Origin: Algibacter marinivivus
Lineage (GTDB): Bacteria; Bacteroidota; Bacteroidia; Flavobacteriales; Flavobacteriaceae
NCBI RefSeq assembly: GCF_003143755.1
Contig: NZ_QFRI01000004.1
Coordinates: forward strand, 62,001 to 126,000
DNA length: 64,000 nt
Direction of reading: 5' to 3'
Below are positions 1 through 64,000 of this stretch, in pieces. Each line of letters opens with the position of its first letter. Positions within the stretch are counted from its first letter, which is position 1. Made by a program: the position numbers and the translations under genes. The notes below the pieces were generated by a model. The model had not been told where the DNA came from, did not search any database, and saw only the letters and a program-made list of their open reading frames with translations.

Positions 1-534
1 AAGAAAGCTGTTGGAAATTTGGAAGAAACTGTATCTCATTTAACCGAAATTGCTAAAATTAAAGAGGTAGATCAAAATCAAATTGAGGTATTAAATTTAT
101 ATGATTATGTTGAAAAAGCAATATATAATATTACAGCTATTGCTAAAAATACAGGTACGACAATTGTAAATTATATAGATGAGGATTTGTGTGTTAAAGG
201 GATTCCTGCATATTTAGATAGTATTATTTTAAATTTTTTAACAAATGCAATAAAGTATCGATCTGAAAAAAGATTACCAAAAATTAGATTAACAGCATCG
301 GTTCAAGATGATTATGTTATTTTTAAAGTTGGAGATAACGGATTGGGAATTGATATGGAGAAATATGGTGATAAGCTTTTCCAGATGTATAATACCTTCC
401 ATTCAAATGAAGATGCTATTGGTGTTGGACTCTTTATAACAAGAAATCATATTGAATCTTTAGGTGGTAAAGTAATTGTTAATAGTGAAGTTGGAGTTGG
501 TAGTGAGTTTTCTATTTACTTAAAATGCGCCTAA
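1..534 (+). CDS. Sensor histidine kinase, C-terminal part (5' end outside window)
   Basis: The reading frame is open from base 1, so the gene starts upstream of the window; only the end of the protein is visible. What remains is the end of a dimerisation helix followed by a GHKL ATPase domain. The N box is NFLTNAIKYR, the G1 box DNGLGID, and the glycine-rich lid ends in GVGLFITRN. It should bind ATP and autophosphorylate a histidine that lies near or before the window edge. The lid reads GVGL rather than the commoner GLGL, a mild deviation. The input domain cannot be seen, so the signal is unknown. A strong hairpin terminator follows the stop codon at once. Confidence 0.85.
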   Translation, partial: KKAVGNLEETVSHLTEIAKIKEVDQNQIEVLNLYDYVEKAIYNITAIAKNTGTTIVNYIDEDLCVKGIPAYLDSIILNFLTNAIKYRSEKRLPKIRLTASVQDDYVIFKVGDNGLGIDMEKYGDKLFQMYNTFHSNEDAIGVGLFITRNHIESLGGKVIVNSEVGVGSEFSIYLKCA

Positions 535-573
535 AAAAACCGTATTAGTTTTAAAACTAATACGGTTTTTTTT
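534..573. terminator. Bidirectional intrinsic terminator
   Basis: A 15-bp perfect stem (AAAAAACCGTATTAG with its complement) around a short loop, with A and T tracts on both sides. It sits between the convergent kinase and accD genes and can stop transcription from either side. Confidence 0.85.
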
Positions 574-590
574 AAATTTTACCTTAAATA

Positions 591-1448
591 TTAAGCTCTT
601 AAAGGCTGATTTAATATTAAATCTAAATATTGATTGACTTTGTTTTTTAAATCTTTACGTAAGGTTATAAAATCTAAGAAACCATGTTCTAATAAAAACT
701 CTGAAGTTTGAAAACCTTCAGGTAATTCTTTTCCTGTTGTATCTCTAACAATTCTTGGGCCCGCAAAGCCTATTAATGCTCCAGGTTCGCTAATATTAAT
801 ATCACCTAACATAGCAAAAGAAGCTGTAGTACCTCCAGTTGTAGGATCTGTACATAAAGAAATATATGGTAAGCCTGCATCTGCTAATTGTGCTAATTTT
901 ACTGATGTTTTGGCTAATTGCATTAAAGATAATGCTGCCTCCATCATACGTGCTCCACCAGATTTTGAAATAACCATTAAAGGTAATTTGTTTTTTAAAG
1001 CATAATCTGCAGCTCTAGCAATTTTTTCTCCAACAACACTTCCCATAGAACCACCAATAAATGAGAAATCCATACATGCAACTACTAAATTTTTGCCTTT
1101 AGATTTTCCAACAGCTGTTCTTACTGCGTCCTTTAACTTTGTTTTTGATTGAGCTGCTTTTAAGCGTTCAGGGTATTTTTTAGTATCCTCAAACTTAAGT
1201 GGATCTTTAGATTCTAAACTTGCATCCAACTCTTTGAATTTATTGTCGTCAAAAAGAATTTCAAAATATTCTTTACTTCCAATCCTTACATGGTAGCCGT
1301 CTTCAGGACTTACGTAAAAATTTTTCTCTAACTCTTCGGTATCAACAATTTTACCGGTTGGAGATTTATACCACAACCCTTTAGGTGTGTCTTTTTTCTC
1401 TTCCGTAGTTGTTGTTATTCCTTTTGTTTTTCTTTTAAACCAAGACAT
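591..1448 (-). CDS. accD: Acetyl-CoA carboxylase carboxyltransferase subunit beta
   Basis: Beta subunit of the carboxyltransferase half of acetyl-CoA carboxylase, which makes malonyl-CoA for fatty acid synthesis in the cytoplasm. At 285 residues it is close to normal length. The crotonase-like core is intact, with [29 protein letters not shown] and a GFAGPR loop. The N-terminal segment corresponding to the usual Cys4 zinc ribbon (residues about 24-55, beginning [12 protein letters not shown]) is present and otherwise alignable, but all four cysteines are gone. An aldolase gene lies upstream on the same strand, but a terminator and a repeat copy separate them, so accD probably has its own promoter. 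The ATG start directly precedes the family-typical MSWFKRK sequence. Confidence 0.95.
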
Positions 1449-1526
1449 AATGCTTAAAGATTTTAGTTTCCTTTAATTTATAAAGGCGAGGGTTAAATCT
1501 ATGTGTTTATTGTATTAACGCTAATT

Positions 1527-1653
1527 GCGTTAAGGATTGCAGCCGTTCGACTATTACTTAATAGTCTTAACCTTTTTGTTTTAGCAAAAAGATACAGCGG
1601 AAAGCCTGACGACAAAATTAAACCTTTTTTTAATTTTGTGGTAACGCCCAAAT
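1527..1653 (-). repeat. Dispersed structured repeat, copy A
   Basis: This copy fills much of the 318-bp gap between the aldolase and accD. Read on the minus strand it begins TTTGGGCGTTACC and ends CAATCCTTAACGC, the ends shared by all six copies. Inside are three hairpins: CAAAATTAAA with its complement, CTTTTTG/CAAAAAG, and GACTATT-AAGT-AATAGTC. It is the longest copy, with an extra hairpin near its right end. No open reading frame or transposase is associated. The rest of the gap holds the aldolase terminator and the accD leader. Confidence 0.8.
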
Positions 1654-1704
1654 GATTTTATTTACTTAGGTAATTGTAATCGCTTGTTTTTTAGATAAAT
1701 AAAC

Positions 1705-1740
1705 AAAAAAGGTCCTGTTGATTTACAGAACCTTTTTTTT
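1705..1740 (-). terminator. Terminator of the aldolase gene
   Basis: Stem AAAAAAGGTCCTGT with its complement (one G:U), followed on the minus strand by a T run. It lies 27 bp past the aldolase stop. Confidence 0.8.
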
Positions 1741-1766
1741 ATGATTGTAGTAAATTTACCTTAAAA

Positions 1767-2834
1767 TTATAAGGTGTTTACGTTGTTTAAGTCTTCGAAC
1801 GCCTTTTTTAAACGTGTTACAAAGGTTTTTTCTCCTTCTCGTAACCAAACTCTTGGGTCGTAGTACTTTTTGTTTGGTGCGTCATCTCCATCAGGATTAC
1901 CAATTTGAGATTTTAAATACTCTGATTTAGCACCCATATAATCTCTAATACCACTCATAAAAGCATATTGTAAATCGGTATCAATATTCATTTTAATTAC
2001 ACCGTAGCTAATACCTTCTCGAATTTCTTCTACTGTAGAACCAGATCCACCGTGGAATACAAAATCAATATGGTTGTGTTCTACACCATATTTTTTTGTG
2101 ATATATTCTTGAGAATTTTTTAAGATTTTTGGAGTTAGTTTAACGTTTCCTGGTTTGTAAACACCGTGAACGTTTCCAAAAGCAGCAGCAATAGTAAACT
2201 GTGGACTAACTTTACTTAATTCTTCATAAGCATATGCAACTTCTTCAGGTTGTGTATATAATTTAGAAACATCAACATCACTGTTATCAACACCATCTTC
2301 TTCACCACCTGTTATACCTAGCTCAATTTCTAAAGTCATGCCCATTTTAGACATTCTTTCTAGATATTGCTTACAGATTTCGATATTTTCTTCAATTGGT
2401 TCTTCAGATAGGTCAATCATATGAGAACTGAATAATGATTTTCCAGTTTCTTTATAATGAACTTCACTAGCATCTAATAAACCATCAATCCAAGGTAATA
2501 GTTTTTTAGCACAGTGGTCTGTATGTAAAATTACAGGAACACCATAAGCCTCAGATAAAGTATGCACATGTTTTGCGCCAGCAACGGCACCAGCAATTGC
2601 AGCTTTTTGACCATCATTACTTAATCCTTTACCTGCATTAAATTGTGCACCTCCGTTTGAGAATTGAATTATTACTGGAGCATTTAAATCTCTTGCAGTT
2701 TCTAAAACCCCGTTTATAGTATCTGAACCGATAACATTAACTGCTGGTAAAGCATAATTGTTAGCTTTTGCATGGTTGAATATAGCTTGAACTTCCTTAC
2801 CTGTAGCTACTCCTGGTTTTATATTGTGTCCCAT
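1767..2834 (-). CDS. fbaA: Class II fructose-bisphosphate aldolase
   Basis: Zinc-dependent aldolase that cleaves fructose-1,6-bisphosphate to dihydroxyacetone phosphate and glyceraldehyde-3-phosphate, or the reverse in gluconeogenesis. The 355 residues match the class IIA (E. coli FbaA) length. Residues about 103-110, LHTDHCAK, hold a zinc-ligand histidine and the catalytic aspartate. Further family motifs are ELGITGGEEDGVD, FGNVHGVYKPGNV, and FHGGSGS near residue 265. It is a single-gene unit with its own -7 promoter element and terminator. Confidence 0.96.
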   Translation of the reverse strand: MGHNIKPGVATGKEVQAIFNHAKANNYALPAVNVIGSDTINGVLETARDLNAPVIIQFSNGGAQFNAGKGLSNDGQKAAIAGAVAGAKHVHTLSEAYGVPVILHTDHCAKKLLPWIDGLLDASEVHYKETGKSLFSSHMIDLSEEPIEENIEICKQYLERMSKMGMTLEIELGITGGEEDGVDNSDVDVSKLYTQPEEVAYAYEELSKVSPQFTIAAAFGNVHGVYKPGNVKLTPKILKNSQEYITKKYGVEHNHIDFVFHGGSGSTVEEIREGISYGVIKMNIDTDLQYAFMSGIRDYMGAKSEYLKSQIGNPDGDDAPNKKYYDPRVWLREGEKTFVTRLKKAFEDLNNVNTL

Positions 2835-2870
2835 TTTTTTTAATTAAATATGATTAGAAATTAGTGAGTA

Positions 2871-2878
2871 CAAAAGTA
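2871..2878 (-). promoter_or_regulatory. -7 promoter element of fbaA
   Basis: TACTTTTG on the minus strand fits the Bacteroidota -7 consensus TAnnTTTG and lies 37 bp before the fbaA start. No clear -33 TTTG is seen. Confidence 0.55.
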
Positions 2879-2968
2879 ATGATTTTTTAAATACTTGTAA
2901 GTTGTTTTTGGTCTTGAAAATACTAAATGTACACTAAAACGTTATAGTGTAGCTTGTGTAAAATAGGA

Positions 2969-5488
2969 TTAAAAAGGGTAGTTAATACCTATGTTATATA
3001 CTGCATTAGCAAAGTTATAATCATTAAACCATCTGTTTTCATCTCTATAAGAAGGATCGTAAGTTTTAAAACCAATATCGAATCTAAAGATGAAAAAACT
3101 AAAATCATAGCGTAAACCAAAACCTGATCCTACAGCTATATCTTTTAATGAATTTAGACTTGAAAAAGTTGCTCTATCATCTTCAACATTATCTAATACA
3201 TTCCAAATGTTACCAGCGTCAAGAAAAAGAACTCCGTTTAAATCACCAAAAATATTAAAGCGTTGTTCTGCACTAAATGCTATTTTTAGGTTTGCTTCAT
3301 TAAATTCGTTTGTTGTTTCAGAGCTTCCTGGGCCTAAATTATAAGCAGTCCAAGCGCGGTTATCGTTTGGTCCTCCTCCAAAGAAACTTTTTGCAAAAGG
3401 AATACTGTTTGAGTTTCCATAAGGAATAGCAATACCAAAAAATGCTCGGGTGGCTAACACATTTTTCTTGCCTAAATCCCAATGCTTTATATAATCAAAT
3501 TCAGTTTTCACATATTGAGAATAAGCCACATTAAGTAGTTCATAACGTCCATCACTGTCTTTTTTTAGTCCTAAAAGTTTTGAGGTACTTGCTAATAAGT
3601 TTCCTGCTAATTCAAGTTTAAAACGAAATATGGAAAAATCATTATCAAATAAATTAGTTCGTTGGTCTTTGGTATAACTGAAACTTGAAGACAGAATAAG
3701 GTTGTTTTCAGTTAATCTATTTTTACGTTCGTCAATATTATTAATTGTTTGACGTTGCGTAGACGAAATCTCATTAGGTGTTGGTGTAGCTAAAGCATAA
3801 TTTATAAAATCATTGGCACCCTCGGGCCTTGTTAAATCATCAGTTGTAAAATTAACATCTTTGGCAATTTGGTTTAATGAGTTGAAAGAATTATTGTAAA
3901 CTCTAAAATAGTTATCAGTATTTAAGTTTCTAACGTATTGAACATTAAACAGGTCTAACCTATTTGTAACCTTACTGCTCGGAAACCAATTATAACTAAA
4001 GTTTCCACTAAAAGTTTGCTTGTCTAACCCAATATTAGTTTGACTTGTTAATGCTAAACCAATACGAGTACTTGGAGACATATATTTTGGGATGATGTTT
4101 TCGGTATAGAATGGAGAAAATAACCTCGGAATTGTTAATTTTAAATCAGCTCCAAACTCATTAATATCAAAGAATGGATCATCATCTTCTTTTCCATCTT
4201 TTGATGCTCCAATTGAAGCAATACCAGATATTTCAAGAGTTTCAGCGCCTCTAAAAACATTTCTTATTTTCAAACTTGGGTTTAATGAAAATCCAACAGT
4301 TTGAATGTTACTTTGAGATACATCAGCACTAAAACCTAGGCTAAACTTTTTTAAAGGTGTAAGTCTAATAGTATCACTTAGCGTATTGTCGTCATTTTCA
4401 ACATATTCTATATTTGGATACTTAAATGTTTTAAGTTCGTTGATATACCTGTAAGTACGTGTTCTGTCTATATCTTTATAAACTTGTCCGGGATTAATAA
4501 AAACTGCATCTGTTAAAGCTTTTGGTCTATAAAGCATATCACCATAGCTGTATAACTTGTAACCGCCATATGAAATAGAATCTTTAAACGGTTTGTTTCT
4601 GTTCTCAAAAGTGTAATCTGTAATAATATTTACATCACTAATTCTGTAAATTTCAAAAGGTTCACGACGAATAGAATCTGGAGTTCTTATCGCTCTATCT
4701 TGAATTTTTAAACCAACATTTACTTTTTTATTGGTACCAATGGTATCCATTTCAAAAGTTATATAATCTTGATTAAAATGATAAATCCCGGAGTTTCTTA
4801 AATCTGAAGAAATTCTATCTCGTTCTTGCTCAAAATTAGAAGATCTATACTGTTGTCCGCTTTTTATAAAAGCATTCTTTTTGATGTTTTGATATAATGA
4901 ATCTACAATTGGTGATTTTATAATTTTAGAAATAGAATCAATTAAAAAGGCTTGTTTGGTTTCTACATTGTATTTAATTTCAGCTCTTTTATTATCTTTT
5001 CTTTCAATATCATAGTCGATTTTAACGTCAAACCAACCATTATTAATATAATAATCTTTAAGACGTCTTAAAGAGCGTTTTGTTTTATCTTCACTAACAA
5101 TAACAGGTGCTTCACCAGTTTTTTTTAGCCAGTTGTTAAAACCTAGAACAGATTGTTTTAATTTATCAACTTGTTTTTTTGAATATCGCCGTCTTAAACG
5201 TTCTCTTCTATTGGCTTTTTTGTCTAACCAAGATTCAAATAATGAATCTCTATGAGGTCTAGCCATATTATAAATATGTAAACGTAAAGGAATATTAGCT
5301 ATTTTTCTATTTGGTTTTTGGTATAGTAAGTTGTTTATAGTTTCAGTATTGTCTTTTTTACCATTAACAATAACTGAAGTTTTGGTAAGTAAGTGTTCCT
5401 CTTTAGCAACTCTTTTTACTGCATCACAAGAATGTAAATATCCTGTTAGCAATACTAAAATTGATATTTTTAAGAGTTGTTTTTGCAA
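2969..5488 (-). CDS. tamL: TamA-like outer-membrane lipoprotein TamL (BamA/Omp85 superfamily)
   Basis: An Omp85-superfamily outer-membrane protein, the Bacteroidota TamA-like lipoprotein thought to work with TamB in outer-membrane protein or lipid traffic. The N-terminus is a lipoprotein signal ending LHSC (lipidated Cys21). POTRA-like segments follow (about residues 25-330), then a C-terminal 16-strand barrel-type region. The barrel carries the typical SFFGGGPNDNRAWT segment (variant of the lid-lock region) and ends in aromatic residues, INYPF. The 839-residue length fits the TamL family. It diverges from the neighbouring RNA methyltransferase. That arrangement next to porT and ubiE looks like a conserved flavobacterial block, from general knowledge rather than any comparison made here. 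Confidence 0.85.
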   Translation of the reverse strand: MQKQLLKISILVLLTGYLHSCDAVKRVAKEEHLLTKTSVIVNGKKDNTETINNLLYQKPNRKIANIPLRLHIYNMARPHRDSLFESWLDKKANRRERLRRRYSKKQVDKLKQSVLGFNNWLKKTGEAPVIVSEDKTKRSLRRLKDYYINNGWFDVKIDYDIERKDNKRAEIKYNVETKQAFLIDSISKIIKSPIVDSLYQNIKKNAFIKSGQQYRSSNFEQERDRISSDLRNSGIYHFNQDYITFEMDTIGTNKKVNVGLKIQDRAIRTPDSIRREPFEIYRISDVNIITDYTFENRNKPFKDSISYGGYKLYSYGDMLYRPKALTDAVFINPGQVYKDIDRTRTYRYINELKTFKYPNIEYVENDDNTLSDTIRLTPLKKFSLGFSADVSQSNIQTVGFSLNPSLKIRNVFRGAETLEISGIASIGASKDGKEDDDPFFDINEFGADLKLTIPRLFSPFYTENIIPKYMSPSTRIGLALTSQTNIGLDKQTFSGNFSYNWFPSSKVTNRLDLFNVQYVRNLNTDNYFRVYNNSFNSLNQIAKDVNFTTDDLTRPEGANDFINYALATPTPNEISSTQRQTINNIDERKNRLTENNLILSSSFSYTKDQRTNLFDNDFSIFRFKLELAGNLLASTSKLLGLKKDSDGRYELLNVAYSQYVKTEFDYIKHWDLGKKNVLATRAFFGIAIPYGNSNSIPFAKSFFGGGPNDNRAWTAYNLGPGSSETTNEFNEANLKIAFSAEQRFNIFGDLNGVLFLDAGNIWNVLDNVEDDRATFSSLNSLKDIAVGSGFGLRYDFSFFIFRFDIGFKTYDPSYRDENRWFNDYNFANAVYNIGINYPF

Positions 5489-5605
5489 ATGAAATTAGAG
5501 TTAATTTGTGTTTTAGACTTTAAAAGAGAACAGTATTTGTAAGTTTGTAATTAACAATGTTGTTGAACGATTCAAAAATACATTATTTAAACCTAAAAAA
5601 TATAA

Positions 5606-6322
5606 ATGCTTTCTAAAAGTCAAATAAAATTAATAACGAGCTTAAAGCAAAAAAAATATAGACAACAACATGGTTTTTTTGTTGTTGAAGGTGTAAAAAC
5701 TATTAAAGAGCTTTTACAATCAGATTTAGAGCTTTATAAATTATATACGACAGAAACATTCAATATTGATGCCAAAAATGAAGTTGTAATTTCTAATTCG
5801 GATTTAAAACGAATAAGTTTTTTAGTAACACCAAATACAGCTTTAGCGATTTTTAAAATTCCAAATAAAAAATCTATTGATACTTCTGGATTAATTGTTG
5901 CTTTGGATGATGTTAGAGATCCAGGTAATCTGGGTACAATTATTAGATTATGTGATTGGTTTGGTGTTAAAGAATTAGTTTGTAGTAAAAAAACGGTTGA
6001 TTGTTATAATCCAAAAGTGATTCAAGCTACTATGGGGTCCATCACAAGAGTAAATATAACTTATGTAGACTTAATGCTCTTTTTGGAAGAAAGTAAAACA
6101 CCTGTTTTTGGAGCTTTTATGGAAGGTAAAAATGTCTATAATAAAACAATGCCTAAACAAAGTGTTTTAGTTATGGGTAATGAAGCTAATGGTATTTCTA
6201 AAGACGTAGAAGCTGTAATTACTGAAAAAATAGCGATACCAAGATTTGGTGATTTGCAGGCAACAGAAAGTCTGAATGTGGCTTCAGCTACTGCGATTTT
6301 GTTAAGTGAATTTAAAAGATGA
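5606..6322 (+). CDS. TrmH-family (SpoU) RNA 2'-O-methyltransferase
   Basis: SAM-dependent methyltransferase of the SPOUT fold that methylates a ribose 2'-OH in rRNA or tRNA. N-terminal substrate-binding part at residues about 1-90, beginning LSKSQIKLITSLKQKKYRQQ. The catalytic SPOUT part carries the three classical motifs: DDVRDPGNLGTIIR, VMGNEANGIS and ATESLNVASATAILL. The 238-residue length is normal. The exact target nucleotide cannot be told from sequence. Convergent with porT, leaving only 19 bp between the stops. Confidence 0.92.
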   Translation: MLSKSQIKLITSLKQKKYRQQHGFFVVEGVKTIKELLQSDLELYKLYTTETFNIDAKNEVVISNSDLKRISFLVTPNTALAIFKIPNKKSIDTSGLIVALDDVRDPGNLGTIIRLCDWFGVKELVCSKKTVDCYNPKVIQATMGSITRVNITYVDLMLFLEESKTPVFGAFMEGKNVYNKTMPKQSVLVMGNEANGISKDVEAVITEKIAIPRFGDLQATESLNVASATAILLSEFKR

Positions 6323-6341
6323 TTTTTAGTAAAAACTGATT

Positions 6342-7073
6342 TTACTGAAAAGTAAAGTTTATAAAAACGCCTCTGGTTTGCATTCCAGCAATATTTGAAG
6401 TCCATGGGCTGTTTGGGTCATTATCTCTAACTAACTCATCATTAATTCCAAAAAGACCACGAATAGAAGGTGTAAATTTAAAATTATAAAGGTAAAAGTC
6501 TATACCAAAACCAATCTCATAAAAAAGAGAGTTTCTAGTGGTTCTAAACTCACCATTGCTGTTATCTTCAGGGTTGTCCTCGTTACTTGATAAATTCAAA
6601 GCTGTAGAGAAACCACCAATAATAAATGGTTTGAAATTATTGATACGCTTTGTAGATACTTTTATCAACAAAGGAATATGTATATAAGTAGATTTTACCT
6701 CTCTAATAAAATCTGAAGCTTTGGTGTCAGGAACACCTTGAAACCATTCTTGACTATAATATAACTCTCTGGTAGTTATTAATAAACCTGGTTCTAAACG
6801 TAAATCAATAAAACTATTAACTCTTAAGTTGCCAATTAAACCAACACTAAATCCAGGACTCTTTTTTACATAAATATCACGTAGATCTTGATTATAGTCA
6901 AAGTTAAAGTCATAACTATTGATTCCTAAAAAGTAACCCCAACGTAATAAATTATTATCTGTAGAGCCACGACCTTGATTTGCATCATAGGTTACTTTCT
7001 CTTTTTTAAAGAGTTGAGCACTAGAAGTTTCAATGATGAATAGAAATGATAATAATGCAAAAACGTATTTCAT
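6342..7073 (-). CDS. porT: Type IX secretion / gliding protein PorT
   Basis: Outer-membrane beta-barrel protein of the PorT family, needed for type IX secretion of gingipain-like and gliding proteins in the phylum. After a signal peptide (residues 1-19, starting MKYVFALLSFLFI) the protein shows alternating barrel strands and ends in an aromatic residue, NFTFQ. I chose the ATG at 7073; a longer frame upstream overlaps ubiE and lacks a signal peptide at its start. The gene begins 4 bp after the ubiE stop, so the two are probably cotranscribed. Assignment rests on family resemblance and the ubiE neighbourhood typical of flavobacterial porT. Confidence 0.8.
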   Translation of the reverse strand: MKYVFALLSFLFIIETSSAQLFKKEKVTYDANQGRGSTDNNLLRWGYFLGINSYDFNFDYNQDLRDIYVKKSPGFSVGLIGNLRVNSFIDLRLEPGLLITTRELYYSQEWFQGVPDTKASDFIREVKSTYIHIPLLIKVSTKRINNFKPFIIGGFSTALNLSSNEDNPEDNSNGEFRTTRNSLFYEIGFGIDFYLYNFKFTPSIRGLFGINDELVRDNDPNSPWTSNIAGMQTRGVFINFTFQ

Positions 7074-7077
7074 ATAA

Positions 7078-7803
7078 TTACTTAGATGATTTATAAATTG
7101 TTGCCACACCTAAAGTTTGTGGAAAATCTTCAACATTTATAAACCCAATATTACGTAAAATATTGTTTAGAGCCTCTCCAAAAGGAAAAACAGATGCAGA
7201 TTCGCATAAATACTTATAAGCGCTTCTATCTTTAGAAAATGCTTTGCCAATAAGAGGTAGGATGTTTTTTGTGTAAAAATTATAACCTTGTTTGTATGGT
7301 GTTTTAGTAGGCATAGAAGTTTCTAAAATCACAAAAGTACCATTTGGTTTAAGTACTCTGTAAATTTCTTTTAATCCATTTTCAAGCGTTTCAAAATTTC
7401 TAACACCAAAGGCTACTGTAATTGCATCAAAAGCATTGTCTTCAAAAGGCATATTTTCAGAATCACCTAAAACCATTTCAATTTTAGAGTCCAGAGATTT
7501 TTTTTTGATCTTTTCTTTCCCAATCTCAAGCATACCAGTGCTAATATCTAAACCAACAATTTTTGAGGCATTAGTTTCGGCAAGATTAATGGCTAAATCT
7601 CCAGTTCCAGTAGCAATATCTAGAATAGTATCAGGATTTGCCTCTTTAACTAATTTAACTACTTTTTTTCGCCATTTGATATCAATTCCAAATGAAATCA
7701 CGCGGTTTAAACCATCATAATCACCAGAAATATTATCAAACATTTTTGTTACCTGCTCTTTTTTACCTAAATCACTGTTTTTGTATGGCTTTACTTTCGA
7801 CAA
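7078..7803 (-). CDS. ubiE: Demethylmenaquinone methyltransferase UbiE/MenG
   Basis: Class I SAM methyltransferase that adds the C-methyl group to demethylmenaquinone, the last step of menaquinone synthesis. Motif I is [15 protein letters not shown] (about residues 61-75). The UbiE signatures [19 protein letters not shown] and VAFGVRNFE are both present. The 241-residue length is standard. Its product quinone is the electron acceptor of the NQR complex encoded at 28.9-35.0 kb. Short leader behind a TATCTTTG promoter; porT follows directly. Confidence 0.95.
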
Positions 7804-7820
7804 ATCTTAAAAATTTTGTG

Positions 7821-7828
7821 CAAAGATA
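7821..7828 (-). promoter_or_regulatory. -7 promoter element of ubiE-porT
   Basis: TATCTTTG on the minus strand (TAnnTTTG consensus), 18 bp before the ubiE start, giving a leader of roughly ten bases. Confidence 0.55.
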
Positions 7829-7908
7829 AACTTTTAGAAAAGCATTACATAATAGGATTCTAAATAATTATATTGAATTGATTCCGTGACGGGATATCTA
7901 TTTTGTAG

Positions 7909-7916
7909 TATATTTG
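7909..7916 (+). promoter_or_regulatory. -7 promoter element of trkA-trkH
   Basis: TATATTTG matches TAnnTTTG. It predicts a leader of about 120 bases before trkA, long for this phylum and containing several short ATG frames. Confidence 0.5.
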
Positions 7917-7952
7917 TTTTACTTTTTATGATTAAAGAAAAATGAAACCGTT

Positions 7953-8033
7953 ATGATTAAAGACTATCATAATTTATTAAAGAGAATCATTTTTTTCTCT
8001 TACTGGTTACATCTTACTTTTAAAAAAAGATGA
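7953..8033 (+). CDS. Possible 26-codon leader ORF upstream of trkA
   Basis: An ATG frame of 26 codons lies inside the predicted trkA leader and ends 10 bp before the trkA ATG. The peptide starts MIKDYHNLLKR, has a hydrophobic and aromatic centre (IIFFSYWLHL) and a basic end (FKKR). Two shorter frames (MIKEK and MKPL) precede it, and ATGATTAAAG occurs twice. It could be a regulatory upstream ORF, a tiny membrane peptide or chance. There is no convincing ribosome binding site. Confidence 0.25.
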   Translation: MIKDYHNLLKRIIFFSYWLHLTFKKR

Positions 8034-8043
8034 AAATAAACAG

Positions 8044-9393
8044 ATGAAAATTATTATTGCTGGTGCTGGTGAAGTAGGATTTCATTTAGCAAAATTGTTG
8101 TCTTACGAATCTCAAGAGATTACTTTAATTGATACAGACAAGGAAAGTTTAGCATACGCAGATACACATTTAGACATAAAAGTTATTAGAGGTGATGCCA
8201 CTTCTATAGCTATTTTGAAAGAAGGTCATGTTGATAATTGTGAATTATTTATAGCGGTTACAGCAAGCGAAACTACCAATATTACCGTTTGTGTTTTAGC
8301 AAAACAACTTGGAGCTAAAAAGACTATTGCTAGAATTACCAATACAGAGTTTATAAATCATAAGGATGAAGTTGGATTTACTAAATTTGGTATTGATGAG
8401 TTAATTTCTCCAGAATCTTTAGCAGCTTCAGAGATTGAATTATCTTTAAAACAATCATCATTCAATGATACTTATGAGTTTGAAGGAGGTGCCTTAACCA
8501 TGGTTGGTTTAACACTTTCTAGCTCAGCATCTTTTGTTGGTAAAACAGTTAAGGAGGCAGCAAAAATATTCCCAGAAATACACTTTGTACCGATAGCTAT
8601 TCAGCGTTTTGGAACACAGTATACTATTATTCCTAGAGGGGATACTAAGTTTAAAAGAGGAGATACAGTGGTTTTTATAACCTCTGAAGGAGGAGGAGAA
8701 GAACTTTGTAGGCTTACAGGTAAATCCAATAGCGAAATTAAAAGCGTTATGATTCTTGGTGGAAGCGAAATTGGATACAAAACAGCAAGAGATTTAAGTG
8801 AAAAAGGGTTTAATGTAAAACTTCTTGAGGCTAATAAAGAACGCGCTTTTGATATAGCAGACGATTTACCAAATGTTTTAGTAATTCAAAGTGATGGTAG
8901 AAATGTTGATATCCTTGAGGAAGAAAATATTAGCGATATGGATGCGTTTATTGCAGTAGGTGCTAATTCAGAAACCAACATTATGTCTTGTTTAGTAGCT
9001 AAATCTAAAGGTGTTAAAAAATCGGTAGCATTGGTTGAGAATATGGACTATTTTGAGTTGTCTCATTCCGTTGGTATAGAGACACTCATTAATAAAAAAT
9101 TACTAGCCGCGAATAATATATTCAGATACATTCGAAAAGGAGAAGTGGTTGCTATGACTAAGCTTAGCAATATGAATGCAGAGTTGTTAGAGTTTGAAGT
9201 TAAACCCACATCATCTATATGTAATAAGTATATTAAAAATATAGATTTTCCCCGATCTGCCATTATAGGCGGTGTAGTAAGAAACGGAAAAGGCGTTATA
9301 GCTTTGGGAGATTTTAAAATTCAAGAAGGAGATAGAGTAGTAGTTTGTAGTTTATTACAATCTATAAAGGGTGTAGAAAAACTTTTCCGTTAA
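8044..9393 (+). CDS. trkA: Trk system potassium uptake regulatory protein TrkA
   Basis: Cytoplasmic gating subunit of the Trk potassium transporter; it binds NAD(H)/nucleotides and assembles on the TrkH channel. Two RCK units are visible. The first Rossmann motif is IIIAGAGEVGFHLAKLL at the N-terminus with a following RCK_C (about residues 135-225). The second starts at VMILGGSEIGYKTARDL (about residue 235) with its own RCK_C to the end. The 449 residues match the two-unit TrkA. trkH starts 1 bp after its stop, so they are coupled. Confidence 0.96.
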   Translation: MKIIIAGAGEVGFHLAKLLSYESQEITLIDTDKESLAYADTHLDIKVIRGDATSIAILKEGHVDNCELFIAVTASETTNITVCVLAKQLGAKKTIARITNTEFINHKDEVGFTKFGIDELISPESLAASEIELSLKQSSFNDTYEFEGGALTMVGLTLSSSASFVGKTVKEAAKIFPEIHFVPIAIQRFGTQYTIIPRGDTKFKRGDTVVFITSEGGGEELCRLTGKSNSEIKSVMILGGSEIGYKTARDLSEKGFNVKLLEANKERAFDIADDLPNVLVIQSDGRNVDILEEENISDMDAFIAVGANSETNIMSCLVAKSKGVKKSVALVENMDYFELSHSVGIETLINKKLLAANNIFRYIRKGEVVAMTKLSNMNAELLEFEVKPTSSICNKYIKNIDFPRSAIIGGVVRNGKGVIALGDFKIQEGDRVVVCSLLQSIKGVEKLFR

Positions 9394-9394
9394 A

Positions 9395-10888
9395 ATGAAA
9401 TTAAATTATAAAATCATTTTTCATTTTTTAGGATTACTACTATTGTTTAATGGTGGGTTTATGTTGCTTTCATCACTTATTAGCTTAATCTATAAAGATG
9501 GCGTAACACTTCAAATATTTCTTGCAGGTATTACAACTTTAATTATTGGAATTATTGCTATGGTTTTTACAAAAAATCATAACAAAGAAATGAATAAGCG
9601 AGAAGGATACATAGTAGTTAGTTTTGGCTGGATTATTATGTCTTTATCGGGGACCTTACCTTATGTATTTACTGAAAGTATTCCCAGTTTTACAAATGCC
9701 TTTTTCGAAACCATGTCTGGTTATACAACAACTGGCGCATCTATTTTAAATGATATTGAAGCTGTGCCAAAAGGCGTATTGTTTTGGAGGAGTTTAACGC
9801 ATTGGATAGGTGGTATGGGTATTATCGTTTTAGCTATAGCCATATTGCCATTATTAGGCATAGGAGGGATGCAGCTTTTTGCGGCAGAAGCTCCAGGACC
9901 AAGTGCCGATAAATTACATCCAAGAATTACAGATACAGCAAAAAGATTATGGCTAATTTATTTTGGTTATACAGCAGCAGAAACACTATTATTAAGTGTA
10001 GCAGGAATGTCGTTTTTTGATGCCATAAACCATGCTTTGTGTACACTTTCTACAGGAGGTTTTTCAACTAAAAACGCAAGTATAGCGCATTGGAACGGGC
10101 AACCAATTATACAATATATTATTATTCTTTTTATGTTTTTGGCAGGTACAAACTTTGTACTTAGTTATTTTGCTTTCAAAGGTAAAGTGCAAAAAATAAT
10201 TCGTGACGAGGAGTTTAAACTATACTTCAAATTCATAGCCATTTTTACCATTATAGCTGCTCTTATTATTTATTTCAGAGCTGATGTTTCTACATCAACA
10301 GTAAACCATCCAATGGTTTGGGGAGAAGGAGAAAGTGCCTTTAGGCACGCTTTATTTCAAGTGCTTGCTATTATTACAACCACTGGTTTTGTAACCGCAG
10401 ATTTCACTATGTGGACATCCTTTTTAGTGGTCTTCTTTTTTGGACTTATGTTTTTAGGAGGCTCAGCAGGAAGTACCTCGGGAGGAGTAAAAGTTGTGCG
10501 ACATTTAATCCTCATAAAAAACGGTTTTCTAGAGTTTAAACGCACACTGCACCCAAGTGCTATTTTACCAGTGCGTTACAACAAAAGAGCCATTTCTGGA
10601 GATATTGTATTTAATATACTAGGCTTTTTTATACTATATATGTTATCTTTTATCATCGGTTCCCTTGGGTTTTCCATGATGGGTATCGAGTTTAAATCCG
10701 CCATAGGTTTAGCAGCCTCAACATTAGGTAATGTAGGGCCAGCATTGGGAGATTTTGGTCCCGTAAACAACTATGCACCACTCCCTGCAATTGGTAAATG
10801 GTGGGCATCATTTTTAATGCTCATTGGGCGTTTAGAATTGTTTACAGTACTCATTTTATTCACACCATTTTTCTGGCGAAACAGGTAA
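9395..10888 (+). CDS. trkH: Trk system potassium uptake protein TrkH
   Basis: Inner-membrane potassium channel subunit with ten or more membrane segments. The four selectivity-filter loops of the TrkH/KtrB fold are visible: TMSGYTTTGASIL, ALCTLSTGGFSTKN, ITTTGFVTADF and ASTLGNVGPALG. The gating-loop region LGGSAGSTSGGVKVVR is also conserved. The 497-residue length is normal. The ATG follows the trkA stop after one base. A repeat copy begins 15 bp downstream of its stop. Confidence 0.96.
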   Translation: MKLNYKIIFHFLGLLLLFNGGFMLLSSLISLIYKDGVTLQIFLAGITTLIIGIIAMVFTKNHNKEMNKREGYIVVSFGWIIMSLSGTLPYVFTESIPSFTNAFFETMSGYTTTGASILNDIEAVPKGVLFWRSLTHWIGGMGIIVLAIAILPLLGIGGMQLFAAEAPGPSADKLHPRITDTAKRLWLIYFGYTAAETLLLSVAGMSFFDAINHALCTLSTGGFSTKNASIAHWNGQPIIQYIIILFMFLAGTNFVLSYFAFKGKVQKIIRDEEFKLYFKFIAIFTIIAALIIYFRADVSTSTVNHPMVWGEGESAFRHALFQVLAIITTTGFVTADFTMWTSFLVVFFFGLMFLGGSAGSTSGGVKVVRHLILIKNGFLEFKRTLHPSAILPVRYNKRAISGDIVFNILGFFILYMLSFIIGSLGFSMMGIEFKSAIGLAASTLGNVGPALGDFGPVNNYAPLPAIGKWWASFLMLIGRLELFTVLILFTPFFWRNR

Positions 10889-10903
10889 TTATACCTTTAA
10901 ATT

Positions 10904-11002
10904 TTTGGGCGTTACCACAAGGGTCGCGCTTTACACTACAAGTCCTCGTTCTCCCGATTGCTATCGGGATCACTGTGGGCTTTCCGTTGCAATCGCTAAC
11001 GC
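10904..11002 (+). repeat. Dispersed structured repeat, copy B
   Basis: Begins TTTGGGCGTTACC and ends CAATCGCTAACGC. Inner hairpin CCCGATTGCTATCGGG. It belongs to the subtype with TACAAGTCCTCG in the left half and CACTGTGGGCTTTCC in the right half, shared with copies C and E. It sits just after trkH, on the same strand. Confidence 0.8.
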
Positions 11003-11041
11003 GGGCTTATCTGCTAATTTTATTGGTTTTCAATAGGTTAA

Positions 11042-11067
11042 TGTAACAATTCTGTAAGTTCTTCGTC
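11042..11067 (+). promoter_or_regulatory. ECF-sigma-like promoter, TGTAAC-N16-CGTC
   Basis: TGTAAC, exactly 16 bases, then CGTC, ending 31 bp before the next ATG. AAC in the -35 and CGTC in the -10 are general ECF-sigma promoter features. The same motif with identical spacing occurs before the ankyrin gene and the HAD gene. Confidence 0.6.
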
Positions 11068-11098
11068 GATATAATATATCAATCAAAAACTATAAATC

Positions 11099-11353
11099 AT
11101 GGAATTAGTATTAACAAACAGAAATTTAGGACGTTTTCCTAAGCAACAAGAAGATTATATAAATAAGCCTTCAGGATTTTTAAATTCTCAATATAAAAGT
11201 ATTGTTGAGAAAAGTTATAAGAATAAAAAAAGTAATTCAATTTTCGGGATTAAGCAACGTGTTAAAAGCAAAAGTTATGCAACAAGTTGTGTTGCAGAAA
11301 CTACTTTAAAACTATCATTGTTTTTAGTAACAATGCTTTTAATTTTTAATTAA
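11099..11353 (+). CDS. Small basic protein with one C-terminal membrane segment
   Basis: 84 residues, no recognised family. The first 65 are polar and strongly basic (many Lys, with KQRVKSKSYATS near the end); the last 17-18 (LKLSLFLVTMLLIFN) form one hydrophobic segment. It therefore looks tail-anchored with the basic part in the cytoplasm. It follows an ECF-like promoter and is followed after 15 bp by the DoxX-like gene, so the two are likely one transcript. The protein at 12065 has the same architecture. Confidence 0.65.
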   Translation: MELVLTNRNLGRFPKQQEDYINKPSGFLNSQYKSIVEKSYKNKKSNSIFGIKQRVKSKSYATSCVAETTLKLSLFLVTMLLIFN

Positions 11354-11368
11354 TCCAAAATAGAATAC

Positions 11369-11986
11369 ATGCTTCAACGTTTAAAGCAGAAAATTTGGCT
11401 TCAAATTTTTATAATCTATACCAGATATATAATTGGTAGTGCCTTCGTTTTTGCTAGCATAGTAAAAATTAGAGGCGGTAGATTTACTGCCGAAAGTGGT
11501 GCTTCAAATCCCATAGACAGTTCATGGCATTTATTCGAAACCTTATACCAATCTGGGTTATACTGGAAGTTTTTAGGAATAGCACAACTTATTTCTGGAG
11601 TTTTACTAATGACACAACGTTATGCAAAACTTGGAGCTATTGTAAACCTTCCAATTATAGCCAATGTATTTGCAATAACAATATCATATTATTTTGCTTT
11701 TACACCAGTTATAACGGGTTTAATGTTATTAGCGAATATTATGCTAATTGCATGGGATTGGAATACGCTTAAAGTACTCATAAATCAAAAACCAATATCA
11801 GATTTAAAACCAAGACTAGAAAACGATGTTGTTTGGCAAATTCTAGGTCTTCTATTGTTTACTATTATAGTTATTTCAAATTTCTTTGCCAACACTAAAA
11901 GTATTTTGGTTATTTTCTTAACAGTGCTAGTAACAGGATTAACAGGTTTAATCATTGGGTTTAGAAAAAGAAAACCTTACAAATAA
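11369..11986 (+). CDS. DoxX-like integral membrane protein
   Basis: 205 residues with about six hydrophobic segments. The DoxX-like core is TRYIIGSAFVFASIVKIRGG at about residue 16 and WKFLGIAQLISGVLLM near residue 68. DoxX-family proteins are membrane proteins sometimes linked to thiol or quinone redox stress; the role here is unknown. It is flanked by two small tail-anchored proteins on the same strand, suggesting a membrane-stress cluster. The ATG lies 15 bp after the preceding stop. Confidence 0.65.
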   Translation: MLQRLKQKIWLQIFIIYTRYIIGSAFVFASIVKIRGGRFTAESGASNPIDSSWHLFETLYQSGLYWKFLGIAQLISGVLLMTQRYAKLGAIVNLPIIANVFAITISYYFAFTPVITGLMLLANIMLIAWDWNTLKVLINQKPISDLKPRLENDVVWQILGLLLFTIIVISNFFANTKSILVIFLTVLVTGLTGLIIGFRKRKPYK

Positions 11987-11987
11987 C

Positions 11988-12013
11988 TGTAACATTTCCT
12001 CTAAATATTCTAC
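11988..12013 (+). promoter_or_regulatory. Imperfect ECF-like promoter (TGTAAC-N16-CTAC)
   Basis: TGTAAC begins 1 bp past the DoxX-like stop; 16 bases later reads CTAC instead of CGTC. It is 51 bp before the next ATG. A weaker form of the motif seen upstream of the same cluster. Confidence 0.3.
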
Positions 12014-12064
12014 ATATTATTAAGTTTAACTTTTAATCCTTAAGATTATTCAAAATATAAAATC

Positions 12065-12328
12065 ATGAGCTTTGGTGTTGTACAATCGGCTATATCCTCA
12101 ATAAAAAGTAATAGAAATTTATTGTCTAAACGAAGTCGATTGAAAAACACATTATCAGCTGGAAAAAGTAAAAAAATTATTTTTAAAAAATCATATATTT
12201 CAGACTACGAATTAAAAAAGCTTAGCGATAAATTAAAAGAAGAGCATAGGCGTATTCTTATAAAGCAGGTAATGGTAGTTAGTTTTATTATGCTAATCTT
12301 ATTGTCTATTTTTCTTTATTATTTTTAA
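12065..12328 (+). CDS. Small basic protein with one C-terminal membrane segment
   Basis: 87 residues, no recognised family. A basic N-terminal two-thirds (SNRNLLSKRSRLKN, SAGKSKKIIFKKS) and a probable helix (YELKKLSDKLKEEHRRI) lead into one C-terminal hydrophobic span, VMVVSFIMLILLSIFLYYF. Same design as the protein at 11099, though sequence similarity is not evident by eye. A hairpin terminator follows, shared with the convergent aminotransferase. Confidence 0.65.
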   Translation: MSFGVVQSAISSIKSNRNLLSKRSRLKNTLSAGKSKKIIFKKSYISDYELKKLSDKLKEEHRRILIKQVMVVSFIMLILLSIFLYYF

Positions 12329-12330
12329 AT

Positions 12331-12360
12331 AAAAAAGCCACTAATTTAATTAGTGGCTTC
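12331..12360 (-). terminator. Terminator between convergent genes
   Basis: Near-perfect palindrome AGCCACTAAT-TTA-ATTAGTGGCT. The T run is on the minus strand, so it mainly serves the aminotransferase, though it could stop the plus-strand cluster too. Confidence 0.75.
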
Positions 12361-12387
12361 AATTTATCAATAAAGTTTAAAAGTAAA

Positions 12388-13572
12388 TTAACTCACAACT
12401 TCTTTAATACGTTTTAAAGCTTCAATAATTTGTTCTTGCGAAGCAGCATAAGAAATTCTAATACAGTTAGGGTTTCCAAAAGCATCACCAGTAACGGTAG
12501 CAACTAAAGCCTCTTCTAGTAAATACAAAGAAAAATCAGTAGCATTATTTATAGTTTTGCCACGTAATGTTTTTCCAAAGAAATGTGTTACATCAGGGAA
12601 AATATAAAAAGCACCATCTGGTGTGTTAGCTTTAAACCCTTCAATATCGTTTACTAAACCTAATATTAAATCTCTACGTACCTTAAATTCATCAATCATG
12701 TATTGCACTCTTGATGGTGGCTCGTTTAATGCGGTTATTACTGCACGTTGCGCAATACAGTTAGCGCCACTCGTCATTTGCCCTTGCATTTTATTACAAG
12801 CTCTTGCAATTTTTTCAGGAGCGCCAATAAACCCTATACGCCATCCAGTCATCGCAAAAGCTTTGGATACACCATTTACAGTGATGGTTCTGTCATACAT
12901 TTCTTCAAATCCAGCAATACTAGCATGCCCTTGTCCGTAGTTTATGTGCTCGTAAATTTCATCTGAAACCACATAAATATTTGGATATTTAACTAAAACA
13001 TCAACAAGAGCTTTTAGCTCCTCTTTACTGTATACAGAGCCACTTGGGTTACAAGGCGAGCTAAACCACATCATTTTTGTTTTTGGTGTAATAGCAGCCT
13101 CCAACTGTTCAGCAGTCATTTTAAAATCGGTATCTATAGATGTTTTAACTTCAACAGGAACACCATCATATAGTTTTACAATATCTGAATAACTTACCCA
13201 ATAAGGGCAAGGTAAAAGAACTTCATCGCCTTTATTTAGCATCACACCAGCAACATTAGCTAAACATTGTTTAGCACCAGTTGAAACTACTATTTGTGTA
13301 GGTGTATACGTTAAATTATTGTCGCGTTTAAATTTTGTTATAATAGCATCTTTTAACTCGCCATATCCATCTACTGGTGTATAAGAGTTATAGCCATCGT
13401 TCACCGCTTGAATAGCAGCTTCTCTAACAAAATCGGGTGTGTTAAAATCAGGTTCGCCTAGGCTCAACCCAATAATATCTTTTCCTTCTCCTCTAAGTTC
13501 TCTTGCTTTTGCTGCCATAGCTAAAGTGGCAGATGTAGACATGTTTAAAATTCTATCTGATAATAATTGCAT
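12388..13572 (-). CDS. Pyridoxal-phosphate aminotransferase, probable aspartate aminotransferase
   Basis: Class I aminotransferase of the type Ib aspartate aminotransferase group; it moves amino groups between aspartate or similar amino acids and 2-oxoglutarate. Visible signatures: GLSLGEPDFNTPDFV near the N-terminus, SSPCNPSGSVYS, the PLP-contacting SDEIYEHINY, and the Schiff-base lysine in VNGVSKAFAMTGWRIGF. The 394-residue length is standard. Substrate choice between aspartate and others cannot be fixed from sequence. The desaturase lies 33 bp upstream on the same strand and they may share a transcript. Confidence 0.9.
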   Translation of the reverse strand: MQLLSDRILNMSTSATLAMAAKARELRGEGKDIIGLSLGEPDFNTPDFVREAAIQAVNDGYNSYTPVDGYGELKDAIITKFKRDNNLTYTPTQIVVSTGAKQCLANVAGVMLNKGDEVLLPCPYWVSYSDIVKLYDGVPVEVKTSIDTDFKMTAEQLEAAITPKTKMMWFSSPCNPSGSVYSKEELKALVDVLVKYPNIYVVSDEIYEHINYGQGHASIAGFEEMYDRTITVNGVSKAFAMTGWRIGFIGAPEKIARACNKMQGQMTSGANCIAQRAVITALNEPPSRVQYMIDEFKVRRDLILGLVNDIEGFKANTPDGAFYIFPDVTHFFGKTLRGKTINNATDFSLYLLEEALVATVTGDAFGNPNCIRISYAASQEQIIEALKRIKEVVS

Positions 13573-13605
13573 TTTAATTTTTTTGTTTGATCAGTATGTG
13601 AAATT

Positions 13606-14703
13606 TTAGGCTAAACTAGGGTTTTTACCTAGCATTTTTAATTGGTTGTAGTGTTCGGCAACAGCTTGCCAAAATGTATTGTATTCATTATATGGTAAGC
13701 TAAATTCTTGAGCAGTTTCCTTAACTATTTTAGCTATTTTACTATAATGGATATGACTAATATTTGAAAACAAATGATGCTCTACTTGTCTATTTAAGCC
13801 ACCAGTGTAAAATCCTACTAGCCAACTTTTTGGTGAAAAATTAGATGTAGTTAATAGTTGATGTATAGCCCAAGTGTTTTTCATGTTTCCTTCATTATCT
13901 GGTAAAGGCATCTCAGTATTAGGCATAACGTGTGCTAATTGAAATATAACACTAAGAATTATTCCAGCAGTATAATGCATTACAATAAATCCTATTAAAA
14001 CTTCCCACCATGCAAAACCTAAAGACAATGGTAAAACCACCCATAATGAATAGTATACAATTTTACCAATAATAAGTTTAGTCCATTGTGTAGCCGGGTG
14101 AGGTAATTTACCGTAAGCTAACTTTCTTTTTAGGTATTTATAAGTTTGAACAAAATCTGTTGTTATTGCCCAATTTGCAGTTAATAAACCATACAAGAAG
14201 AACGCATAATACCTTTGGTATTTATGGAACCTAAACCATTTTGCATGTTTAGAGAACCTAATGATTCTACCAGCATCAATATCTTCATCATGCCCTTGAA
14301 TATTAGTATAAGTATGGTGTAAAACGTTATGTTGTACTTTCCAGTTATAGTCATTTCCAGCTAAAATATAAATGCTGCTTCCCATTAATTTGTTAACCCA
14401 TTTTTTACTAGAAAAAGAACCATGGTTAGCATCGTGCATTACGTTCATACCAACACCAGCCATACCAATTCCAACTATTACCATACCTAGTATTTGTGCC
14501 CAAGCAGGTAAACTATCAATAGTTAAAATTAAAACAACAGGAACAATAAGTAAAGAGAACATCACTATTGCTTTTGTGTATAATTTCCAGTTTCCTGTAC
14601 GTTTAATATCGTTCTCTTTAAAATAATCGTTTACACGCTTATTTAGTGTTTTAAAAAACTTTGCAGGATCTTTTCTTGAAAATGAAAGTGCTTGTTTAGT
14701 CAT
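13606..14703 (-). CDS. Membrane fatty acid desaturase (acyl-CoA/acyl-lipid type)
   Basis: Di-iron integral membrane desaturase, probably introducing double bonds into acyl chains for membrane fluidity. The three histidine boxes are HDANHGS (residues 90-96), HNVLHH (125-130) and QVEHH (about 310). The QxxHH form of the third box places it with front-end (delta-6/linoleoyl-CoA-like) desaturases. Four hydrophobic spans surround the boxes. Length 365 fits. Unlike eukaryotic front-end enzymes it has no cytochrome b5 domain. Own promoter at 14755. Confidence 0.9.
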   Translation of the reverse strand: MTKQALSFSRKDPAKFFKTLNKRVNDYFKENDIKRTGNWKLYTKAIVMFSLLIVPVVLILTIDSLPAWAQILGMVIVGIGMAGVGMNVMHDANHGSFSSKKWVNKLMGSSIYILAGNDYNWKVQHNVLHHTYTNIQGHDEDIDAGRIIRFSKHAKWFRFHKYQRYYAFFLYGLLTANWAITTDFVQTYKYLKRKLAYGKLPHPATQWTKLIIGKIVYYSLWVVLPLSLGFAWWEVLIGFIVMHYTAGIILSVIFQLAHVMPNTEMPLPDNEGNMKNTWAIHQLLTTSNFSPKSWLVGFYTGGLNRQVEHHLFSNISHIHYSKIAKIVKETAQEFSLPYNEYNTFWQAVAEHYNQLKMLGKNPSLA

Positions 14704-14754
14704 GTTAAAATTTTTAATATGATAAAAATAAAAAATTGTTTCTCATACCAGCGG

Positions 14755-14762
14755 CAAAGATA
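14755..14762 (-). promoter_or_regulatory. -7 promoter element of the desaturase gene
   Basis: TATCTTTG on the minus strand (TAnnTTTG), 52 bp before the desaturase start. It is back to back with the rsmG promoter. Confidence 0.5.
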
Positions 14763-14819
14763 GGTATAAACCAATTGAAGTAATAACGTTTTTTTGTAAA
14801 AAAATGTACTTAAAAAGTA

Positions 14820-14827
14820 TACTTTTG
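14820..14827 (+). promoter_or_regulatory. -7 promoter element of rsmG
   Basis: TACTTTTG matches TAnnTTTG, 17 bp before the rsmG ATG. A TTTTTG lies about 23 bases upstream as a possible -33. Confidence 0.5.
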
Positions 14828-14844
14828 TTGAAAATTTAACACAA

Positions 14845-15474
14845 ATGCAACTACTTCTAAAGTATTTTCCTAACCTTACGGAAGACCAAATAGAGAAATT
14901 CAAACAACTTGAATCTTTATATCAAGATTGGAATTTGAAGATTAATGTAGTTTCTCGGAAAGATATTGATGAATTATACATGCGTCATGTATTACATTCT
15001 TTAGGTATTGCTAAAGTTATCAATTTTAAGGATGGCACTAAACTACTTGATGTTGGTACTGGTGGAGGTTTTCCTGGAATTCCATTGGCTATCTTATTTC
15101 CTGAGTGTTCTTTTCATTTGGTGGATAGTATTGCAAAAAAACTAAAAGTAGTTGATGAGGTTGTTGCTGGTTTGGGCTTAACTAATGTAAAAACAACACA
15201 TAGTAGAGTAGAAGCTATTGATGATACTTACGATTTTATAATAAGTAGAGCAGTTGCTGCAATGCCAACCTTTGTGCATTGGGTAAAAGGTAAAATTGCT
15301 AAACTGCAAAATCACGAACTTAAAAATGGTATTCTATATTTAAAAGGTGGTGATTTATCAGAAGAACTTAAAGACTACAGAACCACTACTATATATAACT
15401 TAACCGATTATTTTGAAGAAGACTTTTACGAAACTAAAAAAGTGGTGCATCTTCCTATGAAGTATAGAGGTTAA
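14845..15474 (+). CDS. rsmG: 16S rRNA (guanine527-N7)-methyltransferase
   Basis: SAM methyltransferase that modifies G527 of 16S rRNA. Family sequence YQDWNLKINVVSRKDIDELY, then motif I LLDVGTGGGFPGIPLAI (about residues 69-85), and SRAVAAMPTFVHWV later. 209 residues is typical. Tail to tail with the TPR gene: the two stop codons are directly adjacent. Confidence 0.95.
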   Translation: MQLLLKYFPNLTEDQIEKFKQLESLYQDWNLKINVVSRKDIDELYMRHVLHSLGIAKVINFKDGTKLLDVGTGGGFPGIPLAILFPECSFHLVDSIAKKLKVVDEVVAGLGLTNVKTTHSRVEAIDDTYDFIISRAVAAMPTFVHWVKGKIAKLQNHELKNGILYLKGGDLSEELKDYRTTTIYNLTDYFEEDFYETKKVVHLPMKYRG

Positions 15475-16434
15475 TTAATCTATCTTTATTAATGCATTTA
15501 TAGCATTATTAAAATAAAAATATTGATTTTGAAACCAATAGGTATTATTATACTGCTCAATTGTTGATATTTTTTTATTTGGTATAATAATAGAGTTTGC
15601 TCTGTCAAAATTCCCTTTTGCTTTACCTAACTGATTGTTTTTTTGATAAGCTATTGCTAAACCTAAGTAGGCATCAAAATCCATAGCATCAAATTTTATG
15701 GCGTTAGTAAAATCAGAAATAGCATCATCATAGTGTCCATTAAATAAATTTGCTGCGCCTCTATAAAAATATGCAAAAGCATTATTTCTATTTAATCGTA
15801 TAGATTTTGTTAAATCTGCATGAGCTTCTTTGTAATATTTAATGTCCATTAAAAAAGCACCACGATTATAGTAATTAAAAGCACTAGGTTCAATTAAAAT
15901 AGCCGTAGAATAATCACTTGCTGCATTTGTAAATTGTTCAATAGCTTTGTAAGCAGATGCTCTTAATATGTAGGTGTGAGACTTATGCGGAATTTTTTTA
16001 ATTACTCCATTAAAATCTTTTATGGCACTTTCATATTCCTCTAAGTCAAGTTTAACACAAGCTAAACTGTAAAGGGCATCAATAAAATTTTCATCAAGTG
16101 TATATGCTTTAGAGTAATCTTCTTTAGCTCCTGAAAAGTTCTTTATGCTGTATCTAGAATTTCCTCTATTAAAGTAAGTGTCAGCATCAGGTTCTTCAAC
16201 TATAATTTTAGAGTAGTCAACAATAGCACCGTGGTAATCTCCTAAATCACTTTTGGCAATAGCTCTATAGAAATAGGCATCTAGATTTTTTGGTTCTTCA
16301 GAAATTACCTGATTTAAAAGCTTTATCTTTTCATTTAAATCGGTAGTTCTAAGCGCTTTCCTATATACCTTTTTTATTTGCCCAAAAGAAAGCAAAGGTA
16401 TAATTACGATTATAAGGAATAATAGTTTTTTCAT
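15475..16434 (-). CDS. Secreted or membrane-anchored TPR protein
   Basis: 319 residues. A signal peptide or anchor (MKKLLFLIIVIIPLLSFGQ) is followed by about seven tetratricopeptide repeats with the pattern AxxxRAxxxxxxGxYxxAIxDYxxAI, for example AYFYRGAANLFNGHYDDAI. Such arrays bind other proteins; the partner is unknown. I use the ATG at 16434 because it starts the signal sequence; the longer frame would need a TTG. No enzymatic domain is visible. Confidence 0.75.
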   Translation of the reverse strand: MKKLLFLIIVIIPLLSFGQIKKVYRKALRTTDLNEKIKLLNQVISEEPKNLDAYFYRAIAKSDLGDYHGAIVDYSKIIVEEPDADTYFNRGNSRYSIKNFSGAKEDYSKAYTLDENFIDALYSLACVKLDLEEYESAIKDFNGVIKKIPHKSHTYILRASAYKAIEQFTNAASDYSTAILIEPSAFNYYNRGAFLMDIKYYKEAHADLTKSIRLNRNNAFAYFYRGAANLFNGHYDDAISDFTNAIKFDAMDFDAYLGLAIAYQKNNQLGKAKGNFDRANSIIIPNKKISTIEQYNNTYWFQNQYFYFNNAINALIKID

Positions 16435-16570
16435 CAGCAAAATTTAATCATCAAATAATATGCCGTTTTATCTGTATGAAGAAATCTAAGTGAAGATAAT
16501 TCAAATTTTATAAAAAAATAAAATTTTGTGCAGAATAAATTTAATTAAAAGACTAATAAAAAATAAGTAA

Positions 16571-17812
16571 CTAATTCCTTATTATACTATTTCTTTTCCT
16601 TTCCAAATATTTTTTTTCAAGAGCATTTGTAACGTTATCTAGTGCTAAATCAAAATACTCTGAAGCTTTTAAATAGTCATTTGTTTCAGCGTAAAATTCT
16701 GCTTTAGCACCATAAAACAAATAAGCACGTTGCTGAAAATCTTCGGGTTTAAGCTCATCCAGATAACGTTTTGCTAACTTAAAATCTTTTGTTTGCATAC
16801 AAACAACTGACATTGTAAGTAAGTGGGTAGGCATAGGTTGTAAAGTATTTAGGCACTGGTACCAATGCAGAATTTTTTTCCAATTTGTGGCTTCAAAAGT
16901 TCTGGCTTTTAAATGCTCTGCGGCAATAGCCGCTTCGTAATGGTAACAAGAAAATTCAGGAGTTTCAACAGCTTTATTCATCATGGTATTTCCAAGTTTA
17001 ATTAACGGAAAATACCATAAGTTTCTATCCTGATGTTTTAAATCTAAAAGTTCATTTTCAGCATTTGTTTTACTTTCCAATCTAGAAGCATGAAAACACA
17101 TTAATGCACATAATGCATAAGCGTCAGGAGTTCTAGTTAGCTTATTTTTTAAAAGCATTTGGGTTAATCGTATGGCTTCTCCACACAATTCTTTTCTTAT
17201 AAGCTTCTCTTTTTTGTTGGAATGGAATCCTTCATTAAAAACAAGATATAAAACCTCCATAACCGTTTCTAATCTAGGTTTAAGTGCTTCACCTTGAGGG
17301 ATTTTAAATTTAATATCCGAATCTTTAATGGCTTTTCTAGAACGCGATAATCTTTTCTTTATCGTTTCTTCTTTGGTTAATAGAGCAGATGCAATTTCTT
17401 TAATACTAAAACCAGATATGGTTTTTAAAGCAAAAGATATTCGGTCTCTAGAATCTAGTTGAGGATGGCAAGCTGTAAAAATCATTCTAAGTTGCGCATC
17501 TTCAATTTCAGAATCTAAAAAGAGTTCGTTTATAGCAATAGTGTCCGTACCTTGATTTATGTTTGGTAGGTTTTTCTGTGCAGTTTTTAGCGTTCTAAAA
17601 ATATCTACAACTCTGTTTTTTGCAGCTTTAGTTAACCACGCTTCTGGGTTTTCGGGCAGATTATTTCGCCAACTAATACTAGCTTTAATAAAAGTGTCTT
17701 GTACCGCATCTTCAATAATATCGAGATGTTTAAGCCCGAAAATACGAGTTAAAACAGAAACCATCTTTCCGCTATGGTGGCGGAAAAGATGGTCTATTAA
17801 TTGGTTTTCCAT
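16571..17812 (-). CDS. ECF42-type RNA polymerase sigma factor with C-terminal extension
   Basis: Extracytoplasmic-function sigma factor of the group that carries a long C-terminal domain in place of an anti-sigma partner. Sigma region 2 lies at residues about 10-75 (IIEDAVQDTFIKASISW) and region 4 at about 110-165 (RISFALKTISGFSIKEIA). The extension (about 185-410) has the group motifs LYLVFNEGF, ALMCFHASR and YHYEAAIAA. The extension is helical and TPR-like and is known in this group to be needed for activity. The start codon overlaps the stop of the DGPF gene by one base, so translation is coupled. Confidence 0.85.
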   Translation of the reverse strand: MENQLIDHLFRHHSGKMVSVLTRIFGLKHLDIIEDAVQDTFIKASISWRNNLPENPEAWLTKAAKNRVVDIFRTLKTAQKNLPNINQGTDTIAINELFLDSEIEDAQLRMIFTACHPQLDSRDRISFALKTISGFSIKEIASALLTKEETIKKRLSRSRKAIKDSDIKFKIPQGEALKPRLETVMEVLYLVFNEGFHSNKKEKLIRKELCGEAIRLTQMLLKNKLTRTPDAYALCALMCFHASRLESKTNAENELLDLKHQDRNLWYFPLIKLGNTMMNKAVETPEFSCYHYEAAIAAEHLKARTFEATNWKKILHWYQCLNTLQPMPTHLLTMSVVCMQTKDFKLAKRYLDELKPEDFQQRAYLFYGAKAEFYAETNDYLKASEYFDLALDNVTNALEKKYLERKRNSIIRN

Positions 17813-18159
17813 TAGCGGTCAAATACCATAATTTCACGTATTTCAACAGAACCATCCAAGTCGTAATCTGGATAATCTTCAGCTATTTTTACAACTTCAT
17901 CAAAATCTTTTGCTGAAACGGTATAATAACCACCAACAATTTCTTTAACCTCGGCTGATGTTAAATCAGTTATTGTTCTATTTTTTCCAACAACTCTTCT
18001 AATTTGTGGTGTTAAAGCTTCGCCACCTTTAAGTATGCCTTGTTCCTGCATTTTGTTACCCCAAGCAAACCACTTGCCCATTCTGGTTTGTAACTCTTCA
18101 GGAGATAAGCCTAAATCAGTGTAATCAGCTCCAGTGAAAATCATCATAAAATCTTTCAT
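17812..18159 (-). CDS. YCII-related (DGPF) family protein, partner of the ECF42 sigma factor
   Basis: 115 residues of the YciI-like ferredoxin fold, starting MKDFMMIFTGADYTDLGLSP and containing MGKWFAWGNKMQEQGIL and VGGYYTVSAKDFDEVV. Homologues nearly always sit beside ECF42 sigma genes and are their usual targets; the biochemical role is unknown. Here it is the first gene of the pair and shares one base (TAATG) with the sigma gene start. Confidence 0.85.
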   Translation of the reverse strand: MKDFMMIFTGADYTDLGLSPEELQTRMGKWFAWGNKMQEQGILKGGEALTPQIRRVVGKNRTITDLTSAEVKEIVGGYYTVSAKDFDEVVKIAEDYPDYDLDGSVEIREIMVFDR

Positions 18160-18245
18160 AATTATATATGTTTTTTGGTTTATATAGTTAAGACGTTTTC
18201 CAAATTAGAAAAGGGGACATGTTTTTCAAATTTAATCTATTTTTA

Positions 18246-18362
18246 TTTGGGCGTTACCCCGAAAAGGGGTCAGGCTTTCCGTTACAAGTCCTCGCTTTCC
18301 CTTAACCCCGATAGCTATCGGGGTCGGGACCGCTGTGGGCTTTCCACTACAATCCTTAACGC
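18246..18362 (+). repeat. Dispersed structured repeat, copy C
   Basis: Begins TTTGGGCGTTACC and ends CAATCCTTAACGC. Contains CCCC-gaaaa-GGGG near the left end and the perfect palindrome CCCCGATAGCTATCGGGG in the centre. GGCTTTCCGTTACAAGTCC on the left is echoed by GGCTTTCCACTACAATCC on the right. It occupies part of the 400-bp gap between the DGPF gene and the next gene; the remainder is the hairpin structure listed next. Confidence 0.85.
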
Positions 18363-18405
18363 GGAAAAAGGAATTGATTGAGTGTTCTTAACTTTTTTTT
18401 GGAGA

Positions 18406-18547
18406 TTCGTTTAACGTGTTTGTGTATGAGTAGTAGCGAATTAATAATCACTACTTTTTCGGAAAGTAATTTACAAAATAAAAAGTAATAGCGATTTGAA
18501 TTATTACTCAAATCGCTATTACTTATACACGTTGTTAGCAAACGTTA
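18406..18547. repeat. attC-like imperfect hairpin, left border of the AraC module
   Basis: Outer ends are GTTTAAC (18409-18415) and GTTAGCA (18534-18540). Arms GTGTATGAGTAGTAGCGA (18422-18439) and its near complement at 18513-18530 pair at 16 of 18 positions. A second, perfect 17-bp hairpin (AAGTAATAGCGATTTGA, 18483-18499, with 18508-18524) competes for the same right arm. The 12-bp TTCGTTTAACGT at 18406 is exactly inverted at 20975-20986, and GTTAGCAAACGTTA at 18534 recurs inverted with two mismatches at 20922-20935. The layout resembles an integron attC site, 20 bp past the stop of the adjacent gene. Confidence 0.55.
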
Positions 18548-18559
18548 TTTTAATTGATT

Positions 18560-18913
18560 TTAAACAACTATCTCAGATTTATGTAAACTAACTACAGTTA
18601 AAACTGCAATCCCATTAATCCAATAATAATAGGCATCTATTCCTTCGAACGAAAAAGCAAAAGGTGCAATAATAAATACAATTGCGACTATAAAGTCTAC
18701 TACTAGATGCATTTTATAAGAAATTACTTTAAGAACTCCCAAATGATGGTCTGTTAGCAATGTTAAAATAAAAGCTGCAATTCCTGTTGCCACCGAAAGT
18801 TGTAAGGCTAAAGGACTTGAATCTCCTAATCCAAGTAGAAAAGGAAGCACTATTAACGCAATAGCAACTGGATAATCTAAAAATGCGTGAATTCTCTTGG
18901 TTACAAATTTCAT
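18560..18913 (-). CDS. SPW-repeat-like four-span membrane protein
   Basis: 117 residues with four hydrophobic segments arranged as two similar halves, each opening with a short basic and aromatic stretch (IHAFLDYPVAIALIVLPFLLG and MHLVVDFIVAIVFIIAPF). This fits the SPW-repeat type of small membrane protein; no function is known. It is the last gene of the four-gene module; the hairpin border lies just beyond its stop. 11 bp separate it from the YHS gene upstream. Confidence 0.6.
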   Translation of the reverse strand: MKFVTKRIHAFLDYPVAIALIVLPFLLGLGDSSPLALQLSVATGIAAFILTLLTDHHLGVLKVISYKMHLVVDFIVAIVFIIAPFAFSFEGIDAYYYWINGIAVLTVVSLHKSEIVV

Positions 18914-18924
18914 AACTCTATTTT

Positions 18925-19398
18925 TTAATTATGAGTTTTACTTAAGTTTTTCCAATTCTTATCTGCTACACCTTTTAATTTGCTATGATTATTTTCTGCC
19001 AACCATAATTGTTTTGCATCAAGTTCCACATTGTTTAAATACAGATAGTATTTTCCATCTTCTACAATAAATTTATTTGGGTCAACTCTAAATTTTGCTC
19101 CTGCATAACAACCAAACGCACAAAATCCGCCATATTGAGGAAGGTATTTCCCAGGATTTTTGTCAAACGTAGTTTTTTGTTCTGCTGATGTGAAATAGTA
19201 TACTACTTTGTTATGTTCAGATTTATGTGTTTTGTTTCCTTTTTGAGCTAATCCCAAATCTAAGTATGAAACAGGACTGTAACCTTGTAATGCTATATTA
19301 CTATTATCAATGTTATTCGCCATTTTATCTTGAGCAAATACTACTGAACTCATTATTAGAGCTAATCCTAAAATTGTTGTTTTAATTAAATTTTTCAT
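18925..19398 (-). CDS. Exported YHS-domain protein
   Basis: 157 residues. Signal peptide ending SVVFAQD, then a YHS-type domain: GYSPVSYLDLG, YYFTSAEQKTTFDKNPGKY, PQYGGFCAFGC. YHS domains are small, often cysteine-containing, and linked to metal (copper, heavy metal) or redox handling; the two cysteines in GGFCAFGC could bind metal. Mature protein is periplasmic or beyond. It belongs with the SPW-like and SnoaL-like genes on one strand, probably one transcript. Confidence 0.75.
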   Translation of the reverse strand: MKNLIKTTILGLALIMSSVVFAQDKMANNIDNSNIALQGYSPVSYLDLGLAQKGNKTHKSEHNKVVYYFTSAEQKTTFDKNPGKYLPQYGGFCAFGCYAGAKFRVDPNKFIVEDGKYYLYLNNVELDAKQLWLAENNHSKLKGVADKNWKNLSKTHN

Positions 19399-19430
19399 TT
19401 TCTTATATTTTAAGTTGTTATTTATTCTAA

Positions 19431-19784
19431 TTATTCTGCGTTGAAGTATTCTTCTTGAATTACTTTTCCTTCATTATTCCAAATTCTACGAATGATTTCG
19501 TGCCAGTAAATTTTACTTCCATCCTTCATATCGAAATCGAATGTGAATTCTGATGCTGATACATTTCCATCTACAATAGAATGATGATGTGTAATGCCAT
19601 TTACTTTTGCAATTGCACCAGCAAAACCTTCCATTTTTGCAATCATTTCTGTTTTACCTGTGGTTCCTCCATTTCCGTAATCTGAAGTATTAGCATTGTC
19701 TGCAAAGAATTCTTTTACGGCATCAACGATTGCTCCTTGTGAAACTATCGCATCCATTTTTTGTACTTGTTCTTTAATATTCAT
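19431..19784 (-). CDS. SnoaL/NTF2-like protein
   Basis: 117 residues, cytoplasmic (no signal). A helix-rich start (IVDAVKEFFADNANTSDYG) is followed by strands ending in WHEIIRRIWNNEGKVIQEEYF, the usual NTF2-like cone fold with a C-terminal antiparallel sheet. These proteins bind small hydrophobic ligands or act as isomerases or hydrolases; nothing in the sequence fixes the substrate. First gene of the module after the AraC gene. Confidence 0.7.
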   Translation of the reverse strand: MNIKEQVQKMDAIVSQGAIVDAVKEFFADNANTSDYGNGGTTGKTEMIAKMEGFAGAIAKVNGITHHHSIVDGNVSASEFTFDFDMKDGSKIYWHEIIRRIWNNEGKVIQEEYFNAE

Positions 19785-19853
19785 CCTTTTGTGTTTTAAA
19801 ATTACACTGCAAAGATGAGATGAGATTAAAGTATACTTGCTACAAAAAAAAGA

Positions 19854-20912
19854 CTAAGAATTGTACTTTTTTAATTTGAATTCGGAAGGTGTAACTTTAG
19901 AATAATGTTTAAAGAATCTCGAAAAATGATTTGGTTCTTCAAATCCTAGTTGTCTAGAAATTGAGACAACGGATTGTCCTTCGAGTATCATTAATTTAGC
20001 AGAGTTGATTAATTCTAATCGTATTAATTGACCTAAAGAAGTGTTCATTTTAGCTCGAACTTTATTAGACAATGCTTTTATAGAGAGGTTCATTTCATTA
20101 GCGTAAAACTCAAGAGACCTTTCTTGCGTGTGATATTTTTTTAGAAGTTCTAAAATATCTTGTGAGAATAAATCTCTATTTTCAAAATCGAAATTTTGTC
20201 TAAACTGTTTTGGCGTTTGTCCAATTGATTTTTTAAAAACTCTATTGAAATAAGCGTCATCTTTATATCCTAAATCATAAGAAATTTCTTGAATGTTTTT
20301 ATTAGTGAACGCTACTTCTTTAAGGCTTTCTTGTAGCCTTTTTGATGTCATTAAGTTTTTGACAGATAAACCAATTTTATTTTTAATTAGAGCTTGAGCA
20401 TTATATCCTCTGTCGTTAATTAAATTGACTAAATCAATACTTGTTAATTTATTTGAATATTCTTTGTCAATTATGTCTTTAGCATCAAAAATTACTTGGT
20501 ATTCTTCTTTATTAGCTTTGAAGGGATTTTGCCAAAACCATTGTTTAGAAGATACATCAATTATATCAGCAGAATTATTAGTTAAGGCTGTTTCAGATAG
20601 GAACGATTTACATTCCTCACATTCTAATAAGTCAATATAACCTAAAGAAATTAGGTGTTTGAATAATACTCTTACATCATTATCATAAAATTTGCTTTCA
20701 TTTGAAAATTCTATTCGTCTAACTGTAAAGTCATCTGACAAGAATTTAATGTATTGTCCTTTTTCTAGAAAGATTGCTTTTTCCTGCCAATCAAAATAGT
20801 TCTTAAAATCAACCTGAATGCTTCCTTTTCCTGAAAGAATATGAATAAGAGTATGACTTTCTATAAAGTATACTTTATTAATTTCTGGTGAAAATTTTTC
20901 AACTTTTTGCAT
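19854..20912 (-). CDS. AraC-family regulator with two tandem DNA-binding domains
   Basis: 352 residues. The N-terminal ~130 residues resemble a cupin-like sensor (SHTLIHILSGKGSIQVDF). Two complete AraC-type DNA-binding domains follow. The first is about residues 145-245 and includes IQEISYDLGYKDDAYFNRVFKK and GQTPKQFR. The second, about 255-350, includes VVSISRQLGFEEPNHFSRFF and KVTPSEFKL. AraC proteins usually have one. Between the domains the sequences differ clearly, so this is an old duplication. It likely controls the three genes downstream on the same strand. A cluster of cysteines (LLECEECKSF) lies in the linker. Confidence 0.85.
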   Translation of the reverse strand: MQKVEKFSPEINKVYFIESHTLIHILSGKGSIQVDFKNYFDWQEKAIFLEKGQYIKFLSDDFTVRRIEFSNESKFYDNDVRVLFKHLISLGYIDLLECEECKSFLSETALTNNSADIIDVSSKQWFWQNPFKANKEEYQVIFDAKDIIDKEYSNKLTSIDLVNLINDRGYNAQALIKNKIGLSVKNLMTSKRLQESLKEVAFTNKNIQEISYDLGYKDDAYFNRVFKKSIGQTPKQFRQNFDFENRDLFSQDILELLKKYHTQERSLEFYANEMNLSIKALSNKVRAKMNTSLGQLIRLELINSAKLMILEGQSVVSISRQLGFEEPNHFSRFFKHYSKVTPSEFKLKKYNS

Positions 20913-20921
20913 TCAGTTGGG

Positions 20922-20986
20922 TAATGTTTGCTAATGTTTTTACGGATATGCGTCGTTTTAATGACTTATATCCGACGTTAAACGAA
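20922..20986. repeat. attC-like hairpin, right border of the AraC module
   Basis: Holds TGCTAAT (20929-20935), the stem CGGATAT/ATATCCG, an inner GTC/GAC pair, and GTTAAAC (20977-20983). Both its end sequences are inverted copies of those at 18406-18547. The 460-bp gap from 20913 to 21372 also holds a terminator, the pruA fragment and about 130 bp with no recognisable feature. Confidence 0.5.
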
Positions 20987-21038
20987 GGTAGTTGAAAATT
21001 TTTACAAAGTCAAGAACTAATATTTTCCTAGAAATAAA

Positions 21039-21067
21039 AAAGAGGCTCCCTAAAGGAAGCCTCTTTC
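21039..21067 (-). terminator. Terminator past the displaced pruA 3' end
   Basis: Stem AAAGAGGCTCC with GGAAGCCTCTTT (one bulge) and a T run on the minus strand. It follows the truncated pruA fragment as a terminator would follow a working gene, but differs in sequence from the terminator after intact pruA. Confidence 0.75.
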
Positions 21068-21090
21068 TAATTTTTCTTGTACAAGAATAT

Positions 21091-21240
21091 CTATTCTCCT
21101 AAAAAAGGATATCTATAATCTGTAGGCGTAACAAATGTTTCTTTTATCATTCTAGGAGATACCCAACGTAATAAGTTTTGAGCACTACCTGTTTTATCAT
21201 TTGTTCCAGAGGCTCTTGCGCTTGCAAACGGTTGTTTTTC
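21091..21240 (-). pseudogene. Displaced 3' end of pruA
   Basis: In frame on the minus strand this encodes about 48 residues matching the last 49 of the intact pruA at 22815, with shared sequence RASGTNDK-x-GSAQNLLRWVSP and MIKETFVTP, ending FLGE then TAG. Over about 138 bp I count eight mismatches, including a 50-plus-base stretch with none. Homology stops abruptly near 21232. There is no start codon and the conserved GGAR near the join reads ASAR, so it is a non-functional remnant. It has its own terminator. Confidence 0.85.
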
Positions 21241-21372
21241 GGCAAAAAATACAAATAAAAATCATCATAGATATTTAATATATGCTTAAGTTGGCTATTT
21301 TTTTATAAGAGTGGACAATTTTCATTTAAATAAAAACTTTAGTTATTTAGACTATACGTTTCAACAGGGGGC

Positions 21373-22530
21373 TTAAAATACACCTTCTGCTTTTCGATGC
21401 GGTTTACCTTTTTTATTTAAAGTGTAAATATCTTCGAAATTATGATCTTTTCCATTGATATATTTTTCAGGTATAGAATTTTTAAACAATGATGGGCAAC
21501 CATAACAGAAAGATTTTTTCATTTCTTCATTGGATTTTATTTTATTCGGGTTGGATACTAGTTTTCTCAACTCTGCATACTTTTTTGATTTCCATATATT
21601 TTCAACGCTAGATTCAAAAACATTTCCAAGAATCACAGATTTTTGTTTTGTATATTGCTGACCAAGGCGAAAATTACAGCAAGGTATTACATCTCCATTG
21701 TATTTAATTAGCATATAAACGTAAGGCCACATACACCTCGGCACTAATCCCTTACTCCTTGGGATATTTGATTCATTTTGTTTAGGATCTGTATCTGTGT
21801 AATTTCCTAAACTACCCCAAAATGAAGTTATTTGATCAACACCTATTTTCTTAAATAAAATTTTAGCTTTACTAAACTCGTCAATATTATGACGAAATTT
21901 TATATACTGTACTTCAATTGAGAGATCATTTACCTTATATTCATCTCTGTATTTGCATAACCTTGTTAGGTTATCCATTACTCGATCTACTTTGCCCCCA
22001 ACTCTAGTTAATTCATACTTATCTTGGGAGATTCCATCTACACAAACAGTAAAATGAGTAATTCCACTAGTAACTAAATTTTGTATTTTTTCATCACTTA
22101 ATGAAAAACTAAAATTAGTTGAAATATGGACATTAATTTTTGCTTTTTTTGTGAGTAAACACATTTCTACTAAATCAGGGTGAATTATTGGGTCTCCCAA
22201 ATAGTAAAGAGAAACTGCGCTAACTTTTCCTTTTGCTTGATTTATAATTTGTTGGTATTGACTCACTGACATAAGTTGCTTTCTATTGAATACTTGATTG
22301 TCTAATTTCTCATTTCCATTAGGTTTAGCATGCACACATACTGTACAATTTAAGTTACACAAAGGAGAGATGTCTATTTTTAAAATTATTGGCCAAGAAT
22401 TTAACCTTGATTTTTTTAATAAATAGCCAGTTAAGTTCTTTAAAATATTATATGATTTTTTAAGAGTTAAATTCACAGTTATCCAACTGTTTCTTCTAAA
22501 AAAATCTTTTACTTTGCTTAAGTAATTCAT
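21373..22530 (-). CDS. Radical SAM/SPASM domain protein
   Basis: 385 residues. The radical SAM cluster motif is CNLNCTVC (CxxxCxxC, about residues 57-64), after the strand WPIILKIDISPL. A SPASM-type C-terminal region carries further cysteines: CMWPYVYM, DVIPCCNFR and FCYGCPSLF, enough for an extra iron-sulphur cluster. Related proteins act on peptides, sugars or cofactors; no substrate can be named and no candidate precursor peptide or partner enzyme is next to it. The gene stands alone between two copies of the pruA 3' end, which suggests it was inserted there. Confidence 0.85.
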   Translation of the reverse strand: MNYLSKVKDFFRRNSWITVNLTLKKSYNILKNLTGYLLKKSRLNSWPIILKIDISPLCNLNCTVCVHAKPNGNEKLDNQVFNRKQLMSVSQYQQIINQAKGKVSAVSLYYLGDPIIHPDLVEMCLLTKKAKINVHISTNFSFSLSDEKIQNLVTSGITHFTVCVDGISQDKYELTRVGGKVDRVMDNLTRLCKYRDEYKVNDLSIEVQYIKFRHNIDEFSKAKILFKKIGVDQITSFWGSLGNYTDTDPKQNESNIPRSKGLVPRCMWPYVYMLIKYNGDVIPCCNFRLGQQYTKQKSVILGNVFESSVENIWKSKKYAELRKLVSNPNKIKSNEEMKKSFCYGCPSLFKNSIPEKYINGKDHNFEDIYTLNKKGKPHRKAEGVF

Positions 22531-22732
22531 TTTGATTTGGGTAAATTAAAGAGGGGTTTTTTGTTTTAAAAATTGCAATATAGATTAATTTACTTAATTG
22601 CTGTTTTTTTTATCATTAATAGTTTTGAAATAGATAATCAATATAAAAACAATATTAGATAATGGGTTGTATCAATGTTTTATTAAAACGCCTTAATCAT
22701 ATTAAATCTAAGTATACAATATTTTAAAAAAA

Positions 22733-22764
22733 AAAGAGACTATCAATATTAAGATAGTCTCTTT
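22733..22764 (-). terminator. Terminator of intact pruA
   Basis: Perfect 12-bp stem AAAGAGACTATC with its complement and a long T run on the minus strand, about 50 bp past the pruA stop. Confidence 0.85.
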
Positions 22765-22814
22765 AGTAAATTTATAGTTTCTCAATTATAAGATTCCTAA
22801 TTTTCAAAAGTTAG

Positions 22815-24446
22815 TTATTCATTACCTAAAAAAGGATATCTATAATCTACAGGTGTAACAAACGTTTCTTTTATCATTCTAGGAGATACCCAACGTAATA
22901 AGTTTTGAGCACTACCTGCTTTATCATTTGTTCCAGAGGCTCTTGCGCCTCCAAATGGTTGTTGTCCTACAACAGCTCCTGTTGGTTTATCATTTATATA
23001 AAAGTTCCCAGCTGCGTTTTGTAACGCTTCAGTAGCTTGTGTAACTGCATATCTGTCTTTAGATAAAATAGCCCCTGTTAATGCATATTCACTAGTTTCA
23101 TCAACTAGTTTTAAAGTTTCCTCGTAAGCATTATCTTCATAAACATAAATGGTAATTACTGGCCCAAAAAGCTCAGTACACATAGTAGTGTATTTTGGAT
23201 CTTTAGCAACTATAACAGTAGGTTCAATAAAATACCCTTTGCTTTTATCGTAATTTCCACCAACGATGATGTCTGCATCATTATCAGCCTTTGCGCCATC
23301 AATATATTTAGCTAATTTATCAAACGACCCTTCATGGATTACCGCAGTAATAAAGTTACTCATATCTTCTGGAGAGCCCATTTTAAATGAGTTTACATCT
23401 TCAATAACATATTTTTTTACATCTGCCCAAAGACTTTTTGGAATATAAGCTCTTGAGGCTGCACTACATTTTTGTCCTTGAAACTCAAATGCACCACGAA
23501 CAATAGATGTTGCTACTTGTTTTGCATCCGCCGATTTATGAGCGACAATAAAATCTTTTCCGCCTGTTTCTCCAACTATTCTTGGGTAGGTTTTATAGTT
23601 ATGAATGTTGTTTCCTATTTGTTTCCAAAGTTCTTTAAAAATGTATGTAGAACCTGTAAAGTGTAATCCTGAAAAATCTGGGCTAGCCATTACCGTATTG
23701 GTAATCATAACAGGATCTCCAAACACCACATTTATAACACCTGCAGGCACACCCGCTTCTTCAAACACATCCATAATAACTTTAGCAGAATACACTTGAC
23801 TATCACTAGGTTTCCAAACTACAACATTACCCATTAAAGCCATACATGCTGGTAAGTTTCCAGCAATAGCTGTAAAGTTAAATGGTGTAACGGCATAAGT
23901 GAATCCTTCTAACGGGCGATATTCTATTCTATTCCAAGCATCACTGGTGCTTTCTGGTTGTTCCATATAAATGTCAGTCATAAACTGGACATTAAAACGC
24001 AAGAAATCTATAAACTCGCAAGCGGCATCAATTTCAGCTTGATGAATGGTTTTAGATTGAGCAATCATAGTTGCAGCGTTTATTTTAGCACGGTAAGGAC
24101 CAGCAATTAATTCAGCTGCTTTTAAAAAGATACCAGCACGTTGTTCCCATGGCATTTGAGACCATGTTTTTCTAGCTTTTAAAGCAGTTGAAATAGCATC
24201 ATCAATATGTTTTTGTTCTGCAATATGATATGTTCCTACAATATGTTGATGATCATGTGGTGGAGACATGGTTCTGGTGTTTCCAGTAGACACGTCTTTA
24301 CCATTTATATATAAAGGCACATCAATTTTGCTATTAAACATAGCTTTGTAAGTCTTTAAAACAGCATCGCGTTCTGGCGACCCAGGAGCATAAGATTTTA
24401 CAGGTTCGTTAACCGCAATTGGCACATTAAAAAAGCCTTTTCCCAT
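22815..24446 (-). CDS. pruA: L-glutamate gamma-semialdehyde (1-pyrroline-5-carboxylate) dehydrogenase
   Basis: NAD-dependent aldehyde dehydrogenase that oxidises glutamate semialdehyde to glutamate in proline catabolism. 543 residues, the length of the stand-alone bacterial and eukaryotic-like P5CDH. Motifs: YAVTPFNFTAIAGNLP, GNVVVWKPSD, the catalytic glutamate region VGETGGKDF, the nucleophile cysteine in FEFQGQKCSAASRAY, and ELFGPVITIYVY. The end matches the displaced fragment at 21091. No proline dehydrogenase gene lies next to it. Own TAAATTTG promoter element. Confidence 0.95.
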   Translation of the reverse strand: MGKGFFNVPIAVNEPVKSYAPGSPERDAVLKTYKAMFNSKIDVPLYINGKDVSTGNTRTMSPPHDHQHIVGTYHIAEQKHIDDAISTALKARKTWSQMPWEQRAGIFLKAAELIAGPYRAKINAATMIAQSKTIHQAEIDAACEFIDFLRFNVQFMTDIYMEQPESTSDAWNRIEYRPLEGFTYAVTPFNFTAIAGNLPACMALMGNVVVWKPSDSQVYSAKVIMDVFEEAGVPAGVINVVFGDPVMITNTVMASPDFSGLHFTGSTYIFKELWKQIGNNIHNYKTYPRIVGETGGKDFIVAHKSADAKQVATSIVRGAFEFQGQKCSAASRAYIPKSLWADVKKYVIEDVNSFKMGSPEDMSNFITAVIHEGSFDKLAKYIDGAKADNDADIIVGGNYDKSKGYFIEPTVIVAKDPKYTTMCTELFGPVITIYVYEDNAYEETLKLVDETSEYALTGAILSKDRYAVTQATEALQNAAGNFYINDKPTGAVVGQQPFGGARASGTNDKAGSAQNLLRWVSPRMIKETFVTPVDYRYPFLGNE

Positions 24447-24488
24447 GATTTTTGATTTTTTGTTATTGAATTTTCAGTAAATGTGCTG

Positions 24489-24496
24489 CAAATTTA
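24489..24496 (-). promoter_or_regulatory. -7 promoter element of pruA
   Basis: TAAATTTG on the minus strand (TAnnTTTG), 43 bp before the pruA start. Confidence 0.4.
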
Positions 24497-24597
24497 CGAA
24501 TAATTAAATGATTATTTTAAAGGAAGTCTTGCTAAAACCAAGTTAATTTTTATTTATTTTTTGTAAGTTGCTAACCTGTTTTAAGACTACAGGTTTT

Positions 24598-25320
24598 ATG
24601 TGTACGGTTACAATAGTTCCCCAAGAAAATAATGGTTTTGTATTAACTTCAAATCGAGACGAAACTCCTGATAGAGTATCGTTGGTTCCCGATTTTTATA
24701 CTGTTGATGGTGTTAAATTATTGTTTCCAAAAGATAAAATGGGAGGAACTTGGATTGGGGTGAGCGAAAAAAATCGTGTGGTTTGCGTGCTTAATGGTGC
24801 TTTTATTAAACATGAAAGACAACCTAGTTACAGAAAAAGCAGAGGCATTGTGGCAAACGATTTTATGGTTTCTGATGATATTATAAAAACCGTTGAAGAC
24901 TATAATTTAATAAATATTGAACCCTTTACTATAGTTGTTGCTGATTGGAATAATACTTTAAAATTCTATGAATTAGTTTGGGATGGTAAGCATAAGCATT
25001 TTATTGAATTGCCTTTAGAATCTAGAATTTGGTCGTCTTCTACTTTGTATAACGAAACAATGCAAAGGGAACGCCAACAGTGGTTTGAAAATTTCGAAAC
25101 GCTTTATGATTTATATGCAGATTCATTATTAGAATTTCATAAAAATACGGATGTTGAAAATATGGACTATGGTGTAATTATGAATAGAGGTTTTGTTAAA
25201 ACGACCAGCATTACACAGGTTAAAAAAAATGGCAATACCGTTGATATGCATTATGAAAACCTTGAAAGTAAAACGGTAACATCTAAATCATTCAATCTTC
25301 CAGAAGTCGTTAATGGATAA
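24598..25320 (+). CDS. NRDE (TANGO2-like) family protein
   Basis: 240 residues from the ATG at 24598. I prefer this start because NRDE proteins begin Met-Cys, giving MCTVTIVPQ, with the cysteine as a likely N-terminal-nucleophile residue. The name-giving motif is TSNRDETPDR, and GGTWIGVSEKNRVVCVLNG follows. Homologues include TANGO2; proposed roles range from haem trafficking to hydrolysis, none proven for bacteria. It overlaps the next gene by 8 bp, so they are translationally coupled. Confidence 0.85.
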   Translation: MCTVTIVPQENNGFVLTSNRDETPDRVSLVPDFYTVDGVKLLFPKDKMGGTWIGVSEKNRVVCVLNGAFIKHERQPSYRKSRGIVANDFMVSDDIIKTVEDYNLINIEPFTIVVADWNNTLKFYELVWDGKHKHFIELPLESRIWSSSTLYNETMQRERQQWFENFETLYDLYADSLLEFHKNTDVENMDYGVIMNRGFVKTTSITQVKKNGNTVDMHYENLESKTVTSKSFNLPEVVNG

Positions 25321-26305
25321 TACAGGTATTATTTTAACATTGGCATATCCTGATACTATTGTTATGGTTTCAGAAGAATGGTTTTCTCCTTTTTTAAGAT
25401 TTTTAGGCGTTGGAAAAAAAGATTATTTACGTGCTGGTCATGCAGCGTTAGTATTAATAAATAAAGAAACTGGTGTTTTAGAATATCATGATTTTGGACG
25501 CTATATTACCTCTGAGCCTAATGGGAGAGTAAGAGGAAGGGATACCGATAACGAACTCCATTTCCCTATCAAAGCTGAAATTGAAAACGACACGATTATA
25601 AATCTAGAAGCTATTCTTGAGTTTTTAGCTACGCACCCAAAATTAACACATGGTGATGGTAAATTGGTGGCCTCGGTATGTAATGCTGTGGATTATAATA
25701 AAGCCAGAACACATATTACTAAAATGCAAAACAAACACTTTATTCGATATGCGGCATTTATAAAAGATGCCTGTAATTGTGCACGTTTTGTAACGGATAC
25801 ATTAATTGCTTCTGTGACTAATCCTGAAATTAAAAAGAGTCTTGAAAACTCTAAATGGTTTACACCAAGTACAGTAGGTAATGTGTTACTAGCTGATACT
25901 GAAAAACATCCTTATGTCATTTCTGAAACTGGTGTTATTGCAAAATTTAAAGGTTCTCAAAAAAGTGAAAACTTACGTTGTTTTTTAGATAGATTGAAAG
26001 ATCATGAAGTTAACTTGGTTGGAACTCAAAAACCTAAACCTGTTAATGGTTTGCATGAAAAAGCCCAATGGCTTTCTGGAATTGCTGCTGGAGCGTGGTT
26101 TGAATTACATGATTTAGGAAGTAAAACAGAATATAGATTTAGACGCATTTCGCCATACGAGAATATAGATTGTGATGCTGTTTTTACTATTGATGATGTT
26201 GGTTTTGATTACGATTTAGAATTTGAGTTTATACATTATTCTAATTGTAAATTCTTTCATCTGAAACAAGATGATAAGGTTTTTAAGTTTGAACTTAAAT
26301 TATAG
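25313..26305 (+). CDS. DUF6695-like protein with a possible permuted papain-like domain
   Basis: 330 residues, no signal peptide. The N-terminal ~190 residues contain a His in a strand (LRAGHAALVLIN), a following EYHDFGRY, and later a Cys in DACNCARFVTDTL. His before Cys, with an H-A-x-L-V strand, is the order in circularly permuted NlpC/P60-like (LRAT/YiiX-type) thiol enzymes. The C-terminal ~100 residues (GIAAGAWFELHD onward) form a separate beta-rich domain. The family name is from memory; the enzyme suggestion is inference. Coupled to the NRDE gene. Confidence 0.55.
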   Translation: MDNTGIILTLAYPDTIVMVSEEWFSPFLRFLGVGKKDYLRAGHAALVLINKETGVLEYHDFGRYITSEPNGRVRGRDTDNELHFPIKAEIENDTIINLEAILEFLATHPKLTHGDGKLVASVCNAVDYNKARTHITKMQNKHFIRYAAFIKDACNCARFVTDTLIASVTNPEIKKSLENSKWFTPSTVGNVLLADTEKHPYVISETGVIAKFKGSQKSENLRCFLDRLKDHEVNLVGTQKPKPVNGLHEKAQWLSGIAAGAWFELHDLGSKTEYRFRRISPYENIDCDAVFTIDDVGFDYDLEFEFIHYSNCKFFHLKQDDKVFKFELKL

Positions 26306-26411
26306 CTATTTACTCTCATAAAAATTTATTCTATTTGTTCATAGGTAATCGTGATTGCTATGTATAAATATTTGTTTTAATTCTTTTTAAGTTAGAGGTG
26401 AATTAAAACTA

Positions 26412-26810
26412 ATGGAAATGAAAAGTAATGGCGCATTCAGATTAACCTATTTTACCGAAAAATACGACCAAACCATAGCGTTTTATAAAGATAAGCTGGA
26501 ACTTGAAGTCTTGCATGTTTGGGATAGACATGAGAATGATAAAGGTACCCTTTTAAAAGCTGGAGTAGGTACTATTGAAGTGTTATTAACCCCAATAGAT
26601 GACTATAAAGTAAAAGGTTTAGATTATAGGAAACCACAAGGTGTTTTTGCATGTTTACAAGTTGATAGTGCTTCTGAACTTTATGAAAAATACAAGAAAA
26701 AGAATATTGAATTTAAAGAAGATTTAGTTGATCAATCTTGGGGACATAGAAGTTTTTCTGTTGTTGACCCAAATGGTGTTGTTTTGTTTCTTTTTGAGGA
26801 GTTATTTTAA
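26412..26810 (+). CDS. VOC-superfamily (glyoxalase/bleomycin resistance-like) protein
   Basis: 132 residues, one vicinal-oxygen-chelate domain: TYFTEKYDQTIAFYKDKLELEVLHVWD at the start and RSFSVVDPNGVVLFLFEE at the end. The pattern is that of a single-module dioxygenase or isomerase-like protein. The substrate is not evident, and the metal ligands are incompletely conserved by eye. It is followed immediately by repeat copy D, and is convergent with apaG. Confidence 0.8.
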   Translation: MEMKSNGAFRLTYFTEKYDQTIAFYKDKLELEVLHVWDRHENDKGTLLKAGVGTIEVLLTPIDDYKVKGLDYRKPQGVFACLQVDSASELYEKYKKKNIEFKEDLVDQSWGHRSFSVVDPNGVVLFLFEELF

Positions 26811-26825
26811 TGTTAACTATAACTT

Positions 26826-26912
26826 GCGTTAGGGATTGAAGCGGCATCCTTTTTTGCCATTAAAAGCAAAAAAGATATAGCGGAAAGCCCGACCCTTGTG
26901 GTAACGTCCAAA
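26826..26912 (-). repeat. Dispersed structured repeat, copy D
   Basis: On the minus strand begins TTTGGACGTTACC and ends CAATCCCTAACGC. The centre TTTTTTGC-ttttaatg-GCAAAAAA is almost identical to copy F at the end of the window. It lies between the convergent VOC and apaG genes. Confidence 0.85.
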
Positions 26913-26920
26913 TAAAAAAA

Positions 26921-27307
26921 TTAATTTATTGCAAAAGGGGCGCTTAATTTAAAGGTAGGAATGGCAACCTGAAATTTTTTGGTAGTAGTGAAGTTTACCA
27001 TACTATAACTGCCTTGCATAGCACCAAAAGGAGAGGTTAGTAAACAACCCGATGTGTAGGTGTGAGATTCTCCTGGTTTAAGCACTGGTTTTTTGCCTAT
27101 AACACCTTCTCCAGAAACAGTTTCTATATTATTTAAAGCGTCAAGAATTTCCCAATGGCGTGCGTTGAGTTGAACAGAATCTTTGCTCTGATTTTCGATA
27201 GTTACGGTGTATCCAAAAGCGTACTGTATTTTATAATTTTTATAAAATGAGCCTTCGAAAGTGGTTTCGACCGAAATTTTTATGCCTTTTGTAACCTGTT
27301 GAACCAT
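26921..27307 (-). CDS. apaG: ApaG domain protein
   Basis: 128 residues of the ApaG fold (a fibronectin-III-like beta sandwich). Typical features: YTVTIENQSKDSVQLNARHWEILDA, VSGEGVIGKKPVLKPGESHTYTSG and FGAMQGSYSM. ApaG has been linked to cobalt/magnesium resistance, but its molecular role is unsettled. Next upstream is the T9SS plug homologue, a pairing I associate with flavobacteria. Confidence 0.93.
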   Translation of the reverse strand: MVQQVTKGIKISVETTFEGSFYKNYKIQYAFGYTVTIENQSKDSVQLNARHWEILDALNNIETVSGEGVIGKKPVLKPGESHTYTSGCLLTSPFGAMQGSYSMVNFTTTKKFQVAIPTFKLSAPFAIN

Positions 27308-27477
27308 TGCTTTACTGAGTGTTAGCGCGAGCTAAAATAATAAATATTAAGTGGTTAACGTAAATTTTAACGTCTTTGATATAAAAATTAGACGAAATGC
27401 ATTTTTAGTCTGTAATATTTGTTAAAATATCTAAAAACAATAGGTTTTGGTAAGTGTTTTTTAACGTCTAAGGTGGG

Positions 27478-28725
27478 TTAATTTGAAATATTTGTAGAAG
27501 AAACTTCGTTAAAACCAATGATTCTATCATAACGGGCACCTAAATCTCTGTAATAGACCAGTACTTTGTAGTTGTTTTCGGTTTGCCAAAAGTTACCACT
27601 AATTGCACCTTCATTGATAGTTCCGTTTTTATCAACTACAACATATTTATAATTATAAAAACCTTGTTTTAGTTTCATACTATTATGGTAAAGTCCGGTT
27701 TCTGGATTAAAAAACATTTTGTTTTCTTCATTCAGAGCGTAATTATTGTAATTACCATAAATATAAATGCTTTCACCGTTAGTGAATTCGGGTTGATCTA
27801 ATGAAAAATGAACTTGCACATAATCTGCTTCAACAGATACATCGTCTCTATCAATAGCTACAATTTTGAATTGCCCATTAATATCTGGGTTGTAGGTATA
27901 AGGACGGTCTTTTCTTGCAATATCTGTGTATAAATAAGACTGATAAATATCTTCTAAAGCAATAGCTTGCACACGCATAGTGGCTGCACGAACATCTTTA
28001 GTTTCAAAAAACAAGTATTCGTTACCGCCAGGGAAGGCTGTTTCCTTTACATATCTATATATAAGTTTGTTCCCTATAGTGTATTGTGGCTTTAGATTTG
28101 AAATAGCTGTATTTAAATTTCTATTTTGAATAATTAAAGCTTTAACTGTTTGTAAAGGGTTATTAATTTGTGGGCCTGAAGAAATTTCTATATCAACCGT
28201 TTGGGTTTCTTGAATAGTGCTAACATCTCTTGATCTTTTAATGGCGATTCCTGGTGTTACGATGTCTTCATAGATCATAAATTTTCTTGAGAATACTAAT
28301 TCGCCATCGGTGTCAAAAAAAGAAATGATATAATTACCAGATACTTTTAAGCTTTTAGTTTGTTGATTGGGAATAGATAATTTGTAATGCGAATACATTT
28401 GAAACGTATTAAATGAATTCGTATAATCTTGAATTCTAAAATTATCAACACCAAGTAAAAATTCTGGTTTTACGAGAATAGATTCTTTCCAATTATAATC
28501 GTAATGTTCAATCTTATAATAAAAATCTGGTTCGTCATCAACTAATGCATCAAATTCAATGTAAAAAGGTTCGCCTAATTTCATAATAGGAAGCTCTCCT
28601 AAGTCACTACTATTACTTTTAAAGGTAATAGATTTTATATATTCTGGAGGGTTTACTTCTTCAACTTGACTAAAGACTGTAAAGCTGATTAATAAAAGTA
28701 AATATGTAATGTTTTTTAAATTCAT
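27478..28725 (-). CDS. Type IX secretion plug-protein homologue (DUF5103)
   Basis: About 415 residues after choosing the ATG at 28725, which opens the signal peptide MNLKNITYLLLLISFTVFSQ. The mature protein is a chain of beta-sandwich domains: an N-terminal one (SITFKSNSSDLGELPIMKLG), a middle one, and a C-terminal domain with GESIYIYGNYNNYALNEENK and GFYNYKYVVVDKNG. This is the DUF5103 architecture. A member of this family plugs the periplasmic side of the SprA translocon in Flavobacterium johnsoniae, so the protein is expected in the periplasm. Confidence 0.75.
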   Translation of the reverse strand: MNLKNITYLLLLISFTVFSQVEEVNPPEYIKSITFKSNSSDLGELPIMKLGEPFYIEFDALVDDEPDFYYKIEHYDYNWKESILVKPEFLLGVDNFRIQDYTNSFNTFQMYSHYKLSIPNQQTKSLKVSGNYIISFFDTDGELVFSRKFMIYEDIVTPGIAIKRSRDVSTIQETQTVDIEISSGPQINNPLQTVKALIIQNRNLNTAISNLKPQYTIGNKLIYRYVKETAFPGGNEYLFFETKDVRAATMRVQAIALEDIYQSYLYTDIARKDRPYTYNPDINGQFKIVAIDRDDVSVEADYVQVHFSLDQPEFTNGESIYIYGNYNNYALNEENKMFFNPETGLYHNSMKLKQGFYNYKYVVVDKNGTINEGAISGNFWQTENNYKVLVYYRDLGARYDRIIGFNEVSSTNISN

Positions 28726-28741
28726 TTGTGTGCGATATGAA

Positions 28742-28749
28742 CAAAGGTA
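28742..28749 (-). promoter_or_regulatory. -7 promoter element of the plug homologue gene
   Basis: TACCTTTG on the minus strand (TAnnTTTG), 17 bp before the chosen ATG; it supports that start over the longer frame, which would begin upstream of the transcript. Confidence 0.5.
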
Positions 28750-28842
28750 ATCAAATTTCATACCTTAAATAATTTAAATTGTTTATAATCATTATAAATA
28801 AAAAAGATGTGATAATTTGAAAAATATATTAGTATTAATTCG

Positions 28843-28850
28843 TATTTTTG
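28843..28850 (+). promoter_or_regulatory. -7 promoter element of the nqr operon
   Basis: TATTTTTG matches TAnnTTTG, 38 bp before nqrA; a TTTG lies 23 bases upstream. Confidence 0.55.
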
Positions 28851-28887
28851 CACCGATTTTTAGACAACTAATTTCAATTAAATAAAT

Positions 28888-30243
28888 ATGTCAAACGACA
28901 TTCGTATTAAAAAAGGTCTGGACATTAAACTTAAGGGTGAAGCTGAAAAAACCGTTGAACAAGCGATTATCAGTAACTACTGCACCATAAGACCAGAAGA
29001 TTTTCACGGTGTAATACCAAAACTTGTTGCAAAAGAAGGAACCTCAGTTAAAGCTGGAGGTACTTTGTTTTATGATAAATCTCAGGAAGCGATTAAGTTT
29101 TTATCGCCAGTTTCTGGTAAAGTAGTTGAGGTAGTTAGAGGACCGAAAAGACGCATTGATGCTATTAAAATTGAAGCTGATAAAACACAAACTTTTGAAG
29201 ATTTTGGAAAGTTTAATGTTGAAGCTTCTAAACCAGAAGACATTAAAGCACATTTATTAGCAGCAGGGTGTTGGCCATTTGTAAAACAACGTCCTTATGA
29301 TGTGATTGCAAACCCAGAAAAATCGCCAAAAGCGATATTTATTTCAGGTTATGCAAGTGCACCATTAGCAGCCGATTTAGATTTTACCTTACAAGGGAAA
29401 GAAGCTGAGTTACAAACTGCAGTTTCAGCTTTAGGAAAGTTAACTGAAGGTAAGGTGCATGTTTCGGTTGGGAAGAATGGAAATTCTCCTCTTGCTAGTT
29501 TAAACGGTGTGACTTTGCACAAAGTTTCTGGACCGCATCCATCAGGAAATGTTGGAACTCAAATCAACAAAATTGATCCTGTAAATAAAGGAGAAGTAGT
29601 TTGGACGGTTAATCCTCAAGACTTAGTCATTATTGGTGAATTACTTTTAACTGGTAAGTTTAATGCAGAACGTATTGTAGCATTAGTAGGCTCTTCAGTT
29701 GAAAAACCAAGATATTTTAAAACACTTGCTGGTAGTGAAATTTCCACTATTATTTATGATAAAGGTGTTGCTAAGGGAGGAAATGATCGTATCATTTCTG
29801 GGAATGTGTTATCAGGAAAACAAATACAACCAGATGGTAGCTTAGATTTTTACAGTAATGTAATTTCTGTAATTCCAGAAGGTGATGACTATGAGTTTTT
29901 TGGATGGAATAAGCCAGTTTTTAATAAAGTTTCGACTTCTAGAGCTTTAACTTTTTCTTGGTTAAGCCCAAAGAAAGCATATGATTTAAATACTAATACC
30001 AACGGTGAGCATCGTGCATTTGTAACTACTGGTACTTTTGAAGAAGTTTTTCCTTTAGATATTTATCCAATGCAAATTTTAAAGGCTTGTATGTATCAAG
30101 ATTTAGATGAAATGGAAGCTTTAGGAATGTATGAAGTTGCTCCAGAAGATTTTGCATTAACAGAATTTGTTTGTGTGTCTAAGCAACCACATCAAAAAAT
30201 TATAAGAGAAGGTTTAGACTTAATGCTTAAAGAAATTGGATAA
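28888..30243 (+). CDS. nqrA: Na+-translocating NADH:quinone reductase subunit A
   Basis: Peripheral subunit of the sodium-pumping NADH:quinone reductase, contacting the membrane part and quinone site. 451 residues, normal length. Family features: IKKGLDIKLKGEA at the N-terminus, KFLSPVSGKVVEVVRGPKR and KLVAKEGTSVKAGGTLFYDK. First gene of a six-gene operon on one strand. The complex passes electrons from NADH to menaquinone and exports Na+, the usual primary pump of marine flavobacteria. Confidence 0.97.
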   Translation: MSNDIRIKKGLDIKLKGEAEKTVEQAIISNYCTIRPEDFHGVIPKLVAKEGTSVKAGGTLFYDKSQEAIKFLSPVSGKVVEVVRGPKRRIDAIKIEADKTQTFEDFGKFNVEASKPEDIKAHLLAAGCWPFVKQRPYDVIANPEKSPKAIFISGYASAPLAADLDFTLQGKEAELQTAVSALGKLTEGKVHVSVGKNGNSPLASLNGVTLHKVSGPHPSGNVGTQINKIDPVNKGEVVWTVNPQDLVIIGELLLTGKFNAERIVALVGSSVEKPRYFKTLAGSEISTIIYDKGVAKGGNDRIISGNVLSGKQIQPDGSLDFYSNVISVIPEGDDYEFFGWNKPVFNKVSTSRALTFSWLSPKKAYDLNTNTNGEHRAFVTTGTFEEVFPLDIYPMQILKACMYQDLDEMEALGMYEVAPEDFALTEFVCVSKQPHQKIIREGLDLMLKEIG

Positions 30244-30279
30244 TTATTCATTGAGGAACGAAATGAAAAATATTACAAG

Positions 30280-31518
30280 ATGGGTTTAAAAGAAAAATTA
30301 CACAGTTTTAAAGAAAAGAATAGAAATAAAAAATGGATACCAGCATTTAATGCCATCCATACATTTTTATACTTACCAAATGAGACTACGCACAACGGTA
30401 CACATATTAAAGCTGCCGATGATTTAAAACGTACAATGAATACAGTAATAATGGCCATGGTGCCATGTTTATTGTTTGGTATGTTTAATGCGGGTTACCA
30501 ACACCATTTAGCTTTAGGAGAAATTCAAGCTGTATCTGGAGGTTTTTTAAGTGCTGAATTTTGGACACTTGATAATTTTATGGTTGGTTTCTGGAAAATT
30601 ATTCCTTTGGTAATCGTATCCTATGGAGTTGGATTATTAATTGAATTCATATTTGCTATCATTAATAAACACGAAGTAGAAGAAGGTTACTTAGTAACTG
30701 GAATGCTTGTACCATTAATTGTACCAATTGATATCCCATTATGGATGTTAGCTGTAGCAGTTATTTTTGGAGTTGTTATTGGTAAAGAGGTTTTTGGAGG
30801 TACAGGAATGAATATTCTTAATCCAGCATTAACCATTAGAGCCTTTTTATTCTTCGCTTATCCAACATGGATGAGTGGTGATAAAGTTTGGGTTCATGGT
30901 GCAGATCCTAGAGTTCAAGATTTAGCAGCTGGTGCTCAACCTGATGCTATTTCTGGTGAAACCATATTAGGTAGTTTAGCTCAAAACAATACAAGTATGA
31001 TTGATACAACTGCAGATATTTGGAATGCATTCTTAGGATTTATTCCAGGATCAATTGGAGAAACATCAACACTATTAATCTTATTAGGAGGATTGTTCTT
31101 GATTTTTTCGAAAATTGGAAGTTGGAGAATTATGTTATCATCAGTAATGGGAGCTATTGTAATGGGGCTTATTTTTAACTTTGTTGCAGATTCAGGAATA
31201 ATTTCTGAAAGTAGTAAATTTTATGGATTAATGAATACAACATTCTGGCATCACTTACTTATCGGTGGTTTTGCTTTTGGTACTGTATTTATGGCTACAG
31301 ATCCTGTTACAGCTTCACAAACAAATAAAGGAAAATGGATATACGGTTTCCTAGTTGGTTTTATATCAATTATGATTCGTGTATTTAATCCGGCTTACCC
31401 TGAAGGTGTTATGTTGGCAATTCTATTGATGAATGTTTTTGCACCAACTATTGACCATTATGTTATTCAAGGTAACGTGAAGAAAAGAATGAAACGTTTA
31501 AAAGTTAAAACAGCATAA
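30280..31518 (+). CDS. nqrB: Na+-translocating NADH:quinone reductase subunit B
   Basis: Membrane subunit with about ten helices, holding covalent FMN, riboflavin and part of the sodium path. 412 residues. The flavinylation region reads DAISGETILG with Thr228 as the expected FMN-ester residue; the usual motif is SGAT, so alanine is replaced by glutamate. GMNILNPALTIRAFLFFAYP and FMATDPVTASQTNKGKW are further family sequences. The transfer enzyme ApbE is encoded at 44561. Confidence 0.96.
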   Translation: MGLKEKLHSFKEKNRNKKWIPAFNAIHTFLYLPNETTHNGTHIKAADDLKRTMNTVIMAMVPCLLFGMFNAGYQHHLALGEIQAVSGGFLSAEFWTLDNFMVGFWKIIPLVIVSYGVGLLIEFIFAIINKHEVEEGYLVTGMLVPLIVPIDIPLWMLAVAVIFGVVIGKEVFGGTGMNILNPALTIRAFLFFAYPTWMSGDKVWVHGADPRVQDLAAGAQPDAISGETILGSLAQNNTSMIDTTADIWNAFLGFIPGSIGETSTLLILLGGLFLIFSKIGSWRIMLSSVMGAIVMGLIFNFVADSGIISESSKFYGLMNTTFWHHLLIGGFAFGTVFMATDPVTASQTNKGKWIYGFLVGFISIMIRVFNPAYPEGVMLAILLMNVFAPTIDHYVIQGNVKKRMKRLKVKTA

Positions 31519-31520
31519 TT

Positions 31521-32267
31521 ATGGCAGTTAATACAGATAAAAATTCATATACAATACTATTTGCTATAGCAATGGTGTTAGTTGTAGGTTCATTATTAGC
31601 GTTTACAGCAGCTTCATTAAAACCTAGAATTACAGAGAATGAAAGAATGGAAAAGCAACAGAACATTCTGTATGCTATGGGTGTAAATGAAAATGAAGGT
31701 ACAAGTAGAGAATTCATCTCTACAGATAAAGTTGCTGGAGAGTTTTCAAAATACATTAAAAAACAATTAATAGTTGATGCAAACGGTGGATCTAAGGAAG
31801 ATACCGAAGCGTATTTAATTGATGTTAAAAAAGAACAAGCAAAAGCTAAAAACGGAGAAACAAGACGTTTACCTTTATTTATTGGTGAGAAAGATGGTAA
31901 AACATTTTATATAGCACCTATTAGAGGTAAAGGACTTTGGGATGCTATTTGGGCTTATGTAGCTTTAGATAAACAAATGGTGGTACAAGGTGTATTTTTT
32001 GACCATAAAGGAGAAACTCCAGGTTTAGGTGCAAATATTAACCAGCGTTTCTTTATGGATGATTTTACAGGAGAACGTTTATTGGACGACAATGGTACTT
32101 TTAAAGGTATTGCTGTAGCAAAAGGAAACAACGATCCTAAAAATTTAATTAAAGATGATTACGAAGTAGATGCTTTAGCAGGAGCAACTATTACAGGAGA
32201 TGGTGTTTCAGCTATGATTAAATCTGATTTAAAATTGTACTTACCTTACTTTAAAAACTTAAAATAA
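31521..32267 (+). CDS. nqrC: Na+-translocating NADH:quinone reductase subunit C
   Basis: 248 residues: one N-terminal membrane helix (YTILFAIAMVLVVGSLLAF) and a periplasmic FMN-binding domain. The flavinylation motif is DALAGATIT, with Thr223 as the likely FMN site; the residue before GAT is Ala rather than Ser. GETPGLGANI is also conserved. It starts 2 bp after nqrB. Confidence 0.96.
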   Translation: MAVNTDKNSYTILFAIAMVLVVGSLLAFTAASLKPRITENERMEKQQNILYAMGVNENEGTSREFISTDKVAGEFSKYIKKQLIVDANGGSKEDTEAYLIDVKKEQAKAKNGETRRLPLFIGEKDGKTFYIAPIRGKGLWDAIWAYVALDKQMVVQGVFFDHKGETPGLGANINQRFFMDDFTGERLLDDNGTFKGIAVAKGNNDPKNLIKDDYEVDALAGATITGDGVSAMIKSDLKLYLPYFKNLK

Positions 32268-32268
32268 T

Positions 32269-32913
32269 ATGGGACTACTTTCAAAAAAAGACGCAAAGTT
32301 AATAACAGACCCGTTAGCAGATAATAACCCAATTACAATTCAAGTATTAGGTATTTGTTCTGCATTAGCTATTACTGCAGAATTAAAAGCTTCTTTAGTA
32401 ATGGGAATTGCTGTAATGTTTGTATTAGGTATAGGAAATGTAGTAATCTCTTTAATGAGAAATATAATTCCTTCAAAAATTAGAATCATCGTACAACTTA
32501 TTGTTGTAGCTGCTTTGGTAATTATAGTAGATCAAGTATTAAAAGCTTTTCAATACGAATTAAGTAAAACATTGGCAGTATTCGTAGGATTAATTATTAC
32601 AAACTGTATCATTATGGGACGTTTTGAAGCTTTTGCTTTAGCAAACGGACCTTGGAAATCTTTCCTTGATGGTATTGGTAATGCTTTAGGATATGCAGTT
32701 ATTCTATTAATCGTTGGATTCTTCAGAGAGCTTTTAGGGTCAGGTACTTTATTTGGTGTTCCTGTTTTAGGAGATCCTATCGAATTGACAGGAGTTTATA
32801 AATATGGTTACGAAAATAATGGATTTATGTTAATGCCTCCAATGGCGTTAATAGTAGTAGGTTTAATTATCTGGGTACAACGTAGTAGAAATAAAGCATT
32901 AATCGAGGATTAA
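32269..32913 (+). CDS. nqrD: Na+-translocating NADH:quinone reductase subunit D
   Basis: 214 residues, six membrane helices, homologous to NqrE/RnfA/RnfE; together with NqrE it forms the inverted pair that holds an intramembrane iron-sulphur centre. ITNCIIMGRFEAFALANGPW carries the expected cysteine, and the early LGICSALAITAEL a second. One base after nqrC. Confidence 0.96.
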   Translation: MGLLSKKDAKLITDPLADNNPITIQVLGICSALAITAELKASLVMGIAVMFVLGIGNVVISLMRNIIPSKIRIIVQLIVVAALVIIVDQVLKAFQYELSKTLAVFVGLIITNCIIMGRFEAFALANGPWKSFLDGIGNALGYAVILLIVGFFRELLGSGTLFGVPVLGDPIELTGVYKYGYENNGFMLMPPMALIVVGLIIWVQRSRNKALIED

Positions 32914-32959
32914 AAAACCCTCTTTAGTTTTTCTTTTAAAGAATTAAAATAATATAATA

Positions 32960-33679
32960 ATGGAGCACATAGAATTATTTTTCAAATCAATTTTTATTGA
33001 TAATATGGTGTTTTCGGTATTCTTAGGTATGTGTTCATACTTAGCAGTATCTAAAAAAGTGGCAACAGCAGTAGGTCTTGGTGCAGCAGTAATATTTGTA
33101 TTGGCAATTACAGTGCCTTTAAACTGGTTATTAGACCAGTATTTATTACAACCGGGTGCATTATCTTGGTTAGGAGCAGAATATGCAGATTATGATTTAA
33201 GTTTTCTTTCATTTATTATGTTTATTGCAACCATTGCAACCATGGTTCAATTGGTAGAAATAGTAGTTGAAAAGTTTTCCCCTTCTTTATACAATTCACT
33301 TGGTATATTCTTACCACTTATTGCAGTAAATTGTGCCATTTTAGGTGGATCTTTATTTATGCAATCTCGTGAAATTGAAACTTTAGGATTAGCCTTTAAT
33401 TACGGGGTTTCTTCAGGAATTGGTTGGTTTTTAGCCATTTTAGCTATTGCTGCTATTCGTGAAAAAATAAGATATAGTAATGTACCAGCACCTTTAAGAG
33501 GTTTAGGTATAACTTTTATCATTACAGGACTAATGGGAATTGGTTTTTTAAGTTTTGGAGGGATGTTAACTGGTGGAGACGAAGAAGAAAAACCAGCTAC
33601 AGAAACAGCCATAAATGTTAATGAATTAGAAACTGAAAAAGCTAAAGAATTAGCTGATAACACTAAAATAATTGAGTAG
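32960..33679 (+). CDS. nqrE: Na+-translocating NADH:quinone reductase subunit E, with C-terminal extension
   Basis: Six-helix membrane subunit paired with NqrD; cysteines in [13 protein letters not shown] and [12 protein letters not shown] fit the iron-sulphur ligands. It has 239 residues while many NqrE are close to 200; the extra ~35 are a soluble, acidic tail ([12 protein letters not shown] onward). A 46-bp gap with no terminator separates it from nqrD. Confidence 0.95.
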
Positions 33680-33680
33680 T

Positions 33681-34988
33681 ATGATTTTAGCAGCAGGAAC
33701 AACAGGAACAGTTATAGCAACGGTTGTAGCGTTTTTATTAATTACGCTAATACTCGTTAGTTTATTGCTTTTTGTAAAACAAAAATTATCACCATCTGGT
33801 CCAGTAAAAATTAAAATTAATGGTGAACGTGAAATAGAAGTTGCTTCAGGAGGTAGTTTACTATCTACTTTAGGAGCAAACAAAATTTTCTTGCCATCTG
33901 CTTGTGGTGGTGGTGGAACATGTATTCAATGTGAATGTCATGTACTATCTGGTGGAGGTGAAGCTTTACCAACTGAAACACCTCACTTTTCAAGAAAAGA
34001 ATTAGCACATGGAGCACGTTTATCATGTCAGGTTAAAGTAAAACAAGATATGGATATCACTATACCTGAAGAGGTATTTGGTATTAAAAAATGGGAAGCA
34101 ACTGTTGTACGTAACTATAATGTAGCATCTTTTATTAAGGAATTTGTTGTTGAAATTCCAGAAGATATGGGTTATAAAGCAGGAGGGTATATTCAAATTG
34201 AAATTCCTGAATGTGAAGTAAAATATTCAGATATAGATATTACAGCTCACCCAGAAGAACATGAAACACCTGATAAGTTTCAAGCTGAGTGGGATAAGTT
34301 TGGTCTTTGGCCATTAGTGATGAAAAATACTGAAACAGTTGAAAGAGCCTACTCTATGGCTTCTTACCCAGCTGAAGGACGAGAAATTATGTTGAATGTT
34401 CGTATTGCAACACCGCCATGGGATAGAGCGAAGAATGGATGGATGGATGTAAACCCTGGTGTAGCATCTTCTTATATTTTTAATTTAAAGAAAGGTGATA
34501 AGTGTACTATTTCAGGACCTTATGGTGAGTTTTTTATCAATGAGTCTGATAGTGAAATGCTTTATGTTGGTGGAGGTGCTGGTATGGCACCAATGCGCTC
34601 TCATTTATATCATTTATTCAAAACCTTAAAAACAGGTAGAAAAGTAACGTATTGGTATGGTGGACGTTCTAAACGCGAATTATTCTATCTAGATCACTTT
34701 GAACAATTAGAAAAAGAGTTTCCAAACTTTAAATTCTATTTAGCTTTATCTGAGCCAATGGAAGAAGATAATTGGAAAGTAAAAGAAGATATAGATGCTC
34801 CTGGAGATGGTTTTGTTGGATTTATTCATAATTGTGTAATAGACAACTATTTAAGTAAACACGAATCACCTGAGGATATAGAATTATACTTCTGTGGACC
34901 ACCATTAATGAATAAGGCAGTTCAGAAAATGGGAGAAGATTTTGGTATCCCAGATGAACACATACGATTTGATGATTTTGGAGGATAA
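33681..34988 (+). CDS. nqrF: Na+-translocating NADH:quinone reductase subunit F
   Basis: NADH-oxidising entry subunit: one N-terminal helix, a plant-type [2Fe-2S] domain (Cys75, Cys81 and Cys84 in [10 protein letters not shown], and a fourth in LSCQVK), then a ferredoxin-reductase-like FAD/NADH module with RAYSMASYP and [13 protein letters not shown]. 435 residues from the ATG at 33681; a TTG nine bases earlier would overlap nqrE and is less likely. The nqrE stop and this ATG are one base apart. Confidence 0.97.
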
Positions 34989-35040
34989 GAATTAAAAATT
35001 ATCGTGCTGAATGTATTTCAGTTTATAAGTTATTAATAAA

Positions 35041-35070
35041 AAAAACCAACTCATTAGAGTTGGTTTTTTT
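35041..35070 (+). terminator. Terminator of the nqr operon
   Basis: Stem AAAAACCAACTC with GAGTTGGTTTTT, then more T; about 50 bp past nqrF. It means genes further downstream, including apbE, are not cotranscribed with nqr. Confidence 0.85.
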
Positions 35071-35091
35071 ATGGCTTTATTTAAATAGTAT

Positions 35092-35541
35092 TTAAGTTAA
35101 TTCATATTTTGGTTTATCATTTTCAACCTCAAACAATTTTGTGTAATCCATGACATTTGCAATTTCATCTAATTCGCATAAAAAAGAAATAACAGCATAT
35201 AAGCCATTAAATAAAATAGTTTTATCAGTTGGATTCTTTGGTTTTTTATTTTTATAATGAAGCGGTAATTGATAACCACAAGCTTTCAAGAATATATGTT
35301 CAATCTTTAGTAACTCAATAGGTGAATAACCGTTAAATTTTCTACCCAAAGTTTGATGTACTTTCCCAATATAATTAAGCTCTAAAGCACCGTGTGAGTC
35401 AGATAAATGTTTCCAATTATCAGTATGACTCAAAATATTTCCAACAGCACATTGTTTACAACATTCTGGATTTAATGTATTATTATGAAATGCTGTGTAG
35501 AGTTTTTTTAGAGCTGACCCCAATCTTGTTGAAGTTTCCAT
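35092..35541 (-). CDS. Conserved flavobacterial protein of unknown function, cysteine-containing
   Basis: 149 residues, soluble, no signal. NPECCKQCAVGNI (about residues 24-36) has three cysteines that could bind metal, and another cysteine lies in KACGYQLP. The rest is helical (YSPIELLKIEHIFLKA). I recall similar proteins in flavobacterial genomes, sometimes labelled as NQR subunit F, but nothing here resembles NqrF. It is convergent with the nqr operon. Confidence 0.65.
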   Translation of the reverse strand: METSTRLGSALKKLYTAFHNNTLNPECCKQCAVGNILSHTDNWKHLSDSHGALELNYIGKVHQTLGRKFNGYSPIELLKIEHIFLKACGYQLPLHYKNKKPKNPTDKTILFNGLYAVISFLCELDEIANVMDYTKLFEVENDKPKYELT

Positions 35542-35652
35542 AAGCTGAATTTTTACTTCAAATTACTAAAAATTTAAACCTTATAAGTGAAATTAATCTT
35601 AAATTTTTCATAATGAAGTACGAAGTTGGTTAATCATAACGTTAGTTTCAAT

Positions 35653-36522
35653 ATGAAAAACTCGCTTAGAATTGTACTACTTTTAGTTTTGCTGTTGGTT
35701 TTATTTATTCAATTTAAACCTGCAAAAAATACTATAAAAACTATTGCTGCTACTATTGAAGCACCTAGCTTAATTAATAAAGATAGTCTTACTATAAAAT
35801 CAAGAGTTAAAACACCTAAAGGATATAAGCGCGTAAAGTATCCGTTAGGTTCATTTCAAAATTATCTTAGAAACTATAAACTAAAACCTTTCGGAACAAA
35901 AATTATCAATTATGATGATACCGAATATTTTTGGCAAGGTGGACATATAGGGATATTAGAAATTCCTGTGCCAAAAAACGGATTACAACAATGTGCAGAT
36001 GCTTTAATTAGGATAAGAAGTGAATATCTATGGGATAATGATAGAAAGGATGAGATAGGTTTCAATTTTACTATCGGGCATTATTGCTCTTGGAAACAAT
36101 ATGCTGAAGGGTATCGCCCAAAAATTAACGGTAATAAAGTGTCTTTTCATAAAACAGCAACTAAAAATTTTTCAAAAGAAAACTTCTATAAGTATTTGAA
36201 CTTGATTTATATGTATTCAGGAACATTATCACTTTATAATGAACTTCCTAAAATCGAAGATGCTAAAAATTTAAAAATAGGTGATATGCTGATTAAAGGT
36301 GGTTCTCCAGGGCATATTGTTATGATTTGTGATGAGGTAATAAATAACAAAGGAGAGAAGCTGTTTTTATTGTTTCAAGGCAATACACCAGCACAAAGTG
36401 TACATTTAGTTAAAAATTTAGAAAACTCTAAAATTTCACCTTGGTACCATCTGGAGAATAATATTGAAATACCAGTTTCAAATTACACCTTTAATAGTTC
36501 AAAATTTGTAAAATTTAAATAA
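35653..36522 (+). CDS. DUF4846-type exported protein
   Basis: 289 residues from the ATG at 35653, which opens a signal or anchor (MKNSLRIVLLLVLLLVLFIQF). The family-like core includes YPLGSFQNYLRNYKLKPFGT, QCADALIRIRSEYLW, and KIGDMLIKGGSPGHIVMI. The His in SPGHIVMI together with cysteine in ALIRIR-preceding QQCADAL suggests a thiol-hydrolase-like fold, but this is speculation. Function unknown. It diverges from the gene at 35092. Confidence 0.65.
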   Translation: MKNSLRIVLLLVLLLVLFIQFKPAKNTIKTIAATIEAPSLINKDSLTIKSRVKTPKGYKRVKYPLGSFQNYLRNYKLKPFGTKIINYDDTEYFWQGGHIGILEIPVPKNGLQQCADALIRIRSEYLWDNDRKDEIGFNFTIGHYCSWKQYAEGYRPKINGNKVSFHKTATKNFSKENFYKYLNLIYMYSGTLSLYNELPKIEDAKNLKIGDMLIKGGSPGHIVMICDEVINNKGEKLFLLFQGNTPAQSVHLVKNLENSKISPWYHLENNIEIPVSNYTFNSSKFVKFK

Positions 36523-36587
36523 TTTTCTGCTCACATTTTTCATTTGTTTCGATGTAGCTATATATAAACCATATAAAGCTATTAATT

Positions 36588-38507
36588 ATGAAACGAATTT
36601 TATTATTTACAATGTGTTTTACATTCACATTTGCAACCCTTAATGCCCAAGATTACAATCAAGTTATATTTACTGGAGACGCAGGTACTGATGCTTGGGA
36701 AGACCCCGAAAATTGGCGTAGAGGAGGAGATCCATCGTTACCTGGAGTTCCTGAAGAAGGGGATGATATCTTGATTGAGGGATTTAGTGTTTATTTTAAT
36801 GGTCTTGGTTCTATTCCTCAGCAAGACTATGGGAATTTAGAGTTAAGATTTGGAGCACGATTATTTACTCAAGGGGATTTCCATCTCTATGGAGATTTCA
36901 TCGTGGATGCATCGAGTACTTTTGAAGTTGTTGTACAAGATATAGATTTGTTTAATAAAGTAACCTGTGAAGGAAATTTTTATTTTAACGGAACTGTAAA
37001 TTTACTTTTTTCAGGATATGCACCACAAATTGGAGATGCCTTTCAAGTTGTAGAGGGAAATCAAGGCTCTTGTCCTTCTCCTACATCTTATCTAAATCCT
37101 AGTTTTGATTTTGATACTATACTAACGGCACAATGTGACTTTGATGGGTTGTATTACGAAGTTTTAGATATTAATTATACAACTTCTATTGCTTGGGATG
37201 GTGAAGGAAATGATGGTATGTGGAGTAATCCTGCAAATTGGGATCCTAATGGTATTCCAGAAGCAGACTCTAGGGTGGTTATTAATTTGCCTGGGGGTGA
37301 TTTTGTGTCTACTAATGGTGCTGGAATTACAGCTGTTGCAAATGTTATTTTAGGAGCAGACAGTACTTTAGAAATAAATGGCGATTTTTTGCTAGATAAA
37401 TATATTTATGTAAAAAAAGGAGCAACATTATCTTGGACAGATGGAAAAATATATAGTAACGATCCTAATGATCAATCTGGAATAAACAGTTATGGAAATG
37501 TTAATCTTGATGGCCCTGGAACTAAAGAATTAGATACTAATATGTATTTATGGACATTTTTTGATGATATTAATCATAATCAGGGAAACTTAAACATAAA
37601 TAATGGTACAGTTAGGGTGTTTAATTTTAACAGCTATAACATTAATGGTGATAATATTACTATTGGTTATAATAGTGGTACACTTCATGAATTAACTGTT
37701 AGTGTTATTAGTGCTCTTAAAAAAACAACAGGAAGTGGAACATCTTCAGTTAATCTTACCACTTTTATAAATTATGGAGATGTTATTAGTGAATCAGGAA
37801 CCTTAGCATTTAATGAAGATTTAACTACAGGAGAATATTTAGATTGGATTGGAAGTTATGGTGGTAGTGGAAGTATTCAGTTTCCTAGTAATTTTGTTTT
37901 AGATGGCGTGGTAGCTCCAGGAAGCTCCCCAGGTATTTTAACTGTAGTTGGGGACTTTGTGACATCAACTTCCGCAACTTTTGAAATTGAAATAGATGGA
38001 CCAAATGCTGGAACTCAATACGATCAAATTTCAGTTACCAATAATGCAGGATTAGAAGGCGAAATAGAAGTTACATTGGGTTACTTACCAGCTAACGATG
38101 CAAGTTTCGAGATTATAAAATCTAATGAAATTTATAATTGCAGTCTACCTAGTACAGTAACAGCAACTTATAATGGTACACCCTATACTTTTGATGTTGT
38201 TTGTCACAATAACTCGGTATATTTAAATGGACCTAACGCAGTACTTTCTAATACTGAAAATATATTAGAAGACATTGCAATATATCCTAACCCTGTTAGC
38301 AGTGTTTTAAATATCAAGTCTAATTTAATAAGTAAAGGTAATTGGCAACTAATAAACCAATTAGGACAAGTAGTAAAAGCTTCAACTTTCGAATCTAACG
38401 AACTTAGAATTAATGTAAAGGAAGTACCTACTGGTGTTTATTTATTTAAAATTGAAGATGATAATTTAAATGCCACAACAACAAAACGGATAGTTGTTTC
38501 TAACTAA
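36588..38507 (+). CDS. Secreted protein with type A T9SS sorting domain
   Basis: 639 residues. Signal peptide ending ATLNAQD; two repeated segments with W-x-x-P-x-N-W (AWEDPENWRRGGDPSLPG and MWSNPANWDPNGIP) at about residues 31 and 213 that open beta-helix-like regions rich in Asn, Gly and Asp. The last ~75 residues are a type IX sorting domain: AIYPNPVSSVLNI, LINQLGQVVK and VPTGVYLFKI. It should be exported through the outer membrane by the T9SS and left on the surface or released. No catalytic motif is seen; adhesion or structural role is possible. Confidence 0.85.
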   Translation: MKRILLFTMCFTFTFATLNAQDYNQVIFTGDAGTDAWEDPENWRRGGDPSLPGVPEEGDDILIEGFSVYFNGLGSIPQQDYGNLELRFGARLFTQGDFHLYGDFIVDASSTFEVVVQDIDLFNKVTCEGNFYFNGTVNLLFSGYAPQIGDAFQVVEGNQGSCPSPTSYLNPSFDFDTILTAQCDFDGLYYEVLDINYTTSIAWDGEGNDGMWSNPANWDPNGIPEADSRVVINLPGGDFVSTNGAGITAVANVILGADSTLEINGDFLLDKYIYVKKGATLSWTDGKIYSNDPNDQSGINSYGNVNLDGPGTKELDTNMYLWTFFDDINHNQGNLNINNGTVRVFNFNSYNINGDNITIGYNSGTLHELTVSVISALKKTTGSGTSSVNLTTFINYGDVISESGTLAFNEDLTTGEYLDWIGSYGGSGSIQFPSNFVLDGVVAPGSSPGILTVVGDFVTSTSATFEIEIDGPNAGTQYDQISVTNNAGLEGEIEVTLGYLPANDASFEIIKSNEIYNCSLPSTVTATYNGTPYTFDVVCHNNSVYLNGPNAVLSNTENILEDIAIYPNPVSSVLNIKSNLISKGNWQLINQLGQVVKASTFESNELRINVKEVPTGVYLFKIEDDNLNATTTKRIVVSN

Positions 38508-38538
38508 CTTACTAAAAGTTATAATTAGTTTTAATTAT

Positions 38539-38570
38539 AAGAAGAGTTGCTAGAGATAGTAACTCTTCTT
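38539..38570. terminator. Terminator between convergent genes
   Basis: 13-bp stem AAGAAGAGTTGCT with its complement (one G:U) and a six-base loop. It reaches the stop codon of the CHAT gene on the minus strand. Confidence 0.75.
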
Positions 38571-41500
38571 TATTTTTTGCGAGTTTTTATTATGTAAACT
38601 GTAGCTATTATAAGTAATAAAACACATAATAAATACCATAATATAGTTGAAGATGTTTTTAAATTTATAGGACTAGTATCTCCTATTAAAACTAAACCTG
38701 CCCAGTAGTTTGGTGCTATAATTCTACCTTCGTTGTTAGAAATATAATTTAGTTTAGCTTGTTGTAAAGCTTTGTCTTTAGAAAGTCCTTTTTTGATGTT
38801 ATTATAAAACAGTTCTATTATTTGGGTACTAGATTTTTCATCTATTTTCCAAAGACTAGTTAAAATACTTTCACTTCCAGCATAATTAAATGCATGTGCT
38901 AAAGAAATCATGCCTTCTCCAGCTTGATAAGTTGGTTTTCCTGTTTCACAGGCTGTTAAAATAGCCAAATTAGAATTTAAATTTTCATTATAAATTTCAT
39001 AAGTGTATAATGAATTGTCTTCATCTTTAATATTTTTAGCAAAAATTAATCGCGATAATTCAGGAGAAATATTGTTTGATTCAGCATGCGTACCAATGTG
39101 AATAATTTTATGTTCATTAGCTTCATTTTTAAAAATTTGTTTGGATGCATTTTCATTTATAAAGTAATCGCCATCAAATAATCTAGAATATTCTTTAGCT
39201 AAATCTACACTAAATGGCTGTGGTAATAGACTTAAATATGTTTCATCTATTGATATAGAATCTTTTATTGCAACACTGTAATCTTGCTTCATTTTATCAT
39301 TAAATTCTGGAGCAAATGCAATAAAATCTTTTTGATAATTAATAGACTTTTTACTTGCACCTAATAATAACAAACTATAATTGTATGAAATAGTATGTTT
39401 TGCAAGTAAACTATGTTTTGCTAAATCTTTAAATGAATTTATTTTTGAAGGTGTTAAGCTTTCAAAACTTAAATTAAATAAAGGACCATCAGGAATAATA
39501 ATAACATTATCGGTAACTACATTTTTTTCAAAAGGCTTCCAAAGTTGCAGATATAATTGATGAAGTTTAGTGTTAGTATTAGATTGATGATTTGTTAGTT
39601 GAAATGTATAGTCTTCAACGTTTTTACTATCCAGTTTAAATAGATGCTTTTCTTTACTATCAATAACCATTGCGTATAAAATTGTATCAATAAATAGATA
39701 ACGTACAACAGTAGTGTTTTTTGGAATGTTATGTTTTAAACTATCCATAGGTTCTTCTATAGTTGCGTAACGCATTTTATAGTATTTGGGATAGACTTGT
39801 TTTATAGAATCTAGAAAAGAATTCCAATTAGAACTTGCTTGAGAGAATGATTTTAACCCATCGTTTATATTATTAATAGAAGTATTTAGATTGTTTTTTA
39901 GTATTTTTTCTCTTTGAATAACAGTATTTGGAATCCCAGAAAAAGTAATACTGTTTTTAAGATTAAAGCGAGAGCGAATACGATTATAAATACTTGATTC
40001 GTGTATACTTAGCAATTTATTTAAATATGTTTCATTATTGGTAAGATAATATAAATCTAAAAGTAATTGTTTTGAAAAATTGAATAACTCGCTGTTTTCA
40101 GTAATTAATAAATTTAAGTCTTCATATGAATTTATAATTGTTTTGCGTTGTTCAAGAATGTCCAAGCTGTTTTTAGTTTGATTTAGTAAATCAATTAAAA
40201 AATCTTCAGATTTATCTGTGTTTAATGCATATTTAGATTTAGCATTTATAAGTATGGCTTTGGGTTTTCTGTATTGAATTTGTATAGAATCCTTAAAGCT
40301 ATTTGTATCAATTTCAATATTATATAAAAAATTTATGGCCTCGTTACTATATGTTATGGCTTTATCATAGTTTTTTAATTTGTAATGTACCTCACTTAAA
40401 TTAACAATATGGTGGAATTCCTGTATCGTAGATTTAAAGTCGCTATTTTTTATAAAATTATAGGTTTCTTCTGCGTAAGAAATTGCTTCTGAAGCATTAT
40501 TTTGAGAAGCGTGAAATTGAGACATATTTATTATAACGTCTAAAAAATCCCTGTTATAAGTATTACCTAAAGCTTTCTTAAAAATGATATATGCTTTATT
40601 GTAATTATCGTCAGCATTTTCAATTTCGCCTAATTCATTACTAATGGAAGCCTTTGTAGATAACGCACTAGCATGCCAAAAAAGCTGAGTATTTTTGCTT
40701 TTATCAATTCTGTCTAACGCATGGTCTATCAGTTTTTTTCCAGCCTTAAAATCTCTTAGACCAATTTTTGCTTGTGCACATATAATAGGAGATATTGTTA
40801 AGTCATTATCATCAGGAGCTAAATTTTGTGCTTTTTTATTATAAGCATATGTTACTAGTTTATCTGCCTTTTCAAATTCTCCAACAGAATGATAGAATAC
40901 GCCTAAATTATCTATAGCAGCTAATTGGTGTTTTAATGCTCTTAGTTTTCTAGATTCATCATCTGAAATATCTAAATATTTTTGAAAACCTTCAATAACT
41001 TCTTTAGATGATTCAATAGCTTGATCTATTTTTCCTAAACTTTGATTTAATACAGCAAGATTGAGATTTACCAAAGCCTTTCTGTAATGCATATTCATAG
41101 GTGTTTTTTCAGCTTTATCTAACATTTTTAAAGCTTTATTAAAGTAAAAAACACTACTATCTAATTCAGAGGTTTGCCACATCATGCCACCTAAAGCGTT
41201 GTAAGTTTGATGTAAAGACTCATAGTCATCCTCTTTTGCGCCTTCCATAATAGTTGTGGCCTTTAAATAATATTTTTTTGCAGATGAGTAATTACCAAGA
41301 TTAGCAGATAAATAACCGAGATTATGATAAATAGAATTTATACCAGCTTTTTTTGGGTCTTTGATTTTTTTTGCTACTTCAAGAGCTTCTTCTACAATTT
41401 CATAAGATCTTTCTGTATAACCTGCGTCATCATATATCCAAGCTATTTCTAATAAAGCTTCTTTATCAACAAAAGGGCTATTGTATTGTTTTAGTTCTTT

Positions 41501-41788
41501 TCCATAAGCTTCTGCTTTTTTTATGGCCAACTCATAATCATTATTTGCTAGTTTTAAGCTTCCAACAAGAAACACATATTTTATTAGGCTATCTGTGTTT
41601 TTTTGAGCACGATAAAAATCTAAATGTGTTTTTAATTCTTTACTCGCTTTTTCTAAAGAATCATTTTTTATTAATTTTTGGATGTATGAAATATTTGAAA
41701 TAGAATCATTTTGAGCCTGAAACTTGAATACAAAAAGTAACACAAACATTAAAAATGTGTGTTTTAAAATTGATGAAGACTTAATCAT
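38570..41788 (-). CDS. Exported CHAT-domain protease with TPR array and C-terminal anchor
   Basis: 1072 residues. Signal peptide (hydrophobic HTFLMFVLLFVFKF, then QAQN), about twelve TPR units to residue ~540, a helical linker, and a C-terminal CHAT (caspase-like) peptidase domain. The catalytic dyad is visible: His901 in HIGTHAES and Cys947 in ILTACETG; WAGLVLIGD ends the domain. One membrane helix (about 1049-1067, WYLLCVLLLIIATVYII) and a basic KTRKK tail follow. With a signal peptide and this end, TPR and CHAT parts should lie in the periplasm. It is the last gene of an operon with a TPR membrane protein and an ECF sigma factor, spaced 13 and 7 bp apart. Confidence 0.88.
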   Translation of the reverse strand: MIKSSSILKHTFLMFVLLFVFKFQAQNDSISNISYIQKLIKNDSLEKASKELKTHLDFYRAQKNTDSLIKYVFLVGSLKLANNDYELAIKKAEAYGKELKQYNSPFVDKEALLEIAWIYDDAGYTERSYEIVEEALEVAKKIKDPKKAGINSIYHNLGYLSANLGNYSSAKKYYLKATTIMEGAKEDDYESLHQTYNALGGMMWQTSELDSSVFYFNKALKMLDKAEKTPMNMHYRKALVNLNLAVLNQSLGKIDQAIESSKEVIEGFQKYLDISDDESRKLRALKHQLAAIDNLGVFYHSVGEFEKADKLVTYAYNKKAQNLAPDDNDLTISPIICAQAKIGLRDFKAGKKLIDHALDRIDKSKNTQLFWHASALSTKASISNELGEIENADDNYNKAYIIFKKALGNTYNRDFLDVIINMSQFHASQNNASEAISYAEETYNFIKNSDFKSTIQEFHHIVNLSEVHYKLKNYDKAITYSNEAINFLYNIEIDTNSFKDSIQIQYRKPKAILINAKSKYALNTDKSEDFLIDLLNQTKNSLDILEQRKTIINSYEDLNLLITENSELFNFSKQLLLDLYYLTNNETYLNKLLSIHESSIYNRIRSRFNLKNSITFSGIPNTVIQREKILKNNLNTSINNINDGLKSFSQASSNWNSFLDSIKQVYPKYYKMRYATIEEPMDSLKHNIPKNTTVVRYLFIDTILYAMVIDSKEKHLFKLDSKNVEDYTFQLTNHQSNTNTKLHQLYLQLWKPFEKNVVTDNVIIIPDGPLFNLSFESLTPSKINSFKDLAKHSLLAKHTISYNYSLLLLGASKKSINYQKDFIAFAPEFNDKMKQDYSVAIKDSISIDETYLSLLPQPFSVDLAKEYSRLFDGDYFINENASKQIFKNEANEHKIIHIGTHAESNNISPELSRLIFAKNIKDEDNSLYTYEIYNENLNSNLAILTACETGKPTYQAGEGMISLAHAFNYAGSESILTSLWKIDEKSSTQIIELFYNNIKKGLSKDKALQQAKLNYISNNEGRIIAPNYWAGLVLIGDTSPINLKTSSTILWYLLCVLLLIIATVYIIKTRKK

Positions 41789-41801
41789 TAGATTGAAGAT
41801 T

Positions 41802-42542
41802 TTATTTTGTCAATTTTGAAAGTACTAGTTTAGATGCATCGGTTTCACTTAAGCTAAGATTTTTTTTAGCAAGTTCTACATTGCCTTCTTTCAAATAAGC
41901 TAAACCTAAATAATAGTATGCTTCATTCAAGAAAACAAATTCATCAGGCGCTTCAACGGACCGTTCTAAAAAAGGAATGGCTTCTGAAGTATTTTTATTA
42001 GCCATATAAGCAACACCTAAAAAGTAGTTTAATGTGTCATTTTCAGGTTTTTGTTCACTTAAAATTTTCCATTTATCAATTGCAATATTGTAATCACCAT
42101 GCTTATATTTTACCATAGCATCATAAAAATCATAATTATTTGTGCTACTCATGGTAGTTGGTAATCCTGGGTCTGGTTTAAAATGGTTAGCGTATAGTTT
42201 TTCGTTTTTAGGGGTGCTGAAAAACCAAATACTGCCTATTGCAATAATTACTGCAGCGGCAGCAGCTATTTTGCTGAAGTTTAAATATTTAACTTTTTTA
42301 TCTACAGGTTTTTTAACTATGGTTTTAGGAATATCTTTATGTAGTATATCTAGTTGTTCTTTTAAAGATTGTGCTTCAATACCTAAAAGCATGGTTTTTA
42401 TATCTTCAACTTTAACTTTAAACTCATTGTCAAGTTCAAGAAGTTGATTGAAATCTTTTAATTCTTGAGAAGTCATAGAACCATTAATGTATCGTTCTAT
42501 AATTTCTAATAATTCTTGTGATATGTCGCTATTATCGTTCAA
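41802..42542 (-). CDS. Single-span membrane protein with TPR, probable anti-sigma factor
   Basis: 246 residues. An N-terminal acidic and helical part (LLEIIERYINGSMTSQELKDF) of ~90 residues, one membrane helix (about 91-109, KIAAAAAVIIAIGSIWFF), and a C-terminal part with three TPR-like units (YNIAIDKWKIL, YFLGVAYMANKNTSEAI, YYLGLAYLKEGNVELA). The topology is that of an anti-sigma factor: cytoplasmic domain to hold sigma, TPR in the periplasm. The position between the ECF sigma gene and the CHAT gene supports this. The zinc-binding His/Cys motif of classical anti-sigmas is absent. Confidence 0.7.
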   Translation of the reverse strand: MNDNSDISQELLEIIERYINGSMTSQELKDFNQLLELDNEFKVKVEDIKTMLLGIEAQSLKEQLDILHKDIPKTIVKKPVDKKVKYLNFSKIAAAAAVIIAIGSIWFFSTPKNEKLYANHFKPDPGLPTTMSSTNNYDFYDAMVKYKHGDYNIAIDKWKILSEQKPENDTLNYFLGVAYMANKNTSEAIPFLERSVEAPDEFVFLNEAYYYLGLAYLKEGNVELAKKNLSLSETDASKLVLSKLTK

Positions 42543-42549
42543 TCTATAA

Positions 42550-43119
42550 TTATTTTGAGGCTAATACTAGAGCACGTAATTTTTCCATACATCTGTATTT
42601 CTTATTTCGTGCTGTGGTTTCTTCTATTTTTAATTCTGATGCTATATCTTTTATAGATTTTTTATCAAAATAAAAGGTGCTTAATAGTTTCTTACAAGGT
42701 TGCCCTAAGTTTTTAAAGGCAAGCATTGCTATTTTTAATTTATTATTCTTTAAATCAATGTTTTCATCTTTCTCATCTTTTATATAAACCAAAGTCTCAT
42801 AATTTAAAGATTTAAGGTTTTTAAAAGATTTAGATCTCAATACATCCATCCATTTGTTTTTTGCAATTTTATATAAATAGCCTTGCAAAGCGGTATCGTT
42901 TTTTGGAACGAATTTATCGTTTTTAATATGCGTCCAAACTGTAATAAATGCATCTTGATAGATGTCTTTTGCATACTCAATAGAACCACTGTTTTTAAGA
43001 ATTAAACTTTCAATTTTTGTGTAATTCTCTGTGTAAAAGAATTTTAAAACATTTGGGTCGTTTGATTTTATCGCATAAACGAGCTCTGATTGACTTAATG
43101 AATTTATTGACTTCCCCAT
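42550..43119 (-). CDS. ECF-family RNA polymerase sigma factor
   Basis: 189 residues with sigma region 2 (IEYAKDIYQDAFITVWTHI, then GYLYKIAKNKWMDVLR) and region 4 (FDKKSIKDIASELKIEETTARNK). It has no extra C-terminal domain. It leads the three-gene unit with the TPR membrane protein and the CHAT protease, and its own start is preceded by about 190 bp with no other gene and no strong TAnnTTTG, so autoregulation from an unrecognised promoter is possible. Confidence 0.9.
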   Translation of the reverse strand: MGKSINSLSQSELVYAIKSNDPNVLKFFYTENYTKIESLILKNSGSIEYAKDIYQDAFITVWTHIKNDKFVPKNDTALQGYLYKIAKNKWMDVLRSKSFKNLKSLNYETLVYIKDEKDENIDLKNNKLKIAMLAFKNLGQPCKKLLSTFYFDKKSIKDIASELKIEETTARNKKYRCMEKLRALVLASK

Positions 43120-43311
43120 GAATTAATAGCTAGAGGAAAGATACAATTATTTCATTTTACAGCAAATACTTCACTACCAAAGGGCTAATATTTCGGTTAT
43201 CTACTTTTATCTCATATATTAAATTTATTTGATAGGAACTTAGTTATGTTATTACTTTGTTTTTTGATTCATTATTTACACAATTAATTACTATTTTAAA
43301 AAATGTAATTT

Positions 43312-44040
43312 TTACTCTTGCCCTACAATTACTGTTAATCTTGCTGTTGCTACTATAGATTCATAATAGCTTTTGACATTTGGAAAATTTGACATTGGTC
43401 CACTACCAGTTGTTGTATTTGCATGATAAAGTCCTGGTGAGAACTCGGTTAAGTGGCTAGCTCCAGACCCTACATCATTGCCTTGTCTAATAGAGTCATC
43501 TGGTTTCCAAAAATAGGTTCTTCCTACATTAGAAGGAATAACATCTGGAGTGTAATCTAATATTTCGAGATGATAGCTTAATGCATTGTCTATGGCAGGG
43601 ACTTCAAAATAGGCCACTATACCATAACCTCCAGCACCTTCCCACCATCTGTATTTAATATTTAAAGTTTGTATAATTACTTCGGGTTCTGTTGTAAAGA
43701 AAAATGAGGCTAGAGATGTACCTCCGTTACCATCTCTAGCTTCAACATAGCCTTCGTAATTGGTTTCTGGTTCCAATCCAGAAAAACTGTAAGTTAAGTT
43801 AGTGCCACCAGATGCAATTTCTTGACCTTCTAGAATTATAGCATAAGATACATCATCGTCATCTGGATCAATAGATTCTGTCCACTCTATAGTAGCCCCA
43901 TTAGCTGTAGTTTCTATTGTATTTGCAGAAAATAATCCAGGAACGGAATTGTTTGGGTCACTATCTGATGTTGTGCAACTCGCTAATAATAATGTAAAAA
44001 AAACGATTAAGTAATATTTAGTTCTTTGGAATGTTACCAT
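43312..44040 (-). CDS. Lipoprotein with fibronectin type III-like domain
   Basis: 242 residues. Lipoprotein signal ending LLASC (Cys22), then an acidic TTSDSDPNN stretch that could be a surface-export signal. Residues ~35-115 form a fibronectin III-like sandwich (TANGATIEWTESIDPDDDDVSYAI, SFSGLEPETNYEGYVEARDG). The second half (NIKYRWWEGAGGYGIVAYFE onward) is beta-rich and unrecognised. Probably a surface lipoprotein of unknown binding partner. Confidence 0.75.
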   Translation of the reverse strand: MVTFQRTKYYLIVFFTLLLASCTTSDSDPNNSVPGLFSANTIETTANGATIEWTESIDPDDDDVSYAIILEGQEIASGGTNLTYSFSGLEPETNYEGYVEARDGNGGTSLASFFFTTEPEVIIQTLNIKYRWWEGAGGYGIVAYFEVPAIDNALSYHLEILDYTPDVIPSNVGRTYFWKPDDSIRQGNDVGSGASHLTEFSPGLYHANTTTGSGPMSNFPNVKSYYESIVATARLTVIVGQE

Positions 44041-44151
44041 AGTTATTGTTTTTTAAATGTTAGTGTTTTATTGAATTTATAACTTTGTAATTATGATTTT
44101 TATAGTCATCGTAATTAAATTAAAATGTCATCATCAGTTAAACTTTTATAG

Positions 44152-44159
44152 TATTTTTG
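44152..44159 (+). promoter_or_regulatory. -7 element almost touching the next start codon
   Basis: TATTTTTG matches TAnnTTTG and ends 4 bp before the ATG at 44164, so transcription would begin at or next to the start codon. Confidence 0.5.
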
Positions 44160-44163
44160 CAAC

Positions 44164-44541
44164 ATGAATAAACCACTATCAGCTCAAGAATTACATAACT
44201 TAGCAATGAATCATGTTGGAAAAGATTTAGAGCAACGTGGTTTTGAGTTTATTGCTGTGAATAGTAAGCTTAAAAAGCATCCACAATTTGTATGTATTGA
44301 TAAAAACAAACAGTACTATTTTGTTATTGTACGCGCTGTGATTTTACCAGAAAACCCTAATAACTATGATGTAGTTTGGATGGAATCCTTTAAAAATCAT
44401 GCAAGAGAGAAAGATGCAAAAGTACTTTATGCTGGGGTTGGAATTGGGAGTACTGAAGGTGAGAAAGAGCCAATTTATTTAAACAAAGATTACTTGTTAG
44501 AGTATAATGGTATTCAGGTTTTAGAGACTAATTTAAATTAG
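44164..44541 (+). CDS. Conserved protein of unknown function upstream of apbE
   Basis: 125 residues, soluble. Mixed alpha/beta with LSAQELHNLAMNHVGKDLE, FVCIDKNKQYYFVIVRAV and YAGVGIGSTEGEKEPIYLN. No recognised domain or catalytic motif. It lies 19 bp before apbE and is probably cotranscribed, hinting at a link with flavin transfer or NQR. The predicted promoter puts the transcript start at the ATG, i.e. a leaderless mRNA. Confidence 0.7.
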   Translation: MNKPLSAQELHNLAMNHVGKDLEQRGFEFIAVNSKLKKHPQFVCIDKNKQYYFVIVRAVILPENPNNYDVVWMESFKNHAREKDAKVLYAGVGIGSTEGEKEPIYLNKDYLLEYNGIQVLETNLN

Positions 44542-44560
44542 AAATCTTATTAATTTATTT

Positions 44561-45538
44561 ATGAGGAATTTAGTTGTATTACTAATAATTAGTGTTTTGT
44601 TTTCTTGTAAAAGAGAGCCTAAAAACACAAAGTTGTCAGGAGCTATTTTTGGTACGAGCTATTCCATTATTTATGACTCTGATATCAATTATGAAACTCA
44701 ATTTGATAGTTTATTTTATGTGATTAATAAGTCCTTGTCTACGTATCAAACAAATTCTGATATTTCTAAATTAAATAGAAATGAATCTTTTGAAATTGAT
44801 AAACACTTTATAAAAGTTTACGATGCCTCAAAAGAAATTTTTGGACAAACTGAGGGTGCTTTTGATCCAACTATTGGAAATGTAGTTAATGCATGGAAAT
44901 TTGGTTCAGAAAATACTATAGAAGTTGTTGATAGCCTAAAAATAGATAGTTTGATGCAGTATGTAGGTTTTGATAAAACATATAGGAGTAATAATACTAT
45001 AAGAAAATCTAATCCAAATGTTTATTTAGAATTTAATGCCATTGCTAAAGGCTATGCAGTTGATGTTTTAGGAGAATATCTTGAAAGTAATAAAATAGAG
45101 GATTATTTGGTTGAAATTGGTGGAGAAATTAGAACAAGAGGAATTAATGCTGAAAAACAAAGTAAATGGAAAGTAGGTGTAGAAGAACCTAATTTTGAAG
45201 GGCAAAAATCAATATTAAAATCTATAACTCTTAAGGATGAAGCTATGGCAACATCTGGTACATATAGAAAGTTTAAGATAGACGAAAACGGAAATAGATA
45301 TGCCCATATTATTGATACAGAAACGGGGTATCCTAGTAAAACTAATTTGTTAAGTATTTCAGTTATTACTGATGATTGCATGACAGCCGATGCTTATGCA
45401 ACAGCATTTAAATCTATGGGCGTTGATAAAATTAAAAGCTTTTTAAAAAATCACTTAGAATTGAAAGTGTTTTTGATTTTTGAGAATAAAAATAAAGAAC
45501 TTGAGACCTTAAACTTAAATGGTTTCCCTGAGTCTTAA
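44561..45538 (+). CDS. apbE: FAD:protein FMN transferase
   Basis: 325 residues. Lipoprotein signal ending LFSC (Cys16) places it on a periplasm-facing membrane. ApbE features: GTSYSIIYD at the start, LEFNAIAKGYAVDVLGEYL, EIGGEIRTRG, ATSGTYRKF, AHIIDTETGYPS and DDCMTADAYATAFKSMG. It transfers FMN from FAD to threonines of NqrB and NqrC. It is about 9.5 kb from the nqr operon on the same strand. Convergent with the methyltransferase gene, one base apart. Confidence 0.93.
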   Translation: MRNLVVLLIISVLFSCKREPKNTKLSGAIFGTSYSIIYDSDINYETQFDSLFYVINKSLSTYQTNSDISKLNRNESFEIDKHFIKVYDASKEIFGQTEGAFDPTIGNVVNAWKFGSENTIEVVDSLKIDSLMQYVGFDKTYRSNNTIRKSNPNVYLEFNAIAKGYAVDVLGEYLESNKIEDYLVEIGGEIRTRGINAEKQSKWKVGVEEPNFEGQKSILKSITLKDEAMATSGTYRKFKIDENGNRYAHIIDTETGYPSKTNLLSISVITDDCMTADAYATAFKSMGVDKIKSFLKNHLELKVFLIFENKNKELETLNLNGFPES

Positions 45539-45539
45539 A

Positions 45540-46304
45540 TTATTTATAAACAACAGGAATAATCTCGCCTTTTGCTAAACAATATTTGTCAATTTCACTT
45601 TTAGAAAATTCTGTTGTATAGTCAACTTCTTCAACTTTAAAGCCAATGCTTTTAAGCTTGCTGAAATAATCTAGTCCATAAATCCTAACATGGTCGTATT
45701 GACCAAAGATTTTTGCGCGTTCTTTTTTATCTGTGATGGTATTATCTTCAAAAGTTTTTTCTCTGCTCAAATCTTGAGGTATCTGTAGTATTCCCATACC
45801 TCCAACTTTTAATACACGATATAATTCCTGCATCGCTTTTTTGTCGTCTGGGATGTGCTCTAAAACATGGTTACATAAAATGACATCAAACTCATTGTCT
45901 TTAAAAGGAAGGTTACAAATATCTGCTTTAACATCTGCTAAAGGTGAATATAAATCTGTAGTAACATAATCTAGATTATTCATACTCCTGAAGCGTTTAT
46001 AAAAAGCTTGTTCAGGAGCAAAATGAAGCACTTTAAAATTTTCAGAAAAGAATTTGGTTTCATTTTGAAGATAAAGCCACAGCAACCTATGGCGTTCTAA
46101 ACTTAGTGTTGAAGGCGATAACACATTATTTCGTTGGTTTCCATATCCGTAAGGTAGAAAAGTTTTAAAACTTTTTCCATCTATAGGATCTGTGAATTTG
46201 TTCCCTTTTAAAAAAAAAGCTAGAACTGGACGTATAATATAACTCAACCTAATTAATATAGGTCTTGGAATAATGTTTAGTATTAATTTGAAGAGTTTTT
46301 TCAA
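45540..46304 (-). CDS. Class I SAM-dependent methyltransferase
   Basis: 254 residues. An N-terminal hydrophobic stretch (ILIRLSYIIRPVLAFFL) could bind the membrane. The methyltransferase core starts around residue 88 (KVLHFAPEQAFYKRF), with ICNLPFKDNEFDVILCNHVLEHI and YRVLKVGGMGILQIP. Motif I lacks the usual Gly-rich form and reads HFAPEQ. The substrate is not identifiable. Last gene of a group map-cupin-methyltransferase, 6 bp after the cupin gene. Confidence 0.8.
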   Translation of the reverse strand: MKKLFKLILNIIPRPILIRLSYIIRPVLAFFLKGNKFTDPIDGKSFKTFLPYGYGNQRNNVLSPSTLSLERHRLLWLYLQNETKFFSENFKVLHFAPEQAFYKRFRSMNNLDYVTTDLYSPLADVKADICNLPFKDNEFDVILCNHVLEHIPDDKKAMQELYRVLKVGGMGILQIPQDLSREKTFEDNTITDKKERAKIFGQYDHVRIYGLDYFSKLKSIGFKVEEVDYTTEFSKSEIDKYCLAKGEIIPVVYK

Positions 46305-46310
46305 TTGAGA

Positions 46311-46628
46311 TTATTTATAATCTTCTCTTACAGGAAAGAAAGTATCTATAACAATACAATCTGTATGTGCAAAAGCACTGTGAACAGAATTGGAAGGTAT
46401 AATTGTAATGGAACCTGATTCGAGGATTTGAGTAACTCCATCAATTGTCATTTCTAGTTTACCAGAAATTACTTGAGTTATTTGTTCATGTATATGTGAA
46501 TGCGCAGGTAAAACAGCTCCATTTTTTATTTCAATATAACCAACCGTATTATTCTCAGTATGAATATATTTTCCGCTAATCCCTTTAACAAGGTTTTTTT
46601 CTTGTATGTCTGAAAATTTTAAAGTCAT
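46311..46628 (-). CDS. Small cupin-domain protein
   Basis: 105 residues, one cupin barrel. Motif 1 is GAVLPAHSHIHEQITQVISG with three histidines and a glutamate position for metal; motif 2 is GSITIIPSNSVHSAFAH. It may bind a small ligand or act as an isomerase. It starts 1 bp after the map gene and is probably cotranscribed with it. Confidence 0.85.
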   Translation of the reverse strand: MTLKFSDIQEKNLVKGISGKYIHTENNTVGYIEIKNGAVLPAHSHIHEQITQVISGKLEMTIDGVTQILESGSITIIPSNSVHSAFAHTDCIVIDTFFPVREDYK

Positions 46629-46629
46629 T

Positions 46630-47448
46630 TTAAATTACCAAAGCTTTTTGTCTGAATTCATCTTCCTCGTTTGAAGTAATACCTAAAGCCTCATAGATAT
46701 AGGCAAAGGTTGATAGTAATTCTGGTTTTCCATCAACTAAGGCAACATCATGTTCAAAATGAGCTGATGGTTTATTATCTTGTGTAGTAATTGTCCAGCC
46801 GTCTCTATGTTGTTTTATACGGTGTGTTCCCATGTTTATCATAGGTTCAATAGCTACTACCATACCTTCAATAAATTTTTTACCTCTACCACGCCTTCCG
46901 TAGTTTGGCATTTCTGGATCTTCGTGCATTTTACTTCCTAACCCATGACCAACAAGTTCTCTAACAACACCATAACCGTGAGATTCACAGTATTGTTGAA
47001 TTGCATAACCAACATCACCCACACGATTATTTGCTTTAAATTCTCTAATACCAACGTATAATGATTCTTTAGTTATTTGAAGTAATTTTTCAGTTTCAGG
47101 ATCAATTTCACCTACTGCAAATGTGTACGCATGGTCTCCGTAAAAACCATTTTTTAAAGCACCGCAATCAATAGAAATTATATCGCCTTCAACAAGCGGA
47201 TCTCCATTAGGAATACCATGTACAACTTGTGAATTAGGACTCATACAAAGCGTATTTGGGAAATCATAAAGACCCAAAAAACCAGGAATAGCACCATGGT
47301 CTCTAACACAAGTTTCTGCTATTTTATCCAATTCAAGGGTTGTTACCCCAGGCTTTATAGCCTTTGCAAGTTCTCCTAAAGTTTTAGATACAATTAAAGC
47401 ACTTTCGCGCATTAATTCAATTTCCTCTCTTGTTTTAACAATAATCAT
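46630..47448 (-). CDS. map: Methionine aminopeptidase, type I
   Basis: Removes the first methionine from nascent proteins. 272 residues. Pita-bread fold metal ligands are visible: IDCGALKNGFYGDHAYTF, the His in LVGHGLGSKMHEDP, VVAIEPMINMG, and FEHDVALVDG. Own promoter at 47469. Usually housekeeping and often with translation genes; here it leads a small group with a cupin and a methyltransferase. Confidence 0.96.
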   Translation of the reverse strand: MIIVKTREEIELMRESALIVSKTLGELAKAIKPGVTTLELDKIAETCVRDHGAIPGFLGLYDFPNTLCMSPNSQVVHGIPNGDPLVEGDIISIDCGALKNGFYGDHAYTFAVGEIDPETEKLLQITKESLYVGIREFKANNRVGDVGYAIQQYCESHGYGVVRELVGHGLGSKMHEDPEMPNYGRRGRGKKFIEGMVVAIEPMINMGTHRIKQHRDGWTITTQDNKPSAHFEHDVALVDGKPELLSTFAYIYEALGITSNEEDEFRQKALVI

Positions 47449-47468
47449 AAAAAGTAATAATAAGAGTG

Positions 47469-47476
47469 CAAAGATA
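47469..47476 (-). promoter_or_regulatory. -7 promoter element of map
   Basis: TATCTTTG on the minus strand (TAnnTTTG), 21 bp before the map start. Confidence 0.55.
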
Positions 47477-47490
47477 CTTAAAAACTCATG

Positions 47491-47895
47491 TTATTTAAAA
47501 AGTCCAAAGAAGCCTTTCTTTTTCTGAGGAATAGGCGGTGTTGAGTTGGTAAGCATTTGATAAACTTCCCCCCAACCAGGGAAGCCACCTATGTTTCTAT
47601 CATCAATAAATAAATCCGCATTTATTTTTCTGCTGATATCGTTTGTGTATTCTTCTTCGTCAAAACTTTTATTTACAGAGTAAAACCGAATACCGTTATC
47701 TTCACAAAATTTGACAGCTTCATCCAACCTTTCGCCAGATCTGTAAGTCCATAATATAAGACGATGCCCATCTTCTTGTAACTTCTTTAAAGTTTCAAAA
47801 GCAAATAAAATAGGTTTTCCAATTTTTGGATATGCATCTTCAACAATAGTTCCATCAAAATCTATTGCAATAATAAGTGTATCGTTAAAATTCAT
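47491..47895 (-). CDS. Small HAD-like phosphatase (BT0820-like)
   Basis: 134 residues. HAD motif I IAIDFDGTIVED, motif II LILWTYRSG, and a C-terminal LFIDDRNIGGFPGWGEVY. This short cap-less HAD form is common in Bacteroidota; substrate unknown. The C-terminus is basic and Pro/Phe-rich (PPIPQKKKGFFGLFK), which is unusual. An ECF-like promoter ends only 10 bp before the ATG. Confidence 0.85.
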   Translation of the reverse strand: MNFNDTLIIAIDFDGTIVEDAYPKIGKPILFAFETLKKLQEDGHRLILWTYRSGERLDEAVKFCEDNGIRFYSVNKSFDEEEYTNDISRKINADLFIDDRNIGGFPGWGEVYQMLTNSTPPIPQKKKGFFGLFK

Positions 47896-47905
47896 TTAAT
47901 TTAAT

Positions 47906-47931
47906 GACGTTAATTGAAATGTAAAGTTACA
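47906..47931 (-). promoter_or_regulatory. ECF-sigma-like promoter, TGTAAC-N16-CGTC
   Basis: On the minus strand: TGTAAC, 16 bases, CGTC, ending 10 bp before the HAD gene ATG; the leader would be only a few bases. Same motif and spacing as at 11042 and 49641. Confidence 0.55.
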
Positions 47932-47952
47932 CTATTTATTTCTTAATTATAA

Positions 47953-49467
47953 TCAAACTAAAGGATGTTGAGTCATCGCATCTGGTTGCTCAACATTCAT
48001 AAGTTTTAATATGGTTGGAGCCATATCTCCTAAAATTCCGTCTTTAATTTCAGTGAGTTCATTATCAATTAAAATTACAGGAACAGGGTTTGTTGTGTGG
48101 GCAGTGTGAGGTGAACCATCAGGATTTATCATGGTTTCACAGTTTCCATGATCTGCTATAAGAAGCGTTGTGTAACCATTATCTAAACCTGTGGTTACAA
48201 CATCTTTTACACATGTATCAACTGCTTCGCAGGCTTTTATAGCAGCTTCCATAACTCCTGTGTGTCCTACCATATCACCATTAGCAAAGTTCAAGCATAC
48301 AAAATCTGCATCACCTTTTTCTAATTCAGGAACCAAAGCATCTCTTAGTTCGTAAGCGCTCATTTCAGGTTTTAAATCGTAAGTGGCTACTTTTGGTGAG
48401 TTTTTTAGAATACGAGATTCGCCTTCAAAAGGTTCTTCTTGTCCACCAGAAAAGAAAAATGTAACATGAGGATACTTCTCAGTTTCAGCAATTCTAATTT
48501 GTTTTTTACCATGTTTTGATAAAACTTCACCAAGAGTCTCAGTAATATTATCTTTATTAAAAATCACTTTTATGCCTTCAAAAGCATCACTATAATTAGT
48601 TATAGTTACGTAGTATAAGTCTAATTTCTTAGTGTTGTATTCAGGGAAATCTTTTTGATTTAACATTTCTGTTAATTCACGACCTCTGTCTGTTCTAAAA
48701 TTAAAGAAGATAACCACATCATCTTTTTGAACTGTTGCAACTGGGGTATTGTTATCATCAGTAATGATTAAAGGTTTGATAAATTCATCCGTTATATCAT
48801 TATCATAATTTTCTTGAATAGCCGCAGTTGGATTTGTTATTTTCGTCCCAGCTCCATTAACTATAGCGTCGTAAGCAAGTTGAACACGTTCCCAACGTTT
48901 ATCTCTATCCATAGCATAATAACGACCAGTTATACTTGCTATTTTTGTGTTAGTACCTTCAATATGTTTTTCTAAATCCTCAATATAACCTTTACCAGAT
49001 TTAGGGTCTACATCTCTACCATCAGTAAAAGCATGTACAAAAGAGTTTACACCAGCTTTATTTGCTGCATCTATAAAACCTTTTAAGTGACTGGTATGTG
49101 CATGAACACCACCATTACTTAATAATCCTAAAAAATGAACATTTTTATTGTTTTTTGAAGCATATTTTAAAGCATTAATTAATACTTTTTCGTCTTTCAA
49201 AGTATCTTGCTCAATGGCTAAATTAATTTTTGCTAAATCTTGATATACAATTCTTCCTGCTCCTAAATTCATGTGTCCAACCTCACTATTTCCCATTTGA
49301 CCTTCGGGTAAACCAACATGTAATCCATCAGTTCTTAAAGTGGCAAATGGATATTTTTTATAAAGAGAATCGATAAATGGTGTATTTGCATTATCAATAG
49401 CCGAAACTTTTGGATCTGGAGAGTTTCCCCATCCGTCAAGTATCATTAAAATAACTTTTTTGTTCAT
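47953..49467 (-). CDS. gpmI: 2,3-bisphosphoglycerate-independent phosphoglycerate mutase
   Basis: Interconverts 3- and 2-phosphoglycerate in glycolysis using two Mn2+ ions. 504 residues, normal. MILDGWGNSPDPKVSAID at the N-terminus, the phosphoserine site GNSEVGHMNLGAG, FTDGRDVDPKSG, and LLIADHGNCETM. Its promoter element lies at 49493. No operon partner downstream other than the convergent or independent HAD gene. Confidence 0.96.
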   Translation of the reverse strand: MNKKVILMILDGWGNSPDPKVSAIDNANTPFIDSLYKKYPFATLRTDGLHVGLPEGQMGNSEVGHMNLGAGRIVYQDLAKINLAIEQDTLKDEKVLINALKYASKNNKNVHFLGLLSNGGVHAHTSHLKGFIDAANKAGVNSFVHAFTDGRDVDPKSGKGYIEDLEKHIEGTNTKIASITGRYYAMDRDKRWERVQLAYDAIVNGAGTKITNPTAAIQENYDNDITDEFIKPLIITDDNNTPVATVQKDDVVIFFNFRTDRGRELTEMLNQKDFPEYNTKKLDLYYVTITNYSDAFEGIKVIFNKDNITETLGEVLSKHGKKQIRIAETEKYPHVTFFFSGGQEEPFEGESRILKNSPKVATYDLKPEMSAYELRDALVPELEKGDADFVCLNFANGDMVGHTGVMEAAIKACEAVDTCVKDVVTTGLDNGYTTLLIADHGNCETMINPDGSPHTAHTTNPVPVILIDNELTEIKDGILGDMAPTILKLMNVEQPDAMTQHPLV

Positions 49468-49492
49468 TTTTTTGTTAAAATTTTAAACTAGG

Positions 49493-49500
49493 CAAAGATA
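49493..49500 (-). promoter_or_regulatory. -7 promoter element of gpmI
   Basis: TATCTTTG on the minus strand (TAnnTTTG), 26 bp before the gpmI start. Confidence 0.55.
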
Positions 49501-49640
49501 AACAAGTTTGAGTGAAAAGAGGTTATTTAAAACTCTGAAAACCCTTGTTTTTCAAGGATTTTGCGAATAATTAATTATTGAAACGATTTCGTTAATAATT
49601 ACTAAGTAAATGTTAAAAATGTGTTATAAATAATTTTTTG

Positions 49641-49666
49641 TGTAACAGATTGAATTTTATATCGTC
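49641..49666 (+). promoter_or_regulatory. ECF-sigma-like promoter, TGTAAC-N16-CGTC
   Basis: TGTAAC, exactly 16 bases, CGTC, ending 53 bp before the ankyrin gene ATG. Matches the sites at 11042 and 47906. Confidence 0.6.
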
Positions 49667-49719
49667 TCTTTAGTATATCAAAAAACATAAATCAATAAAT
49701 CAAATTAAAATCTTTCATC

Positions 49720-50124
49720 ATGAAAAAAACAATCATTATTTCCGCAATCGCATTATGCTTTTCAATTGTATCAGTAAATGCTACTCCAGTAAACGTTACT
49801 TCTAATTATGAAGTTGAAGCTTTTTTCAAAGTAAACTCATTTTGTGTATCTATAGCAAAAGGAGATTTAGAAACTGTGCAAAAACTTATTAGTAGAGGTG
49901 CAGATGTAAATGCAAAATCTAATGGTATGACGCCATTAATGTATGCAGCAAAATTTAACAGAACTGATATTTTAGAACTTTTAATAGTTCATGGAGCTAA
50001 TTTAAAAGCTAAGACTGACAAGAAAATGACGGCTTTGAAGTATGCACAATTACATGGCGCTAAAGATGCTGAAGCAATTTTAGTAAAAGCAATTGCAGAT
50101 GCTAAAGCTAAGAAAAGAAAATAA
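49720..50124 (+). CDS. Exported ankyrin-repeat protein
   Basis: 134 residues. Signal peptide MKKTIIISAIALCFSIVSVNA, then about three ankyrin repeats: FCVSIAKGDLETVQKLISRGADVNA, GMTPLMYAAKFNRTDILELLIVHGANL and KMTALKYAQLHGAKDAEAIL. Basic C-terminus. Periplasmic protein-binding role likely, partner unknown. ECF-like promoter upstream suggests induction by envelope stress. Confidence 0.85.
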   Translation: MKKTIIISAIALCFSIVSVNATPVNVTSNYEVEAFFKVNSFCVSIAKGDLETVQKLISRGADVNAKSNGMTPLMYAAKFNRTDILELLIVHGANLKAKTDKKMTALKYAQLHGAKDAEAILVKAIADAKAKKRK

Positions 50125-50161
50125 TTATAAGAATTAATAATTATTTGAGTTAGTCACTCAT

Positions 50162-50193
50162 AAAAAAAGCCTCATTAAAAATGAGGCTTTTTT
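50162..50193. terminator. Terminator between convergent genes
   Basis: Perfect stem AAAAAGCCTCAT with ATGAGGCTTTTT and flanking A and T runs; serves the ankyrin gene and the M48 gene. Confidence 0.85.
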
Positions 50194-50197
50194 GTTT

Positions 50198-50965
50198 TTA
50201 TAAATTTCGATATTTATCTATGGCTTCTTCAATTTTTTCAATTCTATTATCTGGATCTGGATGAGTGCTTTGAAATTCTGGAACACGATTTGGACCAGCA
50301 GCATCTTTTAAAATTTTCATTACACCAATCATTTCTTCAGGGTTGTAACCTGCTTTAATCATAAACTTAACACCAAGGTCATCACTTTCTAACTCATCAT
50401 CTCTACCATTAGTTAAAAGTGTTTGTTGACCAATGCCACCAACTAATCCTCCCATATCTGCACCAACAGAGCCTGCTGTTGCTAACCCTTGCCAATACTC
50501 ACTTTCTGCAATACGCTCTGCACTATGGCGACCTAATACATGCCCGATTTCATGACCTAGAACACCTGCTAATTGATCTTCGTTTTTTAGTTTAGAAAAA
50601 AGCGCATGTGTTATAAATATTTGACCTCCAGGTAATGCAAAGGCATTTATGGTATTGGGGTCTGCTAGTAAATGAAACTCGTATTGATATGGCGTTTGTC
50701 TAGCAATACTATTGTTTACTAATTTGTTTCCAACATTGTCAACTAAAGCTTGGTACTGGTTATTTGGGTGTAAACCACCATGTTGTTGCGCCATTTGTGG
50801 AGCACTTTGCAAACCTATTGCAATTTCTTTATCAGGAGTCATAGATATTGTTTGCATTCTTCCTGTATAGGGGTTCTCTTCTCTTTGACTACATCTTTTG
50901 AATACAAAAAATAAAGCTATAGCTACTCCTATTAATAAACGAACTTTTAGATTTTTACCTCTCAT
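50198..50965 (-). CDS. M48 family metallopeptidase
   Basis: 255 residues. An N-terminal anchor or signal (VRLLIGVAIALFFVF) and the zinc motif HEIGHVLGRHSAERI, with the third ligand in DDELESDDLGVKFMIKAGY. QIFITHALFSKLKNEDQLAGVLG precedes the site. Similar to LoiP/BepA-like proteases that degrade or help mature envelope proteins. Cysteine follows the hydrophobic stretch (FKRCS) but the lipobox is poor. Confidence 0.9.
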   Translation of the reverse strand: MRGKNLKVRLLIGVAIALFFVFKRCSQREENPYTGRMQTISMTPDKEIAIGLQSAPQMAQQHGGLHPNNQYQALVDNVGNKLVNNSIARQTPYQYEFHLLADPNTINAFALPGGQIFITHALFSKLKNEDQLAGVLGHEIGHVLGRHSAERIAESEYWQGLATAGSVGADMGGLVGGIGQQTLLTNGRDDELESDDLGVKFMIKAGYNPEEMIGVMKILKDAAGPNRVPEFQSTHPDPDNRIEKIEEAIDKYRNL

Positions 50966-51060
50966 CTTGAAAAAAATTTGAAACTAAAATTACAAAATTT
51001 TAGCGTATAAATATTTTGACACTTGCTTTTAGATTTAGTCACTCTTCAAATTTAAAGTTC

Positions 51061-51543
51061 CTAGAGTGTTTTATACATAACGTAATGGATCCCTATTTGC
51101 TTTATGTTAAAAGGTTTGCCAATAATTTGATAATTGTTTTTCTTGTAGAAATGAATTGCAACTTCTCTTGCATTACACCAAAGAATTTTTATCTTTTTTT
51201 CTTTCAATAAATCTTCTCCTTGTTTTAAAATGATATTTCCTAAACCTTTCCCTTGAAATGATTTTAGAATAGCCATTCCTCTTAATTGATATTGATTCTC
51301 TTCAAGAATATTAGGATTGGAATTTTTAAAGAATGAACTTATACCAACTAGTTGGTCTTTAATAAAAATGCCTAAATGTATAGTGCTTTTAAGATTATCA
51401 CCATTAAAAATACAAGATTCGATGGGTTTTCCTGTTCTTAAAACAGGATGCCTTACAGTATGAGTCTCTTCTGCGTTTATTTGTTTAACTATATAGTTTG
51501 AATTAGCGATAGTTTTTATTTTATGCTTTTCAAACTTAAAAAT
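51061..51543 (-). CDS. GNAT-family N-acetyltransferase lacking an ATG start
   Basis: The frame is open from an in-frame TAA at 51547-51549 down to 51061, about 161 codons. The only ATG is internal (51276), in the middle of the GNAT fold (LRGMAILKSFQGKGLG, the acetyl-CoA loop). Upstream codons still encode fold-typical sequence: THTVRHPVLRTGKPIESC and LKSTIHLGIFIKDQLVG. The true start is thus probably non-ATG, with ATT at 51543 the first sense candidate after AAT, or the start codon has been lost. C-terminal part IKILWCNAREVAIHFYKK is normal. It diverges from another GNAT gene. Acceptor substrate unknown. Confidence 0.65.
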   Translation of the reverse strand: MFKFEKHKIKTIANSNYIVKQINAEETHTVRHPVLRTGKPIESCIFNGDNLKSTIHLGIFIKDQLVGISSFFKNSNPNILEENQYQLRGMAILKSFQGKGLGNIILKQGEDLLKEKKIKILWCNAREVAIHFYKKNNYQIIGKPFNIKQIGIHYVMYKTL

Positions 51544-51580
51544 ATTTTAAGGAATTATTACCTTCACTTAAAATTTATTT

Positions 51581-52006
51581 ATGGCTTTTAATTTTAAAAT
51601 TTTAGAAAAAGAGAAGATCGACTTGATTGTTCCATTGGTTCAAAAACTTAATGGAAATAAAGATTCTGATGCTGTTTTAAAGCAACGTTTTTCTGAAATG
51701 ATAACTCAGAATTATGAGTGTGCTGTTATTTATGATGATGAAAAGCTTATTGGAGTTTGTGGATTGTGGTTTTGTACAAGACATTACTCTGGTAAGAGTG
51801 TAGAACCAGACCATGTTTATATTGATGATAGTTATAGAGGGAAAGGTTTAGGAAAGCAGTTTTTTACTTGGATTTATAATTATTCAAAAGCTAAAGGGTT
51901 TGAAGCCATGGAGTTAAATACGTATGTTACAAATGCTGCTTCACATAAATTTTATTTTAATGAAGGTTTTAAAATTTTAGGCTATCATTTTTTGAAAAAG
52001 CTATGA
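51581..52006 (+). CDS. GNAT-family N-acetyltransferase
   Basis: 141 residues. Acetyl-CoA loop YRGKGLGKQFFTWIYNYS (about residues 85-102) preceded by VEPDHVYIDDS and followed by NAASHKFYFNEGFKILGYHF, the typical closing strands. Substrate unknown. Diverges from the non-ATG GNAT; about 40 bp lie between their probable starts. The tRNA-Gly unit follows. Confidence 0.9.
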   Translation: MAFNFKILEKEKIDLIVPLVQKLNGNKDSDAVLKQRFSEMITQNYECAVIYDDEKLIGVCGLWFCTRHYSGKSVEPDHVYIDDSYRGKGLGKQFFTWIYNYSKAKGFEAMELNTYVTNAASHKFYFNEGFKILGYHFLKKL

Positions 52007-52013
52007 TTTTTTC

Positions 52014-52043
52014 TTGCAGAAGAAGAAACTGTTTATATCTTTG
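52014..52043 (+). promoter_or_regulatory. Promoter of tRNA-Gly
   Basis: TTG at 52014-52016 and TATCTTTG at 52036-52043 (TAnnTTTG) are 19 bases apart, the expected Bacteroidota -33/-7 spacing, and end 14 bp before the tRNA. Confidence 0.65.
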
Positions 52044-52057
52044 CATCGGAATTAAAG

Positions 52058-52130
52058 GCGGGAGTAGCTCAGTTGGTAGAGCGTCAGCCTTCCAAGCTGA
52101 ATGTCGCCAGTTCGAACCTGGTCTCCCGCT
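52058..52130 (+). tRNA. tRNA-Gly (anticodon TCC)
   Basis: 73-nt cloverleaf. Acceptor stem GCGGGAG/CTCCCGC, D arm GCTC/GAGC, anticodon stem TCAGC/GCTGA with loop CTTCCAA (anticodon TCC), and T arm GCCAG/CTGGT with loop TTCGAAC. Discriminator base T, normal for glycine. CCA is not encoded. Own promoter and terminator. Confidence 0.97.
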
Positions 52131-52132
52131 CT

Positions 52133-52163
52133 AAAAGCTTCATCGTTACGATGGAGCTTTTTT
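52133..52163 (+). terminator. Terminator of tRNA-Gly
   Basis: Stem AAGCTTCATCG with CGATGGAGCTT (one G:U), then a T run. Confidence 0.8.
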
Positions 52164-52198
52164 ATTTGGTAAAAACTCTGTTTTTTGCTGGTATACTC

Positions 52199-52287
52199 GC
52201 GTGAGGGATAGTAGAGGAAAGCCCACAGCGCTTTTTTGCGCGAGGACTTGTAACGGATAGCCCGACCCTTTAGGGGCACGCCCAAAT
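52199..52287 (-). repeat. Dispersed structured repeat, copy E
   Basis: On the minus strand begins TTTGGGCGTGCCC and ends CTATCCCTCACGC, so both ends carry matching changes (CGTG and CACG) that keep their pairing. Inner hairpins GCCCCTAAAGGG and GCGCAAAAAAGCGC. Lies between the tRNA terminator and the convergent pepE gene. Confidence 0.8.
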
Positions 52288-52289
52288 TA

Positions 52290-52997
52290 TTATTTTAATT
52301 GATTTAACTCAGTTCCAGAATCAACTTCGTAAGGTGGTTTGTTATACTCAAAAACTCTGGCTGTTAGTTGTCCTTTTAATATTATGGAGTTGCTGTTTAC
52401 ATGCAACCAACTGCCTTCTCTTAAGCCAATAACGGGTTGGGTGTTGTAATGATGGAATTCTTTTATGCGGGTTTCTCTAGTTTCTCCCATGTGTTTACTA
52501 CCCGAAATTGGATCTAGATAATGTGGATTTATATTGAAAGGGACCAAGCCTAAAACATTGAAATTAGGCGGATATACTATGGGCATATCATTAGTAGTTT
52601 TTATAGTTAAGCCGCAAATGTTACTGCCTGCGCTTGTGCCTAAGTATGGTGTGCCGTTTTGTATGGTGTGTTTTAAAGTGCTTATTAGATTGTTTTTGTA
52701 TAATTGAGTGGTTAAAACAAAGGTATTACCGCCACCTACAAAAATACCTTCGGCATTTTTAATAGCCTCAACTGGGTTTTCAAATTCATGGATACCTTTT
52801 ACATTTTTATTAATTTTTTTAAATGCTTTGCTTGCAATTTTGGTATAATCATTATGTGATATTCCGCTTGGTCTTGCATAAGGGATAAAAAGTATGGTGT
52901 TAGCGTTTTGGAAAAACGTTTTTAAATCGTCTAAAATATATTCTAAATACCCACTTCCATGTACTGTTGAGGTGCTAGCAATTATGATGTTACGCAT
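52290..52997 (-). CDS. pepE: Dipeptidase E (peptidase S51)
   Basis: 235 residues. Hydrolyses dipeptides with N-terminal aspartate. The nucleophile serine is in YLGTSAGSNICG, the preceding GGGNTFVLTTQLY is also conserved, and INPHYLDP follows. Cytoplasmic. Its stop lies 2 bp from repeat copy E. Confidence 0.93.
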   Translation of the reverse strand: MRNIIIASTSTVHGSGYLEYILDDLKTFFQNANTILFIPYARPSGISHNDYTKIASKAFKKINKNVKGIHEFENPVEAIKNAEGIFVGGGNTFVLTTQLYKNNLISTLKHTIQNGTPYLGTSAGSNICGLTIKTTNDMPIVYPPNFNVLGLVPFNINPHYLDPISGSKHMGETRETRIKEFHHYNTQPVIGLREGSWLHVNSNSIILKGQLTARVFEYNKPPYEVDSGTELNQLK

Positions 52998-53100
52998 GAA
53001 TTTTAATTTTATATAAAACTAATTAATTATTGGTATTAAAAAAATTGATGATTTTTACTTTAAATAAAGAAATTAAAATAGTAATTTGAAAATAAAAAAT

Positions 53101-53901
53101 ATGAAAAGAGTTTTATTCGTTTTAGCTTTAGTTTTTTCTATCTCTGCAATTTCTCAGACTATTACCAGAATAGAAGTTTCTGGAAAAATTATTGTTGAAG
53201 GTAGTGATATTTCAGGGATTACAATTTTTAATACATCTTCCAATAGCGGTACAATTACCGATGATAATGGCGAGTTTAAACTAAAAGTTGCTTTAAATGA
53301 TAATATTGAAGTTAGTGCGCTGCAATATCAAAACATAAGTTTTAAAGTAAATAAAGCTATTATTCAATCTAAAAACATGAAACTTTTTTTAATTGAAGAG
53401 ATTAATAAATTGGATGAAGTAATTGTTTTTACTAAAGGGTTATCTGGAAATTTAGATACTGATTTGGAAGCCACTAAACCATTTAAGCCTCAATTAGACG
53501 CTTTGTATTTTGGTGTTAAAAATAGTAAGGAGTATGATTTTGAAACCGATTATAAGTCTGAAGTGAATAACGTTACTGTTGATAGACAACATTTGCCAAT
53601 GGTAAACGGTTTAAATATTGTAAATGTTGTTGACCAGTTATTGTTGCCTTTATTCAGGTCTGAGGTTAAAGACAAAAAGAAGGCTGGTGTGCCTGATGTA
53701 CCAATAGAGTCTATTAAATATTACTTTGGTTCTGAGTTTTTGATAGATAATTTTAAAATTCCTGAACACCGTGTAGAAGAGTTTATAAGATTTGTTGAAA
53801 GTGATGATTTTGATTTTTCTTTACTTAACTATGGTAAAGAAATGGAGTTTCTAGAGCTTCTTAATGCTAAGAGTGTTGCTTTTTTAAAAACAAAAAAGTA
53901 A
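53101..53901 (+). CDS. CarboxypepD_reg-like domain protein 1 of 3
   Basis: 266 residues from the ATG at 53101, which opens a signal peptide (MKRVLFVLALVFSISAISQT). Residues ~25-95 are a CarboxypepD_reg-like beta sandwich (GITIFNTSSNSGTITDDNGE, VSALQYQNISF) and then LIEEINKLDEVIVF, as in the plug-adjacent part of TonB-dependent receptors. The rest is helical and unrecognised; there is no barrel. First of three paralogous genes in a row. Possible role: periplasmic adaptor for the M1 proteases downstream (inference). Confidence 0.8.
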   Translation: MKRVLFVLALVFSISAISQTITRIEVSGKIIVEGSDISGITIFNTSSNSGTITDDNGEFKLKVALNDNIEVSALQYQNISFKVNKAIIQSKNMKLFLIEEINKLDEVIVFTKGLSGNLDTDLEATKPFKPQLDALYFGVKNSKEYDFETDYKSEVNNVTVDRQHLPMVNGLNIVNVVDQLLLPLFRSEVKDKKKAGVPDVPIESIKYYFGSEFLIDNFKIPEHRVEEFIRFVESDDFDFSLLNYGKEMEFLELLNAKSVAFLKTKK

Positions 53902-53995
53902 AGTTTTTTCTATTTAGTATTTAACAAAACATTACAAGCTATTTACATTTTCTTTAAGAATTGATATACGTTCTTTATGCTCTAATTTAATCAAT

Positions 53996-54805
53996 TTGAG
54001 CCGCGTATTTATATCAATACTTTTCCTTTTATCTATTTCTATCCATAGCCAAACTATTAATAGAGTTGAGGTTAAAGGTATTTTACTGTCAAATAATAAT
54101 GATGTAGAAGCAGTTACGGTTTTTAATAAATCGTCTAATAAAGGTACAATTACAAATATAGAAGGGGAGTTTAAATTAAAAGTTGCTCAAAACGATGTTG
54201 TTGAGATTTCTGCACTACAATTTCAAACAGTTAACATTACAATTGATGTCGATATTATTGAGTCTAAACAATTGAAGATTCAGTTAATAGAAGAAGTCAA
54301 TAAACTTGATGCTGTTACGCTTTCATCTGGTTTAACGGGTAATATTGAAACAGATATTTCTCAAGTTAAAACTGTAAAACCTATGACAATTGATATGGGT
54401 AATATGAATGTTGATTTTGAATATAATGATGATAAAGCATATGATAATTCAGTTGTTCAAAATCATTTTAAATCCATAATAAACCCTAATGCACGTCAAT
54501 ATTTACCTGATGTACTTAAAATAGTTGGGTTGCTAACTAAGTCAAAAAAGAAAATTAAGGTGAAAAAGGATGTTTTTGTAGGTTATAAATATGAAAAGCC
54601 AAAAGATTTATTTAGTGTTTATTCTTCAAATGATATACAAGAACAATTCAATATTCCTGAGGGTAAATTTCAGGCTTTTATTGCATTTATAGAAAATAAG
54701 GGCATTGCTCTAGAGCTTTTAGAGCCTGAAAATAAGATTCATCTTATTGAGTTTTTAGTAAAACAACGTAATCAGTTTTTAAAACTTGAGGATGAAAAAA
54801 AATAA
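53996..54805 (+). CDS. CarboxypepD_reg-like domain protein 2 of 3 (TTG start)
   Basis: 269 residues. The start is a TTG at 53996; no ATG is available in frame before the signal peptide (SRVFISILFLLSISIHSQ). The sandwich domain is closely similar to protein 1: NKSSNKGTITNIEGEFKLKV and LKIQLIEEVNKLDAVTL. Overlaps the next gene by 14 bp. A 94-bp gap to protein 1 holds no terminator. Confidence 0.8.
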   Translation: MSRVFISILFLLSISIHSQTINRVEVKGILLSNNNDVEAVTVFNKSSNKGTITNIEGEFKLKVAQNDVVEISALQFQTVNITIDVDIIESKQLKIQLIEEVNKLDAVTLSSGLTGNIETDISQVKTVKPMTIDMGNMNVDFEYNDDKAYDNSVVQNHFKSIINPNARQYLPDVLKIVGLLTKSKKKIKVKKDVFVGYKYEKPKDLFSVYSSNDIQEQFNIPEGKFQAFIAFIENKGIALELLEPENKIHLIEFLVKQRNQFLKLEDEKK

Positions 54806-55592
54806 ATGGGTTTTGATACTTTTTATGCTTATTGGGGGGCATTGTGTTTTTTCTCAATCCATTGAAATATTTGGAAAGGTGTTAAGTAAAAACAATCTTG
54901 AGAACATTCATGTAATAAATAAAACAGCTCAAGTTTTTACCATAACGGATATAAATGGACATTTTAAGATTACTGCAAAATTAAATGATACCTTAAAGGT
55001 CTCATCTGTTCAACATAAAACAAAAGAAATTCTTATTTCTAAAGAAATTATTACTGCTAAAGCTGTATCTGTAATTTTGGAAGCGCAAATTAATGAGTTA
55101 GATGAAGTTATTGTTGGTAAAGTTTTATCAGGCGATTTGTTATCTGATATCAAAAATGTAGAAGGAACTCCTCCAATTAATTTTTATGATGTTGGAATTC
55201 CTGGATATACAGGTAAGCCCGCCACACAAAGTGAACGCCGTTTAAGTGAAGCAGGAGAGTTTAGACCTAAAATGCTTCTAGGAGCTTTAACTGGTGGTAT
55301 TCCATTAAACCCTATTTTGAACGGTATTAGCGGTAGAACAAAAATGCTTAAAAACAGGGTTAAAATTGAAGAAAAAGAAGCATTAATGCAAAGTGTTAAA
55401 TCAAAATTAGCAAAAGATTTTTTTGCTTCTAACCCTTTGGAAGATCATTTAAAAATGGATTTTTTCTATTTCTGTGCTGATGACAAAAACTTTATAAAGC
55501 ATTGTAAAAATCAAACGGATTTTAAAATCTTAATTTTTTTAAGAATGAAGTACAAACAATATCTTGAAAACCTTAATTCAACAAAAAAATAA
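54792..55592 (+). CDS. CarboxypepD_reg-like domain protein 3 of 3
   Basis: 266 residues from the ATG at 54792 (MKKNKWVLILFMLIGGHCVFS). Sandwich domain with NIHVINKTAQVFTITDINGH and LEAQINELDEVIVGKVLSG. More diverged from proteins 1 and 2; the C-terminal half has its own sequence (FYDVGIPGYTG, SERRLSEAGEF). Translationally coupled to protein 2 by overlap. Confidence 0.8.
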   Translation: MKKNKWVLILFMLIGGHCVFSQSIEIFGKVLSKNNLENIHVINKTAQVFTITDINGHFKITAKLNDTLKVSSVQHKTKEILISKEIITAKAVSVILEAQINELDEVIVGKVLSGDLLSDIKNVEGTPPINFYDVGIPGYTGKPATQSERRLSEAGEFRPKMLLGALTGGIPLNPILNGISGRTKMLKNRVKIEEKEALMQSVKSKLAKDFFASNPLEDHLKMDFFYFCADDKNFIKHCKNQTDFKILIFLRMKYKQYLENLNSTKK

Positions 55593-55652
55593 TCATTTTG
55601 GAATGCTTTTTGAAAATGAAAAAAGTATTTTAGTAATCTTTAAATTAAAACT

Positions 55653-56156
55653 ATGAAGCTTTCAAAAGTTTTTTTATTACTTCTTATTTTACCATTATTT
55701 GCATTTACTGTAATGCATAAGTATTACATAAGTGTTACCCAAATAAATTACATTGAAGATAAACAGTCTGTTCAAATTACTTCTAGATTCTTTATTGACG
55801 ATTTTGAGAATGCGTTAAAAGAAAATTATGATGAAAGTATTGTACTTGCGGAAAAAGATGAGGCTGAGAGGTTTGATTCTTATATCAACAAATATCTTAA
55901 AAAGAGAATAGAGTTAATCATTAACGACAAAAGCGTTTCTTTCAATTTTATTGGTAAAGAATATGATGGAGATATAATAAGATGTTATCTAGAAGTTGAA
56001 AATGTGAAAAGTATTGAATCTTTTTCTATAACAAACAGTGTTTTATTTGATTTACAAAGCGATCAGCAGAATATTGTAAAAATGAATATAAATTCAAAAA
56101 ATAAAAGTTTTATTCTAACATATGATAATCCTAATGCTTTGTTAAAATTTAATTAA
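55653..56156 (+). CDS. DUF6702-like exported protein
   Basis: 167 residues. N-terminal signal or anchor (MKLSKVFLLLLILPLFAF), then HKYYISVTQINYIEDKQSVQITSRFFIDDFENAL and a beta-rich end. Members of this group commonly precede M1 metallopeptidases in flavobacteria; role unknown. 60 bp after protein 3 and 110 bp before the first M1 gene. Confidence 0.75.
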   Translation: MKLSKVFLLLLILPLFAFTVMHKYYISVTQINYIEDKQSVQITSRFFIDDFENALKENYDESIVLAEKDEAERFDSYINKYLKKRIELIINDKSVSFNFIGKEYDGDIIRCYLEVENVKSIESFSITNSVLFDLQSDQQNIVKMNINSKNKSFILTYDNPNALLKFN

Positions 56157-56266
56157 AATAAAGCATACTGAATGCGAAATTTAGTATTTTCGATGACATT
56201 TTATAACAATCTTCTAAAGAAAATTACTAAAAACACTTTTTTTTCTAAAATCAAATAACTAAAACT

Positions 56267-58525
56267 ATGAAAAAACACACTTATCTATTCTTATCATTAG
56301 TATTCCTTTTTTCTGGAGTTTTTGCTCAAGAGCAAACTAAAGAAAAACAACAGGGACATACAGACCAAAACAAGTTTAGACAAATGAAAGACGTTCTAGC
56401 AACACCAAATGAAACTAGAACAGCTTCAGGTGCTCCAGGACATGCATATACCCAACAAAAGGTTGATTATGTAATGAATCTTCGATTAGACGAAAATAAA
56501 AGTCAAATTTTTGGTGATGAGAAAATCACATATCATAATAATTCGAGAGATCATTTAGAATATTTATGGGTCCAGTTAGATCAAAATATGCGAGCAAGAG
56601 ATTCTAAAACTCCAGACGCTAACTCAGAGAGTTTTAATGCGGCATTTAATGGTCCCCAAACATTTGCTAAAAATAATTTGAAGAAGAGATTTGATGGTGG
56701 TTTTAATATAGAATATGTTAAAAATGAAGATGGTTCAGATTTATCATATATGGTAAACAGAACTATGATGAGAATTAATTTGCCTAAGCCATTAGCTCCA
56801 GGAGAAGTTTTTAAATTTCAAATAAAATGGTGGTACAATGTTAATAACCATATTATTGAAGGAGGAAGATCAGGCTATGAAGCTTTTCCTGATGGAAATA
56901 ATACTTATGTAATAGCACAGTTTTATCCAAGAATGTGTGTGTATGATAATGTTGAAGGTTGGCAAAACATGCAATTTTGGGGAAGAAGTGAATTTGCTTT
57001 AGAGTTTGGAGATTTTGATGTTAAAATTACAGTGCCTGCAGACCACATGTTAGAAGCTACAGGCGTTTTGCAAAACAGAAAAGAGTGTTTTTCAAAAGAA
57101 CAAATGAAACGTTACAACAAAGCCACTAAAACTTTTGATAACCCAGTATTTATTATAACTCAGGAAGAAGCGGAAAAAGCAGAAACAGAGAGAAGTACAA
57201 AACAAAAAACTTGGCACTTTAAAGCTGAAAACGTAAGAGATTATGCTTTTGCTACATCAAGAAAGTTTATTTATGATGCTATGGCTGTTGATATAAATGG
57301 AAGATCTGTTATGGCAATTTCTTTATACTCTAAAGAAGGAAATCCGTTATGGGAAGAACATTCTACAAGAGTTGTAGCAAATACATTAGAGGAGTATTCT
57401 AAATTAACTTTTGATTACCCTTATAACAAAGCTATCTCTGTGCATGCACAAATGGGAATGGAATATCCAATGATATGTTTTAACTATGGACGTCCGCAAC
57501 CAGATGGAACATACTCTGAGAGGTTAAAAAGAGGTATGATTGGAGTTATTACTCATGAAGTAGGTCATAACTTTTTTCCAATGATTGTAAATAGTGATGA
57601 GCGTCAATGGACTTGGATGGACGAAGGTTTAAATTCATTTGTTGAAACATTAGCAGAGTTAGATTATGATCCTAATTTCATTACAGGAAATCTACCAAAA
57701 GATATTGTTCCATATATGGGAGGTGATCAAAGTAACATATCACCTATAATGTCTCAAGGTGATTATGTCTATCAGTTTGGACCAAATGCATATACAAAGC
57801 CAGCAGCAGCATTGTACTTATTAAGACAAACCATTATGGGTCCAGAGTTATTTGATTATGCGTTTAGAACCTATTCTCAAAGATGGATGTTTAAACACCC
57901 AACACCTGCAGACTTTTTTAGAACTATGGAAGATGCATCAGCAATGGATTTAGATTGGTTCTGGAGAGGATGGTTTTACACTACAGATTATACAGATATA
58001 GGTGTAAAAGGTGTTAAGCAGTATTACTTAACAGATCAACCTACAGAAGCAGCTAAAGAAACTGCAAAAAGGTATAATATGAACCTTGATGATTATAAAG
58101 ATAGGTTAGTATATTATGCAGAGGTAGAAGAAGGTGTTGAGCCAACAAATGCAAAAAAGGCTTCTGATTTTAAATTTTTGAATGATTTTCTTGAAAACTT
58201 ACCTGAAGACATGAAATCTCAGGTAAAAGAAGCTCCAAACTATTTTTACGAAGTAACTTTTGAAAAACCAGGAGGATTAGTAATGCCAATTATCTTAGAG
58301 ATTACTTATGAAGATGGTACAAAAGAAAGAAAAACATTCCCAGCTCAAATATGGAGATATAATGATAATGAAGTGAGCAAGGTGTTTAGAACAGATAAAG
58401 CTATTACAGGATTAATGGTTGATCCGGATTTGGAAACTGCCGATGTTGATACTTCAAATAACTCATGGCCTAAGAAAGTTGAAGCTAATAAGTTTGATGA
58501 GTTTAAACAAAAAGTTAAGGGCTAA
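56267..58525 (+). CDS. Exported M1 family metallopeptidase 1
   Basis: 752 residues. Signal peptide ending SGVFAQE. Zinc site HEVGHN (His430, Glu431, His434) with Glu453 in WMDEGLN as third ligand. The substrate-end motif is GMEYP, where aminopeptidase N has GAMEN, so a changed specificity or no aminopeptidase activity is possible. KWWYNVNNHIIEGGRSGYE lies early. Ends with a beta domain containing PDLETADVDTSNNSWPKK, shared with the next gene. Confidence 0.92.
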   Translation: MKKHTYLFLSLVFLFSGVFAQEQTKEKQQGHTDQNKFRQMKDVLATPNETRTASGAPGHAYTQQKVDYVMNLRLDENKSQIFGDEKITYHNNSRDHLEYLWVQLDQNMRARDSKTPDANSESFNAAFNGPQTFAKNNLKKRFDGGFNIEYVKNEDGSDLSYMVNRTMMRINLPKPLAPGEVFKFQIKWWYNVNNHIIEGGRSGYEAFPDGNNTYVIAQFYPRMCVYDNVEGWQNMQFWGRSEFALEFGDFDVKITVPADHMLEATGVLQNRKECFSKEQMKRYNKATKTFDNPVFIITQEEAEKAETERSTKQKTWHFKAENVRDYAFATSRKFIYDAMAVDINGRSVMAISLYSKEGNPLWEEHSTRVVANTLEEYSKLTFDYPYNKAISVHAQMGMEYPMICFNYGRPQPDGTYSERLKRGMIGVITHEVGHNFFPMIVNSDERQWTWMDEGLNSFVETLAELDYDPNFITGNLPKDIVPYMGGDQSNISPIMSQGDYVYQFGPNAYTKPAAALYLLRQTIMGPELFDYAFRTYSQRWMFKHPTPADFFRTMEDASAMDLDWFWRGWFYTTDYTDIGVKGVKQYYLTDQPTEAAKETAKRYNMNLDDYKDRLVYYAEVEEGVEPTNAKKASDFKFLNDFLENLPEDMKSQVKEAPNYFYEVTFEKPGGLVMPIILEITYEDGTKERKTFPAQIWRYNDNEVSKVFRTDKAITGLMVDPDLETADVDTSNNSWPKKVEANKFDEFKQKVKG

Positions 58526-58559
58526 TCTAATATAGTAATCATAATAACTTAAATTAAGA

Positions 58560-60854
58560 ATGACTAAAATTGCATATTACATCATTATAGTGTTTTTTGT
58601 TTCTGCCACTGGTATAGCTCAAAATACTCAAAGTGCAGAAGGCAAACAAGGGCATGTTAATAATAACAAATTCAAACAATTATATGACGAATTTGCTACG
58701 CCTAATATGTTTAGAACTGGTTCAGGAGCTCCAGGACCAGAATACTATCAGCAGCAAGCAGATTATAAAATGGATTTAGAGATTGATGATGTAAATGCTA
58801 GATTATCTGGTTTTGAAACTATAACGTATACTAATAATTCACCAGATGATTTAAAATATCTTTGGGTTCAATTAGATCAAAACATGCGTGCAAAGGACTC
58901 TAAAACACCACTTATTCAAGGTAGTGGGTTTAGAGAAGCAACTACAGCTTCTAGGTTTACTAAAGCTTATCTTGATGAGCCTTTCGATGGAGGATTTAAT
59001 ATTGAAAGTGTTACTCATGTTAACGGCGATGCCTTAGAGCATATGATTTATAGAACCATGATGCGTGTTGAATTGCCCAAAATTTTAAAAAGTGGAGAGC
59101 AATTCTCATTTTCTATAAAATGGTGGTATAACATTAATGATCATGTAAAAGATGGTGGACGCTCTGGATATGAATATTTTGAAGAAAACGACAACAGAAT
59201 TTATGTAATGGCTCAATTCTATCCTAGGATGGCTGTTTATAATGATGTTGAAGGATGGCAAAATTCTCAATTTTGGGGTCGAGATGAATTTGCATTACCC
59301 TTTGGGAATTTTGATGTAAATATAACAGTACCTGCTGATCATATATTAGACGGGACTGGAGTGTTAGTTAATAGAAAAGAAGTATTCACTAAAGATATGA
59401 TGAAACGCTTCGAAAAAGCAAAAAAATCATATAAAGAGCCTGTTTTAATTGTAACACAAGCTGAAGCTGAAGCTACAGAAAAAACCAAAAGCAATAAGAA
59501 AAAGACATGGAAACTCTCTGCTAAAAATGTTCGTGATTTTGGATTTGCAACTTCAAGAAAGTTTATTTGGGATATGATGGCTGTTAAAATAGGCAATAAA
59601 GATGTTATGGCTGTTTCGTTATATTCTAAAGAAGGAAATCCACTTTGGGGAGATTGGTCTACTAAAACAGTAGCTAGTACTCTAAGGTCGTATTCTAGAA
59701 TGACTTTTGATTATCCATATCATAAAGCCATATCAGTTCATGCTCCTATGGGAATGGAATATCCTATGATTTGTTATAATTTTGGGAGACCTGATAAAGA
59801 TGGGAACTACAGTGATCGTATACGATATGGTATGATGGGTGTAATAATTCATGAAGTTGGGCATAATTTCTTCCCAATGATTGTAAATAGTGATGAGCGT
59901 CAATGGACTTGGATGGATGAAGGACTTAACACATTTGTTCAATATGTAGCTCAACAAGATTTTAGTGAGTGGTATCCAGATGCACTTGCACCTGGAGATA
60001 CAGAGTTTCCTCATAGACGTGGGCCAGCAGCGAAAATTGTCCCTTATATGGGCGGTAATCAAGATTTTATAGCTCCAATAATGACAAAAGGCTTGAATAC
60101 TTATCAGTTTGGTAATAATGCTTACGGTAAACCTGCAACTGCCTTGAATATATTAAGAGAAACTGTTATGGGGCGTGATTTATTCGATTATGCTTTTAGA
60201 GAATATGCTCAAAGATGGATGTTTAAACACCCAACACCTGAAGACTTTTTCAGAACTATGGAAGATGCATCATCTTTTGACTTAGATTGGTATTGGAGAG
60301 GTTGGTTTTATACTACAGATTGGGTAGATATAGCCGTTAAAGATGTTAAGAAATACTATTTATCATCTAAACCTAATGCTTACGGAAAAAGGATAGCAAA
60401 TAGATTTAATCTAGATCCTAATAAATTAGTTTATATTGTAGAAGAAGGTAGTGAAGATTTTGAAGAAAGTATGCGAGACAAATCTCCACTTGATGGTTCT
60501 CCAACTTTAAAAGAATATTTAATGGATAATTTTACGCCAGAACAGCGTAAGAAAATAAAAGATCCTAAATATTTTTATAGTATAACCTTTGCTAAACCAG
60601 GAGGATTAGTAATGCCAATTATTGTTGAGTATACATATGCAGATGGAACTAAGAAAAGAGAAAAATACCCTGCTCAGATATGGCGACTAAATGATAAAGA
60701 GATTAGTAGAACAATTGCTTCGGAAAAAGAAATTGTAAATATTATTATTGATCCAGATTTAGAAACTGCTGATGTTGATACTTCAAATAATTCTTGGCCT
60801 AAGAAAACAGAAGGAAATAATTTCGACAAGTTTAAAGAAAAAGTAAAAGGGTAA
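58560..60854 (+). CDS. Exported M1 family metallopeptidase 2, tandem paralogue
   Basis: 764 residues. Signal peptide ending TGIAQNT. Zinc site HEVGHN (His431, Glu432, His435) and Glu454 in WMDEGLN; GMEYP as in its neighbour. Very similar to protease 1 throughout, but with an extra loop after the active site (EWYPDALAPGDTEFPHRRGP, about residues 465-485). 34 bp after the first copy, so cotranscribed. A tandem duplication that has kept both active sites. Confidence 0.92.
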   Translation: MTKIAYYIIIVFFVSATGIAQNTQSAEGKQGHVNNNKFKQLYDEFATPNMFRTGSGAPGPEYYQQQADYKMDLEIDDVNARLSGFETITYTNNSPDDLKYLWVQLDQNMRAKDSKTPLIQGSGFREATTASRFTKAYLDEPFDGGFNIESVTHVNGDALEHMIYRTMMRVELPKILKSGEQFSFSIKWWYNINDHVKDGGRSGYEYFEENDNRIYVMAQFYPRMAVYNDVEGWQNSQFWGRDEFALPFGNFDVNITVPADHILDGTGVLVNRKEVFTKDMMKRFEKAKKSYKEPVLIVTQAEAEATEKTKSNKKKTWKLSAKNVRDFGFATSRKFIWDMMAVKIGNKDVMAVSLYSKEGNPLWGDWSTKTVASTLRSYSRMTFDYPYHKAISVHAPMGMEYPMICYNFGRPDKDGNYSDRIRYGMMGVIIHEVGHNFFPMIVNSDERQWTWMDEGLNTFVQYVAQQDFSEWYPDALAPGDTEFPHRRGPAAKIVPYMGGNQDFIAPIMTKGLNTYQFGNNAYGKPATALNILRETVMGRDLFDYAFREYAQRWMFKHPTPEDFFRTMEDASSFDLDWYWRGWFYTTDWVDIAVKDVKKYYLSSKPNAYGKRIANRFNLDPNKLVYIVEEGSEDFEESMRDKSPLDGSPTLKEYLMDNFTPEQRKKIKDPKYFYSITFAKPGGLVMPIIVEYTYADGTKKREKYPAQIWRLNDKEISRTIASEKEIVNIIIDPDLETADVDTSNNSWPKKTEGNNFDKFKEKVKG

Positions 60855-60873
60855 TATCAAATCTTAATATTTT

Positions 60874-60904
60874 AAAAAAGCCGATTGAATAAATCGGCTT
60901 TTTT
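60874..60904 (+). terminator. Terminator of the M1 protease operon
   Basis: Stem AAAAAAGCCGATT with AATCGGCTTTTTT, 20 bp past the second M1 gene. Confidence 0.85.
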
Positions 60905-60943
60905 ATTACAATAATTTTAAATGGTTTAATAAAAACAACTCAC

Positions 60944-60951
60944 TATATTTG
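60944..60951 (+). promoter_or_regulatory. -7 element of tatA, adjacent to its start codon
   Basis: TATATTTG matches TAnnTTTG and ends 4 bp before the GTG start of tatA, predicting a leaderless or near-leaderless mRNA. Confidence 0.5.
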
Positions 60952-60955
60952 TACT

Positions 60956-61243
60956 GTGATTCAGCAAGCAACATTTTTATTTATAAGTGGCGCAGAAATA
61001 GCATTCATTCTATTTATTGCTATTATGGTTTTTGGAGCCGATAAACTGCCAGAAATTGCTCGTGGTTTAGGGAAAGGTATGCGCACTCTTAAAGATGCTA
61101 CCAATGATATAAAGCACGAAATCACTAAAACTGCTGAAAATAATGGTATAGATACCAGTATCACTAAAGATGTTAAAAAAGAATTAGATAAAGTAAAAGA
61201 TGATATTGAAGATTTTACTGGTTCTGTAAAGCGTAAATTTTAA
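60956..61243 (+). CDS. tatA: Twin-arginine translocase subunit TatA/TatE
   Basis: 95 residues with a GTG start at 60956; no ATG precedes the membrane helix. Helix AEIAFILFIAIMVFGADKLPEIARGLGKG has the FG hinge and the amphipathic helix after it, then a charged tail rich in Asp and Lys. It forms the pore that exports folded Tat substrates. tatC is not in the window. Four-base overlap tail to tail with the O-methyltransferase. Confidence 0.92.
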   Translation: MIQQATFLFISGAEIAFILFIAIMVFGADKLPEIARGLGKGMRTLKDATNDIKHEITKTAENNGIDTSITKDVKKELDKVKDDIEDFTGSVKRKF

Positions 61244-61884
61244 ATTTTCCTACTAATTGTTAACCCATCTCTTATGGGAAAAATTACGGTTTCAACGCGG
61301 TTATCTTCTTTTAAAAGTTTATTGTATTCAATTAAAGCAGGAGTGGATATGTCTTCTTTTTTAAAAGTTTTATCTAAAACTTTTCCACTCCATAAAACAT
61401 TATCAGATAAAATAATACCACCAGAGTTTAGTTTGTTAATAATCACATTGAAGTAATTCGAGTAATTATCTTTATCGGCATCAATAAACACCAAATCAAA
61501 AGTAGTATCAAGAGTTGGAATAATATCTAGAGCATTGCCTAAATGCTGATAAATTTGTTTACCATAACCAGATTTATCAAAATATTTACGCTGAAAATCT
61601 AAAAGTTCCTCATTAACATCAATAGTGTGTAAAACTCCATCTTTTTGCATACCTTCAACTAAACACAAAGCGGAGTAGCCAGTGTAAGTACCAATTTCTA
61701 ATATGTTTTTTGGATTAACAAGCTTAGAAATCATACTTAAAACCCTACCTTGATAATGCCCACTGAGCATCCTCGGTTGTAAAATTTTTTGATACGTTTC
61801 TCTATTTAGCTGTTGTAGTAACTCAGGCTCATTTTCTGAATGAGAAACTACATAATCATCTAAGTCTTCAGGTATAAAATGCAA
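61240..61884 (-). CDS. O-methyltransferase (caffeoyl-CoA/catechol type)
   Basis: 214 residues, SAM-dependent class I. Motif I LEIGTYTGYSALCL, then VHTIDVNEELLDFQRKYF-like LHTIDVNEELLD, and DLVFIDADKDNYSNYFNVI with the metal-binding aspartates and the asparagine. IILSDNVLWSGKVLD follows. Substrate not predictable; a catechol or related ring is likely. A 14-bp gap separates it from the small membrane protein upstream. Confidence 0.9.
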   Translation of the reverse strand: MHFIPEDLDDYVVSHSENEPELLQQLNRETYQKILQPRMLSGHYQGRVLSMISKLVNPKNILEIGTYTGYSALCLVEGMQKDGVLHTIDVNEELLDFQRKYFDKSGYGKQIYQHLGNALDIIPTLDTTFDLVFIDADKDNYSNYFNVIINKLNSGGIILSDNVLWSGKVLDKTFKKEDISTPALIEYNKLLKEDNRVETVIFPIRDGLTISRKI

Positions 61885-61898
61885 ATTCTAAGGTGTTA

Positions 61899-62096
61899 TT
61901 ATTCGCTTTCGGGTTCAGCTTTACTTCCCATAAAAAATAAAATAGCTCCAACTACAACAAGTCCAATTTTAATAATCCAAGCAGTAGTATCTCCCCAAGA
62001 ATATATCCACATAAGTAATGATGGTACTCTATCGAAGAAATTTAAGACAATAGCTAAAACACCAAATATTGCCATGTAAGAACCTATTTTTTTCAT
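61899..62096 (-). CDS. Small two-span membrane protein
   Basis: 65 residues: MKKIGSYMAIFGVLAIVLNFF and AWIIKIGLVVVGAILFFMG are two hydrophobic segments joined by VPSLLMWIYSWGDT; the acidic end is SKAEPESE. No family recognised. It sits between the O-methyltransferase and ACMSD-like genes on the same strand. The overlapping plus-strand frame has no such pattern. Confidence 0.65.
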   Translation of the reverse strand: MKKIGSYMAIFGVLAIVLNFFDRVPSLLMWIYSWGDTTAWIIKIGLVVVGAILFFMGSKAEPESE

Positions 62097-62144
62097 GATT
62101 TTATAGTTTGATTAGTGGTTAAATATAAACAATAAAAATGTAGG

Positions 62145-63233
62145 CTAAGAGTTTTTAGTAATTCTATTTACTAATTTTTGTTTTGCAGTATCATCATCAC
62201 CACATAACCATTGAATAACATTGTTTTCCCAAATATCATCATATTCTTTTTCATTTATAATATCACGTTCAATAGCCAAATCCAATAATTTTCCTGGGTA
62301 AGAAGACTGTGGCTTACTTTCCATTTCACCTAAAGGATAAGGATCATCAAGCCCCATGATAACTTGTTTAGAACCATGATTTCTAATTAATAATTCCAAC
62401 CCACCAGTATCATGCACCAAGGTGTCAAAGAAGATGTTTTTATGCCCTACAGCTTTTCTAGGGTGGTGTTTGCCTTCAAATAAATCAGGCCTACCATCAA
62501 AACCTTGTATACGTCTTCCTAAGTTAATTTGTGCTAATTGACCACCATGTGCAAAACAGGTTCGCATATTTGGATATTTATCTTGATAACCATTTAAGGT
62601 TAAAAAATGATAAGCATCACCACATTGCGCTAACATCCATATTAAATGAAAACGCCATGATGTGTTTTCTAATTTTATGAACTTCTCTCCGTCATAGGGA
62701 TGAATTTCAACTGCCAAATTATACTTATCCGCCAATTCAAAAATAGGCTCGTTTTCTTCATCAAAAATACAACGCCATGTGCCAATAGTATCCATATAAT
62801 GCGTTGGTAAACAAAGTAATTGCATACCATGAGTTTCAACACAACGCTCAATTTCCCAACAAGCACTTCTAATAAAAGCAGGATGCACCACAAACCCGCA
62901 TGTAAATTTACTAGGGTTGTCATGTTGTACTTTGGCATTAAAATCATTTTGAAAACGCAGTGCTTTCTTCATTTCTTCAACACGCAATCCGTTTCCGTAA
63001 AGTTGAGATAAATTCAAAACAACCGCATGATCAAGTTTATTACGTTCCATCCATTCCAGTTTTTCATCTAAGAAAAAACTAGAATCAGTAACAGGGCGTT
63101 TCCAGCCTTTTTGAAGCATGAATTTTCGGTCTTTATCCACCCAAAAAATACCTTTTTCACGCATGAATTCAGGAATTTCTTCTGGGTAAGGAAGTAAGTG
63201 TGAATGACCGTTAATTCTAAGTTTGCGTTTCAT
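62145..63233 (-). CDS. Amidohydrolase, 2-amino-3-carboxymuconate-6-semialdehyde decarboxylase-like
   Basis: 362 residues of the ACMSD group. Metal site HSH near the N-terminus (RINGHSHLLP), the third His in LCLPTHYMDTIGTW, and His and Asp in the C-terminal part (CFAHGGQL, MGLDDPYPLGEM). Length is near 340-360 as for ACMSD. It follows the 3-hydroxyanthranilate dioxygenase gene in one direction; together they process the kynurenine-branch product ACMS, so tryptophan degradation is the likely role. Gene name nbaD is used in some bacteria. Confidence 0.85.
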   Translation of the reverse strand: MKRKLRINGHSHLLPYPEEIPEFMREKGIFWVDKDRKFMLQKGWKRPVTDSSFFLDEKLEWMERNKLDHAVVLNLSQLYGNGLRVEEMKKALRFQNDFNAKVQHDNPSKFTCGFVVHPAFIRSACWEIERCVETHGMQLLCLPTHYMDTIGTWRCIFDEENEPIFELADKYNLAVEIHPYDGEKFIKLENTSWRFHLIWMLAQCGDAYHFLTLNGYQDKYPNMRTCFAHGGQLAQINLGRRIQGFDGRPDLFEGKHHPRKAVGHKNIFFDTLVHDTGGLELLIRNHGSKQVIMGLDDPYPLGEMESKPQSSYPGKLLDLAIERDIINEKEYDDIWENNVIQWLCGDDDTAKQKLVNRITKNS

Positions 63234-63311
63234 GTTGAGGTCCTGAGAGGTCAGGAATCTTTAAGTTGTATTATTAGTTATCCTAAATTTATTTCAGGAT
63301 ATCATCATTAA

Positions 63312-63845
63312 TTAATCTATTTTAACCTTTTTAGGTGGCTGCATAACTTCGCCACAATTAGGGCATCTTCGTTTGTTTTTATCGCCGTAGTATTCGTCAA
63401 AAATCTTAGGCATATCCGTTTCAATATTATCTAGAGTAAAATCTTCTTCATAAAGCTTTGTTACACAATTTTCACAAAACCAAAGCAACGCATCTTTAAC
63501 ACCTTTTTCTCTAGGATATTCAATAACCAACCCAACAGTATTAGCCCCTCGTTGTGGAGAATGTGGCACTTTTGGTGGCAATAAAAATATTTCACCTTCC
63601 CTTATATGTATGTCTTTTGGAGTTCCTTTATCAATTACTTTTAATACAATATCGCCTTCAACCTGATAGAAAAACTCAGGTGTTTCGTTGTAATGATAAT
63701 CCTTTCTACTATTTGGTCCGCCAACAACCATTACTATAAAATCACCATCTTTCCAAACCACTTTATTTCCCACAGGAGGCTTTAAAAGATGTCTATTTTC
63801 TTCTATCCAAGCTTTAAAATTTATCGGAGGGAATAATTTACTCAT
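63312..63845 (-). CDS. nbaC: 3-hydroxyanthranilate 3,4-dioxygenase
   Basis: 177 residues. A ring-cleaving Fe(II) cupin: WKDGDFIVMVVGGPNSRKDYHYNETPEFFYQ with His and Glu ligands, then EGEIFLLPPKVPHSPQR with the third His. The C-terminal rubredoxin-like part binds a second iron (FCENCVTKL and CPNCGEVM). This is the usual prokaryotic form with the iron-binding tail. It makes the unstable semialdehyde that the ACMSD-like enzyme decarboxylates. The leader is taken up by repeat copy F from 11 bp before the ATG. Confidence 0.93.
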   Translation of the reverse strand: MSKLFPPINFKAWIEENRHLLKPPVGNKVVWKDGDFIVMVVGGPNSRKDYHYNETPEFFYQVEGDIVLKVIDKGTPKDIHIREGEIFLLPPKVPHSPQRGANTVGLVIEYPREKGVKDALLWFCENCVTKLYEEDFTLDNIETDMPKIFDEYYGDKNKRRCPNCGEVMQPPKKVKID

Positions 63846-63855
63846 TGTTTTATGT

Positions 63856-63947
63856 TTTGGGCGTTACCCCCAAAAAGGGGTCAGGCTATACGCTATATCT
63901 TTTTTGCTTTTAAGGGCAAAAAAGGATGCCGCTTCTATCCTTAACGC
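63856..63947 (+). repeat. Dispersed structured repeat, copy F
   Basis: Begins TTTGGGCGTTACC and ends CTATCCTTAACGC. Hairpin CCCC-caaaaa-GGGG near the left end and TTTTTTGC-ttttaagg-GCAAAAAA in the centre, almost the same as copy D. It starts 10 bp upstream of the nbaC start, in the opposite reading direction. Confidence 0.85.
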
Positions 63948-64000
63948 AAATTCCTTACTAATATACAAACACCTTAAATTTTATTAAAGTTATCGTAGTT

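Follow-up and report, generated by a model that had tools for sequence, protein, structure and literature searches.

The enterobacterial intergenic palindromes known as ERIC/IRU, and others similar to them, occur in many copies, keep their places between species and include nested insertions. REP/BIME sequences, which go with RAYT, are palindromic, intergenic and numerous, and the title of one study (PMC3733652) names a GTAG/CGTC tag. The attC sites of integrons pair strictly, have a variable tip and read YAAC first and GTTR last. Flavo-1 (Rfam RF01705; Weinberg 2010, PMC2864571) has been an orphan motif since 2010, and the sections of an RNA-seq study that treat it (PMC9723704) assigned it no function.

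The window, a 64,000-nucleotide stretch of an Algibacter marinivivus contig, contains six repeats that belong to Flavo-1. All six lay where a first-pass annotation had placed them, and its two subtypes (A, D and F; B, C and E) were recovered by a pattern finder as types I and II, respectively. The strand given to the copies in that annotation is the opposite of Rfam's. TTT stands immediately before each of the six finder-defined copies.

1527..1653, minus strand: Flavo-1 copy A, type I; its side hairpin is long and its long arm carries an additional hairpin (finder bounds 1527-1649)
10904..11002, plus strand: Flavo-1 copy B, type II (finder bounds 10907-11002)
18246..18362, plus strand: Flavo-1 copy C, type II, closing a cassette platform (finder bounds 18249-18362)
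26826..26912, minus strand: Flavo-1 copy D, type I (finder bounds 26826-26909)
52199..52287, minus strand: Flavo-1 copy E, type II, with a compensated outer stem, GCGTG/CACGC (finder bounds 52199-52283)
63856..63947, plus strand: Flavo-1 copy F, type I (finder bounds 63859-63947)

The window repeats share both sequence and core structure with RF01705, and the comparison with Flavo-1 proposed in the first-pass annotation was borne out in graded fashion. Copies D and F score 59.4 and 55.2 bits, above the gathering cut-off of 42; the type II copies E, B and C fall below it (37.1, 34.2 and 33.2 bits; E<=0.0034), and copy A gave no match at E<=1 in the search of the window. Marginal Rfam matches near 20951-21164 and at 46137 were taken as chance. 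The Rfam model, in the alignments shown, pairs the long arm only, leaving the outer stem and side hairpin outside, and four type III/IV copies are absent from the own-genome match list, for which 150 of 827 candidates were scored. With those 150 scored, 90 matches reach E<=1, and 24 of them exceed the cut-off. The exact right end CWATCCCTAACGC occurs 106 times in the 3.34-Mb genome and its reversed pattern not at all, so the repeat is commoner than chance; further genomic copies thus exist, and the genome has more than 100 in all. Flavo-1 copies are present in all ten genomes of the genus, and RF01705 was found at E<=1e-5 in 74 of 120 Flavobacteriaceae genomes (36 candidates scored per genome) and in 0 of 14 control genomes.

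Flavo-1 elements measure about 75-160 bases and form a three-way junction, in which an outer stem (GCGTTA/TAACGC) meets a side hairpin and a long arm; the side hairpin and the tip of the arm are variable. The covariation claimed for the stems held up. Sixteen pairs in each of 83 full-length copies give 1328 cells, of which 1260 are Watson-Crick, against a mean of 1050 and a maximum of 1075 in 1000 shuffles, and 150 are changed on both sides, against a shuffled mean of 42 and maximum of 55. These figures lean towards structure, since the loci of 80 of the 83 copies were located with the Rfam model, in which structure counts towards the score. In addition, every copy was required to match our end patterns, related copies are not independent, and 3 of 86 strings, over-long duplicates of copies already counted, were removed by name. 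As DNA, copy A takes up the three-way junction (z -5.3, Rfam strand) and z-scores are modest for copies D and E; for copies B and C the minimum-energy DNA fold is not the three-way junction.

Rfam classes RF01705 as Gene; sRNA, whereas the evidence assembled here favours DNA: the copies look like old, slowly moving foldable DNA and not like a made RNA. The preference for DNA over an ncRNA has three grounds: pairing is strictly Watson-Crick, the few G-T and A-C cells show no significant strand bias, and published RNA-seq, in the sections of PMC9723704 that report it, found Flavo-1 matches indistinctly sense or antisense, with many outside transcribed regions. The G-U preference on the transcribed strand expected of structured RNA was not seen: over all pairs there are 11 G-T and 16 A-C cells (p 0.44), and 10 of 913 cells in register-safe pairs are G-T (8) or A-C (2), small numbers with p 0.11. 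That 8 against 2 hints weakly at a strand. A structured small RNA, or an mRNA 3ʹ-end hairpin stabilising or ending transcripts, would fit the Rfam class, this hint and the genomic setting: of 50 genes that lie upstream and run towards the element, 25 end no more than 14 bases away (simple ORF calls), and among the 80 copies for which both neighbours were called, flanks are convergent at 24 and divergent at 12. Such an RNA is nevertheless unlikely: besides the RNA-seq pattern, G-T cells are few among the many two-sided changes, and one site can be occupied by different whole types across species. Of the options first raised, a mobile or RNA-structured element (MITE/REP-like or ncRNA), DNA is therefore the favoured one, and its REP/RAYT form found no support, as detailed below. 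Flavo-1 is probably a non-autonomous chromosomal DNA element that acts via a folded single strand or cruciform, spreads rarely and in some copies closes the far end of a cassette platform. If it is DNA, searches for small RNAs are misdirected.

The positions of Flavo-1 are kept between species, and the interior type can differ at a single site. Ten of 16 copies on a 204-kb contig of one relative, G001, have the same place and orientation in another, G002, by script, and one more does by eye (mean identity 91.6% in aligned blocks >1 kb). In nine G001/G002 pairs both copies could be aligned, and none of these shows a type switch; switching is therefore slow. At the site of copy D, type I in its own genome (G000) corresponds to type III in G009, with both flanks homologous, and to type II in G006 and G008; other members of the genus have a decayed copy, a relic or none. 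The site of copy C, type II here, carries type I in Hyunsoonleella ulvae L142. A type II copy occupies the copy B site in G006 (both flanks match) and in G001 (left flank only), and the copy E site with its GCGTG/CACGC outer stem recurs in G001, in which the stretch covers the right flank alone, and in G002 and G007. By eye, the copy F site in G001 holds a type I copy with a different tip and near-identical flanks.

This persistence, together with copy number, intergenic structure and nested insertions, likens Flavo-1 by description to ERIC/IRU, from which it differs in its three-way junction and in the different arm types found at one site. Among relatives at the D site and the G001/G002 pairs, no clean empty site or target duplication was found; the earlier observation that no TSD was visible stands, and insertion boundaries were likewise not definable. 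Nor did a transposase or an autonomous partner come to light, so the mobility of Flavo-1 is an inference, drawn from how many copies there are and from the relics, and the element is at most a candidate MITE.

Many copies, short terminal inverted repeats and relics would also be expected if Flavo-1 derived, as a relic or in non-autonomous form, from a known insertion sequence or REP/RAYT system, and many palindromic intergenic copies are what it has in common with REP/BIME. Several results make this origin improbable. The Y1 transposase profile (Y1_Tnp, PF01797) has no match in the own genome at E<=0.01, although 6 of 14 controls match. No long autonomous copy appeared among 24 right ends inspected whether or not a left end lay near, a sample taken from 47 listed without an Rfam match, with 23 listed and 6 unlisted ends (29 of 106) left out and the 83 other copies short by construction of the finder. 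In that sample a complete left half lies no more than 160 bases from 23 of the 24 right ends, which also speaks against split copies with genes in the long arm, and the remaining one (L354) is a degenerate, shortened copy. Copy D as query gave no match among 72,556 plasmid and 50,697 phage records, and one exact pattern gave none in viral contigs. Orientation on contig C1 is not significantly tied to GC-skew half (16+/25- vs 16+/11-, p 0.14).

Copy C caps a cassette platform that spans window positions 18249-21013, with the following parts.

20987..21013, minus strand: promoter-like TTGACTTTGTAAAAATTTTCAACTACC, preceding the attI-like site; similar in most other platform starts inspected
20935..20986, minus strand: attI-like site, TTCGTTTAACGTC, hairpin GGATATAAG..ATCC, GTAAAAACA
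18415..20934, minus strand: single gene cassette with two boxes, four genes and an attC-like hairpin
20926-20934: cassette box TTAGCAAAC
19854-20912: cassette gene, AraC-type
19431-19784: cassette gene, weak SnoaL-like match
18925-19398: cassette gene, unknown
18560-18913: cassette gene, SPW
18534-18543: cassette box GTTTGCTAAC
18363..18414, minus strand: landing box TTAAACGAA (18406-18414) and linker to copy C

From the Bacteroidetes consensus, TTGACTTTGTAAAAATTTTCAACTACC is presumably a promoter. At the same place in H. ulvae L142, a platform without a cassette lies beside the type I Flavo-1.

The link extends across the own genome. Downstream of 16 of 21 dispersed attI-like sites behind promoter-like sequence, a Flavo-1 copy in the same orientation lies within 3 kb (13 of 18 without three hand-added hairpin variants), against a mean of 1.3 and a maximum of 6 in 2000 runs of random placement. 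Other arrangements number 0 (opposite, downstream), 0 (same, upstream) and 1 (opposite, upstream) among the 21. For five of the start sites no Flavo-1 is listed downstream, although inspection by eye reveals a copy at one of them. In G007, five starts have a true end box in view, and three of these lack Flavo-1 within the inspected stretch. About 16 copies share a similar linker next to the attI-like site's end box. Most Flavo-1 copies are solitary, and a platform role therefore cannot be the general one.

Judged from its genes and sites, the neighbouring system qualifies as an integron, with a predicted integrase, an attI-like site and an array with attC-like sites. As in integrons, the platforms beside Flavo-1 have crossovers laid out as x^TT, complementary boxes that are specific to the cassette and attC-like ends that are folded, and cassette arrays follow the integrase gene in relatives: by eye, nine attC-like intergenic stretches lie 3ʹ of the integrase in each of G001 (L337) and G006 (L335). 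In contrast to integrons, the platforms are dispersed, each behind its own promoter-like sequence, and those inspected hold one integron-type gene cassette or are empty. The integrase scores 177 and 201 bits against the integron-integrase profile TIGR02249 (cut-off 265), the profile match being broken into two stretches of which the best ends at profile position 182 or 179; the IntI4 structure was also matched in two stretches, and the protein may or may not have the additional domain specific to IntI. Searches on attG (8 of 92 matches) and on integrons in Flavobacteria, Flavobacteriaceae, Bacteroidetes and Bacteroidota showed no title on dispersed docks of this type, and those on Flavo-1 or flavobacterial intergenic repeats gave two papers altogether, in a scope mostly outside subscription journals.

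The integron-type integrase might act on Flavo-1 itself, which would then be one of the recombination sites of the cassette system. Its fixed orientation, the similar linker in about 16 copies beside the attI-like end box, and strict DNA-type pairing with an attC-like variable tip point that way, as does co-occurrence in 120 family genomes (both 56, Flavo-1 only 18, integrase only 19, neither 27; Fisher p 2e-4, a statistic that ignores kinship and genome size). The core order, however, is the reverse of attC, with GTTA first and TAAC last; because the outer stem carries GTT on its 5ʹ and AAC on its 3ʹ side, or a compensated variant, in place of YAAC/GTTR, Flavo-1 was rejected as an attC site. 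Furthermore, the array stretches L337 and L335 contain no Flavo-1 at the Rfam cut-off, and no integrase was found at E<=1e-50 in 18 of the 74 Flavo-1 genomes, one of which, G079, has 36 scored copies. A substrate role is accordingly improbable, and dependence of Flavo-1 on the integrase was set aside as an association with clear exceptions. Identity is only 33-45% for many of the integrase matches, among which there may be other tyrosine recombinases.

For the DNA element preferred here, a life history can be proposed. Flavo-1 would spread rarely as DNA, moved by some enzyme, and once placed would be inherited, its left end often no more than 14 bases from a stop codon. Its arms may change block by block, either because copies exchange sequence or because small palindromes become nested in them. 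Roughly one in eight copies would be joined to promoter-like sequence and an attI-like site, the pair forming one unit that takes a single integron cassette, with Flavo-1 closing the far end. It is possible, and put forward tentatively, that Flavo-1 forms an integral DNA end-cap for a dispersed docking unit (promoter, attI-like site, landing box, linker, Flavo-1), that an Xer-like integrase moves single cassettes between a home array and many chromosomal docks, and that solitary copies are the spread-out remains or the seeds of docks. If this end-cap reading is true, the 2010 orphan motif gains a function and a distributed integron is described. The platform link points to a Flavobacteriaceae integron whose cassettes are scattered over many sites of the chromosome, every one preceded by a promoter-like sequence of its own, and the fixed-orientation link to single-cassette docks makes a role for Flavo-1 testable. 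Platforms with Flavo-1 also occur in L142, G026 and G140.

The six dispersed intergenic repeats that the first-pass annotation recognized in the window, copies A (1527-1653, -), B (10904-11002, +), C (18246-18362, +), D (26826-26912, -), E (52199-52287, -) and F (63856-63947, +), are confirmed at these positions and are members of the known Flavo-1 family. Five of the six match the Rfam model of this family (RF01705), on the strand opposite to that annotated; D (59.4 bits) and F (55.2 bits) score above the gathering score of 42 bits, E (37.1), B (34.2) and C (33.2) score below it, and copy A gives no match at E<=1. The division into two subtypes also holds, A, D and F being type I and B, C and E type II. 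Further copies exist: the 3.34-Mb Algibacter marinivivus genome (G000) contains 90 RF01705 matches at E<=1, 24 of them above gathering (150 of 827 candidates scored), and 106 exact instances of the right end CWATCCCTAACGC against none of the reversed pattern. The Rfam matches and the right ends, 100 of which were available by position, pool to 138 places, the weakest Rfam matches among them being in part unconfirmed. In the largest contig, a right end lies at both contig ends (C1:19 and C1:1892508), and the repeat may therefore interrupt assembly.

Read in the plus orientation, a copy begins with TTT-GG-GCGTTA (outer stem), a side hairpin CC..GG whose length varies and TC, continues with GGG-C-TW, a 3-base loop, two pairs, another 3-base loop and a distal arm ending in a free tip, and returns with CWATCCC-TAACGC. 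Some further copies belong to types III and IV, which keep the ends common to the family and differ in their arms. The covariation claimed from the window copies was evident in 83 copies (86 strings from loci L001-L087 and the window, minus three over-long duplicates). Watson-Crick pairing holds in 1260 of the 1328 cells of 16 pairs (1000 shuffles: mean 1050, maximum 1075), and 150 cells show two-sided changes (mean 42, maximum 55). These numbers lean towards structure because a structural model was used to find the loci and because the copies are kin to one another. When the six copies are folded as DNA on the Rfam strand (they were also folded as RNA), z-scores range from -0.9 (E) to -5.3 (A), and the junction is the minimum for A, D, E and F and not for B and C. 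The motif YYRCYA lies within 30 bases behind the right end in 34 of 83 copies, compared with 5 and 6 of 83 in two control stretches. At seven loci (L014, L016, L048, L066, L070, L072 and L074), the long-arm tip contains another, nested intergenic repeat (near GTCATTGCGAGGAG or GTCATTCCT), and in the congeneric genome G002 small GC-rich palindromes of the CCTGCCGGCAGG kind lie inside Flavo-1 copies or, at the B site, replace one.

With a neighbouring aldehyde dehydrogenase as query, the top relatives are Flavobacteriaceae, the nearest an Algibacter MAG (95% protein identity), and all ten genomes of the genus (G000 and G001-G009) carry Flavo-1. At the D site, beside the ApaG gene, the same left flank is followed by type I in G000, type III in G009 and type II in G006 and G008; the copy is decayed in G007, a relic in G004 and absent in G002, G003 and G005; in G001, a type I copy lies some 65 bases beyond this place. 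Homology of both flanks reaches the element between G000 and G009. In a tree of two flanking genes, G007 pairs with G009 (support 100), and G006 and G008 share one clade with G001 and G002 (support 81). The C site is type II in G000 and type I in Hyunsoonleella ulvae. For a 204-kb contig of G001, a script finds 10 of 16 copies matched in position and orientation in G002, and an eleventh was recognized by eye; the aligned blocks over 1 kb number 24, with a mean identity of 91.6%. In nine aligned pairs with both copies present, a type switch was not seen by eye, the tips differ and small palindromes are nested. Copies at the E site in G007, G001 and G002 share the compensated outer stem of copy E. 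These comparisons of position, decay and type thus indicate that Flavo-1 is old, inherited in place and decaying, with type changed by block over longer times.

Rfam classes Flavo-1 as an sRNA, and the first-pass annotation had allowed for either a mobile or an RNA-structured element. Excerpts of a Flavobacterium psychrophilum study (PMC9723704) describe several 5ʹ transcribed regions coinciding with Flavo-1 matches, and also matches in sense or antisense indistinctly, many of them outside transcribed regions. Among all pairs, G-T and A-C cells number 11 versus 16 (p 0.44), and among register-safe pairs (913 cells) 8 versus 2 (p 0.11). Because wobble cells are few, strand bias is not significant and different whole arm types occupy one site, the DNA side of the earlier proposal is favoured and the RNA side is not; we infer a DNA element, a reading these observations favour rather than prove. 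In sum, the family behaves here like old DNA that can fold and is rewritten in blocks.

Half of the 50 upstream genes directed towards the left end (25) stop within 14 bases of it (simple ORF calls). Y1_Tnp has no match in G000, copy D as query has none in plasmid or phage records, and one exact pattern found none in viral contigs. Twenty-four right ends were read without choosing those with a left half nearby: 23 are accompanied by a complete left half within 160 bases, the remaining one only by a shortened copy. A long autonomous copy is therefore unlikely, on a reading that covers 77 of the 106 right ends; the shortness of the 83 other copies is built into the finder.

Behind copy C lies a docking unit.

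18363-21013, minus strand: integron-type docking platform holding one cassette (2.5 kb, four genes)
20987-21013, minus strand: promoter-like TTGACTTTGT..
20935-20986, minus strand: TTCGTTTAACGTC with hairpin
Cassette, minus strand, in order: box TTAGCAAAC, four genes (one for an AraC-type regulator), box GTTTGCTAAC, attC-like hairpin
18406-18414, minus strand: landing box TTAAACGAA, then linker, then Flavo-1 copy C

Just before the platform promoter, a strong hairpin with a T run, GAGGCTTCCTTTAGGGAGCCTCTTTTTT (window 21036-21063, -), is terminator-like, and weak Rfam matches cluster there. The C site of H. ulvae (L142) has the platform without a cassette, together with a type I Flavo-1 and different box wording.

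Such docks recur. Three empty starts in G000 read ..AAAAACATTAAACGAA and a fourth ..AAAAACGTTAAACGAA; filled starts are mostly ..AAAAACA^TT[box]..gene..[complement]AAC..hairpin..G^TTAAACGAA. Of 33 start sites, 6 are empty, 11 are without a usable end box and 16 have cassettes read at both ends. In 13 of these 16, at least 6 bases of the start box are complementary to the end box of the same cassette, compared with 12 of 240 mismatched pairings, and the observed sum was reached by 0 of 10000 permutations. This arrangement is the integron crossover layout. A Flavo-1 copy in the same Rfam orientation lies within 3 kb downstream of 16 of 21 start sites, with none opposite downstream, none same upstream and one opposite upstream; random starts gave a mean of 1.3 and a maximum of 6 in 2000 runs. 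The 21 comprise 18 sites (13 with Flavo-1) and three hand-added hairpin variants, all with Flavo-1, and leave out one unconfirmed candidate, C1:147605. A seventeenth start with Flavo-1, C6:175172, was recognized by eye; at C1:76512, one of the 16, the start is empty and Flavo-1 is 1.9 kb away, so this pairing may be fortuitous. Cassette-free units with Flavo-1 occur in two further genomes, G026 (type I) and G140 (type IV by eye). Among seven starts in G007, two (L285, L293) have Flavo-1 following the end box within the stretch read, three (L289, L291, L295) have none in that stretch, and L280 and L297 have no true end box in view. About one in eight Flavo-1 copies behaves as a constant component of cassette-docking sites.

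Published work already mentions integrons in Bacteroidota (PMC9668308, PMC2426708). The A. marinivivus integrase gene, beside pnp and 4 kb left of the window (C6:57184-58301; L127:7184-8301), is split into two ORFs. Each of the nine other genus genomes has a homologue whose match lies in a longer open frame (364-413 aa), and in both copies of G007 one stop interrupts a longer match. Several of these genes lie close to contig ends. Against the integron-integrase profile, the integrase scores 177-201 bits (cut-off 265) in two stretches; it is thus Xer/IntI-like and may lack the IntI-specific domain. By eye, nine attC-like intergenic stretches lie 3ʹ of a Xer/IntI-like integrase in each of L337 (G001:C7) and L335 (G006:C6). 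Across 120 family genomes (integrase matches at E<=1e-50), 56 have Flavo-1 and integrase, 18 Flavo-1 alone, 19 integrase alone and 27 neither. One family genome has 36 scored Flavo-1 copies and no integrase match, so Flavo-1 is not dependent on the integrase. The window also encodes, at 25313-26305, a protein matching TseH-like (PF25218) and DUF6695 domains.
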